64,000 bases of DNA from Sulfuriferula nivalis (lineage in GTDB: Bacteria > Pseudomonadota > Gammaproteobacteria > Burkholderiales > Sulfuriferulaceae). Below, one piece after another: positions 1 to 64,000 of the stretch (positions are counted from its first letter, which is position 1; every line of letters begins with the position of its first letter). The stretch is taken from NCBI RefSeq assembly GCF_009937995.1, contig NZ_AP021881.1, forward strand, positions 1,116,001 through 1,180,000, in the 5' to 3' direction. Both the position numbers and the translations under genes were made by a program. The notes below the pieces were generated by a model. The model ran no database searches. It was not told the DNA's origin and saw nothing but the letters and a program-made list of their open reading frames with translations.

Positions 1-621
1 CTTCCTGTGTTTGAGGGTTATGGACTATCCGAATGCGGTTCGGTCGTATCGCTTAATACGCCTGATGCATATTGTGTTGGCAGTGTTGGACGCCCTCTGC
101 CACACGTTGCCATCAGCTTCTCGGATATTGGCGAAGTTTTGGTAAGTGGTTCGAATTTTCTCGGCTATCTGGGACGTGAATCCCCATCTCAACATTGGCC
201 AACTGGTGATATCGGATATTTAGATACTGAAGGTTTTTTGCATATTACCGGACGTCGTAAAAGCCTGTTTATTACCTCGTTTGGTCGTAATGTTGCGCCG
301 GAATGGATAGAACGTGAATTGACTATGCACCCCGCTATCGCGCAAGTCGCTGTTTATGGGGAAGCTAAACCATTTTCTGTGGCTGTCATTGTGGCTCGAC
401 TGGGATACTCAAAGGAGCAAGTTGACATGGCTGTTCAAGCAACTAACAAAGTGTTACCGGACTATGCTCGTATCAAATCATGGGTGCTTGCAGCCATACC
501 CTTTATGCCAGTTAACCAACAGTTAACTACCAATGGTCGATTAAAACGAGATGCCATATTGATGGTTTATAGCGACGCACTCGAACGTCTTTATCAGGAG
601 GAAGTAAATGTCATTTTTTGA
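1..621 (+). CDS. AMP-dependent acyl-CoA synthetase/acyl-AMP ligase, C-terminal part (cut by left edge)
   Basis: The reading frame is open from base 1, so the N-terminal half of this ANL-superfamily enzyme lies outside the window. Visible family motifs are EGYGLSE near the start, the hinge region TGDIGYLDTEG followed by GRRK, and a C-terminal NGRLKR whose Lys is in the position of the catalytic adenylation lysine. Family knowledge: it activates a carboxylic acid, usually a fatty acid, with ATP. The stop overlaps the next gene by 14 bases, and an AGGAGG-type site for that gene lies inside this one, so the two are probably translationally coupled. With the diiron-type protein and SDR that follow it suggests a small lipid-modifying pathway (inference). 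Substrate unknown. Confidence 0.85.
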   Translation, partial: LPVFEGYGLSECGSVVSLNTPDAYCVGSVGRPLPHVAISFSDIGEVLVSGSNFLGYLGRESPSQHWPTGDIGYLDTEGFLHITGRRKSLFITSFGRNVAPEWIERELTMHPAIAQVAVYGEAKPFSVAVIVARLGYSKEQVDMAVQATNKVLPDYARIKSWVLAAIPFMPVNQQLTTNGRLKRDAILMVYSDALERLYQEEVNVIF

Positions 622-1258
622 ACAATTGCAACAACTAACACATGCTGAACAGCTTGAACTGCAATCTATTCCTGTTATTCAGAACGCAATGACAGGGCAG
701 GTTACGTTGAACCAATATGTTGCTTTTCTTACCCAGGCTTATCATCACGTCAAACATACGGTGCCGCTATTAATGGCTTGTGGTTCGCGCCTGTCTGATG
801 AAAAGGAATGGTTACGTGAAGCTATTGCTCATTACATAGAGGAGGAAATTGGGCATCAGGAATGGATACTAAACGACATCACGGCTTGTGGTGCGGATGC
901 TGACGCAGTGCGTTATGGTCAACCAGGTTTTGCTGCCGAGTTAATGGTTGCCTATGCCTACGACACCATCGCGCGGGTTAATCCAGTGGGCTTTTTGGGG
1001 ATGGTGTATGTCTTGGAGAGCACCAGCGTCCAGTTAGCAACGCATGCTGCCAGTTCATTACATGGATCGCTTAATTTGCCCAAGAATGCGTTTAGCTATC
1101 TTGATAGCCATGGAACGCTCGATCTGGCACATGTGGACTTTTTCAGAGACTTGGTTAATCGATTGGATTTGTTTGAGGACAAAGCGTGTTTGGTACATTG
1201 CGCCAAATCTGTGTTCAGTCTGTATGGCGACATTTTTCGTACGCTGGAGTCAGTGTAA
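608..1258 (+). CDS. Haem-oxygenase-fold putative diiron protein (TenA/UndA-like)
   Basis: A 216-residue all-helical protein resembling iron-containing redox enzymes of the haem-oxygenase-like diiron oxidase (HDO) superfamily. Candidate metal ligands are visible: E80-x2-H83 in IEEEIGHQEW, E137 in YVLESTS, and the H168/D172/H175 cluster in SHGTLDLAHVDFF. This spacing matches the E-x2-H ... E ... H pattern of UndA-type enzymes. Known members oxidise or decarboxylate small carboxylic acids with O2; substrate here is unknown. It starts at 608 behind the strong site CAGGAGGAAG, overlaps the upstream ligase, and its stop overlaps the next start as TAATG, giving a three-gene coupled cassette. A TenA thiaminase is the main alternative, but no thiamine genes are near. 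Confidence 0.75.
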   Translation: MSFFEQLQQLTHAEQLELQSIPVIQNAMTGQVTLNQYVAFLTQAYHHVKHTVPLLMACGSRLSDEKEWLREAIAHYIEEEIGHQEWILNDITACGADADAVRYGQPGFAAELMVAYAYDTIARVNPVGFLGMVYVLESTSVQLATHAASSLHGSLNLPKNAFSYLDSHGTLDLAHVDFFRDLVNRLDLFEDKACLVHCAKSVFSLYGDIFRTLESV

Positions 1259-2052
1259 TGAATATTGTTGATCAACGTATTTTGATTACGGGTGCGACAG
1301 GCGGTATTGGTAGTGAACTGGCTATGAATCTGGGCGTTAAAGGTGCCAAACTGATCTTGGTTGGTACGGATGTGAATAAACTCAATGATTTAAAGAAAGC
1401 CGTATTGGTACAAGGAGGTAAAGCACAAATATATGCTTGTGATTTCTCTATTCCTAATGCGCCCGAGAAGCTGGCCGACCAGGTGATTAATCAGGCAGGT
1501 GGTATTGATATATTGATCAATTGTGCCGGGGTGACGCATTTTGGACTATTTGATAAACAAACAGCAGAAAGTCTGGAAATGCTGTGGCGTATCAACGTGG
1601 TTTCTCCTATGCAGCTTACGCGTTTGCTGTTGCCTACTATGGTTTCAGCTCGTCATGGCCAGATTGTTAATATTGGCTCGATCTTCGGCAGTATAGGATT
1701 CGCCTATTTTGCTACTTACTCTGCAAGCAAGTTTGCTATACGGGGCTTTTCAGAAGCGCTCAGACGGGAACTAGAAGGGTCTGGTGTCGGTGTTACTTAT
1801 GTTGCTCCTCGCTATACAAAGACACCTCTTAATAACAGCGTGATTAGCAAAATGGCAGTCGCAGTCGGTATGAATACCGATGAGCCATTTGTCGTGGCTC
1901 AACATGTGGTGCGTGCCATCGAAAAAGATAGTGATGATTATTATATTGGTTGGCCAGAAAGTCTATTCGTGCGCATCAACGCCATCTTTCCTCGGTTAAT
2001 AGATAACGCACTACGTAAACAGAATACAAAAACTCGTGAATTTACTCTTTAA
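1258..2052 (+). CDS. Short-chain dehydrogenase/reductase (SDR)
   Basis: Classical SDR of 264 residues from the ATG at 1258, chosen because it overlaps the upstream stop as TAATG; a longer in-frame extension upstream lies inside the diiron-protein gene and has no homology look. It shows the Rossmann glycine motif TGATGGIGSE near the N-terminus, NCAGV, the catalytic Ser in NIGSIFGS and the YSASK Tyr/Lys pair. It would oxidise or reduce a hydroxyl/carbonyl with NAD(P)H in the cytoplasm. Position directly behind an acyl-activating enzyme and an HDO-type protein suggests that it works on their product (inference). Confidence 0.85.
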   Translation: MNIVDQRILITGATGGIGSELAMNLGVKGAKLILVGTDVNKLNDLKKAVLVQGGKAQIYACDFSIPNAPEKLADQVINQAGGIDILINCAGVTHFGLFDKQTAESLEMLWRINVVSPMQLTRLLLPTMVSARHGQIVNIGSIFGSIGFAYFATYSASKFAIRGFSEALRRELEGSGVGVTYVAPRYTKTPLNNSVISKMAVAVGMNTDEPFVVAQHVVRAIEKDSDDYYIGWPESLFVRINAIFPRLIDNALRKQNTKTREFTL

Positions 2053-2074
2053 CAATGGCTTTAATAAGGAAATG

Positions 2075-2749
2075 ATGATGCATAAATCGTTTAAACGTTA
2101 TCTTCCAAGTGCTTTGACTGCGATTGCTCTCTTAAGCACTGTGCTGCTTGGAAACAACATCGCGTTTGCCGACAGTCTTGGCGATAGTATTGCCGAACTT
2201 CAGCATGGGTGGGCTAAGGCTTATTACCTGACGCCTGAACCACAAAAAATTTCTGCTTTTGAAAATCTTGCCACCAAATCACATCAGATCGAAATAGCAA
2301 ATCCTGGTCGAGCTGAACCATTAGTTTGGGAGGCTATTGTGCTTAGTAGCTATGCGAAATTTGAAGGCGGTTTAGGTGCGCTGAATAAAGTAAAAGCGGC
2401 GCGTGATTTGCTGGTTCGTGCTGAAAAAATCCAACCAGATGTGCTTGGTGGCTCAATTTATACATCTCTCGGCAGCCTCTATTATAAAGTTCCTCATTGG
2501 CCTATTAGTTTTGGGGATAAGGACAAGGCACGTGAATACTTAGTAAAAGCTATAAAAATCAATCCAAATGGTATTGATGCCAACTATTTTTACGGCGATT
2601 TTCTATTAGAACAAGGTGATTATACTCAAGCCAAAATCTATCTTGAAAAGGCGATGTCTGCATCACCCAGACCAGGTCGCGAAGATGCAGATCAAGGACG
2701 TCGTATCGAAGTCAGCCAGTTGCTCGAAAAATTAAAGTTGCATAGCTGA
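2075..2749 (+). CDS. Exported TPR-repeat protein
   Basis: Three consecutive in-frame ATGs (2072, 2075, 2078) follow an AAGGA site; 2075 or 2078 gives the best spacing. The protein begins with a basic N-terminus, a hydrophobic core and a likely cleavage after AFA, so it is probably periplasmic. The C-terminal half has tetratricopeptide-like helices (GDKDKAREYLVKAIKINPNG and GDYTQAKIYLEKAM). It resembles the TatT-type/TPR proteins that serve as adaptor or scaffold subunits. It follows the SDR gene by about 20 bases and is probably in the same operon. No enzymatic motif is seen; partner unknown. Confidence 0.7.
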   Translation: MMHKSFKRYLPSALTAIALLSTVLLGNNIAFADSLGDSIAELQHGWAKAYYLTPEPQKISAFENLATKSHQIEIANPGRAEPLVWEAIVLSSYAKFEGGLGALNKVKAARDLLVRAEKIQPDVLGGSIYTSLGSLYYKVPHWPISFGDKDKAREYLVKAIKINPNGIDANYFYGDFLLEQGDYTQAKIYLEKAMSASPRPGREDADQGRRIEVSQLLEKLKLHS

Positions 2750-2766
2750 TTTTAGGAGGGGATTTT

Positions 2767-2856
2767 ATGTCTTATCACTATATTTTTGTTTGTATTACTT
2801 TGGGCACTTTTGTATCACTTTTTAGTTACTACCTTTGGAGTTTAAATCATGATTAA
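2767..2856 (+). CDS. Small single-span membrane peptide (29 aa)
   Basis: A 29-codon frame begins at ATG 2767, six bases behind a near-perfect Shine-Dalgarno AGGAGGG at 2754-2760, the strongest ribosome site in this region. The peptide is MSYHY followed by a hydrophobic stretch rich in F, V, I, L and T, then SYYLWSLNHD, which fits a single transmembrane helix. Its last 8 bases overlap the start of the outer-membrane protein gene, so it may couple translation of that gene or act as a small membrane protein on its own. Too short for family recognition. Confidence 0.55.
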   Translation: MSYHYIFVCITLGTFVSLFSYYLWSLNHD

Positions 2857-3430
2857 AATCAATAAAATCACCTTTTCCAATTTCAACAAAGGCATTGCGA
2901 TTCCTTTAATATTGATTGGAGTAACAACTACCGCATTTGCTGCAGATGACGGTTTTTACGCAGGCTTAAGTTTGGGAAATGGCAAACCGAATATTACCTC
3001 TACGACTAGCTTGAGCAAAAACTCCTCGTTTATTTATGGTGGTATTGTTGGTTACCAGTTTAATAAAAACTTTGCTACTGAAGGGCAATATACGGGTGTT
3101 GGCCAAGTGACTGATACCGCTGGAAATACGGCTAAAGCCGATGCATTCAGCGTATCGGCTGTGGGTATACTTCCACTGAACGAAAGTTTTAATCTGTATG
3201 GAAAGCTAGGAATTGCAAGCGCTAAGACAACCACGTCAGCAGGGTATTCTGCTTTTGGTACTAGCCGTACAGCGCTAACTTACGGTGTCGGTGTGCAATA
3301 CAATGCCACTACTAATATTGGTGTGCGTCTGGGATGGGATCGTTATGGTATTGCCACTGCCAGTGCGACAGGGGTCAAAAGCAATTTTAATTCCGATGTG
3401 CTGAATGTGAGTGCAATATATACGTTCTAA
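2849..3430 (+). CDS. Outer-membrane beta-barrel protein, OmpA/OmpW-like
   Basis: A 193-residue protein with a signal peptide ending in TAFA before ADDGFYAGLSLG. The mature part alternates hydrophobic and polar residues in strands separated by Gly/Ser/Thr-rich turns and ends with an aromatic terminal residue (SAIYTF), the usual recognition signal for outer-membrane insertion. This is the eight-stranded OmpA N-terminal or OmpW type of barrel, without a peptidoglycan-binding C-terminal domain. It lies at the end of the ligase/diiron/SDR/TPR run and may transport or sense a hydrophobic product of that cluster (inference). Confidence 0.75.
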   Translation: MIKINKITFSNFNKGIAIPLILIGVTTTAFAADDGFYAGLSLGNGKPNITSTTSLSKNSSFIYGGIVGYQFNKNFATEGQYTGVGQVTDTAGNTAKADAFSVSAVGILPLNESFNLYGKLGIASAKTTTSAGYSAFGTSRTALTYGVGVQYNATTNIGVRLGWDRYGIATASATGVKSNFNSDVLNVSAIYTF

Positions 3431-3491
3431 TTTCGACCAATGTGATGTCGCTGCTAGTCACTGTATTTAATATTGTTATCAGGAGAAAGTT

Positions 3492-3767
3492 ATGAAAAAG
3501 ATTGCAAATCAATCGGTATCACGTCGCTTATTTTTAAAGGGGGCGACATTAGTAGCGGGTATTTCTGTTATTCCGACTTTAATTGTTAGCGGCAATGCAA
3601 CTGCTGCAAAGATGGCTAAAGTTATGATGCAGTATCAGGATATGCCTAAGAACGGCAGTCAATGTGACACTTGCGTGCAATTCATCCCTGGCGCTAAACC
3701 TCAATGTAAAATTGTCGAAGGGGACGTAAGTCCTAAAGGCTGGTGTTTAGCCTATGCTAAGGCTTAA
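3492..3767 (+). CDS. hip: High-potential iron-sulfur protein (HiPIP), Tat-exported
   Basis: A 91-residue precursor with a twin-arginine signal (SVSRRLFLKG, then a hydrophobic stretch to TAAA) and four cysteines at 58, 61, 72 and 85 in the HiPIP pattern C-x2-C-x10-C-x12-C, with the family-typical GWCLAY end. HiPIPs carry a [4Fe-4S] cluster and shuttle electrons in the periplasm, often to a terminal oxidase or reaction centre. The short form recalls Iro of acidophilic iron oxidisers. RBS AGGAGAAAG precedes the start. It lies next to a Cyc2-like cytochrome-porin and a dihaem cytochrome, which supports a joint electron-transfer function. Confidence 0.9.
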   Translation: MKKIANQSVSRRLFLKGATLVAGISVIPTLIVSGNATAAKMAKVMMQYQDMPKNGSQCDTCVQFIPGAKPQCKIVEGDVSPKGWCLAYAKA

Positions 3768-4074
3768 TTTGGGGTCATGAAACTGGTGAATTGCACTGTT
3801 TTTAGGTGAATTGTTTGATATTTGATTTAGAAATTCAAATGGCGGGGCAGTTATGATGAATGTAACTCAAAAGACTTTCTAGCTGGCTCGCTTTAATTGC
3901 ATAACTTGTAAGCATTGGGTCAGTATAGTGTGCGTATTCTGCACTTACGCCCTTGTCATTTGTAAGGGTAAGGGTTTGTACCTTTAGCTCTTATAGTGGA
4001 GGGGGTGTTTTTTTGCAATATAAAAACACATCATTATCTTTATATACGAAATTTTAAAGAAATAAGGAGCTGAC
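3768..4074 (+). promoter_or_regulatory. Intergenic leader of the Cyc2-like gene
   Basis: About 300 bases without a convincing gene. Visible structures are an inverted repeat CCCTT/AAGGG near 3950-3975 and a hairpin GTGTTTTT/AAAAACAC at 4005-4012 and 4022-4029, which may end transcripts from the HiPIP gene or form part of the leader of the next gene. The downstream ribosome site AAGGAG at 4064-4069 is well placed for the ATG at 4075. The separate leader suggests independent control of the cytochrome-porin (inference). Confidence 0.35.
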
Positions 4075-5445
4075 ATGAAAGCGAATTGGGCAGGTGGGGT
4101 GTTTTTGAAGCAGATGGGAGTCAGGCTGGCAAATGCTGGCTATGCATTCAGGCGATTACAGTCAGGTCGTTTTATAACATACCTGATTACGATCATGACG
4201 GGGCTCATTTCAATTGATGCTCATGCGGTACCTGCGTTTGCTCGGCAGACGGGGCAGAACTGTCTGGCCTGTCACGCTGGCGGACAGTTTCCTGAATTGA
4301 CGCCCTATGGTCGGATGTTTAAATTAACTGCTTATTCTATCGGTGAGCGCACGGTACCACTGGCTATGATGGCTGTGATGGGCTCAACTAACGTCAAGGG
4401 GCCAGCTGCAACGGGGCCAGGTCATACAGCAACTGATGGCACGCTGACGTTCAATACGGGTAGTTTATTTGTGGCGGGTAAAATCACAGATAAATCAGGT
4501 GTGTTTGCACAGCTGACTTACGATAACTATGGTGGTGATACTGGTGCTTCCGGGCATGTGGCTTCGGATAATGCTGATTTCCGCTATGCGGATCGCCTCA
4601 TCAGCAATGGTTCAGATTTGATCTATGGCTTTACCCTAAATAACAATCCTGGTGTTCAGGATGTGTGGGGTAGTACGCCAGCATGGGGTTATGGGGTAGT
4701 GCCTATCAGTACCGGTACTGGTGTCGCTACTAATCCTATTTTTCATGGTGCCCTAGGCTCACAAGTAGTAGGCGCGGGTGCATATCTTTACTGGAATAAA
4801 ATGGTTTACGCAGAAGTCAGTGCTTATCGTACTGGGGATGGCGTATTTTCATTCTTGACCCAGGGCAATGGTGGGCAAACGGTGATCAAGGGTGAAAATC
4901 CTTATTTACGTCTGGCATTAACCCGCGAGTGGGGTGCACATAATGTCATGCTGGGCTATTCCTATTTTGATGTTCGGCAATATCCAGATCCTACACTGCC
5001 AGCAACTGACCATTATCGTGACAACACCATAGACTTGCAGTATCAATACTTGCTGGATCCGCATACGTTTACCGCGACACTGACGCGTACCAATGAAACA
5101 GTAGATTATGGTGCGCCTGGGTCGTTGCAGGACACAGTCAATGCTTTCCGAGCTAAAGCTTCTTACACCTATAAAGCGCAGTATGGTACTTCATTGTCAT
5201 ACTTTAACGTCAGCAACAGTTCTAACAACGCAGCGAGTCTTTCCGGAAATATGTTCGCTAGTCAAACGGGAACTGAGGGATGGACACCAGAAATATACTG
5301 GATGCCAGTACAGAATATCCGTACTGGAGTGCAGTACACCATGTTTAGCAAAGTTGATGGTGTGTCCACAGGTGCCGTAGATACGTACAACGGTAAGGCC
5401 AGCGGTGCTAATCAAGTAGTGTTCTACATCTGGGGAGCATACTGA
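4075..5445 (+). CDS. cyc2: Cyc2-like fused monohaem cytochrome c-porin (outer membrane)
   Basis: A 456-residue protein. After an unusually long N-terminal segment and a signal ending in DAHA comes the block AFARQTGQNCLACHAGG with one CxxCH haem site (residues 63-67), then FPELTPYGRMFKLTAYS, followed by about 370 residues of amphipathic strands ending in an aromatic-rich VVFYIWGAY. A haem site directly after FARQTG followed by a porin barrel is the signature of Cyc2, the outer-membrane Fe(II) oxidase family. The strong AAGGAG site supports the start at 4075, although an internal Met could shorten the leader. The dihaem cytochrome follows within 100 bases. The fold is well supported; Fe(II) as electron donor is inferred from the family, and some related cytochrome-porins have no proven donor. 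Confidence 0.75.
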   Translation: MKANWAGGVFLKQMGVRLANAGYAFRRLQSGRFITYLITIMTGLISIDAHAVPAFARQTGQNCLACHAGGQFPELTPYGRMFKLTAYSIGERTVPLAMMAVMGSTNVKGPAATGPGHTATDGTLTFNTGSLFVAGKITDKSGVFAQLTYDNYGGDTGASGHVASDNADFRYADRLISNGSDLIYGFTLNNNPGVQDVWGSTPAWGYGVVPISTGTGVATNPIFHGALGSQVVGAGAYLYWNKMVYAEVSAYRTGDGVFSFLTQGNGGQTVIKGENPYLRLALTREWGAHNVMLGYSYFDVRQYPDPTLPATDHYRDNTIDLQYQYLLDPHTFTATLTRTNETVDYGAPGSLQDTVNAFRAKASYTYKAQYGTSLSYFNVSNSSNNAASLSGNMFASQTGTEGWTPEIYWMPVQNIRTGVQYTMFSKVDGVSTGAVDTYNGKASGANQVVFYIWGAY

Positions 5446-5539
5446 TGATTCAGCTAACTCAACTATCATTTGGTCTTATCGCTTATGTTAGCGATCATGA
5501 TGAAAAGCTAACACGTGAAAACAGCATGGGAGTATTGAA

Positions 5540-6181
5540 ATGAAGAAGATTGCGATTGGTTTGGTGCTGGCATCAATGACTATGGTTGCCGGTTGTACTA
5601 CAACAGAAAGCTCACGTAATCTGAATGATCCCAGTGTGTCTGGCAAAGATCTGGCGCAACAGGTTTGCTCAACTTGTCACGGTGTGGACGGGAATTCTAC
5701 AAATCCGACTTTTCCTAAATTAGCGTCACAGCAGAGTGAATATATCATCTCTCAGTTAAAGGTATTCAGGAGCCATGACCGCTCTGATCCGGCTGGCTCT
5801 CAATATATGTGGGGAATAGCCAGACATTTGACTGATGCGCAAATCACTGAGCTGGCGACTTACTTTAACCAGCAGAAAATGATTCCTGATCAAGTGGAAC
5901 ATGCAAATGCTGATTTGGTGGCAAAAGGTAAACTTATTTTTAATAATGGGGTGCCTGCACAAAATACACCAGCCTGTGCATCTTGTCATGGTGCGAATGG
6001 TGAAGGGAATAGTTCATTTCCCCGTATTGCTGGGCAACATGCAGACTATATTGAGAAACAGTTAGGTGTGTTTAAGGACACTGACGGGCGTCCTGACGGT
6101 GCGGTGATGAAGGTGATTACTTATGACATTACTCCAAGTGAAGTCAGAGCTGTCGCTGCTTATCTTTCTGTTTCGTCTTAA
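5540..6181 (+). CDS. Dihaem c4-type cytochrome, lipoprotein
   Basis: A 213-residue cytochrome with a lipobox (VAGC, Cys19) and two CxxCH sites, CSTCH at 43-47 and CASCH at 146-150, each followed by the repeated class I/c4 fold (GxDGN..PTFPKLASQQSEYI and GANGEGNSSFPRIAGQHADYI). M90 and a Met after DGAV are candidate sixth ligands. c4 cytochromes carry electrons between periplasmic donors and terminal oxidases; the lipid anchor would hold this one at a membrane. Its place directly behind the Cyc2-like gene mirrors the cyc2-cyc1 pairing of Acidithiobacillus, where a dihaem cytochrome relays electrons from the outer membrane. Confidence 0.85.
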   Translation: MKKIAIGLVLASMTMVAGCTTTESSRNLNDPSVSGKDLAQQVCSTCHGVDGNSTNPTFPKLASQQSEYIISQLKVFRSHDRSDPAGSQYMWGIARHLTDAQITELATYFNQQKMIPDQVEHANADLVAKGKLIFNNGVPAQNTPACASCHGANGEGNSSFPRIAGQHADYIEKQLGVFKDTDGRPDGAVMKVITYDITPSEVRAVAAYLSVSS

Positions 6182-6229
6182 GGTATTTACTGCGCTGCAT
6201 TTGAACTCAAGGTCGTAATTTAGACAATT

Positions 6230-6270
6230 GCAACAGAGTTAAGATATCTCCTGATTTCTGCCTCTGTTGC
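6230..6270. terminator. Hairpin between convergent genes
   Basis: A perfect 9-base stem GCAACAGAG (6230-6238) / CTCTGTTGC (6262-6270) lies between the end of the dihaem cytochrome gene and the end of tesA on the opposite strand. The loop is long and the T-tract weak, so termination is plausible but not certain. Confidence 0.45.
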
Positions 6271-6278
6271 TTATTCCT

Positions 6279-6893
6279 TTAATATTTACCGTGTTTAAGT
6301 AACGGTAATAATCCATCCAGAACGGCATCTAATACCAGTGGTTCTGCCACGGCGATCGGGTGTAACCCATCTGCCTGGAACAACTCGCGTTTATTCTCTA
6401 CATTAGCCAGTAATGACGGTAAATAGGCAACATGGTGTTGCTGCGCGAGTTTGGTGTAAACCTGCTGGAACTTTTCGGTATAGGCTATGCCATAATTGGG
6501 CGGCAGATGTACGCCCACTAATAAAATAACTGCGCCTGTGTTTCTGATTTGTTGCATCATGTTGTTCAGGTTGTCATACATCGCAGCCATGGATAATCCA
6601 CGCAGGCCATCGTTTGCACCGAGTGCGAGTATGACTATCTTGGGGTGATGTTGTGCCAGTGTGTCCGGTAAACGAGCAAGACCACCCGCTGTGGTTTCGC
6701 CGCTGATGCTGGCATTGATGATTTGCCAGTTCTTTGTGGTCAGGCGTTGTTGTAACAAGTCTGGCCAGGCCTGATGCGCAGCTAGTCCATAGCCTGCAGA
6801 AAGGCTGTCACCATATACAAGTATCACAGGGGCGGCGTGTGCTATGCCTGTGATTAATAACCATCCTATAACCAGTAAACTTTTCCAGCCCAT
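6279..6893 (-). CDS. tesA: TesA-type SGNH hydrolase (arylesterase/acyl-CoA thioesterase I)
   Basis: From the ATG at 6893 this is a 204-residue secreted protein (signal ending GIAHA). It has the SGNH blocks: VYGDSLSAGYG (catalytic Ser), ASISGETTAGG, LALGANDGLRG (Gly/Asn) and the C-terminal DGLHP with catalytic Asp/His. TesA hydrolyses thioesters and esters in the periplasm. I chose 6893 over an in-frame ATG at 6941 because an AGGA site precedes it by 7 bases and the signal peptide then has normal length. The gene is divergent from ybbA, as in Escherichia coli (tesA/ybbA-ybbP), and the two start codons physically overlap. Confidence 0.9.
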   Translation of the reverse strand: MGWKSLLVIGWLLITGIAHAAPVILVYGDSLSAGYGLAAHQAWPDLLQQRLTTKNWQIINASISGETTAGGLARLPDTLAQHHPKIVILALGANDGLRGLSMAAMYDNLNNMMQQIRNTGAVILLVGVHLPPNYGIAYTEKFQQVYTKLAQQHHVAYLPSLLANVENKRELFQADGLHPIAVAEPLVLDAVLDGLLPLLKHGKY

Positions 6894-7572
6894 GACTATT
6901 CCTGTCGATAATTTGATTTTTCGTGTTGTAGATTTGGCCAAGCAGGTTCAAGTGAACGATGCTACGTTGACTATATTGCATCCTAGCAGCTTTGACATAG
7001 AACGGGGTGCTTCGGTTGCGATTGTTGGCGCTTCGGGTTCAGGCAAGTCTACGTTGTTGGGTTTGCTGGCGGGTCTGGATACACCGAGTCAGGGAGCGGT
7101 GTGGCTGGCTGGGCAATCGCTGACAGCTTTGGATGAAGATGGACGGGCGCAGTTACGGGGTGAGCTGATCGGCTTTGTCTTCCAGTCTTTTCAATTATTG
7201 CCTAATCTGACTGCGTTGGAAAATGTGATGCTGCCATTGGAGTTAAATGGGGTAAAGCAGGCCAGGCAACAGGCACAGGAATGGTTGACCCGCGTGGGTC
7301 TTGCGCGCAGGCAACATCATCGTGCGCAGCAGTTGTCTGGCGGGGAGCAACAACGTGTGGCAATTGCACGGGCATTTGTTGTGCAACCTGCGGTGTTGCT
7401 GGCTGATGAGCCGACGGGGAATCTGGATGCGGAAACAGGTGCGCGGATTATAGATTTACTGTTTGAATTGAATCGAGAGCAAGGCACGACTTTAGTATTG
7501 GTTACGCATGATAGTCAGTTGGCAGCACGCTGTAGTCAGCGCTTGACGCTGGATGCCGGGCATTTGGCATGA
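6892..7572 (+). CDS. ybbA: ABC transporter ATPase YbbA (LolD/MacB-type)
   Basis: A 226-residue ABC ATPase with Walker A GASGSGKST, Q-loop in FVFQSFQLLP, signature LSGGEQQRVAIARA and Walker B VLLADEPTGNLD followed by a His switch in VTHD. The type is that of LolD/MacB transporters that work with FtsX-like permeases. The ATG at 6892 is the most natural start but has no obvious ribosome site; an in-frame ATG at 6844 would add 16 residues inside tesA. The stop overlaps the permease start as ATGA, so the two subunits are coupled. In E. coli the homologous pair is divergent from tesA; its transported substrate is not established. Confidence 0.9.
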   Translation: MTIPVDNLIFRVVDLAKQVQVNDATLTILHPSSFDIERGASVAIVGASGSGKSTLLGLLAGLDTPSQGAVWLAGQSLTALDEDGRAQLRGELIGFVFQSFQLLPNLTALENVMLPLELNGVKQARQQAQEWLTRVGLARRQHHRAQQLSGGEQQRVAIARAFVVQPAVLLADEPTGNLDAETGARIIDLLFELNREQGTTLVLVTHDSQLAARCSQRLTLDAGHLA

Positions 7573-10055
7573 ATTTGCTGAAATTGGCTTTGCGTTTGTT
7601 GCTACGCGATAGTCGTGCGGGTGAACTGCGGGTGTTGGTGCTGGCGGTGATGTTGTCTGTGGCAGGATTGGCTGCTGTGCATGGGTTTGGTGAGCGCATG
7701 CAAGCTGCATTGACGCTGGAAAGCAATCGTTTGCTGGGTGCGGATCTGGTGTTAGTGTCAGATCATGCAATTGATCTGGAACGTATGGCGACTGCGCAAG
7801 CACGAGGCTTGGTGACCGCGAAGACTATGCAATTCCCTAGCATGATCAGTACTGCTGATAATAATCAACTGGCTGATATCAAGGCGGTAAGCACAGGGTA
7901 CCCGTTGCGTGGACAATTGCGTATTGCTGACAGTTTGTCGAGTGCCGATAAGCCCGTCGCCGAAATACCGCAAGCAGGCACGGTGTGGCTGGCACCGCGT
8001 TTGGCAAATGCGCTCAATGTGCGAGTTGGTGATAGTGTGACCGTGGGTTATCGTCAGTTGCGGGTGGCGGCGTTGTTGATCGATGAACCTGATCGTGGTG
8101 GCGATTTCTTTAATCTGGCGCCTCGATTGTTGATGAATCAGGCTGATATAGCGACGACAGGTTTGGTGACGACAGGCAGTCGGGCGACTTATCGTTTGCT
8201 GTTAGCTGGGGCTAGTCAAGCGCTAACGTCATATCAGGCTGTGCTCGCAAAGAATTTGACGCGAGGCCAGCGTTTAATGACAGCGGGTGATGCACGACCC
8301 GAGTTGCGAGATGTGCTGGATAAAGCCGAGCGTTATTTGGGATTGTCGGTGTTGCTGGCTGTGATGTTGGCAGCGGTGGCGATTTTACTGGCAGCGCGGC
8401 ATTTTTTACACAGGCATCTGGATACCTGCGCGTTGCTGCGATGCTTTGGCGCGAGTCAGACAACGATAGTTAAACTGTATATGTGGCAACTGGCACTATT
8501 GGGTATATTCGCGGCATTCGCAGGTGTATTGCTGGGTTATGCTGGACAGGCAGTTCTGGCTGAAATTTTAGGAAAACTAGCTAATTTAACGCTCCCGCCA
8601 GTAGGTGTATTGCCATTTTTACAGGCTATATTGGCGGGCTGGGTATTATTGGCGGGATTCAGCTTACCGACACTTTTGATGCTGCGACATACGCCTGCCA
8701 TGCATATTTTGCGAAAAGATGTGATTGCGCTGGATAAGTTGGGCGTATTCGCATATGTGGCTGGTTTGGCTGCGCTCGTTGCATTACTGTTTTGGCAAGT
8801 GCAGGATGTAAAGATGACGGGTGTGGTATTGCTGGGTTTGGCTGCGGTGTTATTAGTCACCGTAGCGTTTTCAGGACTGCTGGTGCTGGCTGCAGGCTGG
8901 TTAGCTGCACGTAGTACTGGCAGCTGGCGCTATGGATTGCTGAACCTGCGGCGGCGTGCTGCGGGTAGTGTGATACAGATTAGTGCTTTTACTTTAGGGT
9001 TGTTGGCATTGCTACTGCTGACCATCGTACGGGGTGATTTGCTGGACAGCTGGCATGCGACTATCCCAGCGCAAGCACCTAACCGTTTTGTGATTAACAT
9101 ACAGGCCAATCAAGTCGTGCCATTGCGTGCATTTTTGCGCCAGCATCATATCGAGCAAGCGCAGCTATATCCGATGATACGTGGGCGACTGACTGCAATT
9201 AATGGGCAAGAAGTGCATAGTGCAAACTATGCTGATCAGCAAACGCAGCGGCTGTTGGACAGGGAATTTAATCTGTCTTATGCGCAAGCGTTGTCGGCAG
9301 ATACGCAGCTAACAGCGGGGCAATCTTGGCGAGTGGACGTTACGCAAAATCAATTTTCTGTGGAACAGGGCATTGCTGATAAATTGCATTTGAAACTGGG
9401 TGACAGTCTGCAATTTGATATGGCAGGTACGCCGGTAATCGCGAAAATCACAAGCTTGCGTAAAGTTAATTGGGATAGTTTTAAAGTAAATTTCTTTGTA
9501 ATTGCCAACACATCACTGTTGCAAGCGATACCTGCAAGTTATATCACCAGTTTCTATTTGCCACCGACGTCGAGTTCGTTGTTAAACGAGATGGTGCGTA
9601 CATATCCTAATCTGACAGTGATCGACGTTTCAACCATCATGCAGACTGTGCAAGATATGCTGAGCCGCGTCACGACAGCGGTGCAGTTTGTGTTCTTTTT
9701 CAGTCTGATTGCCGGGTTATTAGTGCTGTATGCCGCACTTGCAGCGACTCGGGATGAGCGTGCAGTAGAAACAGCATTGTGGCGAGTGTTGGGCGCAAAA
9801 AAACGGCAGTTATGGCAAGTGCAAATTACTGAATTCATGGCGATAGGCATGCTTGCTGGCATGTTGGCGGCAACTGGTGCCAGTGGGGTTGCCTGGGGGT
9901 TAAGTACCTATGTGTTCAAGTTGGAATATCACCTGAACCCGGCATTATGGCTAATAGCGATTAGCGTGGGAGGCGTCGGCGTCAGTGTTGCCGGCGTACT
10001 CGGTTTATGGCGTGTTAGTCGGGTAGCCCCATTGGTGACTTTGCGCGGAGATTAA
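7569..10055 (+). CDS. ybbP: YbbP-type FtsX-domain ABC permease
   Basis: An 828-residue membrane protein with an N-terminal anchor, a large periplasmic segment (about residues 45-245), a first FtsX-type four-helix block (about 255-420), a central helix pair, a second periplasmic region (about 490-680) and a C-terminal FtsX block (about 700-825). This two-module build is typical of YbbP. It overlaps ybbA by four bases. Members of this class are mechanotransmission-type or lipid-extracting permeases rather than importers; the partner TesA-like esterase next door suggests a link to lysophospholipid or lipoprotein turnover (inference). Confidence 0.88.
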   Translation: MNLLKLALRLLLRDSRAGELRVLVLAVMLSVAGLAAVHGFGERMQAALTLESNRLLGADLVLVSDHAIDLERMATAQARGLVTAKTMQFPSMISTADNNQLADIKAVSTGYPLRGQLRIADSLSSADKPVAEIPQAGTVWLAPRLANALNVRVGDSVTVGYRQLRVAALLIDEPDRGGDFFNLAPRLLMNQADIATTGLVTTGSRATYRLLLAGASQALTSYQAVLAKNLTRGQRLMTAGDARPELRDVLDKAERYLGLSVLLAVMLAAVAILLAARHFLHRHLDTCALLRCFGASQTTIVKLYMWQLALLGIFAAFAGVLLGYAGQAVLAEILGKLANLTLPPVGVLPFLQAILAGWVLLAGFSLPTLLMLRHTPAMHILRKDVIALDKLGVFAYVAGLAALVALLFWQVQDVKMTGVVLLGLAAVLLVTVAFSGLLVLAAGWLAARSTGSWRYGLLNLRRRAAGSVIQISAFTLGLLALLLLTIVRGDLLDSWHATIPAQAPNRFVINIQANQVVPLRAFLRQHHIEQAQLYPMIRGRLTAINGQEVHSANYADQQTQRLLDREFNLSYAQALSADTQLTAGQSWRVDVTQNQFSVEQGIADKLHLKLGDSLQFDMAGTPVIAKITSLRKVNWDSFKVNFFVIANTSLLQAIPASYITSFYLPPTSSSLLNEMVRTYPNLTVIDVSTIMQTVQDMLSRVTTAVQFVFFFSLIAGLLVLYAALAATRDERAVETALWRVLGAKKRQLWQVQITEFMAIGMLAGMLAATGASGVAWGLSTYVFKLEYHLNPALWLIAISVGGVGVSVAGVLGLWRVSRVAPLVTLRGD

Positions 10056-10184
10056 ATGCTGATTTGTGATGGCTGAAATTAGCTGAAACTGCTTGCTAAG
10101 TTCTGAGAATTACGCTAATTTCTGAGTGCTGACAAATATAATCAATATAATAAAATTAGCGCCAAGTGAGCGCGGAGGACTGGT

Positions 10185-13049
10185 GTGAATGCAATTTTAA
10201 TTCCAGGTTTTTGGATACTTGCGGGCATATGTATTTATGCCACAGTCGTGCATGCATCAATTGCGTTTCGTCAGACTAAAGTCAATTACACACATCTGTT
10301 TTTTTCGGGGATGTGTCTGCTTGCTGTTCCCTTTATTATTACTCATACGCTGGTTTTTCATGCAGTTCAAGTGACTGATTATATTGAAGCACTTCGCTGG
10401 AATATCGCGGTTGTCGCACTGCAGTTAATTTTGCTGGTATGGTTTATTGCGCTGTATAGCCGTGTTCGCCCAAATTGGCTATTGTATGGACTCAGCATGA
10501 TTTTTTTAATTATGTTTGCAGCAAATTGGATGCAACCATACACCTTGCAATATATAACATTTGAGGGCATTCGGCCCTACTCTTTGCCTTGGGGTGAAGG
10601 TGTGAGTTTGCCAACAGGTAAAAATGGGAATTGGTTTAAATTTGGAGTGGCGGCAGTATTGTTTGCTTATAGCTATACCATTTATGCACTTGGAGTCAGT
10701 TATCGGCGAGAAGGCGAACGCGCCACGTTGGTTATGTTGTTTGCGGTTGTCATTTATCTTGTTCTATCTATACAGGGGATACTGGTGCGGTTTGGGGTGA
10801 TAGATTTTGTACCCTTAGGATCATTTGGTTATTTAGGCATGATCATAGTCATGGGTAGTGTGCTGGCCTATGAAACAAGAAAACAGGGTGAGCGTTTGCA
10901 AGCCATACTGGATCACGTCCCTGCAGTGGTTTATATGAAGGATTTGTCCGGTCGCTATTTAATGATTAATCGTCATTATGAAGAATTGTTTAATGTGACC
11001 AATGATGATTTGGTTGGCAAATATGATACCGGACTGTTCCCGCAAGCGCAGGTCGATATCTTTCGTGCAAATGAACGGCGCGTAATCGATGAGCGTACCT
11101 CACTGACGTTTGAAGAGGTTGCCGATAAGCACGGTGTGCCACATACTTATTTTTCGCAAAAATTCCCCTTGTTTAATGCTGATGGATCACCTTATGCAAT
11201 ATGCGGTATTGCAACAGATATTACTGAGCGTAAGCAAATGGAAACGGCGATTCGCTATATTGCCGAAGGAGTAGGTGCTGAAACAGGCGTGCAGTTTTTT
11301 CAACATTTGGTGCAAAGTTTATATCAGTTATTTCATGCTGATTATGTGTTGATTGGACAGTTGGATGAAGTTAGTGCATTGCGAGTACAAACGCTCGCAG
11401 TGTGTGAGCAGGGTCAGATAATTGATAATTTGAATTATTCATTGGTGGATACGCCTTGTGAGCAGGTGATGCAACTTGGCACGTGTGTATTCCCTAGCGC
11501 TGTTTATGCAGCGTTTCCTAAAGATAAGTTTTTGGCAGATCATGCAATTGAAGCCTATATAGGTACGCCATTGCTGGATGGGCGTTTGACAACACCAGTA
11601 GGCGTGGTGGTGATGTTGAGTCGTCATGCAATGTTACAAGAAATGCGTCAGGTTAAAGAAATCCTGGAAATTTTTGCCGCACGAGCTGGTGCTGAACTGG
11701 CGCGGCTAAAATCAGAAGAAAAAATGCGAGATATGGCATATCAGGATTATTTAACTCGTTTGCCTAATCGTGCTTTATTGCATGCGCAGCTTGCACAACT
11801 ATTACGTCGAGTTAATCTGGACAATAAAATTGGTGTGATGTTAATGCTGGATCTGGATCATTTTAAAACCATTAATAACGCATTAAGTCATGACGTGGGT
11901 GATGATGTGTTGCGTGAAGTAGCTCGACGCTTGGTAGATATGGCTGCTAAGGATTGCTTTGTGGCGCGTTTAGGTGGGGATGAGTTTGTGGTGCTGGCGC
12001 AGTCAGGTTTGCCTACGTTAGCACAAGCAGAGGGATATGCGCGTAATGTGGCGGGTAAAATTATGCAGCAATTCGAGCACACTTTGAGTATCGGTGAGCA
12101 TGAACTTAATGTAGGGGCGAGTGTAGGTATTGTGTTGTTTGATGGGTTGCAAGAATCAAGTCTGGACGTGTTGCGTCATGCTGAAATGGCCCTTTACAGA
12201 GCGAAAGGCATGGGGCGTAATAATGTGCAATTTTATTTGGATGAATTACAAGCCGGTGCGGAAGAAAAATTAAGGCTGGAAGATGGTTTGCGTATAGCGA
12301 TAGTTAATCGCGAATTTGAATTGCATTTTCAACCCCAGGTTAATGGGCAGGGGCGCATGATAGGTGCTGAAGCACTGCTGCGCTGGCGTCATCCTGAAAT
12401 GGGTAATATCCCACCTTCCATATTTATTCCCGTTGCAGAAGAGGCTGGGATTATACATAGCATAGGCTCATGGGTGTTGGATGATGCTGTGGCTAAGTTA
12501 GCAAGCTGGTTGAATACGGACGTGCCATATGCGGGACACTTATCGGTGAATGTCAGTGCCTGGCAATTCGCACGTGTTGATTTTGTTGAGCAAGTACGGA
12601 AAGTGTTGGAGAAGTATCAGGTATCGCCTGAACGCTTAATGTTGGAAGTGACTGAAACGGCTTTGCTGTATGACTTTGACCAGACGGTGAGCAAATTAAG
12701 AGAGTTGCGTGAACTGGGTGTGCAGATTTCCCTGGATGATTTTGGAACGGGTTACTCTTCTTTGGCATATCTCAAAGATTTGCCTTTGGATGAACTGAAA
12801 ATTGATAAAGCATTTATTGATGAGATGCTGCTGAATCAAGATCACACTTTGGTGGAAAGTATAATGGCAATTGGTGGTTGTATGAAGCTAAAGGTTATTG
12901 CCGAAGGTGTAGAATCAGCAATGCAGCGAGATGCATTGCTAAATTTAGGGTGCACACAGTTTCAAGGCTATTTGTTTTCCAAGCCATTACCTGAAATTGA
13001 GTTTTTGAAGTGGGTAACATTGCAGCAGTCCGAGCTCAATGATAAATAG
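10185..13049 (+). CDS. Membrane sensor with PAS, GAF-like, GGDEF and EAL domains
   Basis: A 954-residue protein from a GTG start at 10185, supported by GGAGG at 10174-10178 with 6-base spacing. About seven transmembrane helices (residues 1-230) are followed by a PAS domain (about 235-345), a GAF-like domain (about 360-510), a GGDEF domain with intact GGDEF at 597-601 and an EAL domain with EAL at 729-731, and the DDFGTGYSSL and IDKAFI blocks. It could make and break cyclic di-GMP; both active sites look intact. It sits alone between ybbP and dsrE-like genes with its own leader (10056-10184, otherwise empty). Confidence 0.88.
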   Translation: MNAILIPGFWILAGICIYATVVHASIAFRQTKVNYTHLFFSGMCLLAVPFIITHTLVFHAVQVTDYIEALRWNIAVVALQLILLVWFIALYSRVRPNWLLYGLSMIFLIMFAANWMQPYTLQYITFEGIRPYSLPWGEGVSLPTGKNGNWFKFGVAAVLFAYSYTIYALGVSYRREGERATLVMLFAVVIYLVLSIQGILVRFGVIDFVPLGSFGYLGMIIVMGSVLAYETRKQGERLQAILDHVPAVVYMKDLSGRYLMINRHYEELFNVTNDDLVGKYDTGLFPQAQVDIFRANERRVIDERTSLTFEEVADKHGVPHTYFSQKFPLFNADGSPYAICGIATDITERKQMETAIRYIAEGVGAETGVQFFQHLVQSLYQLFHADYVLIGQLDEVSALRVQTLAVCEQGQIIDNLNYSLVDTPCEQVMQLGTCVFPSAVYAAFPKDKFLADHAIEAYIGTPLLDGRLTTPVGVVVMLSRHAMLQEMRQVKEILEIFAARAGAELARLKSEEKMRDMAYQDYLTRLPNRALLHAQLAQLLRRVNLDNKIGVMLMLDLDHFKTINNALSHDVGDDVLREVARRLVDMAAKDCFVARLGGDEFVVLAQSGLPTLAQAEGYARNVAGKIMQQFEHTLSIGEHELNVGASVGIVLFDGLQESSLDVLRHAEMALYRAKGMGRNNVQFYLDELQAGAEEKLRLEDGLRIAIVNREFELHFQPQVNGQGRMIGAEALLRWRHPEMGNIPPSIFIPVAEEAGIIHSIGSWVLDDAVAKLASWLNTDVPYAGHLSVNVSAWQFARVDFVEQVRKVLEKYQVSPERLMLEVTETALLYDFDQTVSKLRELRELGVQISLDDFGTGYSSLAYLKDLPLDELKIDKAFIDEMLLNQDHTLVESIMAIGGCMKLKVIAEGVESAMQRDALLNLGCTQFQGYLFSKPLPEIEFLKWVTLQQSELNDK

Positions 13050-13083
13050 AAAATGTTTTTAAAATAAATTAAGGAGAATAACG

Positions 13084-13461
13084 ATGGCCGATAAATTAGT
13101 AATGATGTTGTTAACTATTAGTCCAGATCAGCCTCATCTATGTGGCACGCCTTTTTTTCAGGCGGCATCTGCGGCAGCGATGGATGTGGAAGTTGAGATT
13201 TTTTTTGCCAGTGCGGCTACGCGATTATTGGCGAAAGGCGTGTCAGAGCGCATTTTTCCTTCCGAGAATAAAGTGAAATCAGTGTATGAGTTTATGCAGG
13301 ATGCGGCTGAACTGGGCGTGAAATTTTATGCCTGTGGTGGCGCATTATCTGCTTATGCTATTACCCCTGACCGGTTAATTCCGGAGTGTACAGGAGTTGC
13401 CGGTGGCGCTATGTATATCAGCCGAGTGATGGATGATGATTGGCGGTCTATCAGTTATTAA
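13084..13461 (+). CDS. DsrE/DsrF-family sulfur-relay-like protein
   Basis: A 125-residue soluble alpha/beta protein of the DsrE/peroxiredoxin-like family, with Cys at 20, 84 (FYACGGAL) and 102 (PECTGVAGG); the second lies where DsrE-like proteins carry the reactive cysteine. It is preceded by AAGGAG. Such proteins carry persulfide sulfur in sulfur oxidisers, but stand-alone DsrE-like proteins are widespread and often uncharacterised. Its neighbours give no dsr operon. Sulfur transfer is therefore an inference. Confidence 0.7.
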   Translation: MADKLVMMLLTISPDQPHLCGTPFFQAASAAAMDVEVEIFFASAATRLLAKGVSERIFPSENKVKSVYEFMQDAAELGVKFYACGGALSAYAITPDRLIPECTGVAGGAMYISRVMDDDWRSISY

Positions 13462-13463
13462 AG

Positions 13464-13838
13464 ATGCGATGGCTGCTTGTTATATCGGCGTTAGTCTGGA
13501 GTGCTCAGGCACGCGCTGTAGATGTGCAGTCGCAGATATTGGTGCAAGCCTCACCATTGGCGGGTTTTCAGTATTACGATGGAAAATCGGTTTGGGGTGA
13601 GTTGCACGAAGGGGATACGCTCATACTCGTGCGTGAACCTGAGAATGCGTATGATGGCAACGCGGTGCGAGTGGAGTGGCATGGACATAAACTAGGCTAT
13701 GTACCGAGACGTGATAATGCCGCTGTTGCACGTATGTTGGACCGAGCCGAGCCGTTAAATGCTAAAATTACACGTCTGTTAAAAACAAGGAATCCATGGC
13801 AACGACTGCTGTTTGAAGTTTATCTGCCGTTGCAATAA
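13464..13838 (+). CDS. Secreted HIRAN-domain protein
   Basis: From the ATG at 13464 (just behind the dsrE-like stop) this is 124 residues with a signal peptide ending AQARA and one HIRAN-type domain: GFQYYDGKSVW, the core REPENAYDGNAVRVEW, then GYVPRRDNAAVARMLD. HIRAN domains bind DNA 3' ends in HLTF-type helicases, but short exported HIRAN proteins are common in proteobacteria with unknown function. A longer upstream start would overlap the preceding gene and damage the signal peptide, so I used 13464. It is probably cotranscribed with the DsrE-like gene. Confidence 0.7.
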   Translation: MRWLLVISALVWSAQARAVDVQSQILVQASPLAGFQYYDGKSVWGELHEGDTLILVREPENAYDGNAVRVEWHGHKLGYVPRRDNAAVARMLDRAEPLNAKITRLLKTRNPWQRLLFEVYLPLQ

Positions 13839-14033
13839 TCCTAGAAACGGCAGTTGGACACGTTGAAGTGTGCGCACATCAGGGTGCGGAGCGACGCCGC
13901 CATGTGCCGTGAGGGGTGTGCAATTCAACGTGTAGCGCAGTCACCAAACGGGTGATAGGTAAATTACGAAAATGAGCCTTAAGGATGATGATGTTAACTC
14001 AATCAATTAGCGGTCAATTGCCGTTTCTAGGAT
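13838..14033. repeat. MITE-like element with 19-bp terminal inverted repeats and internal long hairpin
   Basis: A 196-base noncoding element bounded by ATCCTAGAAACGGCAGTTG (13838-13856) and its inverse CAATTGCCGTTTCTAGGAT (14015-14033), with one mismatch. Inside it, ACACGTTGAA pairs with TTCAACGTGT, and the stretch between them pairs further (GCACAT/ATGTGC, GCGG/CCGC), so a transcript would fold into one long hairpin. The left repeat begins at the stop codon of the HIRAN gene and the right one ends 20 bases before tsaB. Size, termini and structure fit a nonautonomous miniature inverted-repeat element. No transposase for it is in the window. Confidence 0.65.
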
Positions 14034-14053
14034 AATTTCTATCTAAGATTTTC

Positions 14054-14722
14054 ATGAAGATACTCGCTTTTGATGCATCAACTGAATATTGCTCCACCGC
14101 GCTATGGATAGATGGGGTGGTGTCATCACGTGAGCAGCATGCAGGAATTACGCATTCACAGTTGTTGTTACCACAGTGTCAGGATGTGCTGGCTGAGGCC
14201 GGTTTAAGCTTTGCTGATCTGGATGGTATCGCATTTGGTATGGGGCCCGGCTCATTTACTGGATTACGTATCGCTTGTGCAGTAGCGCAAGGTCTGGCAT
14301 TCGCGGCAGATGTGCCTGTGGTCGGGGTAAGTGGATTGCAGGCATTAGCGCTGGCGACTGGCGCAGACAAGGTTATTGCATGTTTAGATGCGCGTATGGG
14401 GGAAATTTACCATGCTGCATATGTGCGTGATGATGATGTTCAATTATTAGGGGATATCAGCGTTTGTCATCCTACTGATGCGCCTCTAGTGACTGGGAAT
14501 GGCTGGGTAGGTTGCGGTACTGGTTTTGCAGTTTATGCTGAGGTATTAGCAGCACGTTATGGTGATGCGCTGCAGCGGGTTGATGCTGCGGTTTATCCAC
14601 GTGCGGGTGATATTGCAACATTGGCTGCACGGCAGTTGGCTCTGGGTTTGGGGCAAGCTGCTGAACTGGCTGCGCCATTGTATATACGAGACAAAGTTGC
14701 TTTGAAGATTTGCGAAAGATGA
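14054..14722 (+). CDS. tsaB: tRNA threonylcarbamoyladenosine biosynthesis protein TsaB
   Basis: A 222-residue ASKHA-fold protein with MKILAFDASTEYCS at the N-terminus, HSQLLLP and the family hallmark GPGSFTGLRIA. TsaB supports TsaD, with TsaE and TsaC, in making t6A37 on ANN-reading tRNAs. It overlaps rimI by four bases (ATGA), giving the common tsaB-rimI arrangement of proteobacteria. Confidence 0.93.
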   Translation: MKILAFDASTEYCSTALWIDGVVSSREQHAGITHSQLLLPQCQDVLAEAGLSFADLDGIAFGMGPGSFTGLRIACAVAQGLAFAADVPVVGVSGLQALALATGADKVIACLDARMGEIYHAAYVRDDDVQLLGDISVCHPTDAPLVTGNGWVGCGTGFAVYAEVLAARYGDALQRVDAAVYPRAGDIATLAARQLALGLGQAAELAAPLYIRDKVALKICER

Positions 14723-15192
14723 GTGCCGTTTTGCAAATAGATCCGATTGTGCGGCCGATGACACTGGCAGATTTGCCCGTGATTGCAGCGTTGGATGCGC
14801 AATGTTATGCATTTCCCTGGACCTTGGGTAATTTCGCTGACTCTTTGCATTCGGGTTATCGTTGTTGCGTCTATGAATATAATCAGACCATTATCGGCTA
14901 TGCGGTCATGATGTTGATTATCGATGAAGCGCACTTGTTGAATATTACGATTGCACCTGATAGTCAGGGGCAGGGTTGGGGGCGAAAGTTGATGGATCAT
15001 GTCATCATGCGTGCGCAACAAGATCATGTGCATTGGTTATGGCTGGAAGTGCGTCCGTCTAATGGTGTCGCCAAAAAGCTTTATGAAAGTATGAAATTTG
15101 AATTTGTTGCCGTGCGAAAAAATTATTATCCCGCTGTTGATGGCCGGGAAGACGCAGTCATTATGCGGTTGGCATTAAATCATGATGCGTGA
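14719..15192 (+). CDS. rimI: Ribosomal protein alanine N-acetyltransferase RimI
   Basis: A 157-residue GNAT-family acetyltransferase from the ATG at 14719, which overlaps the tsaB stop. It has the acetyl-CoA binding segment IAPDSQGQGWGRKLMDH and the C-terminal VRPSNGVAKKLYESMKFE with the FxxVxxRxxYY pattern of RimI. RimI acetylates the N-terminus of ribosomal protein S18; related members act more broadly. Its place between tsaB and a holD-like gene fits. Confidence 0.88.
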   Translation: MSAVLQIDPIVRPMTLADLPVIAALDAQCYAFPWTLGNFADSLHSGYRCCVYEYNQTIIGYAVMMLIIDEAHLLNITIAPDSQGQGWGRKLMDHVIMRAQQDHVHWLWLEVRPSNGVAKKLYESMKFEFVAVRKNYYPAVDGREDAVIMRLALNHDA

Positions 15193-15595
15193 AGCCATAT
15201 TAGCCGAATTGGGTTTAATGCCATTATGGCAAATTCGTGCTGAGCAGCCTCAAGCTGCGATGGAGTATGCTGCTATTGTTTTGCAGCGTGATGATGGCAT
15301 AACGGGTTTATTCGTGACAGATGCTTCTTGGGCTGATGATGTTGAGATTTTGTTTACGAATGTCTGTGATGCGCTACGAGTGCAGAAGCTAGTTGATCCA
15401 CAAACTGTCTCAAATGATTTAACGTTGTCATCGGGTGATGTGGGTTGGCTGTGGTTGGCTGGTGTGCAGAAAGATGAGTGCGTGATCTCAGCAGACATGC
15501 CTGTATTTACGAGTGTGAAAATGGGCGAGCTGGTTGGAAATGCAGAGCTTAAAGCTGGGTTATGGTCGGACTGGTGTAACTGGCGATTGCTATAG
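15182..15595 (+). CDS. holD: Putative DNA polymerase III psi subunit (HolD-like)
   Basis: A 137-residue protein overlapping rimI by 11 bases. The opening REAILAELGLMPLWQIRAEQ resembles the N-terminus of E. coli psi (QLQQLGITQWSLRRP), and the end (ELVGNAELKAGLWSDWCNW) resembles its LRANPTARAALWQQIC. In E. coli holD also adjoins rimI. Psi joins chi to the clamp-loader and contacts single-strand binding protein through chi. Sequence conservation in this family is low, so the call rests on end motifs, length and gene neighbourhood. Confidence 0.7.
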   Translation: MMREAILAELGLMPLWQIRAEQPQAAMEYAAIVLQRDDGITGLFVTDASWADDVEILFTNVCDALRVQKLVDPQTVSNDLTLSSGDVGWLWLAGVQKDECVISADMPVFTSVKMGELVGNAELKAGLWSDWCNWRLL

Positions 15596-15600
15596 ACATT

Positions 15601-15628
15601 AAAAAAGCCCGTACATAACGGGCTTTTT
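15601..15628. terminator. Bidirectional rho-independent terminator
   Basis: AAAAAAGCCCGT (15601-15612), a short loop, then ACGGGCTTTTT (15618-15628). The A-tract on one side and T-tract on the other allow it to end transcripts from both directions, here holD (+) and the convergent small gene (-). Confidence 0.9.
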
Positions 15629-15644
15629 GATTGGGACGGTTAAA

Positions 15645-15968
15645 TTAACCGTGCCAAGCGTGTTCCATAACATCCAAACGGATGTCTAAAGCGAATTTTT
15701 CGCCTTGACCTTCAACATTCAGGGTCACGATACGTGCGCCTGGTGTTGGGAAACTCACCTCGTGGGTGTAGGTATTTGGTGCGGTTACTGTTTGTTCATT
15801 AAGTACTTTACCGGTCACATCGGTCAATGTGCATTTAACTGCGCCTTCACCATTCAATAACGCTTGAACGCGGAAATTTTCATTAGCGCAACGGCGATAA
15901 ACTGCTGGATCACGGTTGACGTTATATTCGAGGTTGTTGACCTTGACGAGCTTAACCAGCTTTTTCAT
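15645..15968 (-). CDS. Uncharacterised small beta-sandwich-like protein (107 aa)
   Basis: A 107-residue protein without a signal peptide or transmembrane helix. The middle (VKCTLTDVTGKVLNEQTV, then THEVSFPTPGARIVTLNVEG) looks like alternating strands of an immunoglobulin-like sandwich, and the end is DVMEHAWHG with two His. Two Cys are present. I do not recognise the family; SoxZ was considered because of length and context but its C-terminal motif is absent. It ends at a shared terminator and is divergent from the operon holding the second CbbQ, so it may share that promoter region (15969-16071). Confidence 0.65.
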   Translation of the reverse strand: MKKLVKLVKVNNLEYNVNRDPAVYRRCANENFRVQALLNGEGAVKCTLTDVTGKVLNEQTVTAPNTYTHEVSFPTPGARIVTLNVEGQGEKFALDIRLDVMEHAWHG

Positions 15969-16071
15969 ATCAGCATTCCAATTTATAGTAAAGTTGAGTA
16001 AAATAATCGGGTATTGCGTAAATCACAATTCCGTAATTTTATTCTTAAACTTCTATTCGGTCTAGTCAGAA

Positions 16072-16485
16072 ATGGATCATCAAGCACTTATTAACGCATT
16101 TGACCAAGTTGATGAACAAATTGTCGACCTCGAACGCATTTTAAACGAACGTCAGTCTTTGCCATTATTAGCAACCGTAGAGCACGCTATGGCATTGACT
16201 AAGCAATTAATTATTGCGTACATCGATGATGTCGGTGTTAAGGAAATTCCTGCTGCCGACGCGGATTTGCTGGAGGTATTTAAAGTCCTGGTAAAAAGCG
16301 ATCCGTCGTGGAATACCATACGTGATAATTGTCGTGAACTGGTGTATTACTACAATTGCATTACCATGGACAGGATGGATGCATTGCCTGAACACCCTGA
16401 AAAAATGGCGGTACGTACATTGCGGCACCTGTATTTATTTATGAAAACACGCTGTATGCGTGAAGAACGTTTGGAGATGGCATGA
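16072..16485 (+). CDS. Uncharacterised helical protein coupled to second CbbQ
   Basis: A 137-residue mostly helical acidic protein ([38 protein letters not shown]) with no motif I recognise. Its stop overlaps the start of the MoxR/CbbQ-type ATPase as ATGA, so it is translationally coupled to it and probably expressed in fixed ratio. It opens an apparent five-gene operon: this gene, cbbQ2, eda, edd, cbbO2. A role as adaptor or regulator of the Q/O motor is possible but is only an inference from position. Confidence 0.7.
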
Positions 16486-17330
16486 AAGGATTTTTGAACC
16501 GTTTACGCGGCGTTGAACGTGATATTGTCCAGCAACCTGCGGCTGAAGGTGCTGATACACCCTATTACGAGCCTCAGCATAATGAAGTGGAGATTTTCGA
16601 GGCTGCATATAAACGTCGATTACCTGTAATGCTTAAAGGGCCTACTGGTTGCGGTAAAACACGGTTTCTGGAATATATGGCGAGTCGTTTACAGCGTCCG
16701 CTGGTGACGGTTTCCTGTCATGAAGATTTAACCAGTTCGGATCTGGTTGGGCGATTTTTGCTGGAAGGTGAACAAACCGTCTGGCAGGATGGGCCGCTGA
16801 CACGCGCAGTTAAAGCCGGTGCAATTTGTTATCTGGATGAAATTGTAGAGGCACGTACGGATAGTACGGTGATCATACATCCGCTGACTGACCACCGTCG
16901 ACAATTGCCACTGGAGAAAAAAGGGCAGGAAATCGAGGCGCATGAAGATTTCATGCTGGTGATTTCATATAACCCTGGCTATCAGACTGTTTTGAAGGAT
17001 TTGAAGCCTTCCACCAAACAGCGTTTTATCGGTATCAATTTCGATTATCCACGTGAAGAAATTGAACGCAAAATTATCAAGAACGAAGTGCCTGAGCTTG
17101 ATGATGCGCAAGTAGAAAAACTGGTCGCCGCTGGTCGTCGTGCCCGTACCCTTAAAGATCATGGCCTGGAAGAAGCTACTTCCACTCGCGCACTGGTTTA
17201 CGCTGGCAATATGATAGCTGCTGGTGTGGAACCACTGGAAGCGTGTCGCGCTGCATTGATTAATCCAGTGACCGATGATCCTGAATTGTCCGAAGCTTTA
17301 TTGGAAATTTTCCGCGCACATTTTGCGTAA
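16482..17330 (+). CDS. cbbQ2: Second CbbQ-type MoxR AAA+ ATPase
   Basis: A 282-residue AAA+ protein with Walker A GPTGCGKT at 53-60, Walker B in [11 protein letters not shown], sensor-like ISYNPGYQ and KPSTKQRF. It is clearly homologous to the CbbQ in the RuBisCO operon of this same window but has a longer N-terminus (about 13 residues) and diverged tail. CbbQ hexamers pair with a VWA protein (CbbO) to remodel inhibited RuBisCO. The matching CbbO-like gene lies 2.6 kb downstream, behind eda and edd. No second RuBisCO gene is in the window, so its target is open: a form II or another form I enzyme elsewhere, or a different enzyme. Confidence 0.85.
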
Positions 17331-17414
17331 TTCTGTAGTTCTGGTTTGAACCTGCATAACTGTGCACGCGTTTTGCTTTATAGTGGGTATTCAATCTAAA
17401 AACGGCAGGAAAAT

Positions 17415-18038
17415 ATGGATACATTATCATTAGCAAGTTACGGTCCAGTGATACCAGTGATCGTTATCAATCGGCTGGAAGATGCTGTGCCTATGGCAGA
17501 AGCGTTGCTAGCGGGTGGCATCAGGGTGTTAGAAGTGACGTTGCGTACACCCTGTGCTTTGTCTGCTATGGCATTGATTGCCAAAGCGGTGCCTGATGCC
17601 ATTTTAGGCGCAGGAACGGTGCGTAGTGTGGCGGATGCACAGGCAGCTAAAGATGTGGGTTGTACTTTCGCAGTGAGTCCCGGTTATACCAGTCAGCTCG
17701 GGCTGGCTTGTAATGATATGGGTTTGCCCTTATTGCCCGGCGTGTCAACAGGCTCCGAAATCATGACAGCGAATGCTGATGGTTATTATTTTCTCAAGCT
17801 GTTCCCAGCAGTGGCTGTAGGTGGGATTAATCTTCTCAAAGGTTTTGCAGGGCCGTTTGGTGATGTGAAGTTTTGTCCCACTGGCGGCGTTACTGTAGAG
17901 ACTGCGCCACAATTCCTTGCGCTACCTAATGTTGCTGTCTGTGGCGGTACATGGTTAACACCTGCTGATGCTGTAGCAGCAGGTGATTGGGCGCGGATTA
18001 CCAAACTGGCGCGTGAGGCGAGTGCAATTAGCGTTTAG
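17415..18038 (+). CDS. eda: 2-keto-3-deoxy-6-phosphogluconate aldolase
   Basis: A 207-residue class I aldolase with LEVTLRTP (catalytic Glu and phosphate-binding Arg), GAGTV, PG (in VSPGYTS) and the Schiff-base lysine in YYFLKLFPA. It cleaves KDPG to pyruvate and glyceraldehyde 3-phosphate, the last step of the Entner-Doudoroff path; edd follows 37 bases later. It is 84 bases behind cbbQ2 and on the same strand, apparently within one operon bracketed by cbbQ2 and cbbO2. Confidence 0.95.
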   Translation: MDTLSLASYGPVIPVIVINRLEDAVPMAEALLAGGIRVLEVTLRTPCALSAMALIAKAVPDAILGAGTVRSVADAQAAKDVGCTFAVSPGYTSQLGLACNDMGLPLLPGVSTGSEIMTANADGYYFLKLFPAVAVGGINLLKGFAGPFGDVKFCPTGGVTVETAPQFLALPNVAVCGGTWLTPADAVAAGDWARITKLAREASAISV

Positions 18039-18075
18039 CAATGGCTGTTGAGAATTTAAGCAAGGGGCACACTGA

Positions 18076-19890
18076 ATGAAGAACGTACTGAACGAAGTTA
18101 CTGAGCGCATCCGTGAGCGCAGCATACCTACCCGCAAGGCTTATTTGCAAAGAGTGGAACATATGTTACACCGTCCACGCGGCGATGAGCGTATGGGCTG
18201 CGCTAACATTGCTCATGCATTTGCCGCCATGCCAGCCAGTGATAAATTGCGGATATTTGAAGAAAAAAAACCTCATATTGCTATTGTTACGGCTTATAAC
18301 GATATGTTGTCCGCACATCAACCCTATCAACATTATCCCGACATTATTAAAAACGAAGCCTGGAAACAGGGGGCGACAGCTCAAGTAGCGGGTGGTGTAC
18401 CAGCTATGTGTGACGGTATTACCCAGGGTGAACCCGGTATGGAACTTAGTCTGTTCTCTCGCGATACTATTGCGATGAGTACGGCGATTGCGTTGTCGCA
18501 TGATGTGTTTGATGCGGCTTTGCTGCTAGGTGTGTGTGACAAAATAGTGCCCGGTTTGCTCATCGGGGCACTGCAATTTGGTCATTTGCCTTGTATATTC
18601 GTACCAGCTGGACCCATGAGTACAGGGCTGGATAACACATCGAAATCTAAAGTTCGGGAAAAATACGCGCAGGGTGTGGTTGGGCGTGATGTATTGCAAG
18701 CATCCGAATCAGCTGCTTATCATGGCCCTGGTACTTGTACTTTTTATGGTACGGCTAATAGTAATCAAATGCTGCTGGAAGCGATGGGCTTGCATGTGCC
18801 AGGTTCCGCATTCGTGCATCCCAATGATGTAACGCGGGAAATGCTGACACGTGAGGCGGTACGTGCCGTGCTTGCTAATGTGAATGCCCAGCAGCGCATG
18901 CCCATAGGCAAGCTGGTGGATGAACGAGTTATCGTTAATGCTATCGTGGCTTTGTTGGCAACCGGTGGCAGTACGAATCATTGCATCCATTGGGTTGCTA
19001 TTGCACGAGCTGCAGGTATTTTAATTGACTGGTCTGATTTTTCTGATTTATCGCAGGCAACCCCGTTGCTGGCACGTGTTTACCCGAATGGTGCGGCTGA
19101 CGTGAATCAGTTCCAGAAGACTGGTGGAGCAGGTTTTGTTATTCGCGAATTGATAGCTGGTGGATATATGCATGCGGATGTGCCGTCGGTAATGGCTGAT
19201 GGGTTAAGTGATTATTGTAAACATCCGGTGAGTCAGGATGAAGCTATTGTCTGGAAGGATTTGCCTGCCAAGTCTAGTGATGAAACGATATTACGTACTC
19301 ATGATCATCCTTTCAGTGATACAGGTGGATTGCAGTTGCTGACAGGTAATTTAGGTCGTTCAGTGATCAAAACGGCCTCTGTGCCCGATGACAGGCAGAT
19401 TATTGAAGCGCCCGCTATCGTTTTTAATAGTCAGGAAGAATTGTTGGCAGCTTTTAAACGTGGTGAGTTGGAGCGGGATTTTGTGGCAGTGGTGCGTTTC
19501 CAGGGGCCTCGTGCCAATGGTATGCCAGAGTTGCATAAACTGACTCCGCCGCTTTCGGTATTGCAAAATCAAGGCTTTAAGGTGGCGATAGTCACTGATG
19601 GTCGTATGAGTGGTGCATCAGGTAAAGTGCCTGCAGCGATACATTTAACGCCAGAAGCATTAGCAGATGGCCCTATAGGTAAGATTATGGACGGTGACAT
19701 CGTACGGCTTAATGCAACCATAGGTACTTTGAATGTGCTGGTTGATGAAGAAGTATGGTCTGCTCGGTCACAAGCGCATTTGACCGAAGCGCAACGACTA
19801 AATAATAGCCATGGTATGGGTCGTGAACTGTTTGGTGGTATGCGCAGGAATGTACATAGTGCCGAAGAGGGTGCAGTTACCTGGCTATAA
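18076..19890 (+). CDS. edd: 6-phosphogluconate dehydratase
   Basis: A 604-residue IlvD/Edd-family dehydratase. The three Fe-S cluster cysteines lie in PAMCDGITQG, LGVCDKIVPG and GTCTFYGTANSN; other blocks are AYNDMLSAHQPY, TGGSTNHCIHW and DGRMSGASGKVPAAIH. It makes KDPG from 6-phosphogluconate. In an autotroph this pathway may break down stored glycogen or feed sugars for mixotrophy. It lies between eda and the second CbbO gene, with only 55 bases to the latter. Confidence 0.95.
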   Translation: MKNVLNEVTERIRERSIPTRKAYLQRVEHMLHRPRGDERMGCANIAHAFAAMPASDKLRIFEEKKPHIAIVTAYNDMLSAHQPYQHYPDIIKNEAWKQGATAQVAGGVPAMCDGITQGEPGMELSLFSRDTIAMSTAIALSHDVFDAALLLGVCDKIVPGLLIGALQFGHLPCIFVPAGPMSTGLDNTSKSKVREKYAQGVVGRDVLQASESAAYHGPGTCTFYGTANSNQMLLEAMGLHVPGSAFVHPNDVTREMLTREAVRAVLANVNAQQRMPIGKLVDERVIVNAIVALLATGGSTNHCIHWVAIARAAGILIDWSDFSDLSQATPLLARVYPNGAADVNQFQKTGGAGFVIRELIAGGYMHADVPSVMADGLSDYCKHPVSQDEAIVWKDLPAKSSDETILRTHDHPFSDTGGLQLLTGNLGRSVIKTASVPDDRQIIEAPAIVFNSQEELLAAFKRGELERDFVAVVRFQGPRANGMPELHKLTPPLSVLQNQGFKVAIVTDGRMSGASGKVPAAIHLTPEALADGPIGKIMDGDIVRLNATIGTLNVLVDEEVWSARSQAHLTEAQRLNNSHGMGRELFGGMRRNVHSAEEGAVTWL

Positions 19891-19945
19891 ATAATTTAAA
19901 TAAATGGATGAATTCATTGGGAAGCAAAAATGATAAAAGGTTTTT

Positions 19946-22477
19946 ATGGCTGATTTAGAAACGCTTGCTGCGATACAGCAAGCGCTGGTTGATCTGGAAC
20001 AAATAAGTTTTGTTGCGCATCGTGATACGCAAGCAGCGTTGGCTGTCGTCCAGCCTTTTGGTGATAAGGTTGCGCTGCAATGGGTAATGGCGTGCAAGGC
20101 GTTGTTTGAGCATGATCGAGATGCCGGCAAAGCATTTATTCGTGGCAGCGAAGCGGCGTGTGTCGCGAGCCAGACCGTTTTACCCTGGACTCAACAAGCC
20201 TTGCAATTTTTGGCGTGGAGAGGCTCATGGAAGGCTGTAGATGGCTTTATGCAGCAACTGCCTGATGCGTATCAGAGCATGGGTGCAGAAGGCGAAGCGC
20301 GCTGGGCGACATTAGGTTTAGCCTGGTGTGAGCGGCATCTGGATTCGGGTGTGGCTTACTTCCGTTGCCCAGTGCTGGATTTAGAGGGCGGGCACGGTAT
20401 TGCGGGTGTTGAAGAGATGCTGGCACCTAGTGAAGAGCTATTTAGCAAGCGTCGTCTGGCATTGGGTACTTATTTATGCGGCGCGATACGTGTACGTAAT
20501 TTGCTTGGTATAGATGCAGTATTGCCATGGGCGAAACGCGGTGCAGACATTTTGCAGGCTGGGCGTTTGCGTGGTGAGTCGTTTTTCAAGCTTGAGTCTG
20601 AAGAAAGTCTGGCACTTTTATTGGAAAATTTGCCAGGCTTCCGCACGCCTGAGCACCAGCGTTTATTGCAATTAATCTTGTTTGCCTGGTATGGACAACC
20701 GTTTGATTTGCTGGAAGGTAACTGGTCCCCTGACAAGGGGCGTGCATTTATAGAAACTGATGGTGATGCATTGTACTTGCCCATGGCATTGCCTAATCGT
20801 GAAGAGGCGATGTTAGGTGTATTACATGCAGCAGGGCATCTGGTATTTCATTCATTTGAGCGGCGTTATATCGAGGCGCTGTTCCGCGAAGTCGGGCGTG
20901 ATCATCCGCCTTTGGATGAACATCAGCGTATCACCTGGCGACCATTATTCGCGGCTTTCGGCGATGACATGATACGATTTCAGCTGATTTTTGATTTATG
21001 TGAAGATACGCGTGTAGATGCCCAGATAGGTTCACTTGTTCCTAATTATTTGGCTCGTTTAGCTGCATTGGCGGCTACAACAGTTACGCCAGCAGGTGAA
21101 GCAGCTGCTTATTTCGATTGGTCGCGTGCGGTATTGAACTGGATGGTGCTAGGTGTACCAGAGCAGGCAGAATTTGAGATATTACGCCCGTTACTGCGTC
21201 CTGATGCAACCATAGTAGATGCTTTTATTATTGCCAATGAAATTTATAAAAACAATGAATTGCCACGTATATCTCTAGTTGATCGTGAGCATGCTTACAT
21301 ACCTGCCCGCGCGCCTAATGCAGCACGTCCGGTTTATCCGAGACGAGTGTTAGATCAGGCTGAATTTGGCACTGGCACGGAGGATAAAGATGATGTGGTT
21401 AAAAATAACGATATCAAGCCCAATCCAGAACAGAAACAAATTCCCAAGCATGCCGCTGGGGAAGATCCAGACTTTGATATCCCGCCTGAAGAAACAACAG
21501 GATCTGGTGGGCGTGTCGGTGTAGGTATACCACAGCAGGCGCACGTGGTAGGTTATGCCAAGGGCGCAGAATATAGTGAGAAGGGTAAACCTTATGCCGA
21601 ATGGGATTACCGCGATAATCGCTATAAACGTAACTGGGCCTGGGTACAGGAAAAGGAACTCACTGAACTGGACGCTAATGAAGCTAGTAAAATACTGACT
21701 CAATATGCACCTGCGTTAAAACGTCTGAAACGCGCAATTCAGACCCAAAAACCATCTCGTATGGCACCATTACGTCGACAGTTTGATGGTGATGAACTGG
21801 ATCTGGAAGCGACTATTTCCTATATTGCAGAGAAGCGTGCAGGCATGTCGCCGAAAGCGAATATTTACAAGCAACGCGTTGTTCAGCACAGAGACACAGC
21901 CGTGACATTGCTCGCAGATATTTCCACGTCGATTATGCAGGCGAACGCAGAAGGCGGTGGGCGTGTTGTGGATAGTTTGCGTGCTGGGATGTTGTTGTTT
22001 GCTGAAAGTATGGAGGAGGTCGGTGATCCCTACAGTCTGGCTGGATTTGCATCCAAATATCGTGACAATGTGAGTTACTACACGATTAAAGGTTTCAACG
22101 ATAAGCTTACTATGCACACACGGGCAGTTCTGGGTGGGTTGTCAGGACGTTTGGCTACACGTATGGGTGCGGCGATACGTCATGCAGTTGAGGGTTTTGA
22201 TCTGGCGCCTTCACAGCGTCGCTTGTTGTTGATCTTGTCCGATGGTCGACCTGCGGATTATGATGATGGCGGCGATGAGCGCTATTTGCATGAAGATACG
22301 CGTATGGCGGTAAAAGAAGCTGTCGATAAGGGCGTGCATCCGTTTTGTATTACCTTGGATGCTGCCGGTAGCCAGTATCTGCCGCAGATATTCGGCCCTG
22401 GGCATTATTTGGTACTGGATCACATCAACGAATTACCGAAAAAATTGCCTGAGATCTATTTACGCTTGCGTAAATAG
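19946..22477 (+). CDS. cbbO2: Second CbbO-type VWA-domain protein
   Basis: An 843-residue protein. A long N-terminal CbbO/NorD-like helical part is followed by an acidic, Pro/Gly-rich linker (about 465-530) and a C-terminal von Willebrand A domain with the metal-site motif DISTS at 658-662 and ILSDGRPADY. Of the same architecture as the CbbO in the RuBisCO operon (775 residues) but longer and well diverged. In QO activases the VWA domain of O binds RuBisCO while the Q hexamer pulls. Here eda and edd separate it from its presumed partner cbbQ2, an odd order worth note. NorD-like function is an alternative, but no nor genes are present. Confidence 0.82.
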   Translation: MADLETLAAIQQALVDLEQISFVAHRDTQAALAVVQPFGDKVALQWVMACKALFEHDRDAGKAFIRGSEAACVASQTVLPWTQQALQFLAWRGSWKAVDGFMQQLPDAYQSMGAEGEARWATLGLAWCERHLDSGVAYFRCPVLDLEGGHGIAGVEEMLAPSEELFSKRRLALGTYLCGAIRVRNLLGIDAVLPWAKRGADILQAGRLRGESFFKLESEESLALLLENLPGFRTPEHQRLLQLILFAWYGQPFDLLEGNWSPDKGRAFIETDGDALYLPMALPNREEAMLGVLHAAGHLVFHSFERRYIEALFREVGRDHPPLDEHQRITWRPLFAAFGDDMIRFQLIFDLCEDTRVDAQIGSLVPNYLARLAALAATTVTPAGEAAAYFDWSRAVLNWMVLGVPEQAEFEILRPLLRPDATIVDAFIIANEIYKNNELPRISLVDREHAYIPARAPNAARPVYPRRVLDQAEFGTGTEDKDDVVKNNDIKPNPEQKQIPKHAAGEDPDFDIPPEETTGSGGRVGVGIPQQAHVVGYAKGAEYSEKGKPYAEWDYRDNRYKRNWAWVQEKELTELDANEASKILTQYAPALKRLKRAIQTQKPSRMAPLRRQFDGDELDLEATISYIAEKRAGMSPKANIYKQRVVQHRDTAVTLLADISTSIMQANAEGGGRVVDSLRAGMLLFAESMEEVGDPYSLAGFASKYRDNVSYYTIKGFNDKLTMHTRAVLGGLSGRLATRMGAAIRHAVEGFDLAPSQRRLLLILSDGRPADYDDGGDERYLHEDTRMAVKEAVDKGVHPFCITLDAAGSQYLPQIFGPGHYLVLDHINELPKKLPEIYLRLRK

Positions 22478-22496
22478 TTATTGAAAAAATTTGTAG

Positions 22497-22555
22497 TGGC
22501 TATGCCTAGGTAAATTTGTTATGACTACGCCTAGGCAAATTTATTATGGCTACGC
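22497..22555. repeat. 25-bp tandem repeat across the 3' end of smpB
   Basis: Two 25-base units, TGGCTATGCCTAGGTAAATTTGTTA (22497-22521; shown only here as position and sense) and its near copy at 22522-22546, are followed by a partial third unit TGGCTACGC (22547-22555). The second and third copies encode the last residues and stop of SmpB on the - strand; the first is a duplicated, noncoding copy. Each full unit holds the palindrome CCTAGG. It looks like a local slip or duplication. Confidence 0.6.
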
Positions 22556-22986
22556 ATGGCACGTTGAACTTCCAGATTGCCTTCACGGGTTTTTTCAGAC
22601 TGACGTTTGTCGTGCTGTTTCTTGCCTTTAGCAAGTCCGACAGTCAGCTTAATGCGGCCTTTGGTGTAGTGCAAGTCTATAGGTACTAAGGTATAACCTG
22701 AGCGATCTACCTTACCTATGAGTTTGCTGATTTCTTCAGCGTGCAGTAGCAATTTGCGTGAACGAGTGGCATCGGGGTGTACGTGGGTAGAGGCTGTAGC
22801 GAGCGGACTGATGTGCGCGCCGATTAAAAATACCTCACCATTTTTAATGACTACATAGGCTTCTTTGAGCTGTACACGCGATGCGCGTATGGCTTTGACT
22901 TCCCAGCCCGCGAGCATGATGCCTGCTTCGTATTTTTCCTCAACGAAGTAATCGTGGTATGCTTTTTTGTTTTGTGCAATGCTCAT
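22531..22986 (-). CDS. smpB: SsrA-binding protein SmpB
   Basis: A 151-residue protein from the ATG at 22986 ([14 protein letters not shown]); an in-frame start 57 bases further upstream would add nonconserved residues. Family blocks are [27 protein letters not shown], the RSRKLLLH patch and the basic tail [13 protein letters not shown]. SmpB delivers tmRNA to stalled ribosomes. It is divergent from ratA, the usual smpB/ratA/ratB arrangement. Confidence 0.95.
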
Positions 22987-23036
22987 AGCTTTAATCCTAT
23001 TTCCATCCATCATTTTAACAGTTTTATAGGCGGTAT

Positions 23037-23474
23037 ATGGCACTCGTTAACAAAAGTGTTTTAGTTGGACACAGCGCGCAGCAAATGTTTGATTTGGTTG
23101 ATCAGGTAGAGCACTATCCGGAGTTTTTACCATGGTGTGGCGGCAGCGAGATTAAAAGTCGCGAGGGCGATGAAATGGTCGCTGCGATACACATAGATTA
23201 TATGCACATTAAACAAAGCTTTAGTACTAGAAATATCAATACACCACCCAACCTGATTCAAATGCAGTTATTGGATGGTCCATTTAAACAGTTGGATGGT
23301 GAGTGGCGTTTTAAAGTATTGAATGAAGAGGCATGCAAGATAGAATTTGTTTTACATTACGAATTTTCCAGTAAATTGCTGGATACAGTGTTGGGGCCTG
23401 TATTTAGTTATATTGCAAATAGTTTTGTGGAGGCATTTATACAGCGTGCAGAAAAAGTTTACGGAGCATCATGA
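23037..23474 (+). CDS. ratA: RatA-type START/Coq10-fold protein
   Basis: A 145-residue START-like protein: [44 protein letters not shown] and the C-terminal helix [15 protein letters not shown] are typical of the RatA/Coq10 family. E. coli RatA was described as a ribosome-association toxin, while related proteins bind ubiquinone; the latter role is equally possible here. It is divergent from smpB and overlaps the next gene by four bases. Confidence 0.9.
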
Positions 23475-23794
23475 TGAGTCAGGGTATGGTAGAAGTGGCT
23501 TATGCGAAGCCAGAAGAGCAAATCATTATTCCTGTGGTGGCACAAGAAGGGATGACAGTTGCAGCTGCGATTGAAGCATCGGGGATATTAAACAAATTCC
23601 CTGAGATAGATTTAAAACTGAATAAAGTGGGTATATTTGGAAAGCTGGTAAAGGCTGACACCATATTGCGAGATAAAGATCGGGTGGAAATTTACCGTAA
23701 GCTGATTGCCGACCCAAAAGAAGTCAGACGCCAACGTGCAGATGAAGGTAAAGCGATGAAAAAGGGTGGTGGTGATTTAGAGAAAGCTGAATAA
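23471..23794 (+). CDS. ratB: RatB/RnfH-family ubiquitin-like small protein
   Basis: A 107-residue protein with a beta-grasp look: [39 protein letters not shown] and [23 protein letters not shown] match the UPF0125/RnfH family. It overlaps ratA, as in many proteobacteria. Its function is poorly known; RnfH is also found in rnf operons, but none is present here. Confidence 0.88.
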
Positions 23795-23805
23795 ACAGGT
23801 GGAAA

Positions 23806-23831
23806 GCGCGATAAAGCAGTCTTTATCGCGC
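23806..23831. terminator. Hairpin terminator between ratB and the lipoprotein gene
   Basis: An 11-base perfect stem, GCGCGATAAAG (23806-23816) and CTTTATCGCGC (23821-23831), with a four-base loop lies between two convergent genes. T-rich sequence follows about ten bases later. Confidence 0.65.
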
Positions 23832-23838
23832 CAGGATA

Positions 23839-24204
23839 TTATTTTTTGAAATGTTCTGTGGATGGCAAGCTTAGTTGTTCTATGCTTACCTGAGCAGTTT
23901 CAGTAGCAAATTTTGCATTTTTAATCACTTCTGCATCGTTTACTTCTTTCGCTGCAGCTTCAGCTGCTTTTAATGCATCTGCAGTTTTTGTCCAGAGTGC
24001 ATTTTTGGCTTGTGCTGCAGCTACATAAGATTTAGCTTCTGCAAGCGCAGCTTGAGCATCAACGCTTAACGTTGGAGCTGGTTTTGCTACTGGCGCGACG
24101 GCTGCTGCAACAGCGGGCGCTGGTGCTGTGGTTTTAGCGGTGGTCGCGCAACCACTTGTCAAAACTGCCGAAGTTGCCAATAAAGCGATAAATAATTTAT
24201 GCAT
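23839..24204 (-). CDS. Small Ala-rich lipoprotein
   Basis: A 121-residue precursor with a signal and lipobox (TSGC, Cys19), then an Ala/Pro/Val-rich spacer and an Ala-rich amphipathic helical region (AALAEAKSYVAAAQ; ADALKAAEAAAKEV). It resembles the short Ala-rich lipoproteins related to Lpp or DUF4398 proteins that form helical bundles in the periplasm. No function can be assigned. The 207 bases between its start and the end of cbbR hold no gene; they carry five CTAG tetramers within about 155 bases. Confidence 0.75.
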   Translation of the reverse strand: MHKLFIALLATSAVLTSGCATTAKTTAPAPAVAAAVAPVAKPAPTLSVDAQAALAEAKSYVAAAQAKNALWTKTADALKAAEAAAKEVNDAEVIKNAKFATETAQVSIEQLSLPSTEHFKK

Positions 24205-24411
24205 GTTTAAATCCCCTCAAAACGTTAGTTAGTTTCATCTACTAGTACTGTGGTGCTGGACTAGATTGCATAAACATAACGATTTTGGCTGGCTGCGTCA
24301 AACGTTTTCATGGTAATTGGTAGCTTAATACTAGTGTGAATAGTAATAAGCTGTATTGACTAGTGCCTATGTGGGATCGTTGGCTTATTCTCTAGACTAA
24401 AAACGATGGGC

Positions 24412-25347
24412 TTAACTATGATAGTTCGGCAGTCCCTGCATATAGCGTTCAGCCATCGGTTTACTTTCAGTGCGCAGGAAATCCAGAAAAGTATTGGCAA
24501 CGATAGATAGCTGTTTACCCGTAGGATAGGCGACATACCAATTGCGTTTAAGCGGGAAGCCTTCTACATCAAGTACAGTTAATTCATCAGTATTCTTTTC
24601 TAATGCCAAGGTATGTGCTGAAAGTACTGCAATACCCAACCCCCCTGCAACTGCCTGTTTGATAGCTTCATTACTGCCTAATTCCATACGGACATTGATG
24701 CTGAGTTGCTGTTTTTTGAAAAACTTTTCTGTAGCCAGGCGCGTACCTGAGCCTGATTCCCGTATTAGAAATGGTTCTTCAGCGATGCGGGCTGCACTGA
24801 TGTTCTTGTGTCCTGACAATGGATGGTTATGTGGCGCCAAAACAATTAAAGGGTTTTCAAGAAATGGTTCTAATTTAATATCCATGTGTTCAGGTGGTTG
24901 TCCGAGGATATATAAATCATCCTCGTTGTTGCTTAAACGTTGTAATAACCGTTCCCGATTGGTGACCTTGAGTGAAATTTCTATGCCGGGAAATCGCGCA
25001 TAGAACGGGCCTAATAAACGAGGAACGAAATATTTGCTGGTACTAATCGCTGCAATTCTGAGCTTGCCTGCCTTAACGCCTTTCATATCTGAAGTCATCA
25101 TTTCAAAGTTTGCAATGCCTTCAAAGATGTTGTGACATACCTTGAGTAATTCATGCCCAGCATCAGTTAAAAATATTCTTTTTCCGACTTGATCGAGTAG
25201 CGATAATCCAACAATATCAGTGAGTTGCTTCAACTGTATAGAGACGGTTGGTTGCGTCAGGTGCAACTCTTCGGCAGCGCGTGTGTAGCTTAAATTACGG
25301 GCAACGACTTCAAAAATTTTGAGCTGGTGTAGTGTGGCGTGACGCAT
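24412..25347 (-). CDS. cbbR: LysR-type regulator CbbR
   Basis: A 311-residue LysR regulator: N-terminal helix-turn-helix (LSYTRAAEELHLTQPTVSIQ) and a periplasmic-binding-like effector domain. It is divergently placed to cbbL with a 169-base shared region, the classical cbbR position. CbbR activates the Calvin cycle genes in response to metabolites such as RuBP, PEP or NADPH, depending on species. The shared promoter region carries inverted repeats suited to LysR binding. Confidence 0.9.
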   Translation of the reverse strand: MRHATLHQLKIFEVVARNLSYTRAAEELHLTQPTVSIQLKQLTDIVGLSLLDQVGKRIFLTDAGHELLKVCHNIFEGIANFEMMTSDMKGVKAGKLRIAAISTSKYFVPRLLGPFYARFPGIEISLKVTNRERLLQRLSNNEDDLYILGQPPEHMDIKLEPFLENPLIVLAPHNHPLSGHKNISAARIAEEPFLIRESGSGTRLATEKFFKKQQLSINVRMELGSNEAIKQAVAGGLGIAVLSAHTLALEKNTDELTVLDVEGFPLKRNWYVAYPTGKQLSIVANTFLDFLRTESKPMAERYMQGLPNYHS

Positions 25348-25516
25348 CTTGTTGGACTCCTGAGATTTTAATCATTGATATTAATCTATCATAAGCATAC
25401 GAAATTACAATTATTATTTATCGTTCAGGCTTGATATAGTTTCAACCAGCTCATCTGAGCCACACGCTTTCTGTAACAGGAAAGTATATTGTTTCATCCT
25501 TGAAAGGAGCTTTTCA
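25348..25516. promoter_or_regulatory. cbbR-cbbL divergent promoter region
   Basis: The AT-rich interval contains TGATA (25376-25380) six bases from TATCA (25387-25391), an inverted repeat of the size bound by LysR-type regulators, 29 bases from the cbbR start. The cbbL ribosome site GAAAGGAG is at about 25501-25508. Promoter elements themselves cannot be fixed by eye. Confidence 0.5.
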
Positions 25517-26938
25517 ATGGCTGTAAAATCGTACAACGCTGGTGTTAAAGAATATCGCCAGACCTACTGGACTCCAGAATACACACCGCTGGATACTGAC
25601 ATTCTTGCTTGCTTCAAAATCACACCACAAGCTGGTGTAGACCGTGAAGAAGTTGCTGCTGCTGTGGCTGCTGAATCATCAACCGGTACATGGACCACTG
25701 TGTGGACCGACTTGTTGACCGACTTGGATTACTACAAAGGTCGTGCATATCGTATAGAAGACGTGCCAGGTGATGATACCTGCTTCTACGCTTTCGTTGC
25801 TTATCCTATCGACTTGTTCGAAGAAGGTTCTGTTGTTAACGTTCTGACTTCTTTAGTTGGTAACGTATTCGGTTTCAAAGCATTGCGCGCATTGCGTCTG
25901 GAAGACATTCGTTTCCCTATCGCTTATGTTAAAACCTGTGGCGGACCTCCTGCTGGTATCCAGGTTGAACGTGACCGCATGAACAAGTATGGCCGTCCTT
26001 TGTTGGGTTGCACCATCAAGCCTAAATTGGGGCTGTCTGCTAAAAACTACGGTCGTGCAGTATACGAGTGCTTGCGTGGTGGTCTGGATTTCACCAAAGA
26101 CGATGAAAACGTTAACAGCCAACCATTCATGCGCTGGCGTGATCGTTTCGAATTCGTCCATGAAGCTACAATGAAAGCTGAACGTGAAACTGGCGAGCGT
26201 AAAGGTCACTACCTGAACGTTACCGCTCCTACACCGGAAGAAATGTACAAACGTGCTGAATTTGCTAAAGAAATCGGCGCACCTATCATTATGCATGACT
26301 ACCTGACCGGTGGTTTGACTGCTAATACAGGTTTGGCTAACTGGTGTCGTGATAACGGTATGCTGTTGCACATTCACCGTGCTATGCACGCTGTGTTAGA
26401 CCGTAACCCGCACCACGGTATTCACTTCCGTGTATTGACCAAAGTATTGCGTCTGTCTGGTGGTGATCACCTGCACTCAGGTACTGTGGTTGGTAAACTG
26501 GAAGGCGATCGTGAAGCAACTTTGGGCTGGATTGACACTATGCGTGACGATTTCATCAAAGAAGATCGTAGCCGTGGTCTGTTCTTCGATCAAGACTGGG
26601 GTTCTATGCCTGGAGTGATTCCTGTTGCTTCTGGTGGTATCCACGTTTGGCACATGCCAGCACTGGTTAACATCTTCGGTGATGACTCAGTGTTGCAATT
26701 CGGTGGCGGTACATTAGGTCACCCATGGGGCAATGCGGCAGGTGCTGCAGCTAACCGTGTAGCGTTGGAAGCTTGTGTGGAAGCGCGTAACAAGGGTGTT
26801 CAGATTGAAAAAGAAGGTAAAGACATCCTGACTAAAGCAGCTGCAAGCAGCCCAGAACTGAAAATCGCTATGGAAACATGGAAAGAAATCAAGTTCGAAT
26901 TCGACACAGTTGATAAGTTGGACGTTGCTCACAAGTAA
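25517..26938 (+). CDS. cbbL: RuBisCO large subunit, form I (IA type)
   Basis: A 473-residue large subunit with the catalytic blocks [18 protein letters not shown], the carbamylated lysine and metal ligands in [26 protein letters not shown], the loop 6 motif VGKLEGD and the phosphate-site [11 protein letters not shown] and [11 protein letters not shown]. It fixes CO2 onto RuBP. The N-terminus ([15 protein letters not shown]) and the linked cbbQ-cbbO genes are those of form IAq enzymes, which are not carboxysomal; no carboxysome genes follow. Codon use is more even and stronger than in neighbours, as expected for a highly expressed gene. Confidence 0.98.
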
Positions 26939-26949
26939 AACCAATCTGG

Positions 26950-26978
26950 TTTTGTGACGGCAGCTTGTCGTCACAAAA
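26950..26978 (+). promoter_or_regulatory. Stem-loop between cbbL and cbbS
   Basis: A perfect 10-base stem TTTTGTGACG (26950-26959) / CGTCACAAAA (26969-26978) with a nine-base loop lies 12 bases behind cbbL. The stop in a shared operon and lack of a T-tract make an mRNA-stability or processing element more likely than a terminator. Confidence 0.6.
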
Positions 26979-27010
26979 TTTAATGAACTAATTGTTTAAA
27001 AGGATAAATC

Positions 27011-27367
27011 ATGTCTGAAGTTATGGATTACAAATCGCGTTTAAGCGATCCTGCTAGCCGTAAGTTTGAAACTTTCTCTTACTTGCCAGCGATGTCTGAT
27101 GAGGACATTAAAAAGCAAGTTGAGTATTTGATTTCTAAAGGCTGGAACCCAGCGATTGAACACATCGAGCCACAATACTTGATGGACTCATACTGGTACA
27201 TGTGGAAGCTGCCTATGTTCGGGGAAACTGATGCGAACGTAGTGATAGCAGAAGCATTGGCTTGCCACAAAGCTAACCCTGACAACCATGTACGTTTGAT
27301 TGGTTATAACAACTTCAATCAATCACAGGGTGCTTCTATGGTTATCTATCGCGGCAAAACAGTTTAA
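27011..27367 (+). CDS. cbbS: RuBisCO small subunit, form I
   Basis: A 118-residue small subunit with the family blocks [42 protein letters not shown] and [14 protein letters not shown]. It caps the L8 core to form the L8S8 holoenzyme. It follows cbbL by 72 bases in the same operon, with ribosome site AAAGGA. Confidence 0.97.
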
Positions 27368-27413
27368 TTATTAAATTAATTAACGTTTAGCAGCGCGGGT
27401 TACCCGTGATAAG

Positions 27414-27447
27414 CCCTCCGTTGCCCGAAAGTAACGGGGGGTTTTTT
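27414..27447 (+). terminator. Rho-independent terminator/attenuator after cbbS
   Basis: CCCTCCGTT (27414-27422) pairs with AACGGGGGG (27433-27441, one G-U pair), followed by six Ts. It sits between cbbS and cbbQ on the same strand, so it would end most RuBisCO transcripts and let a fraction read through to the activase genes, matching the low amount of activase needed. A smaller hairpin CGGGT/ACCCG is just upstream. Confidence 0.8.
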
Positions 27448-27477
27448 CTAAAATCGTTCTATGTATAGGAATAAAAC

Positions 27478-28281
27478 ATGAATGACATCATCAAACAGTA
27501 TGTAATTGAAAAAGAACCCTATTATCGTCCTGTTGCGGACGAAGTTGAGCTGTATGAAGCCACTTATGCCGTGCGTATGCCGATGATGTTAAAGGGCCCG
27601 ACAGGCTGCGGTAAAACGCGTTTTGTAGAGCACATGGCATGGAAATTAAACAAGCCGCTGATTACTGTGGCATGTAACGAAGATATGACAGCTTCCGATT
27701 TGGTCGGACGCTTTTTACTGGATGCATCTGGCACCCGTTGGCAAGATGGTCCCCTCGCAATAGCAGCACGTCATGGCGCGATTTGTTACCTCGATGAAGT
27801 GGTTGAAGCACGTCAGGATACCACCGTGGTAATTCACCCATTAACTGATGCGCGTCGTGTACTGCCATTGGAAAAGAAAGGCGAGCTGATCCAAGCGCAC
27901 CCTGATTTCCAATTGGTAATTTCATATAACCCAGGCTACCAAAGTCTGATGAAAGATTTGAAGCAGTCTACTAAACAGCGTTTTGGTGCTTTGGACTTTA
28001 ATTACCCTAACCATGAGATTGAGACCGAAATTGTTACTCACGAAACTGGGGTGTCTGGTGAAGTGGCCAGCAAATTAGTATCAATTGCTGAGCGTGCGCG
28101 TAATTTGAAGGGCCACGGCCTGGATGAAGGTATCTCTACCCGTATGTTGATCTACGCAGGGTCATTGATTGCGACAGGTGTGAACCCACACGCAGCTTGC
28201 CGTGTAGCATTAGTTCGTCCGATTACCGATGATCCTGACATGCGTGATGCACTGGATGCTGCTGTAACCACCTTCTTTTAA
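27478..28281 (+). CDS. cbbQ: RuBisCO activase ATPase CbbQ
   Basis: A 267-residue MoxR-type AAA+ ATPase with Walker A GPTGCGKT at 40-47, Walker [12 protein letters not shown], sensor ISYNPGYQ and KQSTKQRF. With CbbO it forms the activase that removes tight-binding sugar phosphates from form I RuBisCO. It lies 110 bases behind cbbS, past the attenuator hairpin, and is followed by cbbO after 76 bases, a gap holding only a short AGGGC/GCCCT hairpin. Confidence 0.93.
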
Positions 28282-28357
28282 TGCATACTTTAAGGCGGGT
28301 GAGGGCGTGTGCCCTTGCTCGATTATATTGACAGCTTAAATAGGGTTAAAACCAACG

Positions 28358-30685
28358 ATGAGCATTAACCTCGAAGACTATCAAGACATATTAGGCGAAC
28401 TTTCGGAATCCTCGCAAAGCATACTAGAAGCGTCATGGCATGAAGCCACCAAAGTGTTTAGTTCGCAAGGCTTGAGCCATTATTTGCAAGGTGCCCGCTC
28501 GCTCAAAAACTTGGGGCGCGGCTGTGATCTGGTCGCTACCTATATACAAGAAGCACCGCGCGTTGCTAAAGAGATAGGCGAAGACATTATTCCTGAGCTA
28601 GTACATACCGGCATGATGATGGCTTCCAAAACCAGTGGCGCAGTGATAGAGCGGATTTTTGCGACCGCAGCAACTGCTGCTAATCGTCTGGGTGATGAAC
28701 AAGTATTTCGTAGCTATCTGCAATTACTGAATGTGTTGATTTCGCAAGCCCCGCGCGGTATGCGGCCGATGCTGGATAACCTTGAACCGCTGTTGGCGCA
28801 ATTAACACTGGGTGGATTACGTCGCTGGGCGATGTGGGGTGCGCAGGCGCATCGTACTGATTACCCTGAACAAGTACGTTACTTTGGCCTGGAGAGCAAA
28901 GAATCGCAGGCCATGTTGCAAAAAGAGCGTAAAGGCACGCTATTTGTTGATATGCAGCGCCGTATCAATATGTATTTACGCGCATTATGGGCACGTGATT
29001 TTTTCATGCGCCCGACTTCAGGCGATTTTGAAAATCGTGAAGGCTACAAACCTTACATCGAAAATTATTTGATGTTCTTGCCAGATGCGGTGGACGACTG
29101 CGAAGGTGTTGCTGGTATAGAAATCTATCGGGCGACTGCTGCACATTGCGCTGCGCATCTGGTTTATACGCAAAAACCTATTTCTGCAGAAAGTCTGAAC
29201 CCCATGCAAATGGCGGTGATCTCGGTGATAGAAGATGCACGGGTAGAGCAGCTATCGATTAACGCTTTCCCGGGTATGCGTCAATTATGGGCCTCATTGC
29301 ATTTTGCTCAGCCTACACAAGCAAAAACCATGGGCGATTATTTGAATCGTATCGCACGCGCATTGCTGGATCCGCAGTACGAAGATACGCACCCGATTAT
29401 TGTGAAAGCACGTGAATTGTTTGCGGCTGAGCAACATCGTCTGGCAGATAACCAGATGGCGTGGGATATAGGGGTGACTTTAGCGCACGAATTATCTTTA
29501 TTACGCATGTCATTCCAGCCGCGTACGGATTTATTAAGCTCACCTTACCGTGACGATAATCGTTATTTCTGGGAATTTGAGGAATTCGATTTCAACCAGG
29601 CTCAAGCAGCGGGTTATGAATCGATTAAGCAAGTGCGTAAATACGTCAGCGTCATGGAAATGGTCAATGAAATAGACTGTGAACTTGCCGGCGACGACGC
29701 GCAGGAAATATGGGTATTGGGTACGGAATTGCACCCGTACGAAGAAACGGGCAAGAGCTACAATGAAACTGAAGGTAAAGAACCTGTTTCAGATCCATAT
29801 CACTATTCCGAGTGGGATTACCAGATTCAGCTGGAGCGTCCAGCTTGGGCGACAGTAATCGAGAAGCGTGCCAAAACGGGCGATATGCAGATTATTGATG
29901 ATATCGTTTCTCAGCATAAGCGTACTATCGGGCGGCTTAAATTCCTGCTCGATGCGATGCAGCCGCAAGGTGTGACACGTATACGTAAACTGGAAGATGG
30001 TGACGAGGTGGATGTCAATGCTGCGATCCGTTCGATGATAGACATACGCATGAATCTGCAGCCTGATACTCGCATCATGATGCGCTCAGTACGTAAAGTG
30101 CGCGATATTTCAGTGATGGTACTGATAGATTTGTCTGAATCTACCAATGAAAAGGTAGCAGGACAGGATTTCAGTGTGCTTGATCTGACTCGTCAGGCGG
30201 CTGTGTTGTTGGGTGATGCGATAAACAAAGTAGGCGATCCATTTGCGATACATGGCTTCTGTTCGGATGGGCGTCATAATGTTGAGTACCAGCGCTTCAA
30301 GGATTTTGACCAGCCTTACAACGATACGGCGAAGTCGAAATTGGCAGGGATGACAGGGCAGTTGTCGACCCGTATGGGCGCGGCAATACGCCATGCTGGA
30401 CATTATCTGAAGCAGCAGAAATCATCTAAGAAGTTACTTTTGGTGATAACCGACGGCGAGCCAGCAGATATAGATGTACGTGATCCTCAGTATTTACGCT
30501 TTGATACCAAGAAAGCGGTAGAAGAAGTTGCACGGTCTGGGGTTGTGACTTATTGTATGAGCCTTGATCCGAGAGCGGATCAATATGTTTCACGCATTTT
30601 CGGTGCGCGTAATTTCATGGTCGTAGACCATGTAGAACGTTTGCCCGAAAAATTACCAGCACTTTACGCAGGACTCACAAGATGA
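28358..30685 (+). CDS. cbbO: RuBisCO activase adaptor CbbO (VWA protein)
   Basis: A 775-residue protein: long helical N-terminal region, then a C-terminal von Willebrand A domain with the metal-ion-dependent adhesion motif DLSES at 591-595 and VITDGEPADIDV. It recruits RuBisCO to the CbbQ hexamer; the MIDAS site is needed for this in studied homologues. Its last four bases overlap the next small gene. Confidence 0.92.
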   Translation: MSINLEDYQDILGELSESSQSILEASWHEATKVFSSQGLSHYLQGARSLKNLGRGCDLVATYIQEAPRVAKEIGEDIIPELVHTGMMMASKTSGAVIERIFATAATAANRLGDEQVFRSYLQLLNVLISQAPRGMRPMLDNLEPLLAQLTLGGLRRWAMWGAQAHRTDYPEQVRYFGLESKESQAMLQKERKGTLFVDMQRRINMYLRALWARDFFMRPTSGDFENREGYKPYIENYLMFLPDAVDDCEGVAGIEIYRATAAHCAAHLVYTQKPISAESLNPMQMAVISVIEDARVEQLSINAFPGMRQLWASLHFAQPTQAKTMGDYLNRIARALLDPQYEDTHPIIVKARELFAAEQHRLADNQMAWDIGVTLAHELSLLRMSFQPRTDLLSSPYRDDNRYFWEFEEFDFNQAQAAGYESIKQVRKYVSVMEMVNEIDCELAGDDAQEIWVLGTELHPYEETGKSYNETEGKEPVSDPYHYSEWDYQIQLERPAWATVIEKRAKTGDMQIIDDIVSQHKRTIGRLKFLLDAMQPQGVTRIRKLEDGDEVDVNAAIRSMIDIRMNLQPDTRIMMRSVRKVRDISVMVLIDLSESTNEKVAGQDFSVLDLTRQAAVLLGDAINKVGDPFAIHGFCSDGRHNVEYQRFKDFDQPYNDTAKSKLAGMTGQLSTRMGAAIRHAGHYLKQQKSSKKLLLVITDGEPADIDVRDPQYLRFDTKKAVEEVARSGVVTYCMSLDPRADQYVSRIFGARNFMVVDHVERLPEKLPALYAGLTR

Positions 30686-30984
30686 CACAACAATTCTATG
30701 TCGGTATCAACAACGATGATAAAGGTGGTTTAACCCATTTAGGGCGCATGGTGCGCGATGCCTGGGTGTTTGGCATTATTCCTGATGATGAAACCTGTGA
30801 AGGTTGGGATGGTGCGCGTATGCAAGGGCTGTACGAAAAGGTATATGCCGCATGGGAACCCTATGCGCATATTCCTAGCCGTTTACCTGATGATTTGCGT
30901 GCTAAGCATACTGCGCTTTATGAGCAGGCTATCGTCAAAGCGCGTGATACCGGCTGGGATGCTGAGTTGGGCGAGGACGAATAA
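30682..30984 (+). CDS. Uncharacterised small protein coupled to cbbO (100 aa)
   Basis: A 100-residue soluble, acidic protein rich in aromatic residues (QQFYVGINNDDKGG; MVRDAWVFGIIPDDE; YEKVYAAWEPYAHIPSRLP). The ATG overlaps the cbbO stop as ATGA, so it is cotranslated with the activase and ends the cbb operon. I know no function for it; the coupling suggests a role with CbbQO or RuBisCO. It has no resemblance by eye to the coupled gene of the second Q/O operon. Confidence 0.75.
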   Translation: MTQQFYVGINNDDKGGLTHLGRMVRDAWVFGIIPDDETCEGWDGARMQGLYEKVYAAWEPYAHIPSRLPDDLRAKHTALYEQAIVKARDTGWDAELGEDE

Positions 30985-30987
30985 GAT

Positions 30988-31428
30988 TTAAGGTGCTGGC
31001 AATTTAATAATTTTGCCAGCTTCGGTTGGGCGTGATTTGTTTGCCAAAGCTTTGAGTGCATTGGGTAGCTCATGTTGTAGTCGGTTCATTAATTGTGCTG
31101 ACTCAGTTTGATAATACACAGCCTGATAAGCAACGGCGTCAGTTAAACTAGTGCGTTGCCGGGGTTGAAAGTGCTGCCAGGCAATATCGACCCAGCATTT
31201 GCGTACACCGTCCAGAAATACCCATTCTTCGTCGTCTAACACGGCAAGATATTGCATCGCACGTATGGGTACGAAAAGTACATGCTGATTGGTTTTGTGC
31301 AGCAAGGTTAACGCAAGATTGTAGGTTTCAGCAGGCAGTGTTCGCGCTTCCTGTGCATAAATAGCATCTCGGTAACAGGTGATTTCCATGATTTCATCAT
31401 CATTAAATATATAATTCGGATAATACAC
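30988..31428 (-). CDS. Uncharacterised protein (146 aa)
   Basis: A 146-residue soluble protein with aromatic-rich helices (VLFVPIRAMQYLAVLDDEEWVFLDG; PRQRTSLTDAVAYQAVYYQ) and a basic end. It converges on the cbb operon with three bases between stops, and its start codon abuts the aldolase start on the other strand, so both divergent genes have overlapping promoter and leader. No family recognised. Confidence 0.7.
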   Translation of the reverse strand: MYYPNYIFNDDEIMEITCYRDAIYAQEARTLPAETYNLALTLLHKTNQHVLFVPIRAMQYLAVLDDEEWVFLDGVRKCWVDIAWQHFQPRQRTSLTDAVAYQAVYYQTESAQLMNRLQHELPNALKALANKSRPTEAGKIIKLPAP

Positions 31429-32328
31429 ATGCCGTTAGTAAACACAACAGACATGCTGAACCACGCGTACCGCCACGGTTACGCTGTCTGCGCATTTAAT
31501 CTGATTAATCTGGAATTTCTTGATGGCGTTTTGTCCGCTGCCGAGTCTTGCCGTGCGCCTATTATTTTGAGCTTTTCGGAACCGCATCAGGCGTATTACA
31601 ACGTTGATTTGCTGGTTGCGGCGGCTATCGCGGGTGCACAACGGGCATCAATTCCGATTGCGCTCTCATTTGATAACCTCACCACTATCGATAAATCACA
31701 AGCCGCAATTTCATTGGGCTGCAATAGTGTCATGCTGGATGTTTCCGGCTTGCCTCTGGATGAAAATATCCGTGAAACCCGTGAGTTTGCCAAGGTTGCA
31801 CATGCCAATGGCGTAACGGTCGAAGGTAAATTAGGATACGCACCCACCAGCCTTAACGAAGATGCCAATGTTACCGTCGATGCTGAAATTAGCATGACCT
31901 TGCCTGCTGAAGCAAAAGCCTATGTTGAGCGCACCGAGGTTGACAGTTTGGCTATCACCATAGGTACACATCAGGGTATCTTGCGCAGCACACCCAAACT
32001 GGATATACAGCGCCTAAGCAAGATCAACGAGGCGGTGGGCATCCCCTTGGTGATACATGGCGGCACAGGGCTGACCGACGATCAGTTCAGAAAGCTAGTG
32101 GCAAATGGTGTTGCTAAAGTTACGTATTACACGACGCTGGCCGATGTGGCTGTTACAGCAATACGCAATCAGCTCGCAGCGCACAAAAACAGCAGTTATC
32201 TCGCCTTGAATGGGGTTGCACGTGCAGCTATCAGTGCGGAGTCTGAACGTATTTTCAAATTGTTAGGTAGCGGTGGCAGAGCCGCAGAAGTGCTGACCCA
32301 GTGTCGCCCTTGTGCGTTGAACAATTAA
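31429..32328 (+). CDS. Class II aldolase-fold protein with altered zinc site
   Basis: A 299-residue TIM barrel aligned throughout with the GatY/KbaY/Fba class II aldolases (AYRHGYAVCAFNLINLEF at the start; VEGKLGYAP; IHGGTGLTDDQF). The usual zinc motif H-x-D-H is here SFDN: the catalytic Asp82 is kept but the first zinc His is Asn83, and the second His in GT-x-HG is shifted (GTHQG, His181). His210 remains. The protein may be inactive as a zinc aldolase, use a different metal geometry, or have another function. It follows the cbb operon on the same strand but behind a gene on the other strand, so it probably has its own promoter. A Calvin-cycle aldolase role cannot be assumed. Confidence 0.8.
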   Translation: MPLVNTTDMLNHAYRHGYAVCAFNLINLEFLDGVLSAAESCRAPIILSFSEPHQAYYNVDLLVAAAIAGAQRASIPIALSFDNLTTIDKSQAAISLGCNSVMLDVSGLPLDENIRETREFAKVAHANGVTVEGKLGYAPTSLNEDANVTVDAEISMTLPAEAKAYVERTEVDSLAITIGTHQGILRSTPKLDIQRLSKINEAVGIPLVIHGGTGLTDDQFRKLVANGVAKVTYYTTLADVAVTAIRNQLAAHKNSSYLALNGVARAAISAESERIFKLLGSGGRAAEVLTQCRPCALNN

Positions 32329-32719
32329 AAACATAATGCATAGAAGAATTGATTCATGGAATTTTAAGCAATTAATGTCGCACTCAACTTTAGTAACGTT
32401 TTAATTTATTCTTGATGCTTACTGTATCTCGACAGAATTTGTAGAAAGCTATCCCTGCAAATATCCAAATACCAGGCTCATAGTCCTTAATTTATAAGTG
32501 TTGTGAAAAAACCTTAATTAATGCAATATGACCACGATAACAAGTCCTATTGTGACGCAAAATAATGTTAATGTGGGGGACGATATGCCAGCAAATATTG
32601 ATTCTAGATTAGCCATTGTGAAATTGCTTAAACCTAGACAACTCCTTGAAATTACAGTCTATGATCTGATTTTTAAATCAGCTGTTTGTCAGCACATGAA
32701 CCAGATTAATTAATTCAAA
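32329..32719 (+). other. Intergenic region with a doubtful short frame
   Basis: About 390 bases ahead of the GGDEF/EAL gene. It holds a 61-codon frame at 32528-32713; an internal ATG at 32585 follows GTGGGGGA and would give about 42 residues ending in VCQHMNQIN. The frame stops six bases before the next gene. Composition is not convincingly coding; a leader peptide is possible. No hairpin or repeat of note otherwise. Confidence 0.25.
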
Positions 32720-34960
32720 ATGATTGAGCTTCCTGATGCGAATTTTCAGTCGGACTTAACTCGTGAAGAGCTAAGCCTGTTGCTCAATCTCGGCGAACGC
32801 CTGAATTCCGAACTTGACCCGAATAATATACTGTCGTTGGTTGCCGAGTTGGCCTGCAAAATAATTGGAGCTGAAACGCTCGCTTTGCCTATGGTTGACT
32901 TGGATGAGAAGACATACACATATCGCGCGGCTTATGGAAAACATGCCGAACTGTTGCAAGAAAAAACATTTCCGACATTCGACGGTGCATGTGGCTGGGT
33001 GATTAAGCATCAGCGGCCACTTCTTTTTGGCGCAGGTGGTGATTTTGAAATGCGCATGGATGCGCATTGGTTACCAGGCCAAGCTTCCAGTTTGCTGGTG
33101 CCACTGATGTGTCGTGGTGCTATCATCGGCGGTTTGTCTGCAATGGGAAAAATCGGTAACGTCCCATTCGATCAGCACGATCAAACGATGTTGACATTGA
33201 TTGCCAATCAGGCCGGTATTGCAATCGACAATGCCAGATTATTTCAAAAACTGAGTTTGGAAGAATCGCGTTTAAGGCTCGTTCTAGATTCGGCCGGTGA
33301 GGCAATTTATGGCGTCGATTTGGATGGATTGTGCATATTTGCCAATCCTTCATGTTTGCGTTTGTTGGGCTATGAACGCCAAGAAGATCTTGCGGGTAAG
33401 TTGATGCACAACTTGATCCATCATACATACCCTGATGGCAGGCCATTCCCTGTAGCCGAATGCAAAGTTCGGCTGTCAGTTAGGAATGGGGAGTATGTTC
33501 ATGTCGAAAATGAATTGCACTGGCGTGCTGATGGTACTGCCTTTCCTGTTGAATACTGGTCTCGCCCTATATATCGCGATGGTAAACTCGATGGTGCCGT
33601 GGTAACTTTTATTGATATCACCGAGCGTAAACTGACTGAGGAGAAAATTTTACGGCTGGCGTATTTCGACCCGCTTACTAATCTGCCCAATCGGCGCCTT
33701 TTAATGGACCGTTTTAAACAGGCACTCATTGCCAGTGATAGGAGCAAAGAGCTTGGCGCATTGATTATTCTGGATCTCGACAATTTTAAAACTATCAATG
33801 ATACGCTAGGCCATGATATTGGCGATCAGCTTTTGATCCTTGTCGCTCAGAGAATTTTAGATAATATTCGTCAAGAAGATACTGTTTCTCGATTAGGCGG
33901 AGACGAATATGTAGTAATGCTGGAAAATATGGGCACGGATCCGATTACAGCTTCTAATCAGGCTGAGATGATAGCTGAAAAAATTCGCAATGCCCTTGCG
34001 CTTCCCTATATGTTATCTGACAAACTGCAGGCACATTACAGCACATGTAGCTTTGGAATTACTCTGTTTCAAGGACACAAAGTCCCTATTGAGACTTTAT
34101 TTAAGCAGGCAGACGTTGCTCTGTATCAAGCCAAAGATGCTGGACGTAACGCTATACGATTTTTCAGTCCTGAGATGCAGGCAGCCATTGATTCTCGTTC
34201 GGAAATGGAAACGACGATGCGCAATGGTCTGCTGCATAATGAGTTTCAACTTTTTTACCAACCCCAGATCGATATCGATGGGGAAATAATTGGCGCCGAA
34301 GCATTGCTGCGTTGGTTTCCCCGTGATCAAGAATCTGTGTTGCCTATTCAGTTTATTCCCGTTGCGGAGGAGGTTGGGCTCATTATTCCGCTTGGTTTAT
34401 GGGTCATGGAGACTGCTTGTGCTCAACTGAAGGCATGGGAAAATGATCCTCGTACACGACATCTTAAAATAGCGGTAAATGTGAGCGCTCGACAGCTTCG
34501 CCAACTCGAATTTGTGAAGCAAGTTCAGGATGCTCTGGAGTTTTCGGGTGCCAATCCGAGTCTGCTTAAACTGGAACTGACTGAAAGTGTGCTGCTTGAA
34601 GATGTTGATGATATTGTCGAGCGCATGCAGCAGATCAAGTTATTTGGCGTGACTTTTTCGTTGGATGATTTTGGGACAGGGTTCTCCTCACTTTCATATC
34701 TGAAAAGATTACCATTGGATCAGGTCAAAATAGATCAGTCTTTTGTTCGTGATATTCATACGGATCCAAACGATGCAGCTATCGTGAGAGCCATCATCGC
34801 AATGAGTCATTCTCTAGGATTAAAGGTTATCGCTGAAGGTGTGGAAACAAAATCACAATTGAATTTTTTAAAAAACTATGGCTGCGCACATTTCCAGGGT
34901 TATCTATTTGGCAAACCTATGCCTATTGAAGAGTTTGAGAAGCTATTAAAACGTATTTAA
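32720..34960 (+). CDS. Cytoplasmic GAF-PAS-GGDEF-EAL protein
   Basis: A 746-residue soluble protein: GAF domain (about 20-180), PAS domain (about 185-310), GGDEF domain with the variant GGDEY at 393-397, and EAL domain with EAL at 527-529 plus DDFGTGFSSL and IDQSFV. The phosphodiesterase site looks intact; Tyr in place of the last Phe of GGDEF still allows cyclase activity in some proteins. It has no membrane segment, so the GAF or PAS domain probably senses a cytoplasmic signal. Second cyclic di-GMP enzyme of the window. Confidence 0.87.
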   Translation: MIELPDANFQSDLTREELSLLLNLGERLNSELDPNNILSLVAELACKIIGAETLALPMVDLDEKTYTYRAAYGKHAELLQEKTFPTFDGACGWVIKHQRPLLFGAGGDFEMRMDAHWLPGQASSLLVPLMCRGAIIGGLSAMGKIGNVPFDQHDQTMLTLIANQAGIAIDNARLFQKLSLEESRLRLVLDSAGEAIYGVDLDGLCIFANPSCLRLLGYERQEDLAGKLMHNLIHHTYPDGRPFPVAECKVRLSVRNGEYVHVENELHWRADGTAFPVEYWSRPIYRDGKLDGAVVTFIDITERKLTEEKILRLAYFDPLTNLPNRRLLMDRFKQALIASDRSKELGALIILDLDNFKTINDTLGHDIGDQLLILVAQRILDNIRQEDTVSRLGGDEYVVMLENMGTDPITASNQAEMIAEKIRNALALPYMLSDKLQAHYSTCSFGITLFQGHKVPIETLFKQADVALYQAKDAGRNAIRFFSPEMQAAIDSRSEMETTMRNGLLHNEFQLFYQPQIDIDGEIIGAEALLRWFPRDQESVLPIQFIPVAEEVGLIIPLGLWVMETACAQLKAWENDPRTRHLKIAVNVSARQLRQLEFVKQVQDALEFSGANPSLLKLELTESVLLEDVDDIVERMQQIKLFGVTFSLDDFGTGFSSLSYLKRLPLDQVKIDQSFVRDIHTDPNDAAIVRAIIAMSHSLGLKVIAEGVETKSQLNFLKNYGCAHFQGYLFGKPMPIEEFEKLLKRI

Positions 34961-35082
34961 TAGTTAGAAATAGTTTGCATCCTGCTAGTAGCAGACTTTT
35001 GTGTTTATTCAGGTTTATTTGCAGATGGGATGTGTTGAACAACACATCAGTTTGCAATTTTTATCGTCTAAATATATTCCGC

Positions 35083-37026
35083 TTACTCATCTGACAGATG
35101 TCTGATCTGCTCAAAAAATGCAACCACTTCGCCTTCAATACGGCTACGTTTCATGGGTGGCAGGCTTTGCCAGATGCGGCGGCCATAAGGTTTGGTGACT
35201 AATCTGGGATCGCAGATCATGAGTACGCCGTGATCAGTTTCATCGCGGATTAACCTGCCTGCGCCTTGTTTGAGGGTGATAACGGCGTGGGGGAGCTGGT
35301 ATTCCATGAATGCGTTGCCGCCGTTCTGGTTGATTTGCTGCAGGCGCGCGGCGAGCACAGGGTCGTCTGGTGGCGAGAATGGGAGTTTGTCGATAATCAC
35401 TAAAGACAAAGCTTCGCCTTTGACGTCTATGCCTTCCCAGAAGCTCTGGCTGCCGAGTAATACCGCGTTGCCTAACTCTCTGAATCGGGTTAATAGCTCG
35501 GTACGTGAGCTATCACCTTGCATGAGGATGGGGTAGTCGAGTTGTTGTGCCTCAAATGCAGCAGTTAACAAATCCCTGGCTTCACGCATGGCTCGCAGCG
35601 CGGTGAACAGCATGAAAGCGCGCCCGCCACTGGCTTTGATTAATGGTAAGGCCGCCTCGACGACGGCTTTAGTGTAATTGGGTGTGTTCGGCTCAGGGAT
35701 GTTGCTGGGCAGGTAGAACATAGCCTGGGAGGCGTATTCAAACGGACTTTCCCAACTCTGGCTCGCACTATTTAACAGCCCAAGTTGTGAGCGATAGTGA
35801 CTGAAATCGCCTTTGACCGAGAGTGTGGCCGAAGTAAATATCCAGGCACGGGCATTGTCTTCTATTTGTTTGGTGAAAATGTCTGCAACCGAGAGCGGGG
35901 TAGTGTTGAGCGTGAGCGCATGGCTGAACGCTTCTATCCAGCGTACGCTGTCGGCAGGGACGGGCTGCTGCCATTTGGCAAGTAGTGTGGCTATTTCTAC
36001 GCCGCGCTGCCATACGCTTTCCAGCCCCGGTGAACGTTGTGCCTGACTCTCCAGATGTTGGTTGAGTGTTTGCAATGCGAGCTCACAGGCGTCGAGTGCG
36101 TCGCTGTAGCCATCACGCTGGGCGACTTTGTCTAATGCCCAGCGTCCGCTGTCTTCCTGAAAAACCAGGCGTAAGTCACGGGCAGCCTTGTCCAGTGCCA
36201 CGGCTGCATCGGGCAGGGGTAGATAATCCTTGCAGCCGGCTACGGCTTCCATGCGTGCGTCACGGGCAAGTTCGATGATTTGCCCCGTGGAAATTGTGAC
36301 GCCAAAGAATAGCCCTGCTGTTTCGGGGAGTTGATGCGCTTCGTCGAATACCACCGTGTTGCAGGCAGGCAATAATTCTGCGACACCCTCATCACGTAAC
36401 CATACATCAGCAAAGAACAGATGATGATTAACGACGATGATGTCGGCTTCCATTGCTTTCTTGCGGGCTTCGAGTACGAAACATTGTTTGTGATGCGGGC
36501 AATCGCTGCCTAAACAATTATCCCGGCTGGAAGTGACATAACGCCAGATTGGCGCGTCTTCAGGAACGCCAGATAATTCAGCCTTGTCGCCAGTTTTGCT
36601 GTGTTCGGCAAAGACCCGTACTTGTTCCAAGTGGACAACATCTTCACGATTCATGAAGCGGCCATCTTCACGAGCGCGTTCGAGATGATAATGGCAGACG
36701 TAATTGGCGCGGCCTTTGAGTAACGCAATAATCGCAGGTACTCCCAAAGCGCCGCGTACCGCTGGCAAGTCACGGTGAAATAACTGGTCTTGCAGGTTTT
36801 TTGTGCCAGTGGAAATGATGACTTTGCCGCCATGCAATAGGGCAGGGGTCAGATATGCCAGTGTTTTGCCTGTGCCTGTACCTGCTTCGGCAATCAGTGT
36901 GGTTTGATTGGCGATGGCCTCATGTACGGCACGTGCCATTTCAATTTGTTGGGTGCGTGCACGAAAACCAGGTATGACAGCAGCTAGTGGCCCATCAGGT
37001 GAAAATGCAACTTCTATATCAACCAT
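35083..37026 (-). CDS. yoaA: DinG/YoaA-family ATP-dependent DNA helicase
   Basis: A 647-residue XPD-like superfamily 2 helicase: Walker A EAGTGTGKT, DEAH box in VVFDEAHQLPE, NHHLFFAD, motif VI QGAGRLIRDETD. Cysteines in NYVCHYH, NCLGSDCPHHKQC form the Fe-S cluster pattern of the DinG/XPD group. Length and motif set favour YoaA over DinG. It acts in DNA damage tolerance; in E. coli YoaA pairs with the chi subunit of polymerase III. It overlaps the upstream lplT gene by eight bases. Confidence 0.88.
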   Translation of the reverse strand: MVDIEVAFSPDGPLAAVIPGFRARTQQIEMARAVHEAIANQTTLIAEAGTGTGKTLAYLTPALLHGGKVIISTGTKNLQDQLFHRDLPAVRGALGVPAIIALLKGRANYVCHYHLERAREDGRFMNREDVVHLEQVRVFAEHSKTGDKAELSGVPEDAPIWRYVTSSRDNCLGSDCPHHKQCFVLEARKKAMEADIIVVNHHLFFADVWLRDEGVAELLPACNTVVFDEAHQLPETAGLFFGVTISTGQIIELARDARMEAVAGCKDYLPLPDAAVALDKAARDLRLVFQEDSGRWALDKVAQRDGYSDALDACELALQTLNQHLESQAQRSPGLESVWQRGVEIATLLAKWQQPVPADSVRWIEAFSHALTLNTTPLSVADIFTKQIEDNARAWIFTSATLSVKGDFSHYRSQLGLLNSASQSWESPFEYASQAMFYLPSNIPEPNTPNYTKAVVEAALPLIKASGGRAFMLFTALRAMREARDLLTAAFEAQQLDYPILMQGDSSRTELLTRFRELGNAVLLGSQSFWEGIDVKGEALSLVIIDKLPFSPPDDPVLAARLQQINQNGGNAFMEYQLPHAVITLKQGAGRLIRDETDHGVLMICDPRLVTKPYGRRIWQSLPPMKRSRIEGEVVAFFEQIRHLSDE

Positions 37027-38245
37027 GTTGTTCAGGATCGATATGTCGATAATGAATTTGGATGATTAACATGGACAAACTGATAAATACACCAAAGACG
37101 ATGGTAATGGCATTAATCGACCAGTTTGCATGATCAAGTATGGCGTACAGACCCAGCATGAGCAAAATTGACAGGTTCTCGTTAAAGTTCTGCACCGCAA
37201 TCGAATGCCCCGCACCCATTAGTAAATGGCCGCGATGTTGTAGCAGGGCATTCATGGGGACGACAAAGAAACCACCCAACATGCCGATTACCCCTAATAA
37301 AATTGCAGCAATAATTGGTGAGGTAACAAATATCATACTAATTACTACCAGACCCATGATGATACCCGCCGGGATGACTTTAATGGCCTGATTGAGTGAG
37401 ACGTAACGTCCTGCGATGACAGCGCCAATGGCTATGCCTATGGCGACGGTTGCGGTGAGCTGAGTGGCTTGCTGGATATCGAATTTTAATACCAGCACTG
37501 CCCAGGTTAAGATGACAAGTCGTAATGTCGCACCTGCGCCCCAAAACAGGGTGGTGACTGCCAAGGAAACCTCGCCTAATGGGTCACGCCACAGTTGTAA
37601 AAAACTTTGCCAGAAATCACGTACCAGCGAAATCGGATCGCGTTTTGTGGGCTTGTGATCGGGTGCGGTTTTAGGAATAAGCAGATTACATGCGGCAGCT
37701 GATATATATAAACCGATAATGAGGACGATGGCGAATTTGGCAACATCGAATCCAGCAAGCATCGGCAGCTCAAGAGATATGGTCTGTAATAATGTTGGGT
37801 TAAGCATCACACCACCAATAATGGCGCCCAATATAATTGCTAACACGGTTGCACCTTCCATCCATGCGTTGGCAACGACTAATTGATCGGCAGCTAAATA
37901 TTCGGTCAAGATGCCGTATTTTGCAGGTGAGTATGCAGCAGCACCCAGTCCGACAATGCCATAGGCAAAAAGCGGGTTGAGCCCGAGCAACATGCCAATA
38001 CAGCCGAGCAGTTTAATATTGTTGCTGATAAACATGACTCGCCCTTTAGGCAGAGCATCTGAGAACGCACCAACAAAAGGAGCCAGTACGATGTAGGAGA
38101 ATACAAAAAACTCTTGCAGGACTGGGGTGTGCCAGCTGGGCGCATTCAGTTCAACCAGCAGGGCAATTGCAGCAAACAACAGTGCGTTGTCCGCTAGCGC
38201 AGATAAAAACTGCGCGATTAAAATAATGTAAAAGCCAAAATTCAT
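37019..38245 (-). CDS. lplT: Lysophospholipid transporter LplT (MFS)
   Basis: A 408-residue major facilitator protein with about 11-12 transmembrane helices; the opening FYIILIAQFLSALADNALLF and the YSPAKYGILTEYL segment are typical of LplT. LplT flips lysophospholipids inward for re-acylation. No aas acyltransferase gene lies next to it here. It is in a three-gene - strand run with a membrane protein upstream and yoaA downstream. Confidence 0.87.
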   Translation of the reverse strand: MNFGFYIILIAQFLSALADNALLFAAIALLVELNAPSWHTPVLQEFFVFSYIVLAPFVGAFSDALPKGRVMFISNNIKLLGCIGMLLGLNPLFAYGIVGLGAAAYSPAKYGILTEYLAADQLVVANAWMEGATVLAIILGAIIGGVMLNPTLLQTISLELPMLAGFDVAKFAIVLIIGLYISAAACNLLIPKTAPDHKPTKRDPISLVRDFWQSFLQLWRDPLGEVSLAVTTLFWGAGATLRLVILTWAVLVLKFDIQQATQLTATVAIGIAIGAVIAGRYVSLNQAIKVIPAGIIMGLVVISMIFVTSPIIAAILLGVIGMLGGFFVVPMNALLQHRGHLLMGAGHSIAVQNFNENLSILLMLGLYAILDHANWSINAITIVFGVFISLSMLIIQIHYRHIDPEQHG

Positions 38246-38253
38246 GTATGGGT

Positions 38254-38805
38254 TTATTGTGGACTGGAATCAGATTTTGATTTAGCCATGGCTTTAAGCA
38301 TGGCTTCTTGTTCAGCAAATGAGGGCGCGCGGCTACGGCTATTGAGTGCAGGATCTTTACCCGGTGCAACATGTCCACCACGCTCTTGTTCCTTGAGTTG
38401 CAGGTACTCGTCCAGACCTTCATCGGTATAGCGTCCGCGATAGTTCTTAGGCATTTGAGCTGCTGGCTTGTTTTTATAAGCCTGTATGCGCAGAGCTTTA
38501 TTTATAGAAGCAACGCGATCTTCTATCCAGCGTATATCATAAGCAGCAAAGGTGGCGATTGCTGCAAATATTGCCAAACCTATCATGCCGTGCCCCATTA
38601 TAACTAAAGCAATTATCGCAATTGTTGATAAGCGATAAACCCATGCACCACGCACTTCATCTAAATAGTCACGATGGAGTCCGGACGGGAAAATAGCCAG
38701 CAATTGATAAGCTAATTTGCGCTGCTTCATTTGCTCAACCAGCTTTAAATTCGTGGTTTGCAGCCCTTCACCTTCTAAATTGAGCTTTTTCCATGCATTA
38801 CTCAT
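38254..38805 (-). CDS. Uncharacterised two-span membrane protein
   Basis: About 183 residues from the ATG at 38805 (a start three codons earlier is possible). A basic N-terminal part (EQMKQRKLAYQLLAIFPSG) leads to two adjacent hydrophobic helices (YRLSTIAIIALVIMGHG; MIGLAIFAAIATFAAY) and a long, charged cytoplasmic tail. No domain recognised. It precedes lplT by eight bases and is probably cotranscribed; the divergent LysR gene is on the other side. Confidence 0.7.
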   Translation of the reverse strand: MSNAWKKLNLEGEGLQTTNLKLVEQMKQRKLAYQLLAIFPSGLHRDYLDEVRGAWVYRLSTIAIIALVIMGHGMIGLAIFAAIATFAAYDIRWIEDRVASINKALRIQAYKNKPAAQMPKNYRGRYTDEGLDEYLQLKEQERGGHVAPGKDPALNSRSRAPSFAEQEAMLKAMAKSKSDSSPQ

Positions 38806-38879
38806 TATTTGCACCTATCTTCATCACTCTAAATATGATTGAATGTGACTGTTATTGTCATTTTTAACGTAAACCCGAT

Positions 38880-39785
38880 ATGGCCGATCGTCGACTTCAA
38901 GTATTCTACACCGTCGCCAAGCAATTGAGCTTTACTAAAGCTGCAGAATGTTTATGTATGACCCAACCTGCAGTGACTTTTCAGGTTAAACAACTGGAGG
39001 CGCAGCTTAATATCAGCCTGTTTGAACGCAGTCCCAGTAAGATTACTTTGACGCCAGCTGGCGAGTTGGCGATGCATTATGCTGAAAATATTTTGAATCT
39101 GACTACTGAAATGGAAAGTCGTCTTGCGGAAATGAGCGAAGCGACGAGTGGTACGCTCACCATAGGCGCATCAACTACAATAGCAGACTATATGTTACCG
39201 CAAATGTTGGGTTTGTTTAAGGCACGTTTTCCGCAGGTGCAATTGCGCTTGAGTGTGGCAAACTCACAAAATATCGAAAATCGTGTGATTGATCATAGTC
39301 TGGATGTGGGTTTGGTTGAGTCACCTTCGCATCATGTAAGCCTGGTAACGCAAGTGTTATATCAGGATGATCTGGTGGTCATTTGTGCGGCAAATCATCC
39401 ATGGGCAGGGATGGCGAGCATACATCCCGAACAATTAAGCCAGGAGCCGTATATTGGTCGCGAGTTGGGTTCAGGTACGCGTGAAGTGGTTGATCAATAT
39501 TTGCGTGAGCATAAAATCCAGCCGGAATCACTGGATGTGGTGATGGAGTTAGGTAGTCCAGAAGCCATTAAAGGTGCAGTAGAAGCTGGCTTGGGTGTTG
39601 CCATCGTTTCCAGAATTACGGTGATGAAAGAACAAAAGCTGGGCAAGCTTATCGCCATCCCGTTGATTCCTGTATTGCGGCGTGATTTGACGCTGGTTTA
39701 TACACAGGAAAAATTTCGTTCCAAGTTATTACAATCCTTTATCGATTTAATTATTGATATACCTCAATCATCATCTATAGGTTAA
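38880..39785 (+). CDS. LysR-type transcriptional regulator (CysL/CbbR-like)
   Basis: A 301-residue LysR protein with N-terminal helix-turn-helix (LSFTKAAECLCMTQPAVTFQ) and full effector domain (GTLTIGASTTIADYMLP; GRELGSGTREVVD). The effector domain type is near that of CbbR/CysL. Targets are not shown by sequence; neighbours downstream are a pseudo-amidotransferase and an unknown gene, with only four bases to the former, so it may be cotranscribed with them. Confidence 0.85.
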   Translation: MADRRLQVFYTVAKQLSFTKAAECLCMTQPAVTFQVKQLEAQLNISLFERSPSKITLTPAGELAMHYAENILNLTTEMESRLAEMSEATSGTLTIGASTTIADYMLPQMLGLFKARFPQVQLRLSVANSQNIENRVIDHSLDVGLVESPSHHVSLVTQVLYQDDLVVICAANHPWAGMASIHPEQLSQEPYIGRELGSGTREVVDQYLREHKIQPESLDVVMELGSPEAIKGAVEAGLGVAIVSRITVMKEQKLGKLIAIPLIPVLRRDLTLVYTQEKFRSKLLQSFIDLIIDIPQSSSIG

Positions 39786-39789
39786 TGTT

Positions 39790-40530
39790 ATGAAGCGTTT
39801 TATGTTAGTGCAGCACTCGTATTCTGAATTTTTGGGTATGGTAGAAAAACAACTGGAATCACGTAATATCGGTTTCCAATATCAACGCCCATTTTTAGGG
39901 GTGGATTTACCCAGTACCGCAACACAGCATGATGCATTATGGCTGCTGGGTGGTGCTTATCCCATCACAGATGAAGAAGCTTGCCCTTGGGTAGAGCAAG
40001 AACTGCGTTTATTGACCAATTTCAAAAAAATGAACCGTCCTGTAGTGGGCATAGGTTTCGGCGCGTTGGTGATGATATTGCAAGCAGGTGGTGAAGTGAC
40101 GGATGAGCCTTATTTCAACGCATACTGGACGACTTGCCATAAAACTGAAGCCGGTAAGGATGATTTGTTAGCCAATGCTGTGGATGGTAAAAAGCTATTG
40201 GTAATGTATAACGGCGATGCCACCTTGCCAGAAGGTATGGAACCTATTGTCGTTGATGATAATGGGCACTGGCTGGCGGTGCGTACTGATGATTTGAGCT
40301 ATGCGATGCTATTCCGCCCAGAAATCAAACCTGGCATGATAGAAGATATGCTGATGGAAGATAACCGTCCATTGCCTGATAATATCGGTGAAATTTTAGC
40401 TGAGGCGCGCGAGCGTTGGCCTGTTAATCAGCAAATTTCAGCCGATATTTGTTTGGCATTGGTGACGGCGTTGGATTTGATGACCGAGCGTCATAAAATG
40501 CCTGTTTTTAATTTGAACGTAGTGAAGTAA
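39790..40530 (+). CDS. Class I glutamine amidotransferase-like protein lacking the catalytic Cys
   Basis: A 246-residue protein with the GATase1 outline: an N-terminal strand (MLVQHS), LWLLGGAYPITDEE like the usual oxyanion strand, and PVVGIGFGALVM where active enzymes have G-x-C-x-G. The nucleophile position (Gly89) is not Cys, so glutaminase activity is not expected. It may be a binding or regulatory derivative. It lies four bases behind the LysR regulator and two bases ahead of the next gene, suggesting one transcript. Confidence 0.7.
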   Translation: MKRFMLVQHSYSEFLGMVEKQLESRNIGFQYQRPFLGVDLPSTATQHDALWLLGGAYPITDEEACPWVEQELRLLTNFKKMNRPVVGIGFGALVMILQAGGEVTDEPYFNAYWTTCHKTEAGKDDLLANAVDGKKLLVMYNGDATLPEGMEPIVVDDNGHWLAVRTDDLSYAMLFRPEIKPGMIEDMLMEDNRPLPDNIGEILAEARERWPVNQQISADICLALVTALDLMTERHKMPVFNLNVVK

Positions 40531-40532
40531 AT

Positions 40533-40892
40533 ATGGTTGCGACAGAAAAAGATTTACTTAAACATTTTCGTGCGCTAGACCCTGTGCAACAGCAAAGTGC
40601 GTTGGATTATCTGGCCTTTCTGGCAAGTCGTCCGTCGCAGCTTGCTGCTGTGGATTTGCCGCAACCTGTGGATATTCCCCGTCCAGAAGAAGAATCAGTC
40701 GTCAAGGCAATCAAACGTCTGCGTGCGACTTATCCTATGCTGGAGCCAAATAAGTTACTCAATGACACTTCGAATCAGATGACGCGTCATATGTTACATA
40801 GCGTGCCGGCAGTGGAAGTGGTTGATGAACTGGAGCGCGTGTTTCGTCAGCACTATGAAACTTATATTGCAAAATTTAATACATGTACTTAG
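40533..40892 (+). CDS. Uncharacterised protein (119 aa)
   Basis: A 119-residue soluble protein with two helical parts (LLKHFRALDPVQQQSALDYL; MLHSVPAVEVVDELERVF) and a Pro-rich middle. Family unknown. It is tightly packed behind the amidotransferase-like gene and overlaps arsR by 10 bases, so it belongs to the same transcript. Confidence 0.7.
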   Translation: MVATEKDLLKHFRALDPVQQQSALDYLAFLASRPSQLAAVDLPQPVDIPRPEEESVVKAIKRLRATYPMLEPNKLLNDTSNQMTRHMLHSVPAVEVVDELERVFRQHYETYIAKFNTCT

Positions 40893-41230
40893 AAGCTGAT
40901 TTTTTCGATGCGCTTGCCGACGATACGCGTCGTCGGATGTTGGCACTGATCACGCGCGAAGGGGAGTTGTGCGTGTGTGAATTGCATTATGCGCTGGATG
41001 TGCTGCAGCCTAAAGTGTCGCGTCATCTCGCGATATTGCGTGATGCCGGGGTGTTGAGCATGCGGCGAGATGGAACCTGGATTTTTTACCGCATCAACTC
41101 AGCGTTGCCTGCCTGGGCGCTGACTATTCTGGATACTATGAATCCTGTTTGGCAGTCCATGCCAAATTGTCAACAAGATCATCAACGTCTGATGGTGATG
41201 ATTAATCGTCCTGTGCGCTGTTGTGGTTGA
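40883..41230 (+). CDS. arsR: ArsR-family metalloregulator
   Basis: A 115-residue winged-helix repressor with the arsenic-binding motif ELCVCEL and PKVSRHLAILRDAGVLSMRRDGTWIFYRI. It represses ars genes until As(III) or Sb(III) binds the cysteines. The arsB start follows 26 bases later but is truncated, so the regulator no longer controls an intact efflux pump here. It overlaps the upstream small gene. Confidence 0.9.
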   Translation: MYLEADFFDALADDTRRRMLALITREGELCVCELHYALDVLQPKVSRHLAILRDAGVLSMRRDGTWIFYRINSALPAWALTILDTMNPVWQSMPNCQQDHQRLMVMINRPVRCCG

Positions 41231-41256
41231 TAGTCTCATACTGTAGATAGCTGACT

Positions 41257-41457
41257 ATGCTATTGGTTGCCATCGTCATTTTTCTGGTTACTTTGGCTTT
41301 GGTGATCAAGCAGCCTGCTGGCTTGGGTATTGGCACGTCGGCATGGCTGGGTGCTGGTGCGGCGCTGCTTGTGGGTGTGGTTACTGTTCAGGATATACCC
41401 GTAGTGTGGGCCATCGTCTGGGATGCGACATTTACGCTTATCTCACACAAGACCTAA
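41257..41457 (+). pseudogene. arsB: Truncated arsB (arsenite efflux pump), first ~60 codons
   Basis: The frame starts like Ars[21 protein letters not shown], then [17 protein letters not shown] and [15 protein letters not shown], all standard for the first two membrane helices. Similarity ends near 41440 and the frame runs into noncoding sequence with a stop (ISHKT). A full ArsB has over 400 residues. The break marks the left side of the quorum-sensing island that follows; no other part of arsB is present in the window. Confidence 0.8.
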
Positions 41458-41480
41458 TTTCTCTAATCGCAAGAACTGCC

Positions 41481-42194
41481 TTATGTCAACAAACCCAGCA
41501 TTGCTGCTCGAATTACTGCTGTAGTTTTGTTAGGTGTATTTAGCTTGGTGATAGTATTGTTAATATGAAAATTGACAGTACGCTCTGAGATATTCAAAAT
41601 GTATGAAATTTCGTTTGAGGTCTTGCCGTCCCCGGTCCATTTCAATACCTCGATTTCTCTAGGTGTTAGTTGTACCAAAGATTCCGGTAACATTTTTGGT
41701 GTAAGTCGCTGTGCCATTGTCATGTGCGCTAATTGAGCAAGCCATGACATTTTGCATCCGTTAACCTGGATCTCATCATCGGAGATTAGTGTATCCGCGC
41801 GAGCTAGCGACAACAATCCCCTTACACCGTTTATATCTCGGCTTGATTGAGCCCAGCCAACCTCTAATCCAAACGACCGAGCCTCTTCCCAAAGTTCATG
41901 AGTAGTAGAAAATAAATCTTCCGACCAAATAAACGGCAATGTTGAATGCATCCCACGCTGCACAGTTGGGTCAGTAGCAATATAGTTATGCTCTTCATAT
42001 TGTTTTTGCCATACGAGCGGATAATTGCTAAACATGGCAACTTTTGGCCGTGTTAATGGGATGGGCATGCGAACACCGTAGGCGCAATGGTCAAATCCAA
42101 GATCACGTGCAAACGAAGTTACCATTTTAAACAATTCGTGCTCACATTTAATGGAAAGTAGAGCGTGAATTTTATCCTCTTGCCAAGTTATCAT
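41481..42194 (-). CDS. luxR: LuxR-type quorum-sensing regulator
   Basis: A 237-residue regulator. The autoinducer-binding domain keeps the usual acyl-homoserine-lactone contacts: W-x3-Y in WQKQYEEHNYIATDP, Asp-Pro in the same block, and a Trp in PFIWSED; the C-terminal LuxR helix-turn-helix has LTPREIEVLKW, GKTSNEISYILNISERTVNFH. It is divergent from rsaM and luxI and ends about 40 bases from the truncated arsB. It most likely binds the lux box upstream of luxI when the signal is present. Confidence 0.93.
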   Translation of the reverse strand: MITWQEDKIHALLSIKCEHELFKMVTSFARDLGFDHCAYGVRMPIPLTRPKVAMFSNYPLVWQKQYEEHNYIATDPTVQRGMHSTLPFIWSEDLFSTTHELWEEARSFGLEVGWAQSSRDINGVRGLLSLARADTLISDDEIQVNGCKMSWLAQLAHMTMAQRLTPKMLPESLVQLTPREIEVLKWTGDGKTSNEISYILNISERTVNFHINNTITKLNTPNKTTAVIRAAMLGLLT

Positions 42195-42342
42195 CTAATG
42201 CCCTCATTCGATAAATGTGTCACACACACTAAGTGAAAAATATACTAAATTACCATATTTTCTAATATTTATGTAGGATTGATTCGTATTTTATATTGGA
42301 TTTAATCTTCCTGTTAGCTTTCGCATTAGCTTGTTATGTTTC

Positions 42343-42358
42343 TGACATGTTACTGTCA
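42343..42358. promoter_or_regulatory. Palindrome upstream of the rsaM-like gene
   Basis: TGACA (42343-42347), six bases, TGTCA (42354-42358): a perfect inverted repeat in the luxR-rsaM intergenic region, six bases before the ATG at 42364. A direct repeat TTAGCTT occurs just before it. It could be an operator for LuxR or RsaM, but it does not match the lux box pattern. Confidence 0.35.
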
Positions 42359-42363
42359 ATTTT

Positions 42364-42822
42364 ATGACATTTAATAATTCAGGTAGCTTCAATCAATCCG
42401 ATAATGAAGTGCAGCTTGGTGATTCTTCCCATATGAACAGGATATCCACAGATAGTTACGTGCGTATGACACACAAATCATTGTTATCACTCTCGTTGGT
42501 GCATTTATTATCTGGGGTTGATCTTGATAGTCTAGATGTGAATGTGCGTGAAGGAGCTAGTTTTACCAATATATCAGGCTATACGGAATGGGTTAGCATC
42601 ACAACGCCACTCATTAGCATAGGATGGGATTGGTGGCTAGATACACAGCAAAACGGATTTGTTTTAAGACGTATTGGCGCACCACGCAGCAATATTATGA
42701 TAGTCGATAGCATGCAGAAAGATTTAGATTACACCAGCGTTTCCATGCTCTTGGAGGACGTTATTGATAACTTTAACTGGAATGGAAGAGTTCTCGCGCA
42801 CATTGCAATTTGTTGTAGTTAG
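42364..42822 (+). CDS. rsaM: RsaM-like (DUF4902) quorum-sensing modulator
   Basis: A 152-residue protein between divergent luxR and luxI. The core STDSYVRMTHKSLLSLSL, SGYTEW, ISIGWDWWLD, RRIGAPRSNIMIVD and LLEDVIDNFNW matches my memory of the RsaM family, which lies between R and I genes in Burkholderia and some Pseudomonas and lowers AHL production. The ATG at 42364 has no clear ribosome site; an ATG at 42433 just before the conserved part is an alternative start. RsaM proteins lack a recognisable DNA-binding motif; their mechanism is not settled. Confidence 0.72.
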   Translation: MTFNNSGSFNQSDNEVQLGDSSHMNRISTDSYVRMTHKSLLSLSLVHLLSGVDLDSLDVNVREGASFTNISGYTEWVSITTPLISIGWDWWLDTQQNGFVLRRIGAPRSNIMIVDSMQKDLDYTSVSMLLEDVIDNFNWNGRVLAHIAICCS

Positions 42823-42829
42823 TCTGTCA

Positions 42830-42849
42830 ACCTGTAAGTGTTTACAGTT
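42830..42849. promoter_or_regulatory. lux box upstream of luxI
   Basis: ACCTGTAAGTGTTTACAGTT is a 20-base inverted repeat of the CTG-N10-CAG type, the standard LuxR-binding site. Its centre is about 72 bases before the luxI ATG at 42912, leaving room for a promoter overlapping it at the usual -42 position. It lies eight bases behind the rsaM stop, so luxI has its own autoregulated promoter. Confidence 0.85.
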
Positions 42850-42911
42850 ACTTAAAAATCCAAAAAAACGTCTAATCATATTCCATTACAACATGTTTTG
42901 GAGTGGTGCTA

Positions 42912-43514
42912 ATGCAAGTTATTTCTGGCGTATCGGAAGCGTTTTCAGCTGGAGTGTTTCCTGGTATTTTGCGCTATCGTCACAAAGTTTTCGTTGAACA
43001 GCTTGGCTGGGAGCTGTTTACGGAAAATGGGATGGAGCAAGATCAATTTGATCGTCCAGATACTATGTACGTTGTTGCTCAAGATGAAACGGGAGATATT
43101 TCAGGATGCGCAAGGTTGCTTCCGACCACTCATCCCTATCTATTGGGAGAAGTTTTCCCTCAGCTTCTTAATGGTTTGACACCACCACGTTCCTCTGATG
43201 TTTGGGAATTATCACGATTCGCAGCAGTTGATTTCAACAGTCAAAATTCTTCGGCATTAGGTCAATTTTCATCACCTATTGCTATCCAGTTACTTAAAGA
43301 ATCAATTGCTTGTGCTGCAAAAAGTGGTGCAAAGCGCATCATCACTGTATCACCAATTGGGGTCGAAAGGCTTTTGCGTAAGGCAGGTTTCCAGGCGCAT
43401 CGAGCTGGCCCGCCGATGGTAATTGATGGACATCCCATATTTGCGTGTTGGATTGAGCTAAATCAATCATGTCATGCTCGTCTGAAATTGGGTGAAAACA
43501 GGTTGAATGGATAA
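42912..43514 (+). CDS. luxI: Acyl-homoserine lactone synthase LuxI
   Basis: From the ATG at 42912 this is 200 residues. The conserved LuxI residues are present: Arg in RYRHKVFVEQLGW, the Asp pair in DQFDRPD, Arg in GCARLLPTT and Glu/Arg in WELSRFAAV. It makes an N-acyl-homoserine lactone from S-adenosylmethionine and acyl-ACP; the acyl chain cannot be read from sequence. The upstream lux box indicates positive feedback. Confidence 0.93.
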   Translation: MQVISGVSEAFSAGVFPGILRYRHKVFVEQLGWELFTENGMEQDQFDRPDTMYVVAQDETGDISGCARLLPTTHPYLLGEVFPQLLNGLTPPRSSDVWELSRFAAVDFNSQNSSALGQFSSPIAIQLLKESIACAAKSGAKRIITVSPIGVERLLRKAGFQAHRAGPPMVIDGHPIFACWIELNQSCHARLKLGENRLNG

Positions 43515-43616
43515 ATGGAATGTAAAAAATTGTCATTTTATAACGTAAGAGCTATGGGTCCCATGCAAGAGTATTCCGATGAAAACAGATGCTTATTCCG
43601 ATCTCAAGTAGATAAG

Positions 43617-43664
43617 ATGACAAATATTAAGGAAGATAAGATGACAAATATTAAGGAAGATAAA
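43617..43664 (+). repeat. Tandem duplication of a ribosome site plus start codon
   Basis: Two 24-base copies (43617-43640 and 43641-43664), differing in one base, each contain ATG, ACAAATATT and AAGGAAG and encode MTNIKEDK. Each AAGGAAG is properly placed before the next ATG, so the GMC oxidoreductase gene has three stacked in-frame starts at 43617, 43641 and 43665, the last two with good ribosome sites. Confidence 0.8.
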
Positions 43665-45530
43665 ATGACTGATTCAGGTAAGCGCGCAGACCGTGTCTAT
43701 GACTATATCGTAGTTGGTGCTGGTCCGGGTGGGGGGCCATTGGCGGCGAACCTCGCTAAAGCGGGCTTCACGGTCGCGCTTTTGGAGGCGGGTCTAGATC
43801 CACTGTCGCTGGAAGCTGCCGCCCAGGATCCGAATGCTAAGGCAGCATATGAGGTCCCGGGATTTTTTGGTGCATCTGCGGAAAACCCGCTGTTGAGCTG
43901 GGAGATCTATGTTAGTCACTACGCCAATGTCGAGCAGCAGCGCAAAGACAAGAAGTACGTAGAGGGCAAGGGGGTGCTCTACCCGCGGGGCTCGTGTCTC
44001 GGTGGTTCGGTGTCTCACAATGCCCTTATCTGGGTCTATCCGCATGATGGCGACTTCGACGCCATCGCGCGCACTACCGACGATGTGTCCTGGGCTGCCG
44101 AAAAGATGCGTGGATATTACGAGCGTATCGAGAACTGTCAGTATTGCGGCCCCGCCCAGGAGGGTCACGGCTTCGCCGGCTACATTCCAACGTCCATGAA
44201 CGAAGAGGAGGGGTACGCCGCCGCTATTCCTCAACACACCGACATCGCCACCGCTGGCGTCGAAACGCCGCCCGAGGTTGTGAAAATCAACCCCACTCTG
44301 GACGTGAACCACCCGTCGGTCGCCAAGGGAGCAACCGGCTATTTCCATACACCGATGCACATGCTCAATAAGAAGCGGGTGGGCATTCGAGAATACTTGG
44401 TAGCGGTCCAATCTGCGCATCCGGATAAGCTGGACATCATCACCAACGCGCTCGCGACTCAGGTCATGTTCGAAAAGGAAGGAGGAGCCCTGCGCGCAGT
44501 CGGCATAGAGTACATGCACGGCGGTGGTCAGAGCTACAAGGCTCACAAACTCAGTAAGGATGCGTCGCGTGGCGAGAAAAGGGTTCTATTCGCCCGTCGC
44601 GAAGTTATCCTGTCTGGTGGAGCCTTCAATACGCCGCAGCTGCTCAAGCTGTCTGGCATCGGTCCGAAGGAGGAGCTGCGCCAGCTCGGAATCGACGTGC
44701 GGGTCGATCTCCCTGGCGTCGGCGCAAATCTCCAAGACCGCTACGAGGTGCCAGTGGTGCTCAAGCTGAAAGGCGGCGACACCAATCCGTTGTGGGGTCG
44801 CTGCACGTTCCAGGGCGGCGACCCGGCTATGCAGAGCTACGAGTCGGGGCGCTGGATCGATGACAAGGGCGTCGAACATGCCTTTTCTGGACCATATGCC
44901 GGCAACAACCTTTCGGGAACGAGGATCGCCAAGTCCAGCTACGCAAAGGGCGACCCGGACCTGTTTTTCGTTGGTCTGCCTGTCGCCTTCTACGGTTACT
45001 TCCCGGGCTTTTCCACCCAGCAGGCAACCAATCATTTTAGCTGGAACGTGCTGAAGGCACATACCGAAAATACGGCCGGCACGGTCACTTTGCGCTCCGC
45101 GGATCCGGCCGATGTGCCAGAGATCATCTTCAGGTTCTTCGAAGAGGGCAACGCCGGGGATGCCGACATGAAGGCAACCATAGAAGGCGTGCGTATGATT
45201 CGGCGGGCCATGGCCGAACCGGCGGCTCAGCAGCACATCGAGGAGGAGACTGCACCAGGCAGCAATGTCACGAGTCAGGCCGATCTCGAGGAGTTTGCGC
45301 GCAACACCGCCAGGGGACATCACGCGTCCTGTACGGCCAAGATCGGCGCCGTCGACGACCCAATGGCTGTGTTGGACAGCAGGTTCCGGGTGCGCGGCGT
45401 GAACGGATTGCGTGTCGTTGATGCGTGTGTTTTTCCCAAGACTCCGGGCTTCTTTCCGACCGCGGCGATCATCATGATTAGTGAGAAGGCATCCGATGTG
45501 ATCCTGGAAGATGCGCGCAGGAATGGTTAA
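43665..45530 (+). CDS. GMC-family FAD oxidoreductase
   Basis: A 621-residue flavoenzyme from the ATG at 43665 (longer starts at 43641, 43617 and 43515 are in frame). It has the dinucleotide fold YIVVGAGPGGGPLAANL, the GMC signature region GSCLGGSVSHNALIW, LSGGAFNTPQLLKLSGIG and a C-terminal block with GHHASCTAKIG and VVDACVFPKTPG, in which the usual H-P-x-G-T-C is changed to H-H-A-S-C-T. GMC enzymes oxidise alcohols, often to aldehydes or ketones. Base composition is clearly GC-richer than all neighbours, with long open antisense frames as a side effect, so this gene probably came from another donor. It is the first structural gene behind luxI. Confidence 0.88.
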   Translation: MTDSGKRADRVYDYIVVGAGPGGGPLAANLAKAGFTVALLEAGLDPLSLEAAAQDPNAKAAYEVPGFFGASAENPLLSWEIYVSHYANVEQQRKDKKYVEGKGVLYPRGSCLGGSVSHNALIWVYPHDGDFDAIARTTDDVSWAAEKMRGYYERIENCQYCGPAQEGHGFAGYIPTSMNEEEGYAAAIPQHTDIATAGVETPPEVVKINPTLDVNHPSVAKGATGYFHTPMHMLNKKRVGIREYLVAVQSAHPDKLDIITNALATQVMFEKEGGALRAVGIEYMHGGGQSYKAHKLSKDASRGEKRVLFARREVILSGGAFNTPQLLKLSGIGPKEELRQLGIDVRVDLPGVGANLQDRYEVPVVLKLKGGDTNPLWGRCTFQGGDPAMQSYESGRWIDDKGVEHAFSGPYAGNNLSGTRIAKSSYAKGDPDLFFVGLPVAFYGYFPGFSTQQATNHFSWNVLKAHTENTAGTVTLRSADPADVPEIIFRFFEEGNAGDADMKATIEGVRMIRRAMAEPAAQQHIEEETAPGSNVTSQADLEEFARNTARGHHASCTAKIGAVDDPMAVLDSRFRVRGVNGLRVVDACVFPKTPGFFPTAAIIMISEKASDVILEDARRNG

Positions 45531-45610
45531 TACTGATGGTGCAAACTATCGGCCGTCTCCAAGTGTACGGTCCTATTTTGTATATTTATATTAAATTTTT
45601 AAGGATGATA

Positions 45611-46792
45611 ATGTCAGAAAATGTAACTCTACTCCGAAAAGTATTACGCTTCGGGGATGAAGAAATCGATATCAGCAACAGTGAGCTGGATCAACATCCC
45701 TATCCAGAGCAATATCGGCGGGTCCTGTATGCTTTTGTACGCGATACCGTAAATCAATGTGAATTTTACCGCGACCGTATGGCGCGTGTCGGTATCAAGG
45801 CCGAACAGGTTACAACACAAGAAGTGTTTAATGCCATTCCACCACTCTCCAGTGGTGAAGTGAGTGCCCTGAACGATAGCACTTTATTGACCGACCAGGC
45901 TCGTGAACATCTGAAAACCGGGTTTTATGGCGTCCCGCTGGAGCAAAAATTGTGGCGTAAGTTTACTTCCAGTGGATCAAGCGGCCTGCGCCCCAAGGTC
46001 TCCTACTACACACGGGAAGACTGGGAGGTACTCACCACCACTGCGGCCAGATTGCATTCAAAGTTTCTGCCGTTGAATAAAGTGTCGCGCATGTTCAATT
46101 GTTTCAATGCCGCGCATGTCGGTGCCAAATTTCAGGAAGACAGTTTTTCCTTGCTGGGGATGTCGGTTGAAGGTTCACATTTGACACGCACCACACCAGA
46201 AGCGGTTTTGGATCAAATGGTGACCAGCGGTGCCAGTGAATTCGGCGGTTTTAACGCACTGGCAATCACACCAGGCATGCCAGCAGGTGTAAAAGGTATC
46301 AGCAAGGGAACAAATCTAGATTCCATGTTGAACTTGGATATGGATAATTTCATCGGCAAGAATATTCGCGTCATTATTACCAGTGGTTCCGCACGCGATG
46401 TGGCTGGACTGAATTTGAAAGAACGGGTTTGGGAAGGCAATGAAATGGCTGGCGTGGAAAAGACCAAGTTCTTTGAAATGTATGGTTATTCGGAAAGCTT
46501 GCCAAATGCCATGGATTGCGAATTCAACCAAGGCTTGCATTTGGCGGTTGGCCCGACATTCACCGAAGTGCTGGACGAAAAAACCGGCAAGCACGTTCAG
46601 AATGGGGAACGCGGTCTGGTCGTCATTACGGGGATCAGGCATGGCTCACGCTTTATCCGTTATGCCGTCGGCGATGAGGCAACTTATGTTACCGACACAT
46701 GCCGCTGCGGTAGAGCATCGCCACGTCTGGTTAATATCCAGCGAGTAGAAGACATGGAACGCCTTCAGCAAGGTTGTGCTGGGGGTCTTTAA
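45611..46792 (+). CDS. PaaK-like acyl-adenylating enzyme (phenylacetate-CoA ligase family)
   Basis: A 393-residue protein from the ATG at 45611, preceded by AAGGA. It has the ATP-binding FTSSGSSGLRPK, EMYGYSES, RYAVGDEATY and CRCGR of the PaaK/LuxE-type adenylate-forming family. It is shorter than PaaK (about 430), so the C-terminal domain that helps CoA transfer may be reduced. It would activate a carboxylic acid as acyl-AMP or thioester. The next gene is an aldehyde-dehydrogenase-type enzyme, so together they could reduce an acid to an aldehyde, as LuxE and LuxC do. No luxAB are here. Confidence 0.8.
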   Translation: MSENVTLLRKVLRFGDEEIDISNSELDQHPYPEQYRRVLYAFVRDTVNQCEFYRDRMARVGIKAEQVTTQEVFNAIPPLSSGEVSALNDSTLLTDQAREHLKTGFYGVPLEQKLWRKFTSSGSSGLRPKVSYYTREDWEVLTTTAARLHSKFLPLNKVSRMFNCFNAAHVGAKFQEDSFSLLGMSVEGSHLTRTTPEAVLDQMVTSGASEFGGFNALAITPGMPAGVKGISKGTNLDSMLNLDMDNFIGKNIRVIITSGSARDVAGLNLKERVWEGNEMAGVEKTKFFEMYGYSESLPNAMDCEFNQGLHLAVGPTFTEVLDEKTGKHVQNGERGLVVITGIRHGSRFIRYAVGDEATYVTDTCRCGRASPRLVNIQRVEDMERLQQGCAGGL

Positions 46793-46838
46793 TTGCAAGT
46801 CCCTATGGATTTTCGATTCACTGAATTTGGAGGACAAT

Positions 46839-48194
46839 ATGAGTGAAGTAGTAATGCTGCAAAACATTATTCGCGGCCAACTGCTCGAGCCGACCGAACG
46901 AAAAATCGTTGGACGTTTCAGTTTTCCTGTAACAACGGCGCAGGATGTCGCATCAGCGATGAAATTTGCCCGTTTTCAGCAAGCTGAGCCACTTGACAAG
47001 GTACTGCGTGTTTTGTCAAAAATTGGCCGGGATGCAAGCTGGATCGGTGATGAAGATCTGAAGGTACAAGCTGAACTAAGTGGCAGCCCGATCAAACATA
47101 TGCGCAATTCGATCCAGGCGGTCAATCACTGGCTGGCCAATATTGAAGAGTATGTCAAGCGCAATGGCACACTGAAAGAAATCGGCGACGCTGATCAGCG
47201 CAAAACAGTTTTGCTGGATCGCAATGGCATGCTGTGTCAGGGCGGCCTGACCACCATGTTTATTTTGGCGGGGGATGAAATCTCGATTGCGCCTTGGAAT
47301 ATCGCACAGGCATTGCTGGCGGGTACCAAAGCCGTTGTCAAACCCAGTCGGATTGAACCATTGAGCGCCTTTCTGTTTACCAAGGCACTGATTGCTGAAG
47401 GCGTGCAACCGCCTGCCTTGCTGTATATCAGCCGTGATTCGGATGAAGAGCAATGTTTTGTTGGAACGCTGATCAAACAAACCCAGCAGTCGGTGATGTA
47501 TGGTGAAGACAATACGGTTAATACCATTTGCCAGCCGTTCGGTTTCCGTGCCGAACACAAGTACCTGGCTTACCTGACTGGCCGCTCTGGTGCGGTGGTC
47601 TATCCTGATGCCGACGTCAACCTTGCAGCCGAAATGATCATTCGCGGCGCATGTGATGACCGTGGCAATCGCTGCAACTCGACCAAAAAAGTATTCGTGG
47701 CGCGCCAGTTGGCAAAGGATATGGAACTGGCCATGGTTCGCGAAGCCGATAAATTGGTGCGTGGCGAACCCACCGATGAAGCAACCGATATCGGCAGGAA
47801 TGATCCTCAAGCTAGGGTGTTTGCCCAGCAGTGGGCCAGTTCTGCGCAGGTATTTTATGACAAGGATATGTTCTTGATGTCGGTGCCGCAAACAGCACCA
47901 GTGCTCAAAGAAGAACTACCCTACCCAAGCGTTGCTGTCTGTTATTACGATGAAGGGCAGGATCCTGTTGAACTCATGAATAACAGTGTCAGCAATACCT
48001 ATCTTGGGGCGGCGGTTGCCGTATCGGTGTTTACTCGCAGCCTAGATCAGTTCAACCTAGCGTCTTCCCGCATGCATTGCTGCAAAACCCTGTTGAATTT
48101 GCCCTCTACCGCCTATGATTTCTGGACTGCACACCAACGCTGGCACCTGTTCACAGAACTGATGCGAAAAGTCGAAATAGTGGTCGCAACTTAA
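46839..48194 (+). CDS. Aldehyde dehydrogenase-superfamily (acyl-reductase-like) enzyme
   Basis: A 451-residue protein from the ATG at 46839, behind a GGAGG site. The NAD(P)-binding segment APWNIAQALLAGTKAVVKPS and the catalytic Cys in GNRCNSTKK are typical of the aldehyde dehydrogenase superfamily. The glutamate-containing block typical of hydrolytic ALDHs is not obvious, which fits CoA- or thioester-linked reductases (LuxC-type). It follows the acyl-adenylating enzyme by 46 bases. Confidence 0.8.
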   Translation: MSEVVMLQNIIRGQLLEPTERKIVGRFSFPVTTAQDVASAMKFARFQQAEPLDKVLRVLSKIGRDASWIGDEDLKVQAELSGSPIKHMRNSIQAVNHWLANIEEYVKRNGTLKEIGDADQRKTVLLDRNGMLCQGGLTTMFILAGDEISIAPWNIAQALLAGTKAVVKPSRIEPLSAFLFTKALIAEGVQPPALLYISRDSDEEQCFVGTLIKQTQQSVMYGEDNTVNTICQPFGFRAEHKYLAYLTGRSGAVVYPDADVNLAAEMIIRGACDDRGNRCNSTKKVFVARQLAKDMELAMVREADKLVRGEPTDEATDIGRNDPQARVFAQQWASSAQVFYDKDMFLMSVPQTAPVLKEELPYPSVAVCYYDEGQDPVELMNNSVSNTYLGAAVAVSVFTRSLDQFNLASSRMHCCKTLLNLPSTAYDFWTAHQRWHLFTELMRKVEIVVAT

Positions 48195-48260
48195 TCCAAC
48201 ACCCGTTCAACCAGGGCAAGCAGGTTTGCCCTATTCCTACAAATTTTTGGAGAAATAATC

Positions 48261-48551
48261 ATGACAGCATTAATCGTAATTGAATTAACAGTAAAAAATG
48301 GTGACAAACTGAAAGAATATTCGGCACAAACCCCTGCAATCTTGAAAAAATTTAATGGGGAATTATTAATTAAAGGCAAGACTTCACAATTACATGATAG
48401 CGCAAACCTGTCTCCAGCCTATGACACCATGGTGGTATTCCAGTTTCCTTCAAAAGAAGATGCATCAGCTTGGTATAACTCTCCGGAATATCAGGAATTG
48501 TTAGGTCTGAGAGATGAAGCAATGAGCAGCACCTTTAAATTGCTTGCTTAA
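48261..48551 (+). CDS. DUF1330-like ferredoxin-fold protein
   Basis: A 96-residue protein with the dimeric alpha/beta-barrel outline: LIVIELTVKNGDKLKEYSAQ, GELLIKG, DTMVVFQFPSKEDASAWYNS and PEYQEL. Small proteins of this fold are common helpers or enzymes (cyclases, isomerases, monooxygenases) in biosynthetic clusters. Ribosome site GGAG. The IS701-type element begins seven bases behind its stop. Confidence 0.8.
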   Translation: MTALIVIELTVKNGDKLKEYSAQTPAILKKFNGELLIKGKTSQLHDSANLSPAYDTMVVFQFPSKEDASAWYNSPEYQELLGLRDEAMSSTFKLLA

Positions 48552-48557
48552 TTTCTC

Positions 48558-49662
48558 ACTGATGTTACGCAGCTGCGCATCTGATAGTCTCGCCGGATGA
48601 AAAAAGTCGACCTTGATTTATACACCGACTATTTGCTGAGCGCCTTTGGTGCGGCGACTGCGACTGGGCTGTCCGCCATGGTTGACGGCGACGTGAGTCA
48701 TGACAAGATCACGCGATTTTTGTCGGAGCAAGACTACACGACCAAGGACTTGTGGCAGCAGGTCAAATCGACCGTGAGAATGGTTGAGCGCGATGATGGG
48801 GGGGTGATTTTTGACGACACGATTCAAGAAAAAGCCTGGACGGATGAAAGCGAGTTGATGTGCTGGCACTTTGACCATTGCAGCGGACGCAACATCAGGG
48901 GGATCAACCTGCTCAATGCGCTATATCACAGTAACGGGACATCGATTCCGGTGGCATTTGAATTGGTGAAAAAGCCGTTTCAATACTGTGACCAGAAGAC
49001 CCAGCAAATCAAACGTAAAGGTGAGGTGACGAAAAACGAGATGATGCGCCAAATGATAGACACCTGTATTCGCAACACCTTGAAATTTCGCTTCGTGCTG
49101 ATGGTCAGTTGGTTTTCTTCAGATGAGAACTTAGATTTCATTGGGGGCAAGGGTCGGCATTTCATTGCCGCACTCAAGGACAACCGGCTGGTGGCATTAA
49201 CCGAAGAAGACAGGAAAAAGAAGCGTTTCGTCCGAGTAGATGAGCTTGATTTTCCGGAGCAAACAGCAGTGCAAGGCTGGCTCAAGGGTTATGCGAAAGC
49301 AGTCCTTTTAGTTCGCGAGGTCTTTACAAACAAAGATGGCAGCACTGGGGTATTGCATCTGGTTTGCAGTGACTTGACTTGCGACTATGACGCCATCACC
49401 ACGACCTACAAAAAACGGTGGAAAGTGGAGGTGTTTCACAAATCCTTGAAGTCCAACGCCAACTTGGCAATGTCTCCTACCCGAACGGTGAGAACCCAAA
49501 GCAACCACATCTTCATGTCTATTTGCGCCGCCTTCAAGCTCGAATGCCTGAGTATTAAAAGCAAGCCCAATCCCTTTGCACTTTGTCGCAAGCTATTCAT
49601 CAACGCATCACGTACCGCCTATGACGAACTTCAGCAATTTCGCGCGGTTGCTTAACATCAGT
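48558..49662 (+). mobile_element. IS701-family-like insertion sequence
   Basis: Inverted repeats ACTGATGTTACGCAGC (48558-48573) and GTTGCTTAACATCAGT (49647-49662; two mismatches) enclose a single transposase gene. No clear target duplication is visible (flanks TTCTC and TAAAA). It splits the island gene set between the DUF1330 gene and the aldolase gene; the latter starts 30 bases behind it. Confidence 0.8.
48597..49655 (+). CDS. Transposase, IS701-family-like (DDE)
   Basis: A 352-residue DDE transposase: TATGLSAMVDGDVSHDKITR at the N-terminus, first Asp in VIFDDTIQEKAW, second Asp in a LMVSWF region, and KRRWKVEVFHKSLKSN carrying the Glu of the catalytic triad. Complete in length, with terminal inverted repeats on both sides, so possibly still active. 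Confidence 0.85.
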   Translation: MKKVDLDLYTDYLLSAFGAATATGLSAMVDGDVSHDKITRFLSEQDYTTKDLWQQVKSTVRMVERDDGGVIFDDTIQEKAWTDESELMCWHFDHCSGRNIRGINLLNALYHSNGTSIPVAFELVKKPFQYCDQKTQQIKRKGEVTKNEMMRQMIDTCIRNTLKFRFVLMVSWFSSDENLDFIGGKGRHFIAALKDNRLVALTEEDRKKKRFVRVDELDFPEQTAVQGWLKGYAKAVLLVREVFTNKDGSTGVLHLVCSDLTCDYDAITTTYKKRWKVEVFHKSLKSNANLAMSPTRTVRTQSNHIFMSICAAFKLECLSIKSKPNPFALCRKLFINASRTAYDELQQFRAVA

Positions 49663-49692
49663 TAAAAATAAAGAATTTTAAATGAGACTACC

Positions 49693-50610
49693 ATGAAAAA
49701 TATTGGCGATTTGAAATTAATTGACGTAACTTTACGCGATGGTGGATATAGAAATAATTTTGGTTTTTGCATGGATTATATCCTGGAGCATGCGCGCCTG
49801 ATTCAATCATCCGGCGTTGAGTATATTGAGATTGCTTATCGTAATGGCTCTATCGTTCATTATGAAAACATGGGGGTGACTGCATATGGTAGCAATGAAT
49901 ACATTAAAACCCTGAAGCACGAACTGCCAGACATGAATTTGGTGGTTATTGCTCATGCCGCTAATATCACGGATGCCGATATCTATGAAATGGCGGAACA
50001 CGGTGTTGCGATGTTACGTTTTTGCACGAGCACAAAGAATGTGCAAGAAACCTTGCGCCTAGCACGTCTGGCCAAGCAATGCGGTATGCAGACCAGTATC
50101 AATATTGTCCGAATCAGTTCGATCGACATGCCAACACTGGCTAGCTTGGTCTCGGCTGTAAACAATTATCGCGACGTAATTGATGTCATTTATTTTGCTG
50201 ATTCCAACGGCAACCTAACCCCGGAATCGGTACGTAATATTTCCGAAGAAATTCTGCGTGGCACATCGATTGAACTCGGTTTCCATGCACACGATAACAT
50301 CGGCCTGGCGATGTCCAACTCGATTGCAGCCGTTGTGCAGGGCGCGTCCTTTATCGATGCCAGCTTGCTGGGCATGGGCAAAGGGATTGGTAATCTGAAA
50401 CTGGAAAAATTGGTTGCTTATTTGATTATGAATGGCAGCGACAAGTATTCGATCGTTCCACTTTTGCAGATGGCAAGCAAGCTGCGCTCTTATTCCGGCT
50501 TTTCGGAAGATCTGGACGAATATGGTGTTGACATCCTGTGCGGCTTGTTTAATTTCCCGTTCACTGAGCGCAGCAAGGCTGAAGTAATTCTGAAGTACAG
50601 TGCAGACTAA
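49693..50610 (+). CDS. DRE-TIM metallolyase-family aldolase/acyltransferase
   Basis: A 305-residue TIM barrel with DVTLRDGGYRNNF (Arg15, Asp16), metal His at 198 and 200 in GFHAHDNIG and SLLGMGKGIGN, as in 4-hydroxy-2-oxovalerate aldolase and isopropylmalate/citramalate synthases. No regulatory C-terminal domain of isopropylmalate synthase is present. It would either cleave or form a C-C bond next to a 2-oxo acid. An IPMDH-like fusion two genes later supports 2-oxo-acid chemistry (inference). The upstream IS lies 30 bases away, and the ribosome site is weak, so transcription may now start in the IS or beyond it. Confidence 0.82.
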   Translation: MKNIGDLKLIDVTLRDGGYRNNFGFCMDYILEHARLIQSSGVEYIEIAYRNGSIVHYENMGVTAYGSNEYIKTLKHELPDMNLVVIAHAANITDADIYEMAEHGVAMLRFCTSTKNVQETLRLARLAKQCGMQTSINIVRISSIDMPTLASLVSAVNNYRDVIDVIYFADSNGNLTPESVRNISEEILRGTSIELGFHAHDNIGLAMSNSIAAVVQGASFIDASLLGMGKGIGNLKLEKLVAYLIMNGSDKYSIVPLLQMASKLRSYSGFSEDLDEYGVDILCGLFNFPFTERSKAEVILKYSAD

Positions 50611-50758
50611 CAGCCTGTCGGACTCAGGAATTCAAAAATCTGACCGATTTTTTAAATTGCTTAAAAAATAGGCACTTTGGACTGAATTTTCGGGATTTTT
50701 GGTCTTTCCACGGCATTTCCTCCCCTTATCCAACTTTTAGACGTAGTAGGGGGCGTCG
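50611..50758. other. Noncoding spacer with possible IS remnant
   Basis: The stop of the aldolase gene is followed by CAGCCTGTCGGACTC and T-rich sequence. The sequence looks like the border of a decayed IS (inference); no gene is seen. It leads into a 54-base repeat. Confidence 0.3.
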
Positions 50759-50812
50759 CAGAATTTGGAAAAAATCGTACGATAACATTTCTTTGTACTT
50801 GAAATACAATGG
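50759..50812. repeat. 54-bp imperfect repeat, copy A
   Basis: This 54-base stretch is the same length as and 45/54 identical (counted by eye) to 55571-55624, in direct orientation 4.8 kb away. Shared blocks are CAGAATT, TCGTACG, TAAC and CTTGAAAT, ACAATGG/TCAATGG. It lies just before the alpha/beta hydrolase gene; it may be an IS end or duplicated promoter sequence. Confidence 0.7.
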
Positions 50813-50824
50813 GTGGCTGAAATT

Positions 50825-51631
50825 ATGAATTTACTGAAACACACTGAAATCGGAGACGGGATGAGGGAGTGTTGCTATGAGTATGGTAATGCCGACTGGA
50901 GCGGTCATATTCTTATATTGGGGGCGGTGAGTCCGGTCTGGCATGGGGGAGATTTTTGTCAATTTTTGCTGGATTTTTTTCTTCAAGAAAAGCAACGAGT
51001 CTTCGTGCTCGATACGATTCCATTTATCGAGCATGGCAATGGTGCCGATCAGGGCGAAGCCAGTATCCGGAAATTGGCGCGCTTTATTCGTGATAATTTG
51101 CCAAAAATTGACCTGATTAGCGGGTATGCTCTGGGTGGCACGATGGCACTCAAACTGGCGAACCACCTGCCAGCGATCCCAAAAATCCTGTGCTTGTCCG
51201 GCCCTGGCTTCATTGATGCAGCACTGCGCGGCAAGTTGCAAGCATTGATTGATCTGCTGGCCGAAGGCGACCTAGAAGGCTGTCTGACCCGCTTGTCAGC
51301 ATTTGTTGCGGCTGAAGGAAAGATACCCGGCCTCCAGCATCGGGATCGTATTGCACAGAACGACGTCGAACCGGGTTGTCGCAGAATGCTCAAGGGTTTC
51401 AGGTTTTTGTTGACGCTGGATGCACGGCAAAATCTGGCAACTTATCAGGGTGAAATTTTGTGCCTGCTGGGCCAACATTCACAACTGGCGACCACTGCCA
51501 ACCTGGCAATAGCAGCTTCAAGCAAACACCATAAGCTGGTGCAGGTTCCTGATGCAGGCATGCGTATCTTGCTCGACAATAGAGAATTTACGGTATCTAT
51601 AATTAATGACTGGTTAAAAAATGGCGAATAA
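50825..51631 (+). CDS. Alpha/beta-hydrolase-fold protein without nucleophilic Ser
   Basis: A 268-residue protein from the ATG at 50825, eight bases behind GGGTGG. The fold is suggested by HILILGAVSPVWHGGDF near the start and LISGYALGGTMALKLA, the nucleophile elbow, in which the residue at the Ser position is Ala102 (G-Y-A-L-G-G). A hydrolytic role is therefore unlikely; a lyase, dehydratase-like or scaffold role is possible. It overlaps the next gene by 11 bases. Confidence 0.68.
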   Translation: MNLLKHTEIGDGMRECCYEYGNADWSGHILILGAVSPVWHGGDFCQFLLDFFLQEKQRVFVLDTIPFIEHGNGADQGEASIRKLARFIRDNLPKIDLISGYALGGTMALKLANHLPAIPKILCLSGPGFIDAALRGKLQALIDLLAEGDLEGCLTRLSAFVAAEGKIPGLQHRDRIAQNDVEPGCRRMLKGFRFLLTLDARQNLATYQGEILCLLGQHSQLATTANLAIAASSKHHKLVQVPDAGMRILLDNREFTVSIINDWLKNGE

Positions 51632-53765
51632 AAAAGTGTTGGTGCTGCCGGGTGACGGCATTGGACAAGAAGTCTGTGATGCTGCGATTCCAGTTCTGGA
51701 TCTACTCAAGCTGCCGATCGACTTGATTTACGGTGATATCGGTTGGGAATGCTGGATCAAAGAAGGCAATCCGGTGCCTCAGGACACCTGGGACAAAATC
51801 GAACAGGTGGATGCAGTGTTACTTGGCGCAATCACCAGTAAGGCTAAAAAACAGGCTGAGCAGGAATTGCCACAAGCGTTGCAAGGCAAGAATCACAAAT
51901 ATGTTTCGCCAGTCATCCAATTGCGTCAGCGCCTGGGTTTGTATGCGAATGTGCGCCCATCGATGTACATCGCTGGCAATGGCAAGCCCTACCGCATGAG
52001 TGTGATTCGGGAAAATACGGAAGGTTTATATGCAGGTTTTGACTATCGTGGCGTGCCGGAACCATTCCGCCCCCTGATCAAACACCCGAATCTCGACAAA
52101 TATGGCTATGATGCCGCATCCTGCACTTTACGGCTGCAAACCAAATTGGGTTTGCAGCGTCTGTTTGAATTTGCCTTCGAGCATGCGCTCAAACAAGGCT
52201 TTGACAAAGTAACCTTTGCAGACAAGCCGAATGTGATGCGTGAAAGCGGTGATTTTGGACAGGAAATCTTTTTTGACATCGCGGCGCATTATCCTGCTAT
52301 CGAAGCGGATATTCAGAACGTGGATGCTGTGGCGCTCTGGTTGGTCACACGCCCGGAAAAATTTGGCGTGATCGTGGCTGAAAACATGTTTGGCGACATC
52401 CTTTCCGATCTGGCTGGCGGGGTAATGGGTGGTTTGGGCCTGGCGCCCAGTGCGAATTATGGCGAACGCGTGGCGTACTTTGAGCCAGTGCATGGTAGTG
52501 CGCCCGGCATGGCTGGCAAGAAAAAAGCCAATCCCATCGCAATGTTCCTGAGTATTGCCATGATGCTGGATTATCTGGGCTTTTCTGAAGCCGCCACAAG
52601 GATCCAAACTGCGGTTCGGGAAGCGGTCAGAAAGTCTCCGAACCTGACTTATGATTTTGGCGGCAGTGCCAGTACAGCTTCCTTCGCCAGCCAGGTCATC
52701 GCGCTCATCAAAGGCCAGCAACTGAAAAAAACGGCGGCAATTCTAACGATCGGCGACGAGTTGGTGAGTGGCGAATACCAAAATACCAATATCACTGAAA
52801 TTAGCATTCACCTCAATGGTCTGGGCTACAAGGTGAAAGAACATGCGGTTTGTACCGATCAAAGTCACCTGATTTCCCGTGCACTGTCGCGCTTTCTCGG
52901 TGAATATGATTTGGTCGTGGTCAGCGGTGGACTGGGGCCGACCTCCGATGATGTCACCCGCTTTGCGGTAGCCGCCGCAACCAATACGGCGCTGGAATTC
53001 CGCGACGAATGCTGGGATCATATCGTCAACCGGATGCAGTCATACAATCTGCAAGTGCGTGAACAAGACAAGGTGCAAGCCTATATTCCGGTCGGCGCCA
53101 CCGTGTTGAAAAACACCTGTGGTCTGGCCAGTGGTTTCATGCTGGAAAAAGATGGAACCACGCTTGTGGTACTGCCAGGTCCGCCGGCCGAAATGCGCGC
53201 AATGTTACTCAACACCTTCGATATGGAACCGATGACCGCTGGCCAGGTTCAGAAATTTGAATGGAAAACCATCGGAACGATGGAAACCGAGGCGCATGTT
53301 TTTGTCAGCACACTGGCGGCCAGTTTTGCCGAAAAAATCAAGTATTTGTGGCGCTATCCCCATCTGAATATTTCGGTGGAAGTGGAAGGTGACGATCAGT
53401 CCGATATGCAGTGCATCAAGGCGTTGGATGAGTTCTTGCGCAAAGCGACGGTCAGCAAAGACGGTCGTTCGGCAATCGAGTTGCTCGGCGCTGAACCCAA
53501 CGTCAGTTGGCAGAGTAATGATGCGGAACTGGATAAATTGCTCTCCAGCTTGCCGTCAAGGCTGGGCGCGCCGCCATATATGCTTGAAACCGTACCAAAA
53601 TTTTCACAAATCGGCGCGCAACTGCCTTATTCCGGCAGTCTTGAAATTACTTGTACTAGCCCCCTAGGGCAGAAATTTAAAATTGCAATCCCGCTGCGCG
53701 ATGCCAATGTGCGTGACTACGTGAAAGAATTTTCTGCCTGGAGTTTCTTGCGCAGCGAAATGTAA
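51621..53765 (+). CDS. Fusion of isopropylmalate/isocitrate-dehydrogenase-like and CinA/MoCF domains
   Basis: A 714-residue protein. Residues 1-365 are a beta-decarboxylating dehydrogenase: VLPGDGIGQEV, RENTEGLYAG, DKPNVMRESGDF with the active-site Lys, FGDILSDLAGGVMGGLGLAP and FEPVHGSAPGMAGK. From about 370 follows a MoCF/CinA-type domain (ILTIGDELVSGEYQNTN; VSGGLGPTSDDVTR; LPGPPAEM) and an unrecognised C-terminal part (about 640-714). There is no stop or frameshift between the parts. The first domain would oxidise and decarboxylate a hydroxy acid; CinA domains can hydrolyse nucleotide derivatives. The fusion is unusual and points to a dedicated pathway enzyme. Confidence 0.85.
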   Translation: MANKKVLVLPGDGIGQEVCDAAIPVLDLLKLPIDLIYGDIGWECWIKEGNPVPQDTWDKIEQVDAVLLGAITSKAKKQAEQELPQALQGKNHKYVSPVIQLRQRLGLYANVRPSMYIAGNGKPYRMSVIRENTEGLYAGFDYRGVPEPFRPLIKHPNLDKYGYDAASCTLRLQTKLGLQRLFEFAFEHALKQGFDKVTFADKPNVMRESGDFGQEIFFDIAAHYPAIEADIQNVDAVALWLVTRPEKFGVIVAENMFGDILSDLAGGVMGGLGLAPSANYGERVAYFEPVHGSAPGMAGKKKANPIAMFLSIAMMLDYLGFSEAATRIQTAVREAVRKSPNLTYDFGGSASTASFASQVIALIKGQQLKKTAAILTIGDELVSGEYQNTNITEISIHLNGLGYKVKEHAVCTDQSHLISRALSRFLGEYDLVVVSGGLGPTSDDVTRFAVAAATNTALEFRDECWDHIVNRMQSYNLQVREQDKVQAYIPVGATVLKNTCGLASGFMLEKDGTTLVVLPGPPAEMRAMLLNTFDMEPMTAGQVQKFEWKTIGTMETEAHVFVSTLAASFAEKIKYLWRYPHLNISVEVEGDDQSDMQCIKALDEFLRKATVSKDGRSAIELLGAEPNVSWQSNDAELDKLLSSLPSRLGAPPYMLETVPKFSQIGAQLPYSGSLEITCTSPLGQKFKIAIPLRDANVRDYVKEFSAWSFLRSEM

Positions 53766-53874
53766 ATCTCCCGGCTGGCACCGCACCACAGGCACAGACA
53801 AGTTTTATTTGGGGCGGCGCGATGGCCTGTCAAGCGCCAGCGTTACCCGTCACAATTTTTGAAGGATTTTTGAA

Positions 53875-54549
53875 ATGGATGCAATCGAAATGCAATGGAA
53901 AGAACGGCTGTTACAACTGGATACCGCAGCAATTTCCGATGCGATGGACAGTTTTAACATCAATCGAGCCCTGTTTGGAATTTTGCCACGGGTGGAAGGT
54001 GCCAAAATCGCAGGCCCAGCCTTTACTGTCCAATACGAAGCACTCTCGAGTGTACCATCGGGTTTTCAAAATGCCGCCAATTATATTGACGAAGTTCCGC
54101 CGCATGCGGTGGTGGTGGTCAATAATGATGGCAATACCTCATGCACCAATTGGGGCGACATCCTGACGCGCAAGGCACTGCGGCAAGGTATTGCCGGTAC
54201 CATTATCAACGGCTCTGCACGCGATATTGAAACCATCCGCAAACTGGGCTATCCCTTGTACAGCAAGGGCATCTATATGGTCTCAGGAAAAAACCGGGTG
54301 CGCTTGAAAGCCAGCAATGTCGCAATCGAAATCGCTGGCGTGGTTGTCAATCCGGGTGACTGGATTTTTGCCGATGACAATGGCGTCGTGGTGATTGCGC
54401 CGGAAAATCTGCATGCGGTAATCGAACGCGCTGAAAATGTCAACCATACCGAGATCGAAATCGTGCGTGCCATTGAATCGGGCGAATCGCTGGTCACTGC
54501 GCGCCAAAATTTTGGCTATTCGACGCCATGGGAAATAAGAAATGTCTAG
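53875..54549 (+). CDS. RraA/HMG-aldolase-like protein
   Basis: A 224-residue protein of the RraA-like fold: DTAAISDAMDSF, PRVEGAKIAGPAFTVQ, NWGDILTRKALRQG, INGSARDIETIRKLGYPLY and IFADDNGVVVIAPE. The Arg-Asp pair (SARDIE) matches the metal and substrate residues of 4-hydroxy-4-methyl-2-oxoglutarate aldolases, which cleave 2-oxo-acid aldols or decarboxylate oxaloacetate. True RraA, an RNase E inhibitor, is an alternative but unlikely here. It follows the fusion gene by 109 bases, a gap with no gene, and overlaps the next gene by 8. Confidence 0.82.
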   Translation: MDAIEMQWKERLLQLDTAAISDAMDSFNINRALFGILPRVEGAKIAGPAFTVQYEALSSVPSGFQNAANYIDEVPPHAVVVVNNDGNTSCTNWGDILTRKALRQGIAGTIINGSARDIETIRKLGYPLYSKGIYMVSGKNRVRLKASNVAIEIAGVVVNPGDWIFADDNGVVVIAPENLHAVIERAENVNHTEIEIVRAIESGESLVTARQNFGYSTPWEIRNV

Positions 54550-55423
54550 TGATTTTATTTCTTACTGGCAGGAGCGTTTGGTCTTTCTTGATGTGCATTA
54601 TCATGCCAGCCCGGACGCCTATAAAAGAAAATTCAATGCAATTGAGGCTGGCACAGCGTATCAGGCGATCCGTGGCGGAGTCTTGCTCAAGAGCCATCTT
54701 GGTTGCACCAGTGCAGTAGCGGCTACGGCACAAAGCATGGGCCTGCCGGTATTTGGTTCTGTAGCACTAAACAGTATCGCTGGCGGGCTGGATCTACGTA
54801 GCATCAAGCAATCCTTGTGCTATTACAATGGCAATGCGCATTGCGGGCGGCTGGTAGTCGATTTGCCGACCGTCGTTGCAAGCCAGCATCTCAGCAAGCT
54901 GCAACGCGCTTATGCCAATGATGCGGTCAAGCGCTTTGCACAAGAACCGTGTTTTCTGGGCGACGATCAACAAGTACTTTTTCCATGCATTGAAGAAGTG
55001 CTCGATTTTTGTAATCACGAAAGCGTGGTCTTGACAACCGGCCATGCTACTCGCGCCCAACTTGAAGCCCTGGTGAATCTGTGCGTTAAAAAAGGTGGCG
55101 TGCGCCTGTTGTTGAATCAGCCCGCCAATCCCATGACCAAGATGGATGCAACTGCTTTGAAGAGTCTTGGACAGTATGACTGGTTGTATGTGGAGCAGAC
55201 CGCGCTGACCTTGTTGCTGGGTTATCAGACACAGCAAGACTTTGACGAAGTATTGGCCAATGTCCACAATGTGGTGTATAGCTCGGATCTGGGGCAGCTT
55301 GATCAATTGTCCCCGCAACAATGGCTCAATCAGTCACAAACATGGTTCGACAGCGCCAAGCTGTCAGCTGCGCGCGTGCAAGCCATTACCTTACTGAATC
55401 CATTGCAAATGCTCACGCCGTAA
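54542..55423 (+). CDS. DUF6282-like amidohydrolase-fold protein
   Basis: A 293-residue protein with LDVHYHASPDAYKRK near the start (Asp17, His19, His21, Asp25), a metal-binding pattern of the amidohydrolase/PHP type seen in DUF6282 proteins, and VVLTTGHATRAQLEALV plus LLNQPAN further on. The family has no established function that I know. It ends the island gene set and is coupled to the RraA-like gene. Confidence 0.65.
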   Translation: MSSDFISYWQERLVFLDVHYHASPDAYKRKFNAIEAGTAYQAIRGGVLLKSHLGCTSAVAATAQSMGLPVFGSVALNSIAGGLDLRSIKQSLCYYNGNAHCGRLVVDLPTVVASQHLSKLQRAYANDAVKRFAQEPCFLGDDQQVLFPCIEEVLDFCNHESVVLTTGHATRAQLEALVNLCVKKGGVRLLLNQPANPMTKMDATALKSLGQYDWLYVEQTALTLLLGYQTQQDFDEVLANVHNVVYSSDLGQLDQLSPQQWLNQSQTWFDSAKLSAARVQAITLLNPLQMLTP

Positions 55424-55771
55424 ATGTAGGGAGCTGGGATTGCCGCACCGAAAAGTTAGCGGAAAGCCTAAGCTGGCCGAGCTCCGAATGCCTTGTCATG
55501 GCGTTGTTGAATAAATCGATTATTCGGCAAATTAACCGCCGATAAGGCATCATTCGGCAAGGGGTAGTCTCAGAATTCGGAATTTATCGTACGCTAACGT
55601 TTTTTTGCACTTGAAATTCAATGGCTTATGCGTGCCAAACTTTCATTGCGGGCCAATCACTTTACGTGAAATAAATTACTTAAAAATCAACGCTATGAAC
55701 ATTTTTACCATACGATTTTTCCGTTTTCTGAAGCGATCCCAGCAAGAATTCATGTTGAGAGAAATCCATGC
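55424..55771. other. Noncoding junction region with repeat copy B
   Basis: About 350 bases without a convincing gene. It holds the second copy of the 54-base repeat (55571-55624) and two copies of ATTCGGCAA (about 55523 and 55552). It leads into a transposase remnant, so the region is probably the worn end of an IS at the island border. Confidence 0.55.
55571..55624. repeat. 54-bp imperfect repeat, copy B
   Basis: Direct repeat of 50759-50812 with nine mismatches and no gap. This copy lies about 150 bases before the IS5-type transposase remnant, which favours an origin as IS end sequence. Confidence 0.7.
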
Positions 55772-55980
55772 CGCAAGTATAACGAAAGTCGTCGCCACCT
55801 TATCAAGAAAAATCACTATAAAGTGACAAATTGGCACGACTATAACAACGCATTAGGGGATCGAGGTGATTTCACGTTCTATTTTACCGATGAGGCGATA
55901 GCCGAATGGCGTCCAGCGAAGACGGGGGACGCGGTCGCCCACAAGAATATTCCGACGTTGCGATAGAAACCGGCGTATGC
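55772..55980 (+). pseudogene. IS5-family transposase N-terminal remnant
   Basis: Read from 55772 the frame gives RKYNESRRHLIKKNHY, KVTNWHDYNNAL, DRGDFTFYFTDEAIAEW and RPAKTG, the usual N-terminus of IS5-type transposases. One base shift after KTG continues the family pattern as GRGRPQEYSDVAIET, and the next expected residues run into the PEBP gene. No start codon in frame and no catalytic domain remain. It is a broken IS at the right border of the island. Confidence 0.75.
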
Positions 55981-55981
55981 A

Positions 55982-56371
55982 TTGAACTGGAAAAATGCAC
56001 CCGCAGGTACGAAGAGTTTTGCAGTCATGGTGCATGATCCTGATGCACCCACAGGCGGTGCGGGTTTCTGGCATTGGGTGGTGATAAATTTGCCAGCAAC
56101 GCTGACGGGTCTGGCGCAGGGTGATGGCGGTGTAGATAGTAAAAACCTGCCTCAAGGCGCAAGCCAGATTCATAATGATTATGGTATGGCTGGTTGGGGT
56201 GGCCCATGTCCGCCTGTGGGCAATAAACCGCACCACTACAACTTTACCGTCTATGCGTTAAAAGTCGATAAGCTGGCCATTCCTGATGGTGCCAGCACTG
56301 CTGTAGTGGGCTTTATGGTCAATCAGAATGCCCTGGCTAAGGCAACTTTAACAGCCAGGTATGGCCGTTAA
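55982..56371 (+). pseudogene. N-terminally truncated PEBP (YbhB/YbcL) family gene
   Basis: The remaining 129 residues begin LNWKNAPAGTKSFAVMVHD and include PDAPTGGAGFWHWVV, NDYGMAGWGGPCPP and PHHYNFTVYAL, all core PEBP motifs. A full member has about 40-60 more residues, a signal peptide included; these are replaced by transposase remnant. The frame could be translated from the TTG at 55982 but without its leader. It marks the right junction of the island. Confidence 0.8.
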
Positions 56372-56393
56372 TTTGACAATATTTGTTTGAGGC

Positions 56394-57539
56394 TTAATCA
56401 GGCTGACTTATGTCTGATTTGAGCTTTAGTCGCCACAGCGAAGTAATTTCTGCTGACCTGGCCTGATAGAGCGGGTCAGTTGGGTCGTTGGCTTTGGGGT
56501 GGTGAGGCTTGGTTTGTAAGCGATCGATTACCGCCAAACCCGCGCTGTTTATCCATTCGAGTAGTGTTTCCCGACTGCGTAATTCCAGGTGTTCTGCAAG
56601 ATCTGAAAGGATAAGCCAGGCTTCGCCATCTGCAGTCAGATGTGCGCTTAGTCCATTAAGGAAGTTGCGTAGCATTTGGCTGTCAAAGTCATAAATGGCA
56701 TGTTCTATCGGTGTGTTAGGACGTGCAGGCAGCCACGGTGGATTGCACACGATAAGCGGTGCGCGACCTGTAGGGAATAAATCAGCTGCTATGATCTCGA
56801 CTTGCGTATTTAGCCCGAGTTGATCGATATTCTCCTGTGCGCACTTTATTGCGCGCGGATCTTGTTCAGTTGCGATGATCTGTTTTACGCCACGGCGTGC
56901 GAGCACTGCAGCGAGTACGCCTGTACCAGTACCAATATCAAATGCGAGTTCTGTGCTGGGTAAGGGGGCTTTGGCAACGAGTGAAATATATTCTCCACGT
57001 ATGGGTGAAAACACGCCGTAGTGCGGATAAATACGGCCGCTTATCTCAGGGATTTCCACACCTTTTTTACGCCATTCATATGCGCTGATGACGCTGAGTA
57101 ATTCACGTAATGAGGTTACAAAAGCAGGGTGATGTTCACCAAGAACCTGGGTATAGGCGGCTTTAACATCAGGGGCGCGGCGTAAGGGGATGCGGTAGTC
57201 AGCTTCTAATTCAATGAGCACCATGCCGAGTACGCGGGCGCGCAAGGATTGTGATTGGCGGTTCAGATGGAATGCTTGCGCAGGGGATTCGGCTTTTTTA
57301 GCGGGTTTTTTGCGAGGGCGATCTATGCGTCGTGCTAACGCTTGCAATAATAGCCGTGCGTTGTTGAAGTCACCACGGTAGAGCAAGCCATTACCTTCAC
57401 AAGCAAGTCGATGGGCGGTGTCGGCATTCAATGTGTCGTCAACAATGATGACGCGTTTAGGCGGTGGCGTGCCATTTTCGGCGTGCCATGGTGCGCTATG
57501 TTCGATGTCGGCTTCTAGCCAGTTTAAGGTGTTAGTCAT
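56394..57539 (-). CDS. PrmC/HemK-like class I methyltransferase
   Basis: A 381-residue SAM-dependent methyltransferase: motif I AFDIGTGTGVLAAVLARRG, TEQDPRA and the NPPW active-site motif in PLIVCNPPWLPA of N-modifying enzymes. The N-terminal 180 residues are unlike PrmC and may bind the substrate. It may methylate Gln in a protein or an exocyclic base amine. The gene is coupled (8-base overlap) to the small gene upstream. Confidence 0.8.
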   Translation of the reverse strand: MTNTLNWLEADIEHSAPWHAENGTPPPKRVIIVDDTLNADTAHRLACEGNGLLYRGDFNNARLLLQALARRIDRPRKKPAKKAESPAQAFHLNRQSQSLRARVLGMVLIELEADYRIPLRRAPDVKAAYTQVLGEHHPAFVTSLRELLSVISAYEWRKKGVEIPEISGRIYPHYGVFSPIRGEYISLVAKAPLPSTELAFDIGTGTGVLAAVLARRGVKQIIATEQDPRAIKCAQENIDQLGLNTQVEIIAADLFPTGRAPLIVCNPPWLPARPNTPIEHAIYDFDSQMLRNFLNGLSAHLTADGEAWLILSDLAEHLELRSRETLLEWINSAGLAVIDRLQTKPHHPKANDPTDPLYQARSAEITSLWRLKLKSDISQPD

Positions 57540-57849
57540 GATGTTTACGTAAGCTCATTTGCGCGCTGGGTTTGTCGATATGAATATGCACTTCGCAATA
57601 ATCATGCGTGGTGCTGGGGTCGTCATTGCAATTACAACCTGCGGTAATTTCGTCGAAGAAAATGCCAATATGCGCTGTCAATTTATCCGTTTGATCGGTG
57701 CAGCTAATGATGCGTAGCTGTTGTGGGTAAAGTTGGCCGCCTTGGGTGCCAGCATGGCTATGCTGAAGGATGTTGGGGAGATATGTCGTTAGCACGTCGG
57801 GTAACGTGCTAACGCTCGGTATGCAAGCGAGTTTGATTACGCCATCCAA
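57532..57849 (-). CDS. Uncharacterised small Cys/His-rich protein (105 aa)
   Basis: A 105-residue protein overlapping aspC by 13 bases upstream and the methyltransferase by 8 downstream, in the same orientation. The C-terminal part IGIFFDEITAGCNCNDDPST followed by YCEVHIHID is of a kind I have seen as a conserved block in small proteobacterial proteins of unknown function; the Cys pair and His suggest metal binding. The overlaps on both sides support real translation. Confidence 0.7.
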   Translation of the reverse strand: MDGVIKLACIPSVSTLPDVLTTYLPNILQHSHAGTQGGQLYPQQLRIISCTDQTDKLTAHIGIFFDEITAGCNCNDDPSTTHDYCEVHIHIDKPSAQMSLRKHHD

Positions 57850-59039
57850 GTCTGTAAACGGCTCAAAGCGGCTTCGAGATTGGCCATTGATGTGGCGAAT
57901 GATAAGCGGATATACCCTTCGCTACCAAACGCTGATCCAGGGACAACCGCAACTCCCGCTTTTTCTAGCAGGTATTCACTCAGGGCAATGTCGGTGGTCG
58001 CGCTGATTTTACCCGCTGCGTGCAGGCGGGCGATGGCCTTGCTAGCATCGGGGAATGCATAGAAAGCGCCACCTGCGTAAATACATTGCAGCCCGTCGAT
58101 TTTATTTAATTCTGCGACGACAAATTCATGACGTTCACGGAACGCCGCGATCATTGGTACGATGCAGTTTTGATCGCCATTCAACGCAGCTTCAGCTGCC
58201 ACTTGCGAGATGGATGTTGGATTGGAAGTCGATTGTGACTGTACGTTTTCCATCGCTGTAATGAGTTTTTCTGGACCAGCGCAGTAACCTATGCGCCAGC
58301 CTGTCATCGCATAAGCCTTGGAGACGCCGTTCAATACCATGGTGCGGTCATAGAGGTCAGGGCAGGCATTAAGGATGTTGTCGAATTTGCTATCTTGTAA
58401 GCGGATGTGTTCATACATATCGTCGGTCGCGATAATGATATTTGGATATGCGCGTAGCACTGCACCTAATGCGGCTAATTCTTCCAGACTGTAAACCGCA
58501 CCGCTAGGATTGCTAGGACTGTTGATGACAACTAATTTAGTGCGTGGCGTAATCGCGGCTTGCAATTGTGCCGGGGTGATTTTGAATCCTTGGGAAATAC
58601 CAGCTTCAACGATAACAGGTACGCCACCTGCTAAAATCACGATATCAGGATACGAAACCCAATAAGGTGCGGGAATAATGACTTCGTCGCCTGGATTAAT
58701 CAGTGCTTGCGCAAGGTTGAAGAAGCTTTGTTTGCCGCCACAAGATACTAAGACTTGTTTGGCAGTGTAATCCAGACCATTGTCACGCTTGAATTTAGCG
58801 ATGACCGCCTGTTTTAATGAAGGCGTGCCACCGACGGCGGTGTATTTAGTAAAACCGTTATTAATCGCTGTAATTGCAGCATCTTTAATGTGTTGCGGTG
58901 TATCAAAATCAGGTTCACCTGCACCCAGGCCGATAATGTCGTTGCCCTCGGCTTTGAGTTTGGCTGCACGTGCGGTGACGGCAAGGGTAGGTGAGGGTTT
59001 GATGGCTTGAACGCGATTTGAGAGTTCCAACTTAAACAT
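57837..59039 (-). CDS. aspC: Aspartate aminotransferase-type class I aminotransferase
   Basis: A 400-residue PLP enzyme: LGAGEPDFDTPQHI, FTKYTAVGGTPSLKQA, NSPSNPSGAVY, the Schiff-base lysine in GVSKAYAMTGWRIGY and RLSFATS. This is the subgroup Ib (AAT type common outside enterobacteria) that may also transaminate prephenate. Divergent from uvrB. Confidence 0.92.
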   Translation of the reverse strand: MFKLELSNRVQAIKPSPTLAVTARAAKLKAEGNDIIGLGAGEPDFDTPQHIKDAAITAINNGFTKYTAVGGTPSLKQAVIAKFKRDNGLDYTAKQVLVSCGGKQSFFNLAQALINPGDEVIIPAPYWVSYPDIVILAGGVPVIVEAGISQGFKITPAQLQAAITPRTKLVVINSPSNPSGAVYSLEELAALGAVLRAYPNIIIATDDMYEHIRLQDSKFDNILNACPDLYDRTMVLNGVSKAYAMTGWRIGYCAGPEKLITAMENVQSQSTSNPTSISQVAAEAALNGDQNCIVPMIAAFRERHEFVVAELNKIDGLQCIYAGGAFYAFPDASKAIARLHAAGKISATTDIALSEYLLEKAGVAVVPGSAFGSEGYIRLSFATSMANLEAALSRLQTWMA

Positions 59040-59110
59040 CCTTGAATGAGGCTAAGGCGATATCGCCAGCGTGGTAAGATTAACGGGTTAAAAACAGTGA
59101 GATTTTACTC

Positions 59111-61144
59111 GTGATTGCTACATTTCCCAATAGCCCATTTCGATTGCATCAGCCTTTTTTACCTGATGGCGATCAACCTCAGGCAATTGCCAAGCTGGTA
59201 GAGGGAATAAACGATGGTTTAGCCTTCCAGACGCTGCTCGGTGTGACCGGCTCGGGCAAAACTTATACCATGGCACATGTGATTGCACAGCTAGGGCGCC
59301 CGGCCATGATCATGGCACCGAATAAAACCCTGGCGGCACAGATTTATGCGGAAATGCGTGAGTTTTTCCCGGAAAATTCGGTCGAGTATTTTGTATCTTA
59401 TTACGATTACTATCAGCCCGAAGCTTATGTACCTGCGCGGGATTTGTTTATCGAAAAAGATTCCAGTATCAACGAGCATATTGAGCAAATGCGTTTGTCA
59501 GCAACTAAAGCTTTGCTGGAGCGTAAAGACAGCATTATCGTAGCGACAGTTTCGGCAATTTACGGTATTGGCGACCCTAGTGATTATCATCAGATGATAT
59601 TGCACTTGCATCAGGGTGAAAAGTTGTCGCAGCGCGAGGCCATCCAGCGGCTGATTGCCATGCAATATGACAGGAACGAATTCGAATTTAAACGTGGTGT
59701 ATTTCGTGTGCGTGGTGATGTGCTGGATATTTTTCCTGCTGAAAACGCGGAACATGCGGTTCGGGTGAGTTTATTTGATGATGAGGTCGAAAGCATTCGG
59801 CTATTTGACCCGCTGACAGGGCATCTGCTGCAAAAACTGCCACGTTGCACGATATATCCCTCCAGTCATTATGTTACCCCGCGCAGTACAACCTTACGGG
59901 CGATAGAGCAGATCAAGGTGGAATTGCGTGAGCGACTGGAAGAGTATTACCGCGACAATAAACTGGTTGAAGCGCAACGGCTGGAACAACGTACCCGTTT
60001 TGATCTGGAAATGATGAACGAAATGGGCTTCTGCAAGGGCATCGAGAATTACTCGCGGCATTTGTCAGGGCGTAAGCCGGGTGAGCCGCCACCGACATTG
60101 ATCGATTATTTGCCTGCCCATGCGTTGATGATTATCGACGAGTCGCACGTCACGATTCCACAGATAGGCGGGATGTATAAAGGGGACAGGGCGCGCAAGG
60201 AAAATCTGGTGAATTATGGTTTTCGTTTGCCTTCAGCGATGGATAATCGTCCGCTACGATTTGACGAATTTGAACGCATTATGCGCCAGACTGTGTTTGT
60301 TTCCGCTACGCCAGCTGACTATGAGGCACAACATCAGGGGCAAGTGGTGGAGCAGGTGGTGCGTCCTACTGGATTGGTCGACCCTGAAATTGAGGTGCGT
60401 CCGGTGGCAACACAGGTTGATGATGTGTTGTCGGAAATTACCAAGCGTACCGCCATCAATGAGCGCGTGCTGGTGACGACGCTGACTAAACGTATGTCTG
60501 AAGATTTGACGGATTATTTGTCAGAGCATGGTGTGAAGGTGCGCTATTTGCATTCGGATGTGGATACGGTAGAGCGTGTCGAGATTATTCGTGATCTGCG
60601 ACTGGGCGTGTTTGACGTGCTGGTCGGGATTAACTTGCTGCGAGAAGGGCTTGATATACCAGAAGTATCGCTGGTGGCGATACTGGATGCTGATAAAGAA
60701 GGCTTTTTGCGCTCAGAGCGCTCATTGATACAGACTATAGGTCGCGCCGCACGACACATTAATGGACGTGCGATTTTGTACGGTGATCGTATTACCAATT
60801 CCATGCGTAAGGCGATGGATGAAACTGAACGCCGTCGTATCAAGCAAACTGCGTACAACGTAGAGCACGGGATTACGCCGCGCGGTGTGGTCAGGGGTAT
60901 TAAAGACATCATCGAGGGTGCGTACGATATGGAAAGCGCACAGGCCAACCACAAAGTCGCACAAAAAATGGCGAGTTATCATGCCAAAGATGAAAAAACG
61001 CTGACTAGGGAATTGAAGCAGGTGGAAAAAGACATGCTCACCGCTGCGAAGAATTTGGAATTCGAACGTGCAGCGGAATTGCGTGACGAGTTAAAGCGTT
61101 TGAAGTCAGTGCTGTTTGGCGCAGCTGGGCATGACGAGATTTAA
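59111..61144 (+). CDS. uvrB: UvrABC system protein B
   Basis: A 677-residue protein from a GTG start. Walker A GVTGSGKT, the beta-hairpin [30 protein letters not shown], helicase motif [17 protein letters not shown] and the C-terminal UVR motif ([17 protein letters not shown]). It verifies DNA damage and loads UvrC in nucleotide excision repair. Confidence 0.97.
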
Positions 61145-61147
61145 ATT

Positions 61148-63511
61148 TTGAGTCTTGCCATACTTGTTTTTGTTATTGGTGTGTTGGGTTTGCAGTTGCA
61201 GGCACACTTGCCCGATATGGCCTGGATATGGGCGCTGCCGTTGCTGGCATCCGCGTGGGGCTTGCCTCGGGCTGGGCGTTGGTCAATGTTGCGACGCGCG
61301 TTGCTGCTGGTTTTCTTCTTTGTATCAGGGTTTTTCTATGCAGCCTTTAGTGCGGAGCAACGTTTAGCCGAACAATTGCCGAAAGCCTGGGAAGGCGTGG
61401 ATATCAATATGGTGGGCGTGGTGGCGAGCCTGCCTGTGGCAGCAGAGCGTGGGCAACGCTTTGAATTTGATGTGGAGCGTGTGCTGACGCCAGGTGCAGT
61501 TGTGCCATCTCATGTGCAATTATCGACTTATACGCGTGATTTTGTCGGGCAGCCTTTGCCTGATGCGATTAACGTACACGCGGGGCAACGCTGGCAATTG
61601 ACGGTGCGGTTGCGTCGGCCACATGCTAATCAGAACCCACATGTGATGGATATGGAAGCAGTGTGGTTCTCTCGTGATATACGGGCGTTGGGTTCGGTAC
61701 GTGAGCGTAGCCCGCACACCTTGTTAAGTGATCAAGTTTGGCAGTTTCCCTATGTCATAGACATGATGCGTGAGCAAATCGCAACACGTTTTGATACCGT
61801 GTTGGCACAACAGCCTTATGTCGGCGTGCTCAAAGCGCTGGCTATAGGTGATCAATCGGCCATACCTGCGGCGCAATGGCAGTTGTATCAGCGTACTGGA
61901 ATTACCCACATCATTTCGATTTCAGGTTCACATGTGACTATGTTGGCAGGGCTGATGTTTGCCTTAGTGTATTTTATCTGGCGGCGCAGTGCACGATTGA
62001 CGCTATCTCTGCCTGCACGCAGGGCGGCGGTGCTGGCTGGTGCAGTTACTGCGACTGGCTATGTATTATTGGCAGGTTTTGGTGTGCCAGCGCAGCGTAC
62101 TTTATATATGTTGTGGGTAGTGGCGTTGCTGTTATGGTCGGGACGAACCTTGGCGCCGGCGCGGATACTGGCGTGGGCGTTGCTGGTAGTGGTGTTGCTA
62201 GACCCCTGGGCTGTACTGGCAGCGGGGTTCTGGTTGTCGTTTGGTGCGGTGGGTGTGTTGCTATATGCAACAGGTGCGCGAGTGGGTGATGTGCATTGGT
62301 TACGTGCCTGGTGGCAGTCACAATGGGCAGTGACGCTGGCGTTAGCGCCTGTTTTATTATTGTTGTTTGGTCAGGTTTCTACCGTTTCTCCTTTAGCAAA
62401 CGCAGTAGCAATACCGTTGGTGAGTTTTTTGATCACACCATTGGCGCTACTGGGTAGTATTCCCTATATGGACTGGGCATTGTATAGCGCACATGCACTG
62501 ATGGCCGCCTGCGTGTGGAGTTTGCAGCAATTTGCTGCTTTGCCGATGTGGACACAAGCCCAGCCAGCAGTTTGGCAGGTGTTGTTAGCGTTGGCTGGTG
62601 CGTTATGGATGTTGCTGCCGCGTGGATTTCCTGCACGATGGCTGGGTGCAGTATGGATGTTGCCTGCGTTGTTGGTTACACCGCAGCAACCCAGACTGGG
62701 CGAATTATGGGTGGATGCAATAGATGTAGGGCAGGGGTTGTCAGTGCTGGTGCGTACAGCGCATCATGCGCTGTTGTTTGATGCTGGTCCACAATATACC
62801 AGTACGGCCGATACTGGAAATCGCATACTGGCACCTTATTTGCGTGGTGAGGGCGTAACTCAGTTAGACGTGCTGGTGTTGTCGCATGATGATAACGATC
62901 ACACGGGCGGTGCTGCATCGCTGTTGCAAAGTGTACCAGTTGCCCACATCTACACTTCATTACCCGATACGCATATTATTTTTTCGGGCGCCATTTCGCA
63001 TATAAGTCAGTGCCTGCCCGGACAGGGCTGGCAGTGGGATGGCGTAACATTTGAAATGTTGTATCCGACCTCTGAAAGTTATGGCGAGGTAAATCGCAAG
63101 GATAATCATCGCAGTTGTGTGATGAAAGTGAGTAGTGCGGGTGGTAGTGTATTATTGACGGCAGATATAGAAGCAGGTGATGAGCGTTACTTATTGGACA
63201 ATGAGCGCAGCGAGTTGGCAGCGACATTGTTAATTGCACCACATCACGGCAGCAGAACGTCTTCAACACCCGACTTTATTAATGTGGTGCAGCCAAGATT
63301 AACTGTGTTTACCGTGGGTTATCAGAATCGTTTTGGGCATCCGCGAGGCGATGTGGTGGCACGTTATGCGCAAATGGGTAGCGCATTAGCGCGTTCGGAT
63401 AGGGATGGTCTGGTTGCGATTAAATTCGCGCCTGATCAAGTTATGCAAGTGCAATATTGGCGACAACAGCAACAGCATTATTGGTGGGATGATGGTTACG
63501 ACAAACAATAA
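61148..63511 (+). CDS. comEC: DNA internalisation protein ComEC/Rec2
   Basis: A 787-residue membrane protein from a TTG start three bases behind uvrB. N-terminal helices and a soluble domain are followed by the Competence domain (VGVLKALAIGDQSAIP; TGITHIISISGSHV) with many helices, and a C-terminal metallo-beta-lactamase-like domain (VDAIDVGQGLSVLV; LSHDDNDHTGGA; IAPHHGSRTSS). It forms the inner-membrane channel for single-stranded DNA in natural transformation. No other competence genes are in the window. Confidence 0.9.
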   Translation: MSLAILVFVIGVLGLQLQAHLPDMAWIWALPLLASAWGLPRAGRWSMLRRALLLVFFFVSGFFYAAFSAEQRLAEQLPKAWEGVDINMVGVVASLPVAAERGQRFEFDVERVLTPGAVVPSHVQLSTYTRDFVGQPLPDAINVHAGQRWQLTVRLRRPHANQNPHVMDMEAVWFSRDIRALGSVRERSPHTLLSDQVWQFPYVIDMMREQIATRFDTVLAQQPYVGVLKALAIGDQSAIPAAQWQLYQRTGITHIISISGSHVTMLAGLMFALVYFIWRRSARLTLSLPARRAAVLAGAVTATGYVLLAGFGVPAQRTLYMLWVVALLLWSGRTLAPARILAWALLVVVLLDPWAVLAAGFWLSFGAVGVLLYATGARVGDVHWLRAWWQSQWAVTLALAPVLLLLFGQVSTVSPLANAVAIPLVSFLITPLALLGSIPYMDWALYSAHALMAACVWSLQQFAALPMWTQAQPAVWQVLLALAGALWMLLPRGFPARWLGAVWMLPALLVTPQQPRLGELWVDAIDVGQGLSVLVRTAHHALLFDAGPQYTSTADTGNRILAPYLRGEGVTQLDVLVLSHDDNDHTGGAASLLQSVPVAHIYTSLPDTHIIFSGAISHISQCLPGQGWQWDGVTFEMLYPTSESYGEVNRKDNHRSCVMKVSSAGGSVLLTADIEAGDERYLLDNERSELAATLLIAPHHGSRTSSTPDFINVVQPRLTVFTVGYQNRFGHPRGDVVARYAQMGSALARSDRDGLVAIKFAPDQVMQVQYWRQQQQHYWWDDGYDKQ

Positions 63512-64000
63512 CATAACGCAAGACAGTGACGCAGCGATGGCGCATTTACGGGCGGGATTGTCCGAGGAAGATGCAGACTTGGTATCGCAGGTGGCAATCT
63601 GGGCACGCCCCCTGATGGACGATACACAGTGGGAATATGCTGTAGGCACTGCGTTGCAGGTGCGTGATTTACAACTTGATGCACATAGTATTGCTGCTGC
63701 ATTGCTGGTGGGTTTGCCGTTGCCTGATGATGCCGGTGTGCCTGATGCAGTGCTACGTTTGGCACAGGGCGTGGCCAAAATGGATAGCGTGGCGCAACTG
63801 GTCACGGGGCGAGATGACGGCCGGCATCAGGTTGAAAATTTGCGGCAAATGTTATTGGCTATGGTGGAAGATGTGCGTGTGGTGCTGATCAAATTGGCAG
63901 AGCGCGCTTATGCTTTACGGATAGCAACAACCAGTGATGATGAAGATGCGCGTTGGCAAGTCGCACAAGAGGTTCGTGAGCTGTTTGCGCCATTGGCAAA
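63492..64000 (+). CDS. relA: (p)ppGpp synthetase RelA, N-terminal part (cut by right edge)
   Basis: The open frame from the ATG at 63492 (or 63537) runs off the end of the window. It gives ISQ-like helical sequence SIAALLVGLPLPDD, where active hydrolases have the His-Asp motif, then KMDSVAQLV, ENLRQMLLAMVEDVRVVLIK, LAERAYALR and EVRELFAPLA, the pseudo-hydrolase domain of RelA. RelA makes ppGpp on stalled ribosomes. It overlaps comEC by 20 bases if the first ATG is used. Confidence 0.88.
   Translation, partial: MVTTNNNITQDSDAAMAHLRAGLSEEDADLVSQVAIWARPLMDDTQWEYAVGTALQVRDLQLDAHSIAAALLVGLPLPDDAGVPDAVLRLAQGVAKMDSVAQLVTGRDDGRHQVENLRQMLLAMVEDVRVVLIKLAERAYALRIATTSDDEDARWQVAQEVRELFAPLA

Follow-up and report, generated by a model that had tools for sequence, protein, structure and literature searches.

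A five-enzyme gene cassette recurring across bacteria, found downstream of a luxI-type quorum-sensing module in Sulfuriferula nivalis

The right half of a gene island in Sulfuriferula nivalis consists of five enzyme genes that recur as a set in other bacteria. The island lies within a 64,000-nucleotide stretch of contig NZ_AP021881.1 (here called the window). In our best explanation, which we hold with somewhat better than even confidence, these genes form an undescribed, horizontally transferred cassette for a small carboxylic-acid-type metabolite that is probably exported, with an AHL module upstream. Quorum sensing is the local part of this finding, not the conserved part. The compact set is conserved in proteobacteria as well as in one myxobacterium and one actinobacterium, and neither a product nor a paper was found for it in the open-licence PMC literature.

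Table 1. Features of the island and its borders in window coordinates
Feature	Position	Strand	Assignment
N-terminal ArsB fragment, left border	41257..41457	+	PF02040 4.6e-10, profile 2-59 of 423
luxR-type regulator	41481..42194	-	Autoind_bind 3e-39, GerE 1.6e-20 (Pfam)
rsaM-like gene, DUF4902	42364..42822	+	PF16245 2.9e-29
lux box ACCTGTAAGTGTTTACAGTT	42830..42849	+	1 mismatch to ACCTGTAN6TACAGGT
luxI-type AHL synthase	42903..43514	+	PF00765 8.6e-29
GMC oxidoreductase	43515..45530	+	PF05199, PF00732
PaaK-like acid-activating ligase	45536..46792	+	NCBIfam AMP-dependent CoA ligase 3.9e-20, below model cut-off
ALDH/LuxC-type reductase	46776..48194	+	PF00171 1.4e-23, PF05893 1.5e-4
DUF1330 small protein	48261..48551	+	PF07045 1.2e-19
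Insertion sequence (IS)	48558..49662	+	DDE_5 transposase 48597-49655; ends by eye from inverted repeats
Core 1, DRE-TIM (HMGL-like) aldolase	49693..50610	+	PF00682 1.8e-29
Core 2, alpha/beta-fold protein	50813..51631	+	AlphaFold pLDDT 91.4, Foldseek alpha/beta hydrolases 1e-11
Core 3, Iso_dh + COG1058 (MoCF) fusion	51621..53765	+	PF00180 4.6e-81, PF00994 2.2e-28
Core 4, RraA-type aldolase/decarboxylase	53875..54549	+	PF03737 1.3e-38
Core 5, DUF6282	54542..55423	+	PF19799 2.3e-39
5'-truncated PEBP gene, right border	55982..56371	+	PF01161

Recurrence of the cassette and its accessory genes

We collected 67 loci, the window apart, using DUF6282 patterns that were drawn from two sequences, so that the collection represents a near clade. 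Open reading frames were called from the first start and are not gene models. All five core genes are present in 63 of the 67 loci; a simpler ORF-BLAST count gave 48, which rose to 63 once fused and fragmented genes were counted. The aldolase, dehydrogenase, RraA and DUF6282 genes, whose co-occurrence an earlier note on this DNA had put forward as a check, are linked in 65 loci. That all five come together so often rules out chance linkage. The complete loci keep to one strand throughout, show either of two gene orders (44 and 19 loci) and have a median span of 5.3 kb, and their carriers are found among Enterobacterales, Bartonella, Pseudomonas, Burkholderia, Halomonas and Legionella, along with one myxobacterium and one actinobacterium. 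Among the incomplete loci, two have no match to the alpha/beta protein (L041, L043), one with its match near a contig end has only the alpha/beta and DUF6282 genes of the five (L060), and one has DUF6282 only (L076). Fragmented core genes occur in L034, L074 and L083 as well as in several loci from Bartonella.

Several neighbours are also joined into single reading frames: Iso_dh with COG1058 in 16 loci and the window, Iso_dh with RraA in 13 Legionella-type loci, and RraA with DUF6282 in a 520-aa fusion (L029). We count these fusions in favour of one functional cassette. For 64 sequences, the distance matrices of the core genes correlate with one another at r of 0.87-0.93, a value inflated by shared ancestry, and 0 of 500 permutations reached values as high. 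This correlated divergence, the linkage and the retained metal and substrate residues described below argue for such a cassette. A census found it to be rare and scattered (2 of 399 genomes of the order and 2 of 398 of the phylum, the S. nivalis genome included); in G326, one of the two further genomes, a short contig holds COG1058, RraA, DUF6282 and an MFS gene. Annotation shows no cassette around four distant DUF6282 genes of about 25% identity that we inspected.

Accessory genes mostly track the core tree (one FastTree run, midpoint-rooted) and differ mostly by clade. The window clade has three members, the others being from Paraliomyxa and Pseudosulfitobacter, with reductase genes in common. 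Besides the window, the PaaK gene is present in 1 of the 67 loci and the ALDH gene in 2, which argues against acid activation and reduction, proposed earlier, as a general trait of the pathway. An ATP-grasp ligase is present in 22 of the 67 loci. An MFS pump query from Cedecea gave strong matches in 17 loci and weak matches in 3, and a Halomonas pump query, its own locus apart, gave 10 matches, all of 26% identity. When three MFS proteins were scored, two passed the Bcr/CflA cut-off for efflux pumps (243 and 252 versus 200.9 bits), and the third has no Bcr/CflA match at that cut-off. No exporter was recognised in many of the loci or in the window, which counts against the reading of an exported product. 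The luciferase-like monooxygenase of Pseudomonas/Halomonas-type loci scores best with SfnG and then RutA, and their flavin reductase with RutF, all below cut-offs.

The quorum-sensing module and its link to the cassette

As the earlier note had described, a divergent luxR, an rsaM-like gene and luxI with a lux box are all present, the autoinducer synthase and the AHL-binding/GerE regulator scoring above their Pfam cut-offs; the rsaM-like gene is the one with the DUF4902 domain. The lux box has a perfect core and lies 5' of luxI, at its promoter. A scan of the window allowing 3 mismatches to the lux box consensus gave 2 matches versus 1.6 expected, so the strength of the box lies in its one-mismatch fit at the luxI promoter. 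Genome-wide, the core CTGTAN6TACAG is found at this single place; since a reversed control pattern is found 3 times per strand, rarity alone is no proof, and the position carries the weight. The window has the lux box and the three genes of luxR-rsaM-luxI quorum-sensing modules, but differs from them in that its downstream genes form an enzyme cassette without an assigned role. The box could drive luxI, GMC, PaaK, ALDH and DUF1330, and perhaps also the core beyond the IS. Placement of the cassette behind a lux box may offer an AHL switch for inducing the pathway and discovering its molecule.

The IS, which the earlier note overlooked in a gene list that was otherwise largely right, splits the gene run between DUF1330 and the aldolase. 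It has inverted repeat arms at 48547-48578 and 49642-49673 and a single copy in the genome. Because it parts the luxI-proximal genes from the core, AHL regulation of the entire set is only a possibility.

A competing explanation, to which we give a little less than an even chance, is that a mobile luxR-rsaM-luxI came to lie beside the cassette, with AHL controlling luxI, perhaps GMC, PaaK, ALDH and DUF1330, and nothing more. Besides the IS, it draws on the absence of both luxI and rsaM beside the cassette in all 67 loci (0/67 each; luxR queries gave weak matches, of 43 and 53 bits, in two) and on a close luxI that is present, without any DUF6282 match, in 3 of 17 genomes of the same genus. The conserved tie of the gene set to luxI that the earlier note expected is thus not borne out; of its signal-linked small-molecule pathway, the conserved multi-enzyme set and a plausible small molecule stand. 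A terminator-like stem between PaaK and ALDH (46761-46786) also fits an incidental link, but such sites show no excess over chance (13 observed versus 15.9 expected on both strands). Also against it, the luxI end and the GMC frame abut (43514/43515), and a second luxR-rsaM-luxI on contig C2, whose luxI is 79% identical to that of the window, likewise flanks a run of enzyme genes, albeit one that points the opposite way. The GMC gene is 90.0% identical to that of Paraliomyxa over 1836 bp of nucleotide sequence. The PaaK-like protein matches no Pfam family at E 0.001; its PDB matches are PaaK-like ligases (7e-8 to 2e-7).

Core enzymes and a proposed pathway

On every functional NCBIfam model shown, the aldolase, the dehydrogenase and RraA stay under the curated cut-off, a point against the pathway proposed below. 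In the aldolase, D16, H198, H200 and N234 are invariant. Among solved structures, its nearest relatives are a putative aldolase and 4-hydroxy-2-oxovalerate aldolases, with homocitrate synthases next. In the Iso_dh domain, R102, R112, R130, Y137, K202 and D235 are conserved in 64 of 64 sequences and D259 and D263 in 63 of 63; we take these to be the Arg triad, Tyr, Lys and Asp residues of beta-decarboxylating dehydrogenases. The fusion named earlier as IPMDH-CinA is real, but its dehydrogenase is nearest, rather than to LeuB, to homoisocitrate dehydrogenase in the PDB and to LEU3_arch/AksF (AksF2) in NCBIfam, below their cut-offs. Likewise, its CinA part is a COG1058 pyrophosphatase domain without the C-terminal CinA deamidase domain (Pfam). 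The window domain has the catalytic E/D/D at +0/+33/+64 and a GG motif, and a strict pattern finds triad and motif in 16 of 21 sequences.

The RraA protein retains an Arg-Asp pair (R116 in 64 of 64 sequences, D117 in 63 of 64), in which R116 probably corresponds to the catalytic Arg-123 of an RraA-family aldolase described in the available passages of PMC5065237. The DUF6282 model (pLDDT 93.9) has one Foldseek match at E<=0.001, a weak one to dihydroorotase (3.9e-4); D17, H19, H21, H52, H168, E218 and D249 are conserved in 29 of 29 sequences. The protein is thus predicted to be an amidohydrolase-type metal-binding barrel with a DxHxH motif, these residues being its putative ligands. The nucleophile position of the alpha/beta protein is Ala in 41 and Ser in 21 of 62 readable sequences; the window protein lacks the serine, which the earlier note had missed, and no His is conserved above 75% in the same set. 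A classical Ser-His-Asp hydrolase was rejected on these grounds.

In the pathway that we propose from these assignments, the PaaK-like ligase and the ALDH/LuxC-like enzyme of the window clade would activate and then reduce a carboxylic acid, and the GMC enzyme would oxidise an alcohol. The DRE-TIM aldolase would use a 2-oxo acid or acyl-CoA to form a C-C bond, the Iso_dh domain would catalyse NAD(P)-dependent oxidative decarboxylation of a 2-hydroxy-3-carboxy acid, and RraA would make or cleave an oxo-acid aldol. The DUF6282 step may be a hydrolysis, a hydration or a ring closure, the alpha/beta protein may work without a catalytic serine as a binding protein or cofactor-free lyase/isomerase, and the COG1058 domain may cleave the pyrophosphate of an NAD-like compound.

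The main rival to this biosynthetic reading, which we consider rather unlikely, is a catabolic cassette by which an oxo-dicarboxylate or a heterocycle is broken down into units of the pyruvate type. RraA-family HMG/CHA aldolase acts in the final stage of protocatechuate 4,5-cleavage, and the retained aldolase Arg-Asp, the likeness of the DRE-TIM aldolase to 4-hydroxy-2-oxovalerate aldolases, and the monooxygenase and flavin reductase scores would all suit degradation, as would the catabolic setting of 2 of the 4 distant DUF6282 genes, which adjoin TRAP uptake genes. However, the efflux-type MFS proteins, the ATP-grasp ligases and the ligase and reductase genes and luxI of the window argue against it.

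It is very doubtful that the cassette has decayed and no longer works in the window: the single IS within the gene run and the broken genes that, as noted earlier, form both borders (a PEBP relative in genome G017 extends further at its N-terminus than the window copy) would suit decay, but all five core frames are open with their conserved residues retained, and Ala is the commoner family state of the alpha/beta protein rather than local damage.

A long shot is that the metabolite reacts with NAD or is built on it, with the dehydrogenase forming a pyridine-nucleotide adduct that the fused COG1058 domain cuts at its pyrophosphate. The cut would release a nucleotide-like product or protect the cell, and the serine-less alpha/beta protein would bind the intermediate. 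A parallel exists in mycobacteria, where drug-NAD adducts are cut by the CinA pyrophosphatase domain, and a weak hint comes from the exporters, whose scores below cut-off include the nucleoside pumps PunC and NepI as well as other pumps. If true, the cassette would represent a natural-product pathway of a new class, spread over several phyla.

Comparison with known systems

To our knowledge, the enzyme sets of furanomycin, belactosin/cystargolide, pantaphos, altemicidin, leudiazen/mangotoxin and tundrenone differ from the cassette. No PKS, NRPS or terpene core synthase is found among the Pfam matches of the island genes, as the earlier note had stated, and with no PKS/NRPS core common cluster finders have no handle on the cassette. 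The open-licence PMC literature yielded no paper on the cassette or DUF6282, and none for the P. syringae locus tags that we take to surround PDB 3k4i. The text of PMC5126622, on Legionella metabolites, contains no mention of aldolase, RraA, isopropylmalate or ATP-grasp, and the available part of PMC4022178 concerns an unrelated subject.

The cassette shares with leucine, lysine and AksF-type homologation a DRE-TIM enzyme beside a beta-decarboxylating dehydrogenase, as well as the nearest relatives of that dehydrogenase. It differs in that its aldolase is closer to 4-hydroxy-2-oxovalerate aldolases, in that it adds RraA, DUF6282 and the serine-less alpha/beta protein, and in that no aconitase-type isomerase was matched in the 67 loci or the window when the genome's own two aconitase-family proteins were used as tblastn queries (E 1e-3). 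In its classical form, the 2-oxo-acid homologation proposed earlier is weakened by this lack of a linked isomerase, an activity that a housekeeping enzyme could nevertheless supply; plain leucine-type homologation was dropped for the same reason.

The protocatechuate 4,5-cleavage endgame (LigJ/LigK) presumably resembles the cassette in pairing an RraA-family aldolase with an amidohydrolase-fold protein, the likeness of DUF6282 to LigJ being one of predicted fold. The cassette differs in its beta-decarboxylating dehydrogenase and in the efflux or ligase genes that accompany it in other loci.

Notable elements of the cassette include the amidohydrolase-like DUF6282 protein, the mostly serine-less alpha/beta protein and the Iso_dh-COG1058 fusion. 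The COG1058 domain has the Glu/Asp/Asp triad of CinA/COG1058 pyrophosphatases at the published spacing, but whereas the fusions named in the available passages of PMC3680494 are with PncC or FAD synthase only, its partner here is an Iso_dh dehydrogenase.

Recurrence and lineages of the five-gene core

An alignment of two DUF6282 sequences, used solely as bait, was run against a single genome from each species, and the 66 loci so obtained, together with that of Legionella adelaidensis, gave a set of 67. Searching these by tblastn, we found the DRE-TIM aldolase at 65 loci, the alpha/beta-fold protein at 64, the dehydrogenase at 65 and RraA at 65, and the complete five-gene set at 63. The earlier note had proposed looking in other genomes for the aldolase, dehydrogenase fusion, RraA and DUF6282 genes together next to luxI; their linkage to one another was confirmed, but luxI lies beside the cassette at none of the 67 loci. 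The five genes share one strand at all 63 complete loci and follow the window's order at 44, while at 19 the alpha/beta gene is shifted to adjoin DUF6282. Iso_dh-COG1058 is a single ORF at 16 loci and in the window, Iso_dh is fused to RraA (596-613 aa) at 13 Legionella-type loci, and RraA is fused to DUF6282 at one locus (L029). Pairwise distances of the core genes correlate with r of 0.87-0.93.

The cassette is rare. Counting the window's own genome, 2 of 399 genomes from the order carry it, as do 2 of 398 from the phylum. In a sample of 100 relatives that also counts this genome, none of the others has a close DUF6282 and three show weak matches. No cassette is annotated around four distant plasmid-borne DUF6282 genes, two of which adjoin TRAP uptake genes.

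In a phylogeny of the concatenated core genes (64 sequences), the nitronate monooxygenase type of Pseudomonas, Burkholderia, Halomonas and Prauserella forms one clade (20 loci, support 0.99), as do the ATP-grasp (Legionella) type (22 loci plus two without ATP-grasp, support 0.61) and the ligase/reductase type of the window, Paraliomyxa and Pseudosulfitobacter (support 1.0). The 17 loci with an efflux pump and COG1058 are not one clade, because P. kilonensis groups with the Pseudomonas type. Since the types mostly form single clades, accessory genes mostly track the core lineage.

A luciferase-like monooxygenase is present at 20 of the 67 loci (L044, L045, L047-L054, L058, L060-L063, L071, L083, L084, L092, L093); ABM and nitronate monooxygenase genes each occur at 21, namely these 20 and L087, and a flavin reductase at 14 loci of this cassette type. 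Top scores, all below cut-offs, were SfnG and then RutA for the L061 monooxygenase and RutF for the L044 flavin reductase. The Photorhabdus cassette is followed downstream by an ORF of 2944 codons.

Conserved residues and proposed chemistry

The aldolase retains D16, H198, H200 and N234 in alignment. The dehydrogenase, whose nearest relative is homoisocitrate dehydrogenase (1.4e-60), retains its three arginines and its Tyr, Lys and Asp residues. In the window, the Glu/Asp/Asp triad of its COG1058 domain is intact at +0/+33/+64, a spacing the same as that of the published family (PMC3680494), for which the named fusions are PncC and FAD synthase. In M. tuberculosis, this domain cuts adducts of drugs with NAD (PMC9033802). 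By strict pattern the triad is retained in 16 of 21 sequences; L035 and L036 miss it through the residue beside Glu and possess the GGLGPTxDD motif, L039 is cut short, and Glu is absent from L041 and L043.

RraA retains Arg116-Asp117, and Arg116 may correspond to Arg-123, a residue of importance to the HMG/CHA aldolase of P. putida (PMC5065237). Among solved structures, the closest to the window's RraA is an uncharacterised protein, PDB 3k4i (1e-55). This structure, presumably from P. syringae, may already show a member of the cassette.

The DUF6282 model is confident (pLDDT 93.9) and weakly resembles dihydroorotases and other amidohydrolases (Foldseek best E 3.9e-4, the sole match at E <= 0.001); DxHxH, H52, H168, E218 and D249 are invariant in 29 of 29 sequences. 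The alpha/beta protein has a clear predicted alpha/beta-hydrolase fold (pLDDT 91.4; Foldseek 1e-11). Of 62 sequences readable at its nucleophile position, 41 have Ala and 21 have Ser; those with Ser all belong to the Legionella-type clade, which also includes two with Ala. As this position is mostly Ala and no His is conserved above 75% in the alignment, most members are unlikely to be classical hydrolases.

We think that the five core genes make a small carboxylic-acid-type product. The core would form a C-C bond and carry out an oxidative decarboxylation, a second aldol-type reaction and a reaction on an amidohydrolase fold; the window's clade would add ligase/reductase and GMC steps, and in other clades efflux or ATP-grasp partners would join. 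We infer every one of these reactions; what the data show is which genes are present, how they are linked, their predicted folds and which residues are conserved. The main rival to a biosynthetic role is catabolism. A search of open-licence PMC papers found no description of this gene set; 17 clusters are reported for the Paraliomyxa genome (PMC9960870).

Quorum-sensing genes and island composition

Profile matches (Pfam/NCBIfam) supported the island gene calls made earlier, and the broken genes described at both borders proved to be an ArsB remnant of 66 residues and a PEBP gene that has lost its 5' end. luxR and rsaM-luxI are divergently oriented, and luxI is followed by GMC, PaaK-like, ALDH/LuxC-like and DUF1330 genes. 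The lux box core, CTGTAN6TACAG, is found at a single place in the whole 3.44-Mb genome; because a control, the reversed pattern, turns up three times on each strand, the case for the box is its position, not its rarity. Beyond the insertion sequence that comes after DUF1330, the order is aldolase, alpha/beta protein, Iso_dh-COG1058, RraA and DUF6282. The proposed quorum link is anatomically good as far as DUF1330 and perhaps extends past the insertion sequence to the core genes; it is not conserved. A close luxI is found in 3 of 17 same-genus genomes, with different neighbour genes and no DUF6282 match in those three.

Features and their coordinates
Feature	Sequence	Coordinates	Remarks
lux box	window	42830-42849	53 bases 5' of luxI start
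GMC gene	window	43680-45515 (1836 bp aligned)	
GMC counterpart	L028 (Paraliomyxa locus)	11041-12876 (1836 bp aligned)	
Transposase	window	48597-49655	after DUF1330 gene; inverted repeats; one copy in genome
Alike stretch	window	50611-50812	
Alike stretch	window	55550-55680	
Second luxR-rsaM-luxI and adjoining run	L094 (G000:C2:1-20000)	5876-19184	
2944-codon ORF	L036 (Photorhabdus locus)	11864-20698	

The GMC genes of the window and of the myxobacterium Paraliomyxa share 90.0% DNA identity over 1836 bp, versus 45-69% identity for the five core proteins; the Paraliomyxa locus is 67% G+C. The window's GMC gene has the highest G+C among the island genes measured (56.8%, GC3 66%), and at E <= 1e-100 it was found in 1 of 100 sampled relatives, its own genome. 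Since the Paraliomyxa counterpart sits at the opposite cassette end, GMC was probably gained separately from the core and recently, and its sequence identity probably reflects a recent long-distance transfer.

By eye, two alike stretches flank the alpha/beta-to-DUF6282 genes, both following, with differences, the pattern TCGTACG-TAACGTTT-TTTG-ACTTGAAAT-CAATGG; a repeat finder set to 30 nt missed them. They are perhaps the ends of a lost mobile element.

A second luxR-rsaM-luxI is carried on another contig of the same genome (C2, 45 kb, with a parA-like gene at its start), beside ten genes that run together on the minus strand: AstE/AspA-like, two ATP-grasp ligases with LAL domains, PhzF-like, MFS, a xylose-isomerase-like barrel, argininosuccinate-lyase-like, a PLP enzyme, GHMP kinase-like and haem-oxygenase-like. 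The run has the look of an amino-acid or dipeptide pathway linked to quorum sensing.
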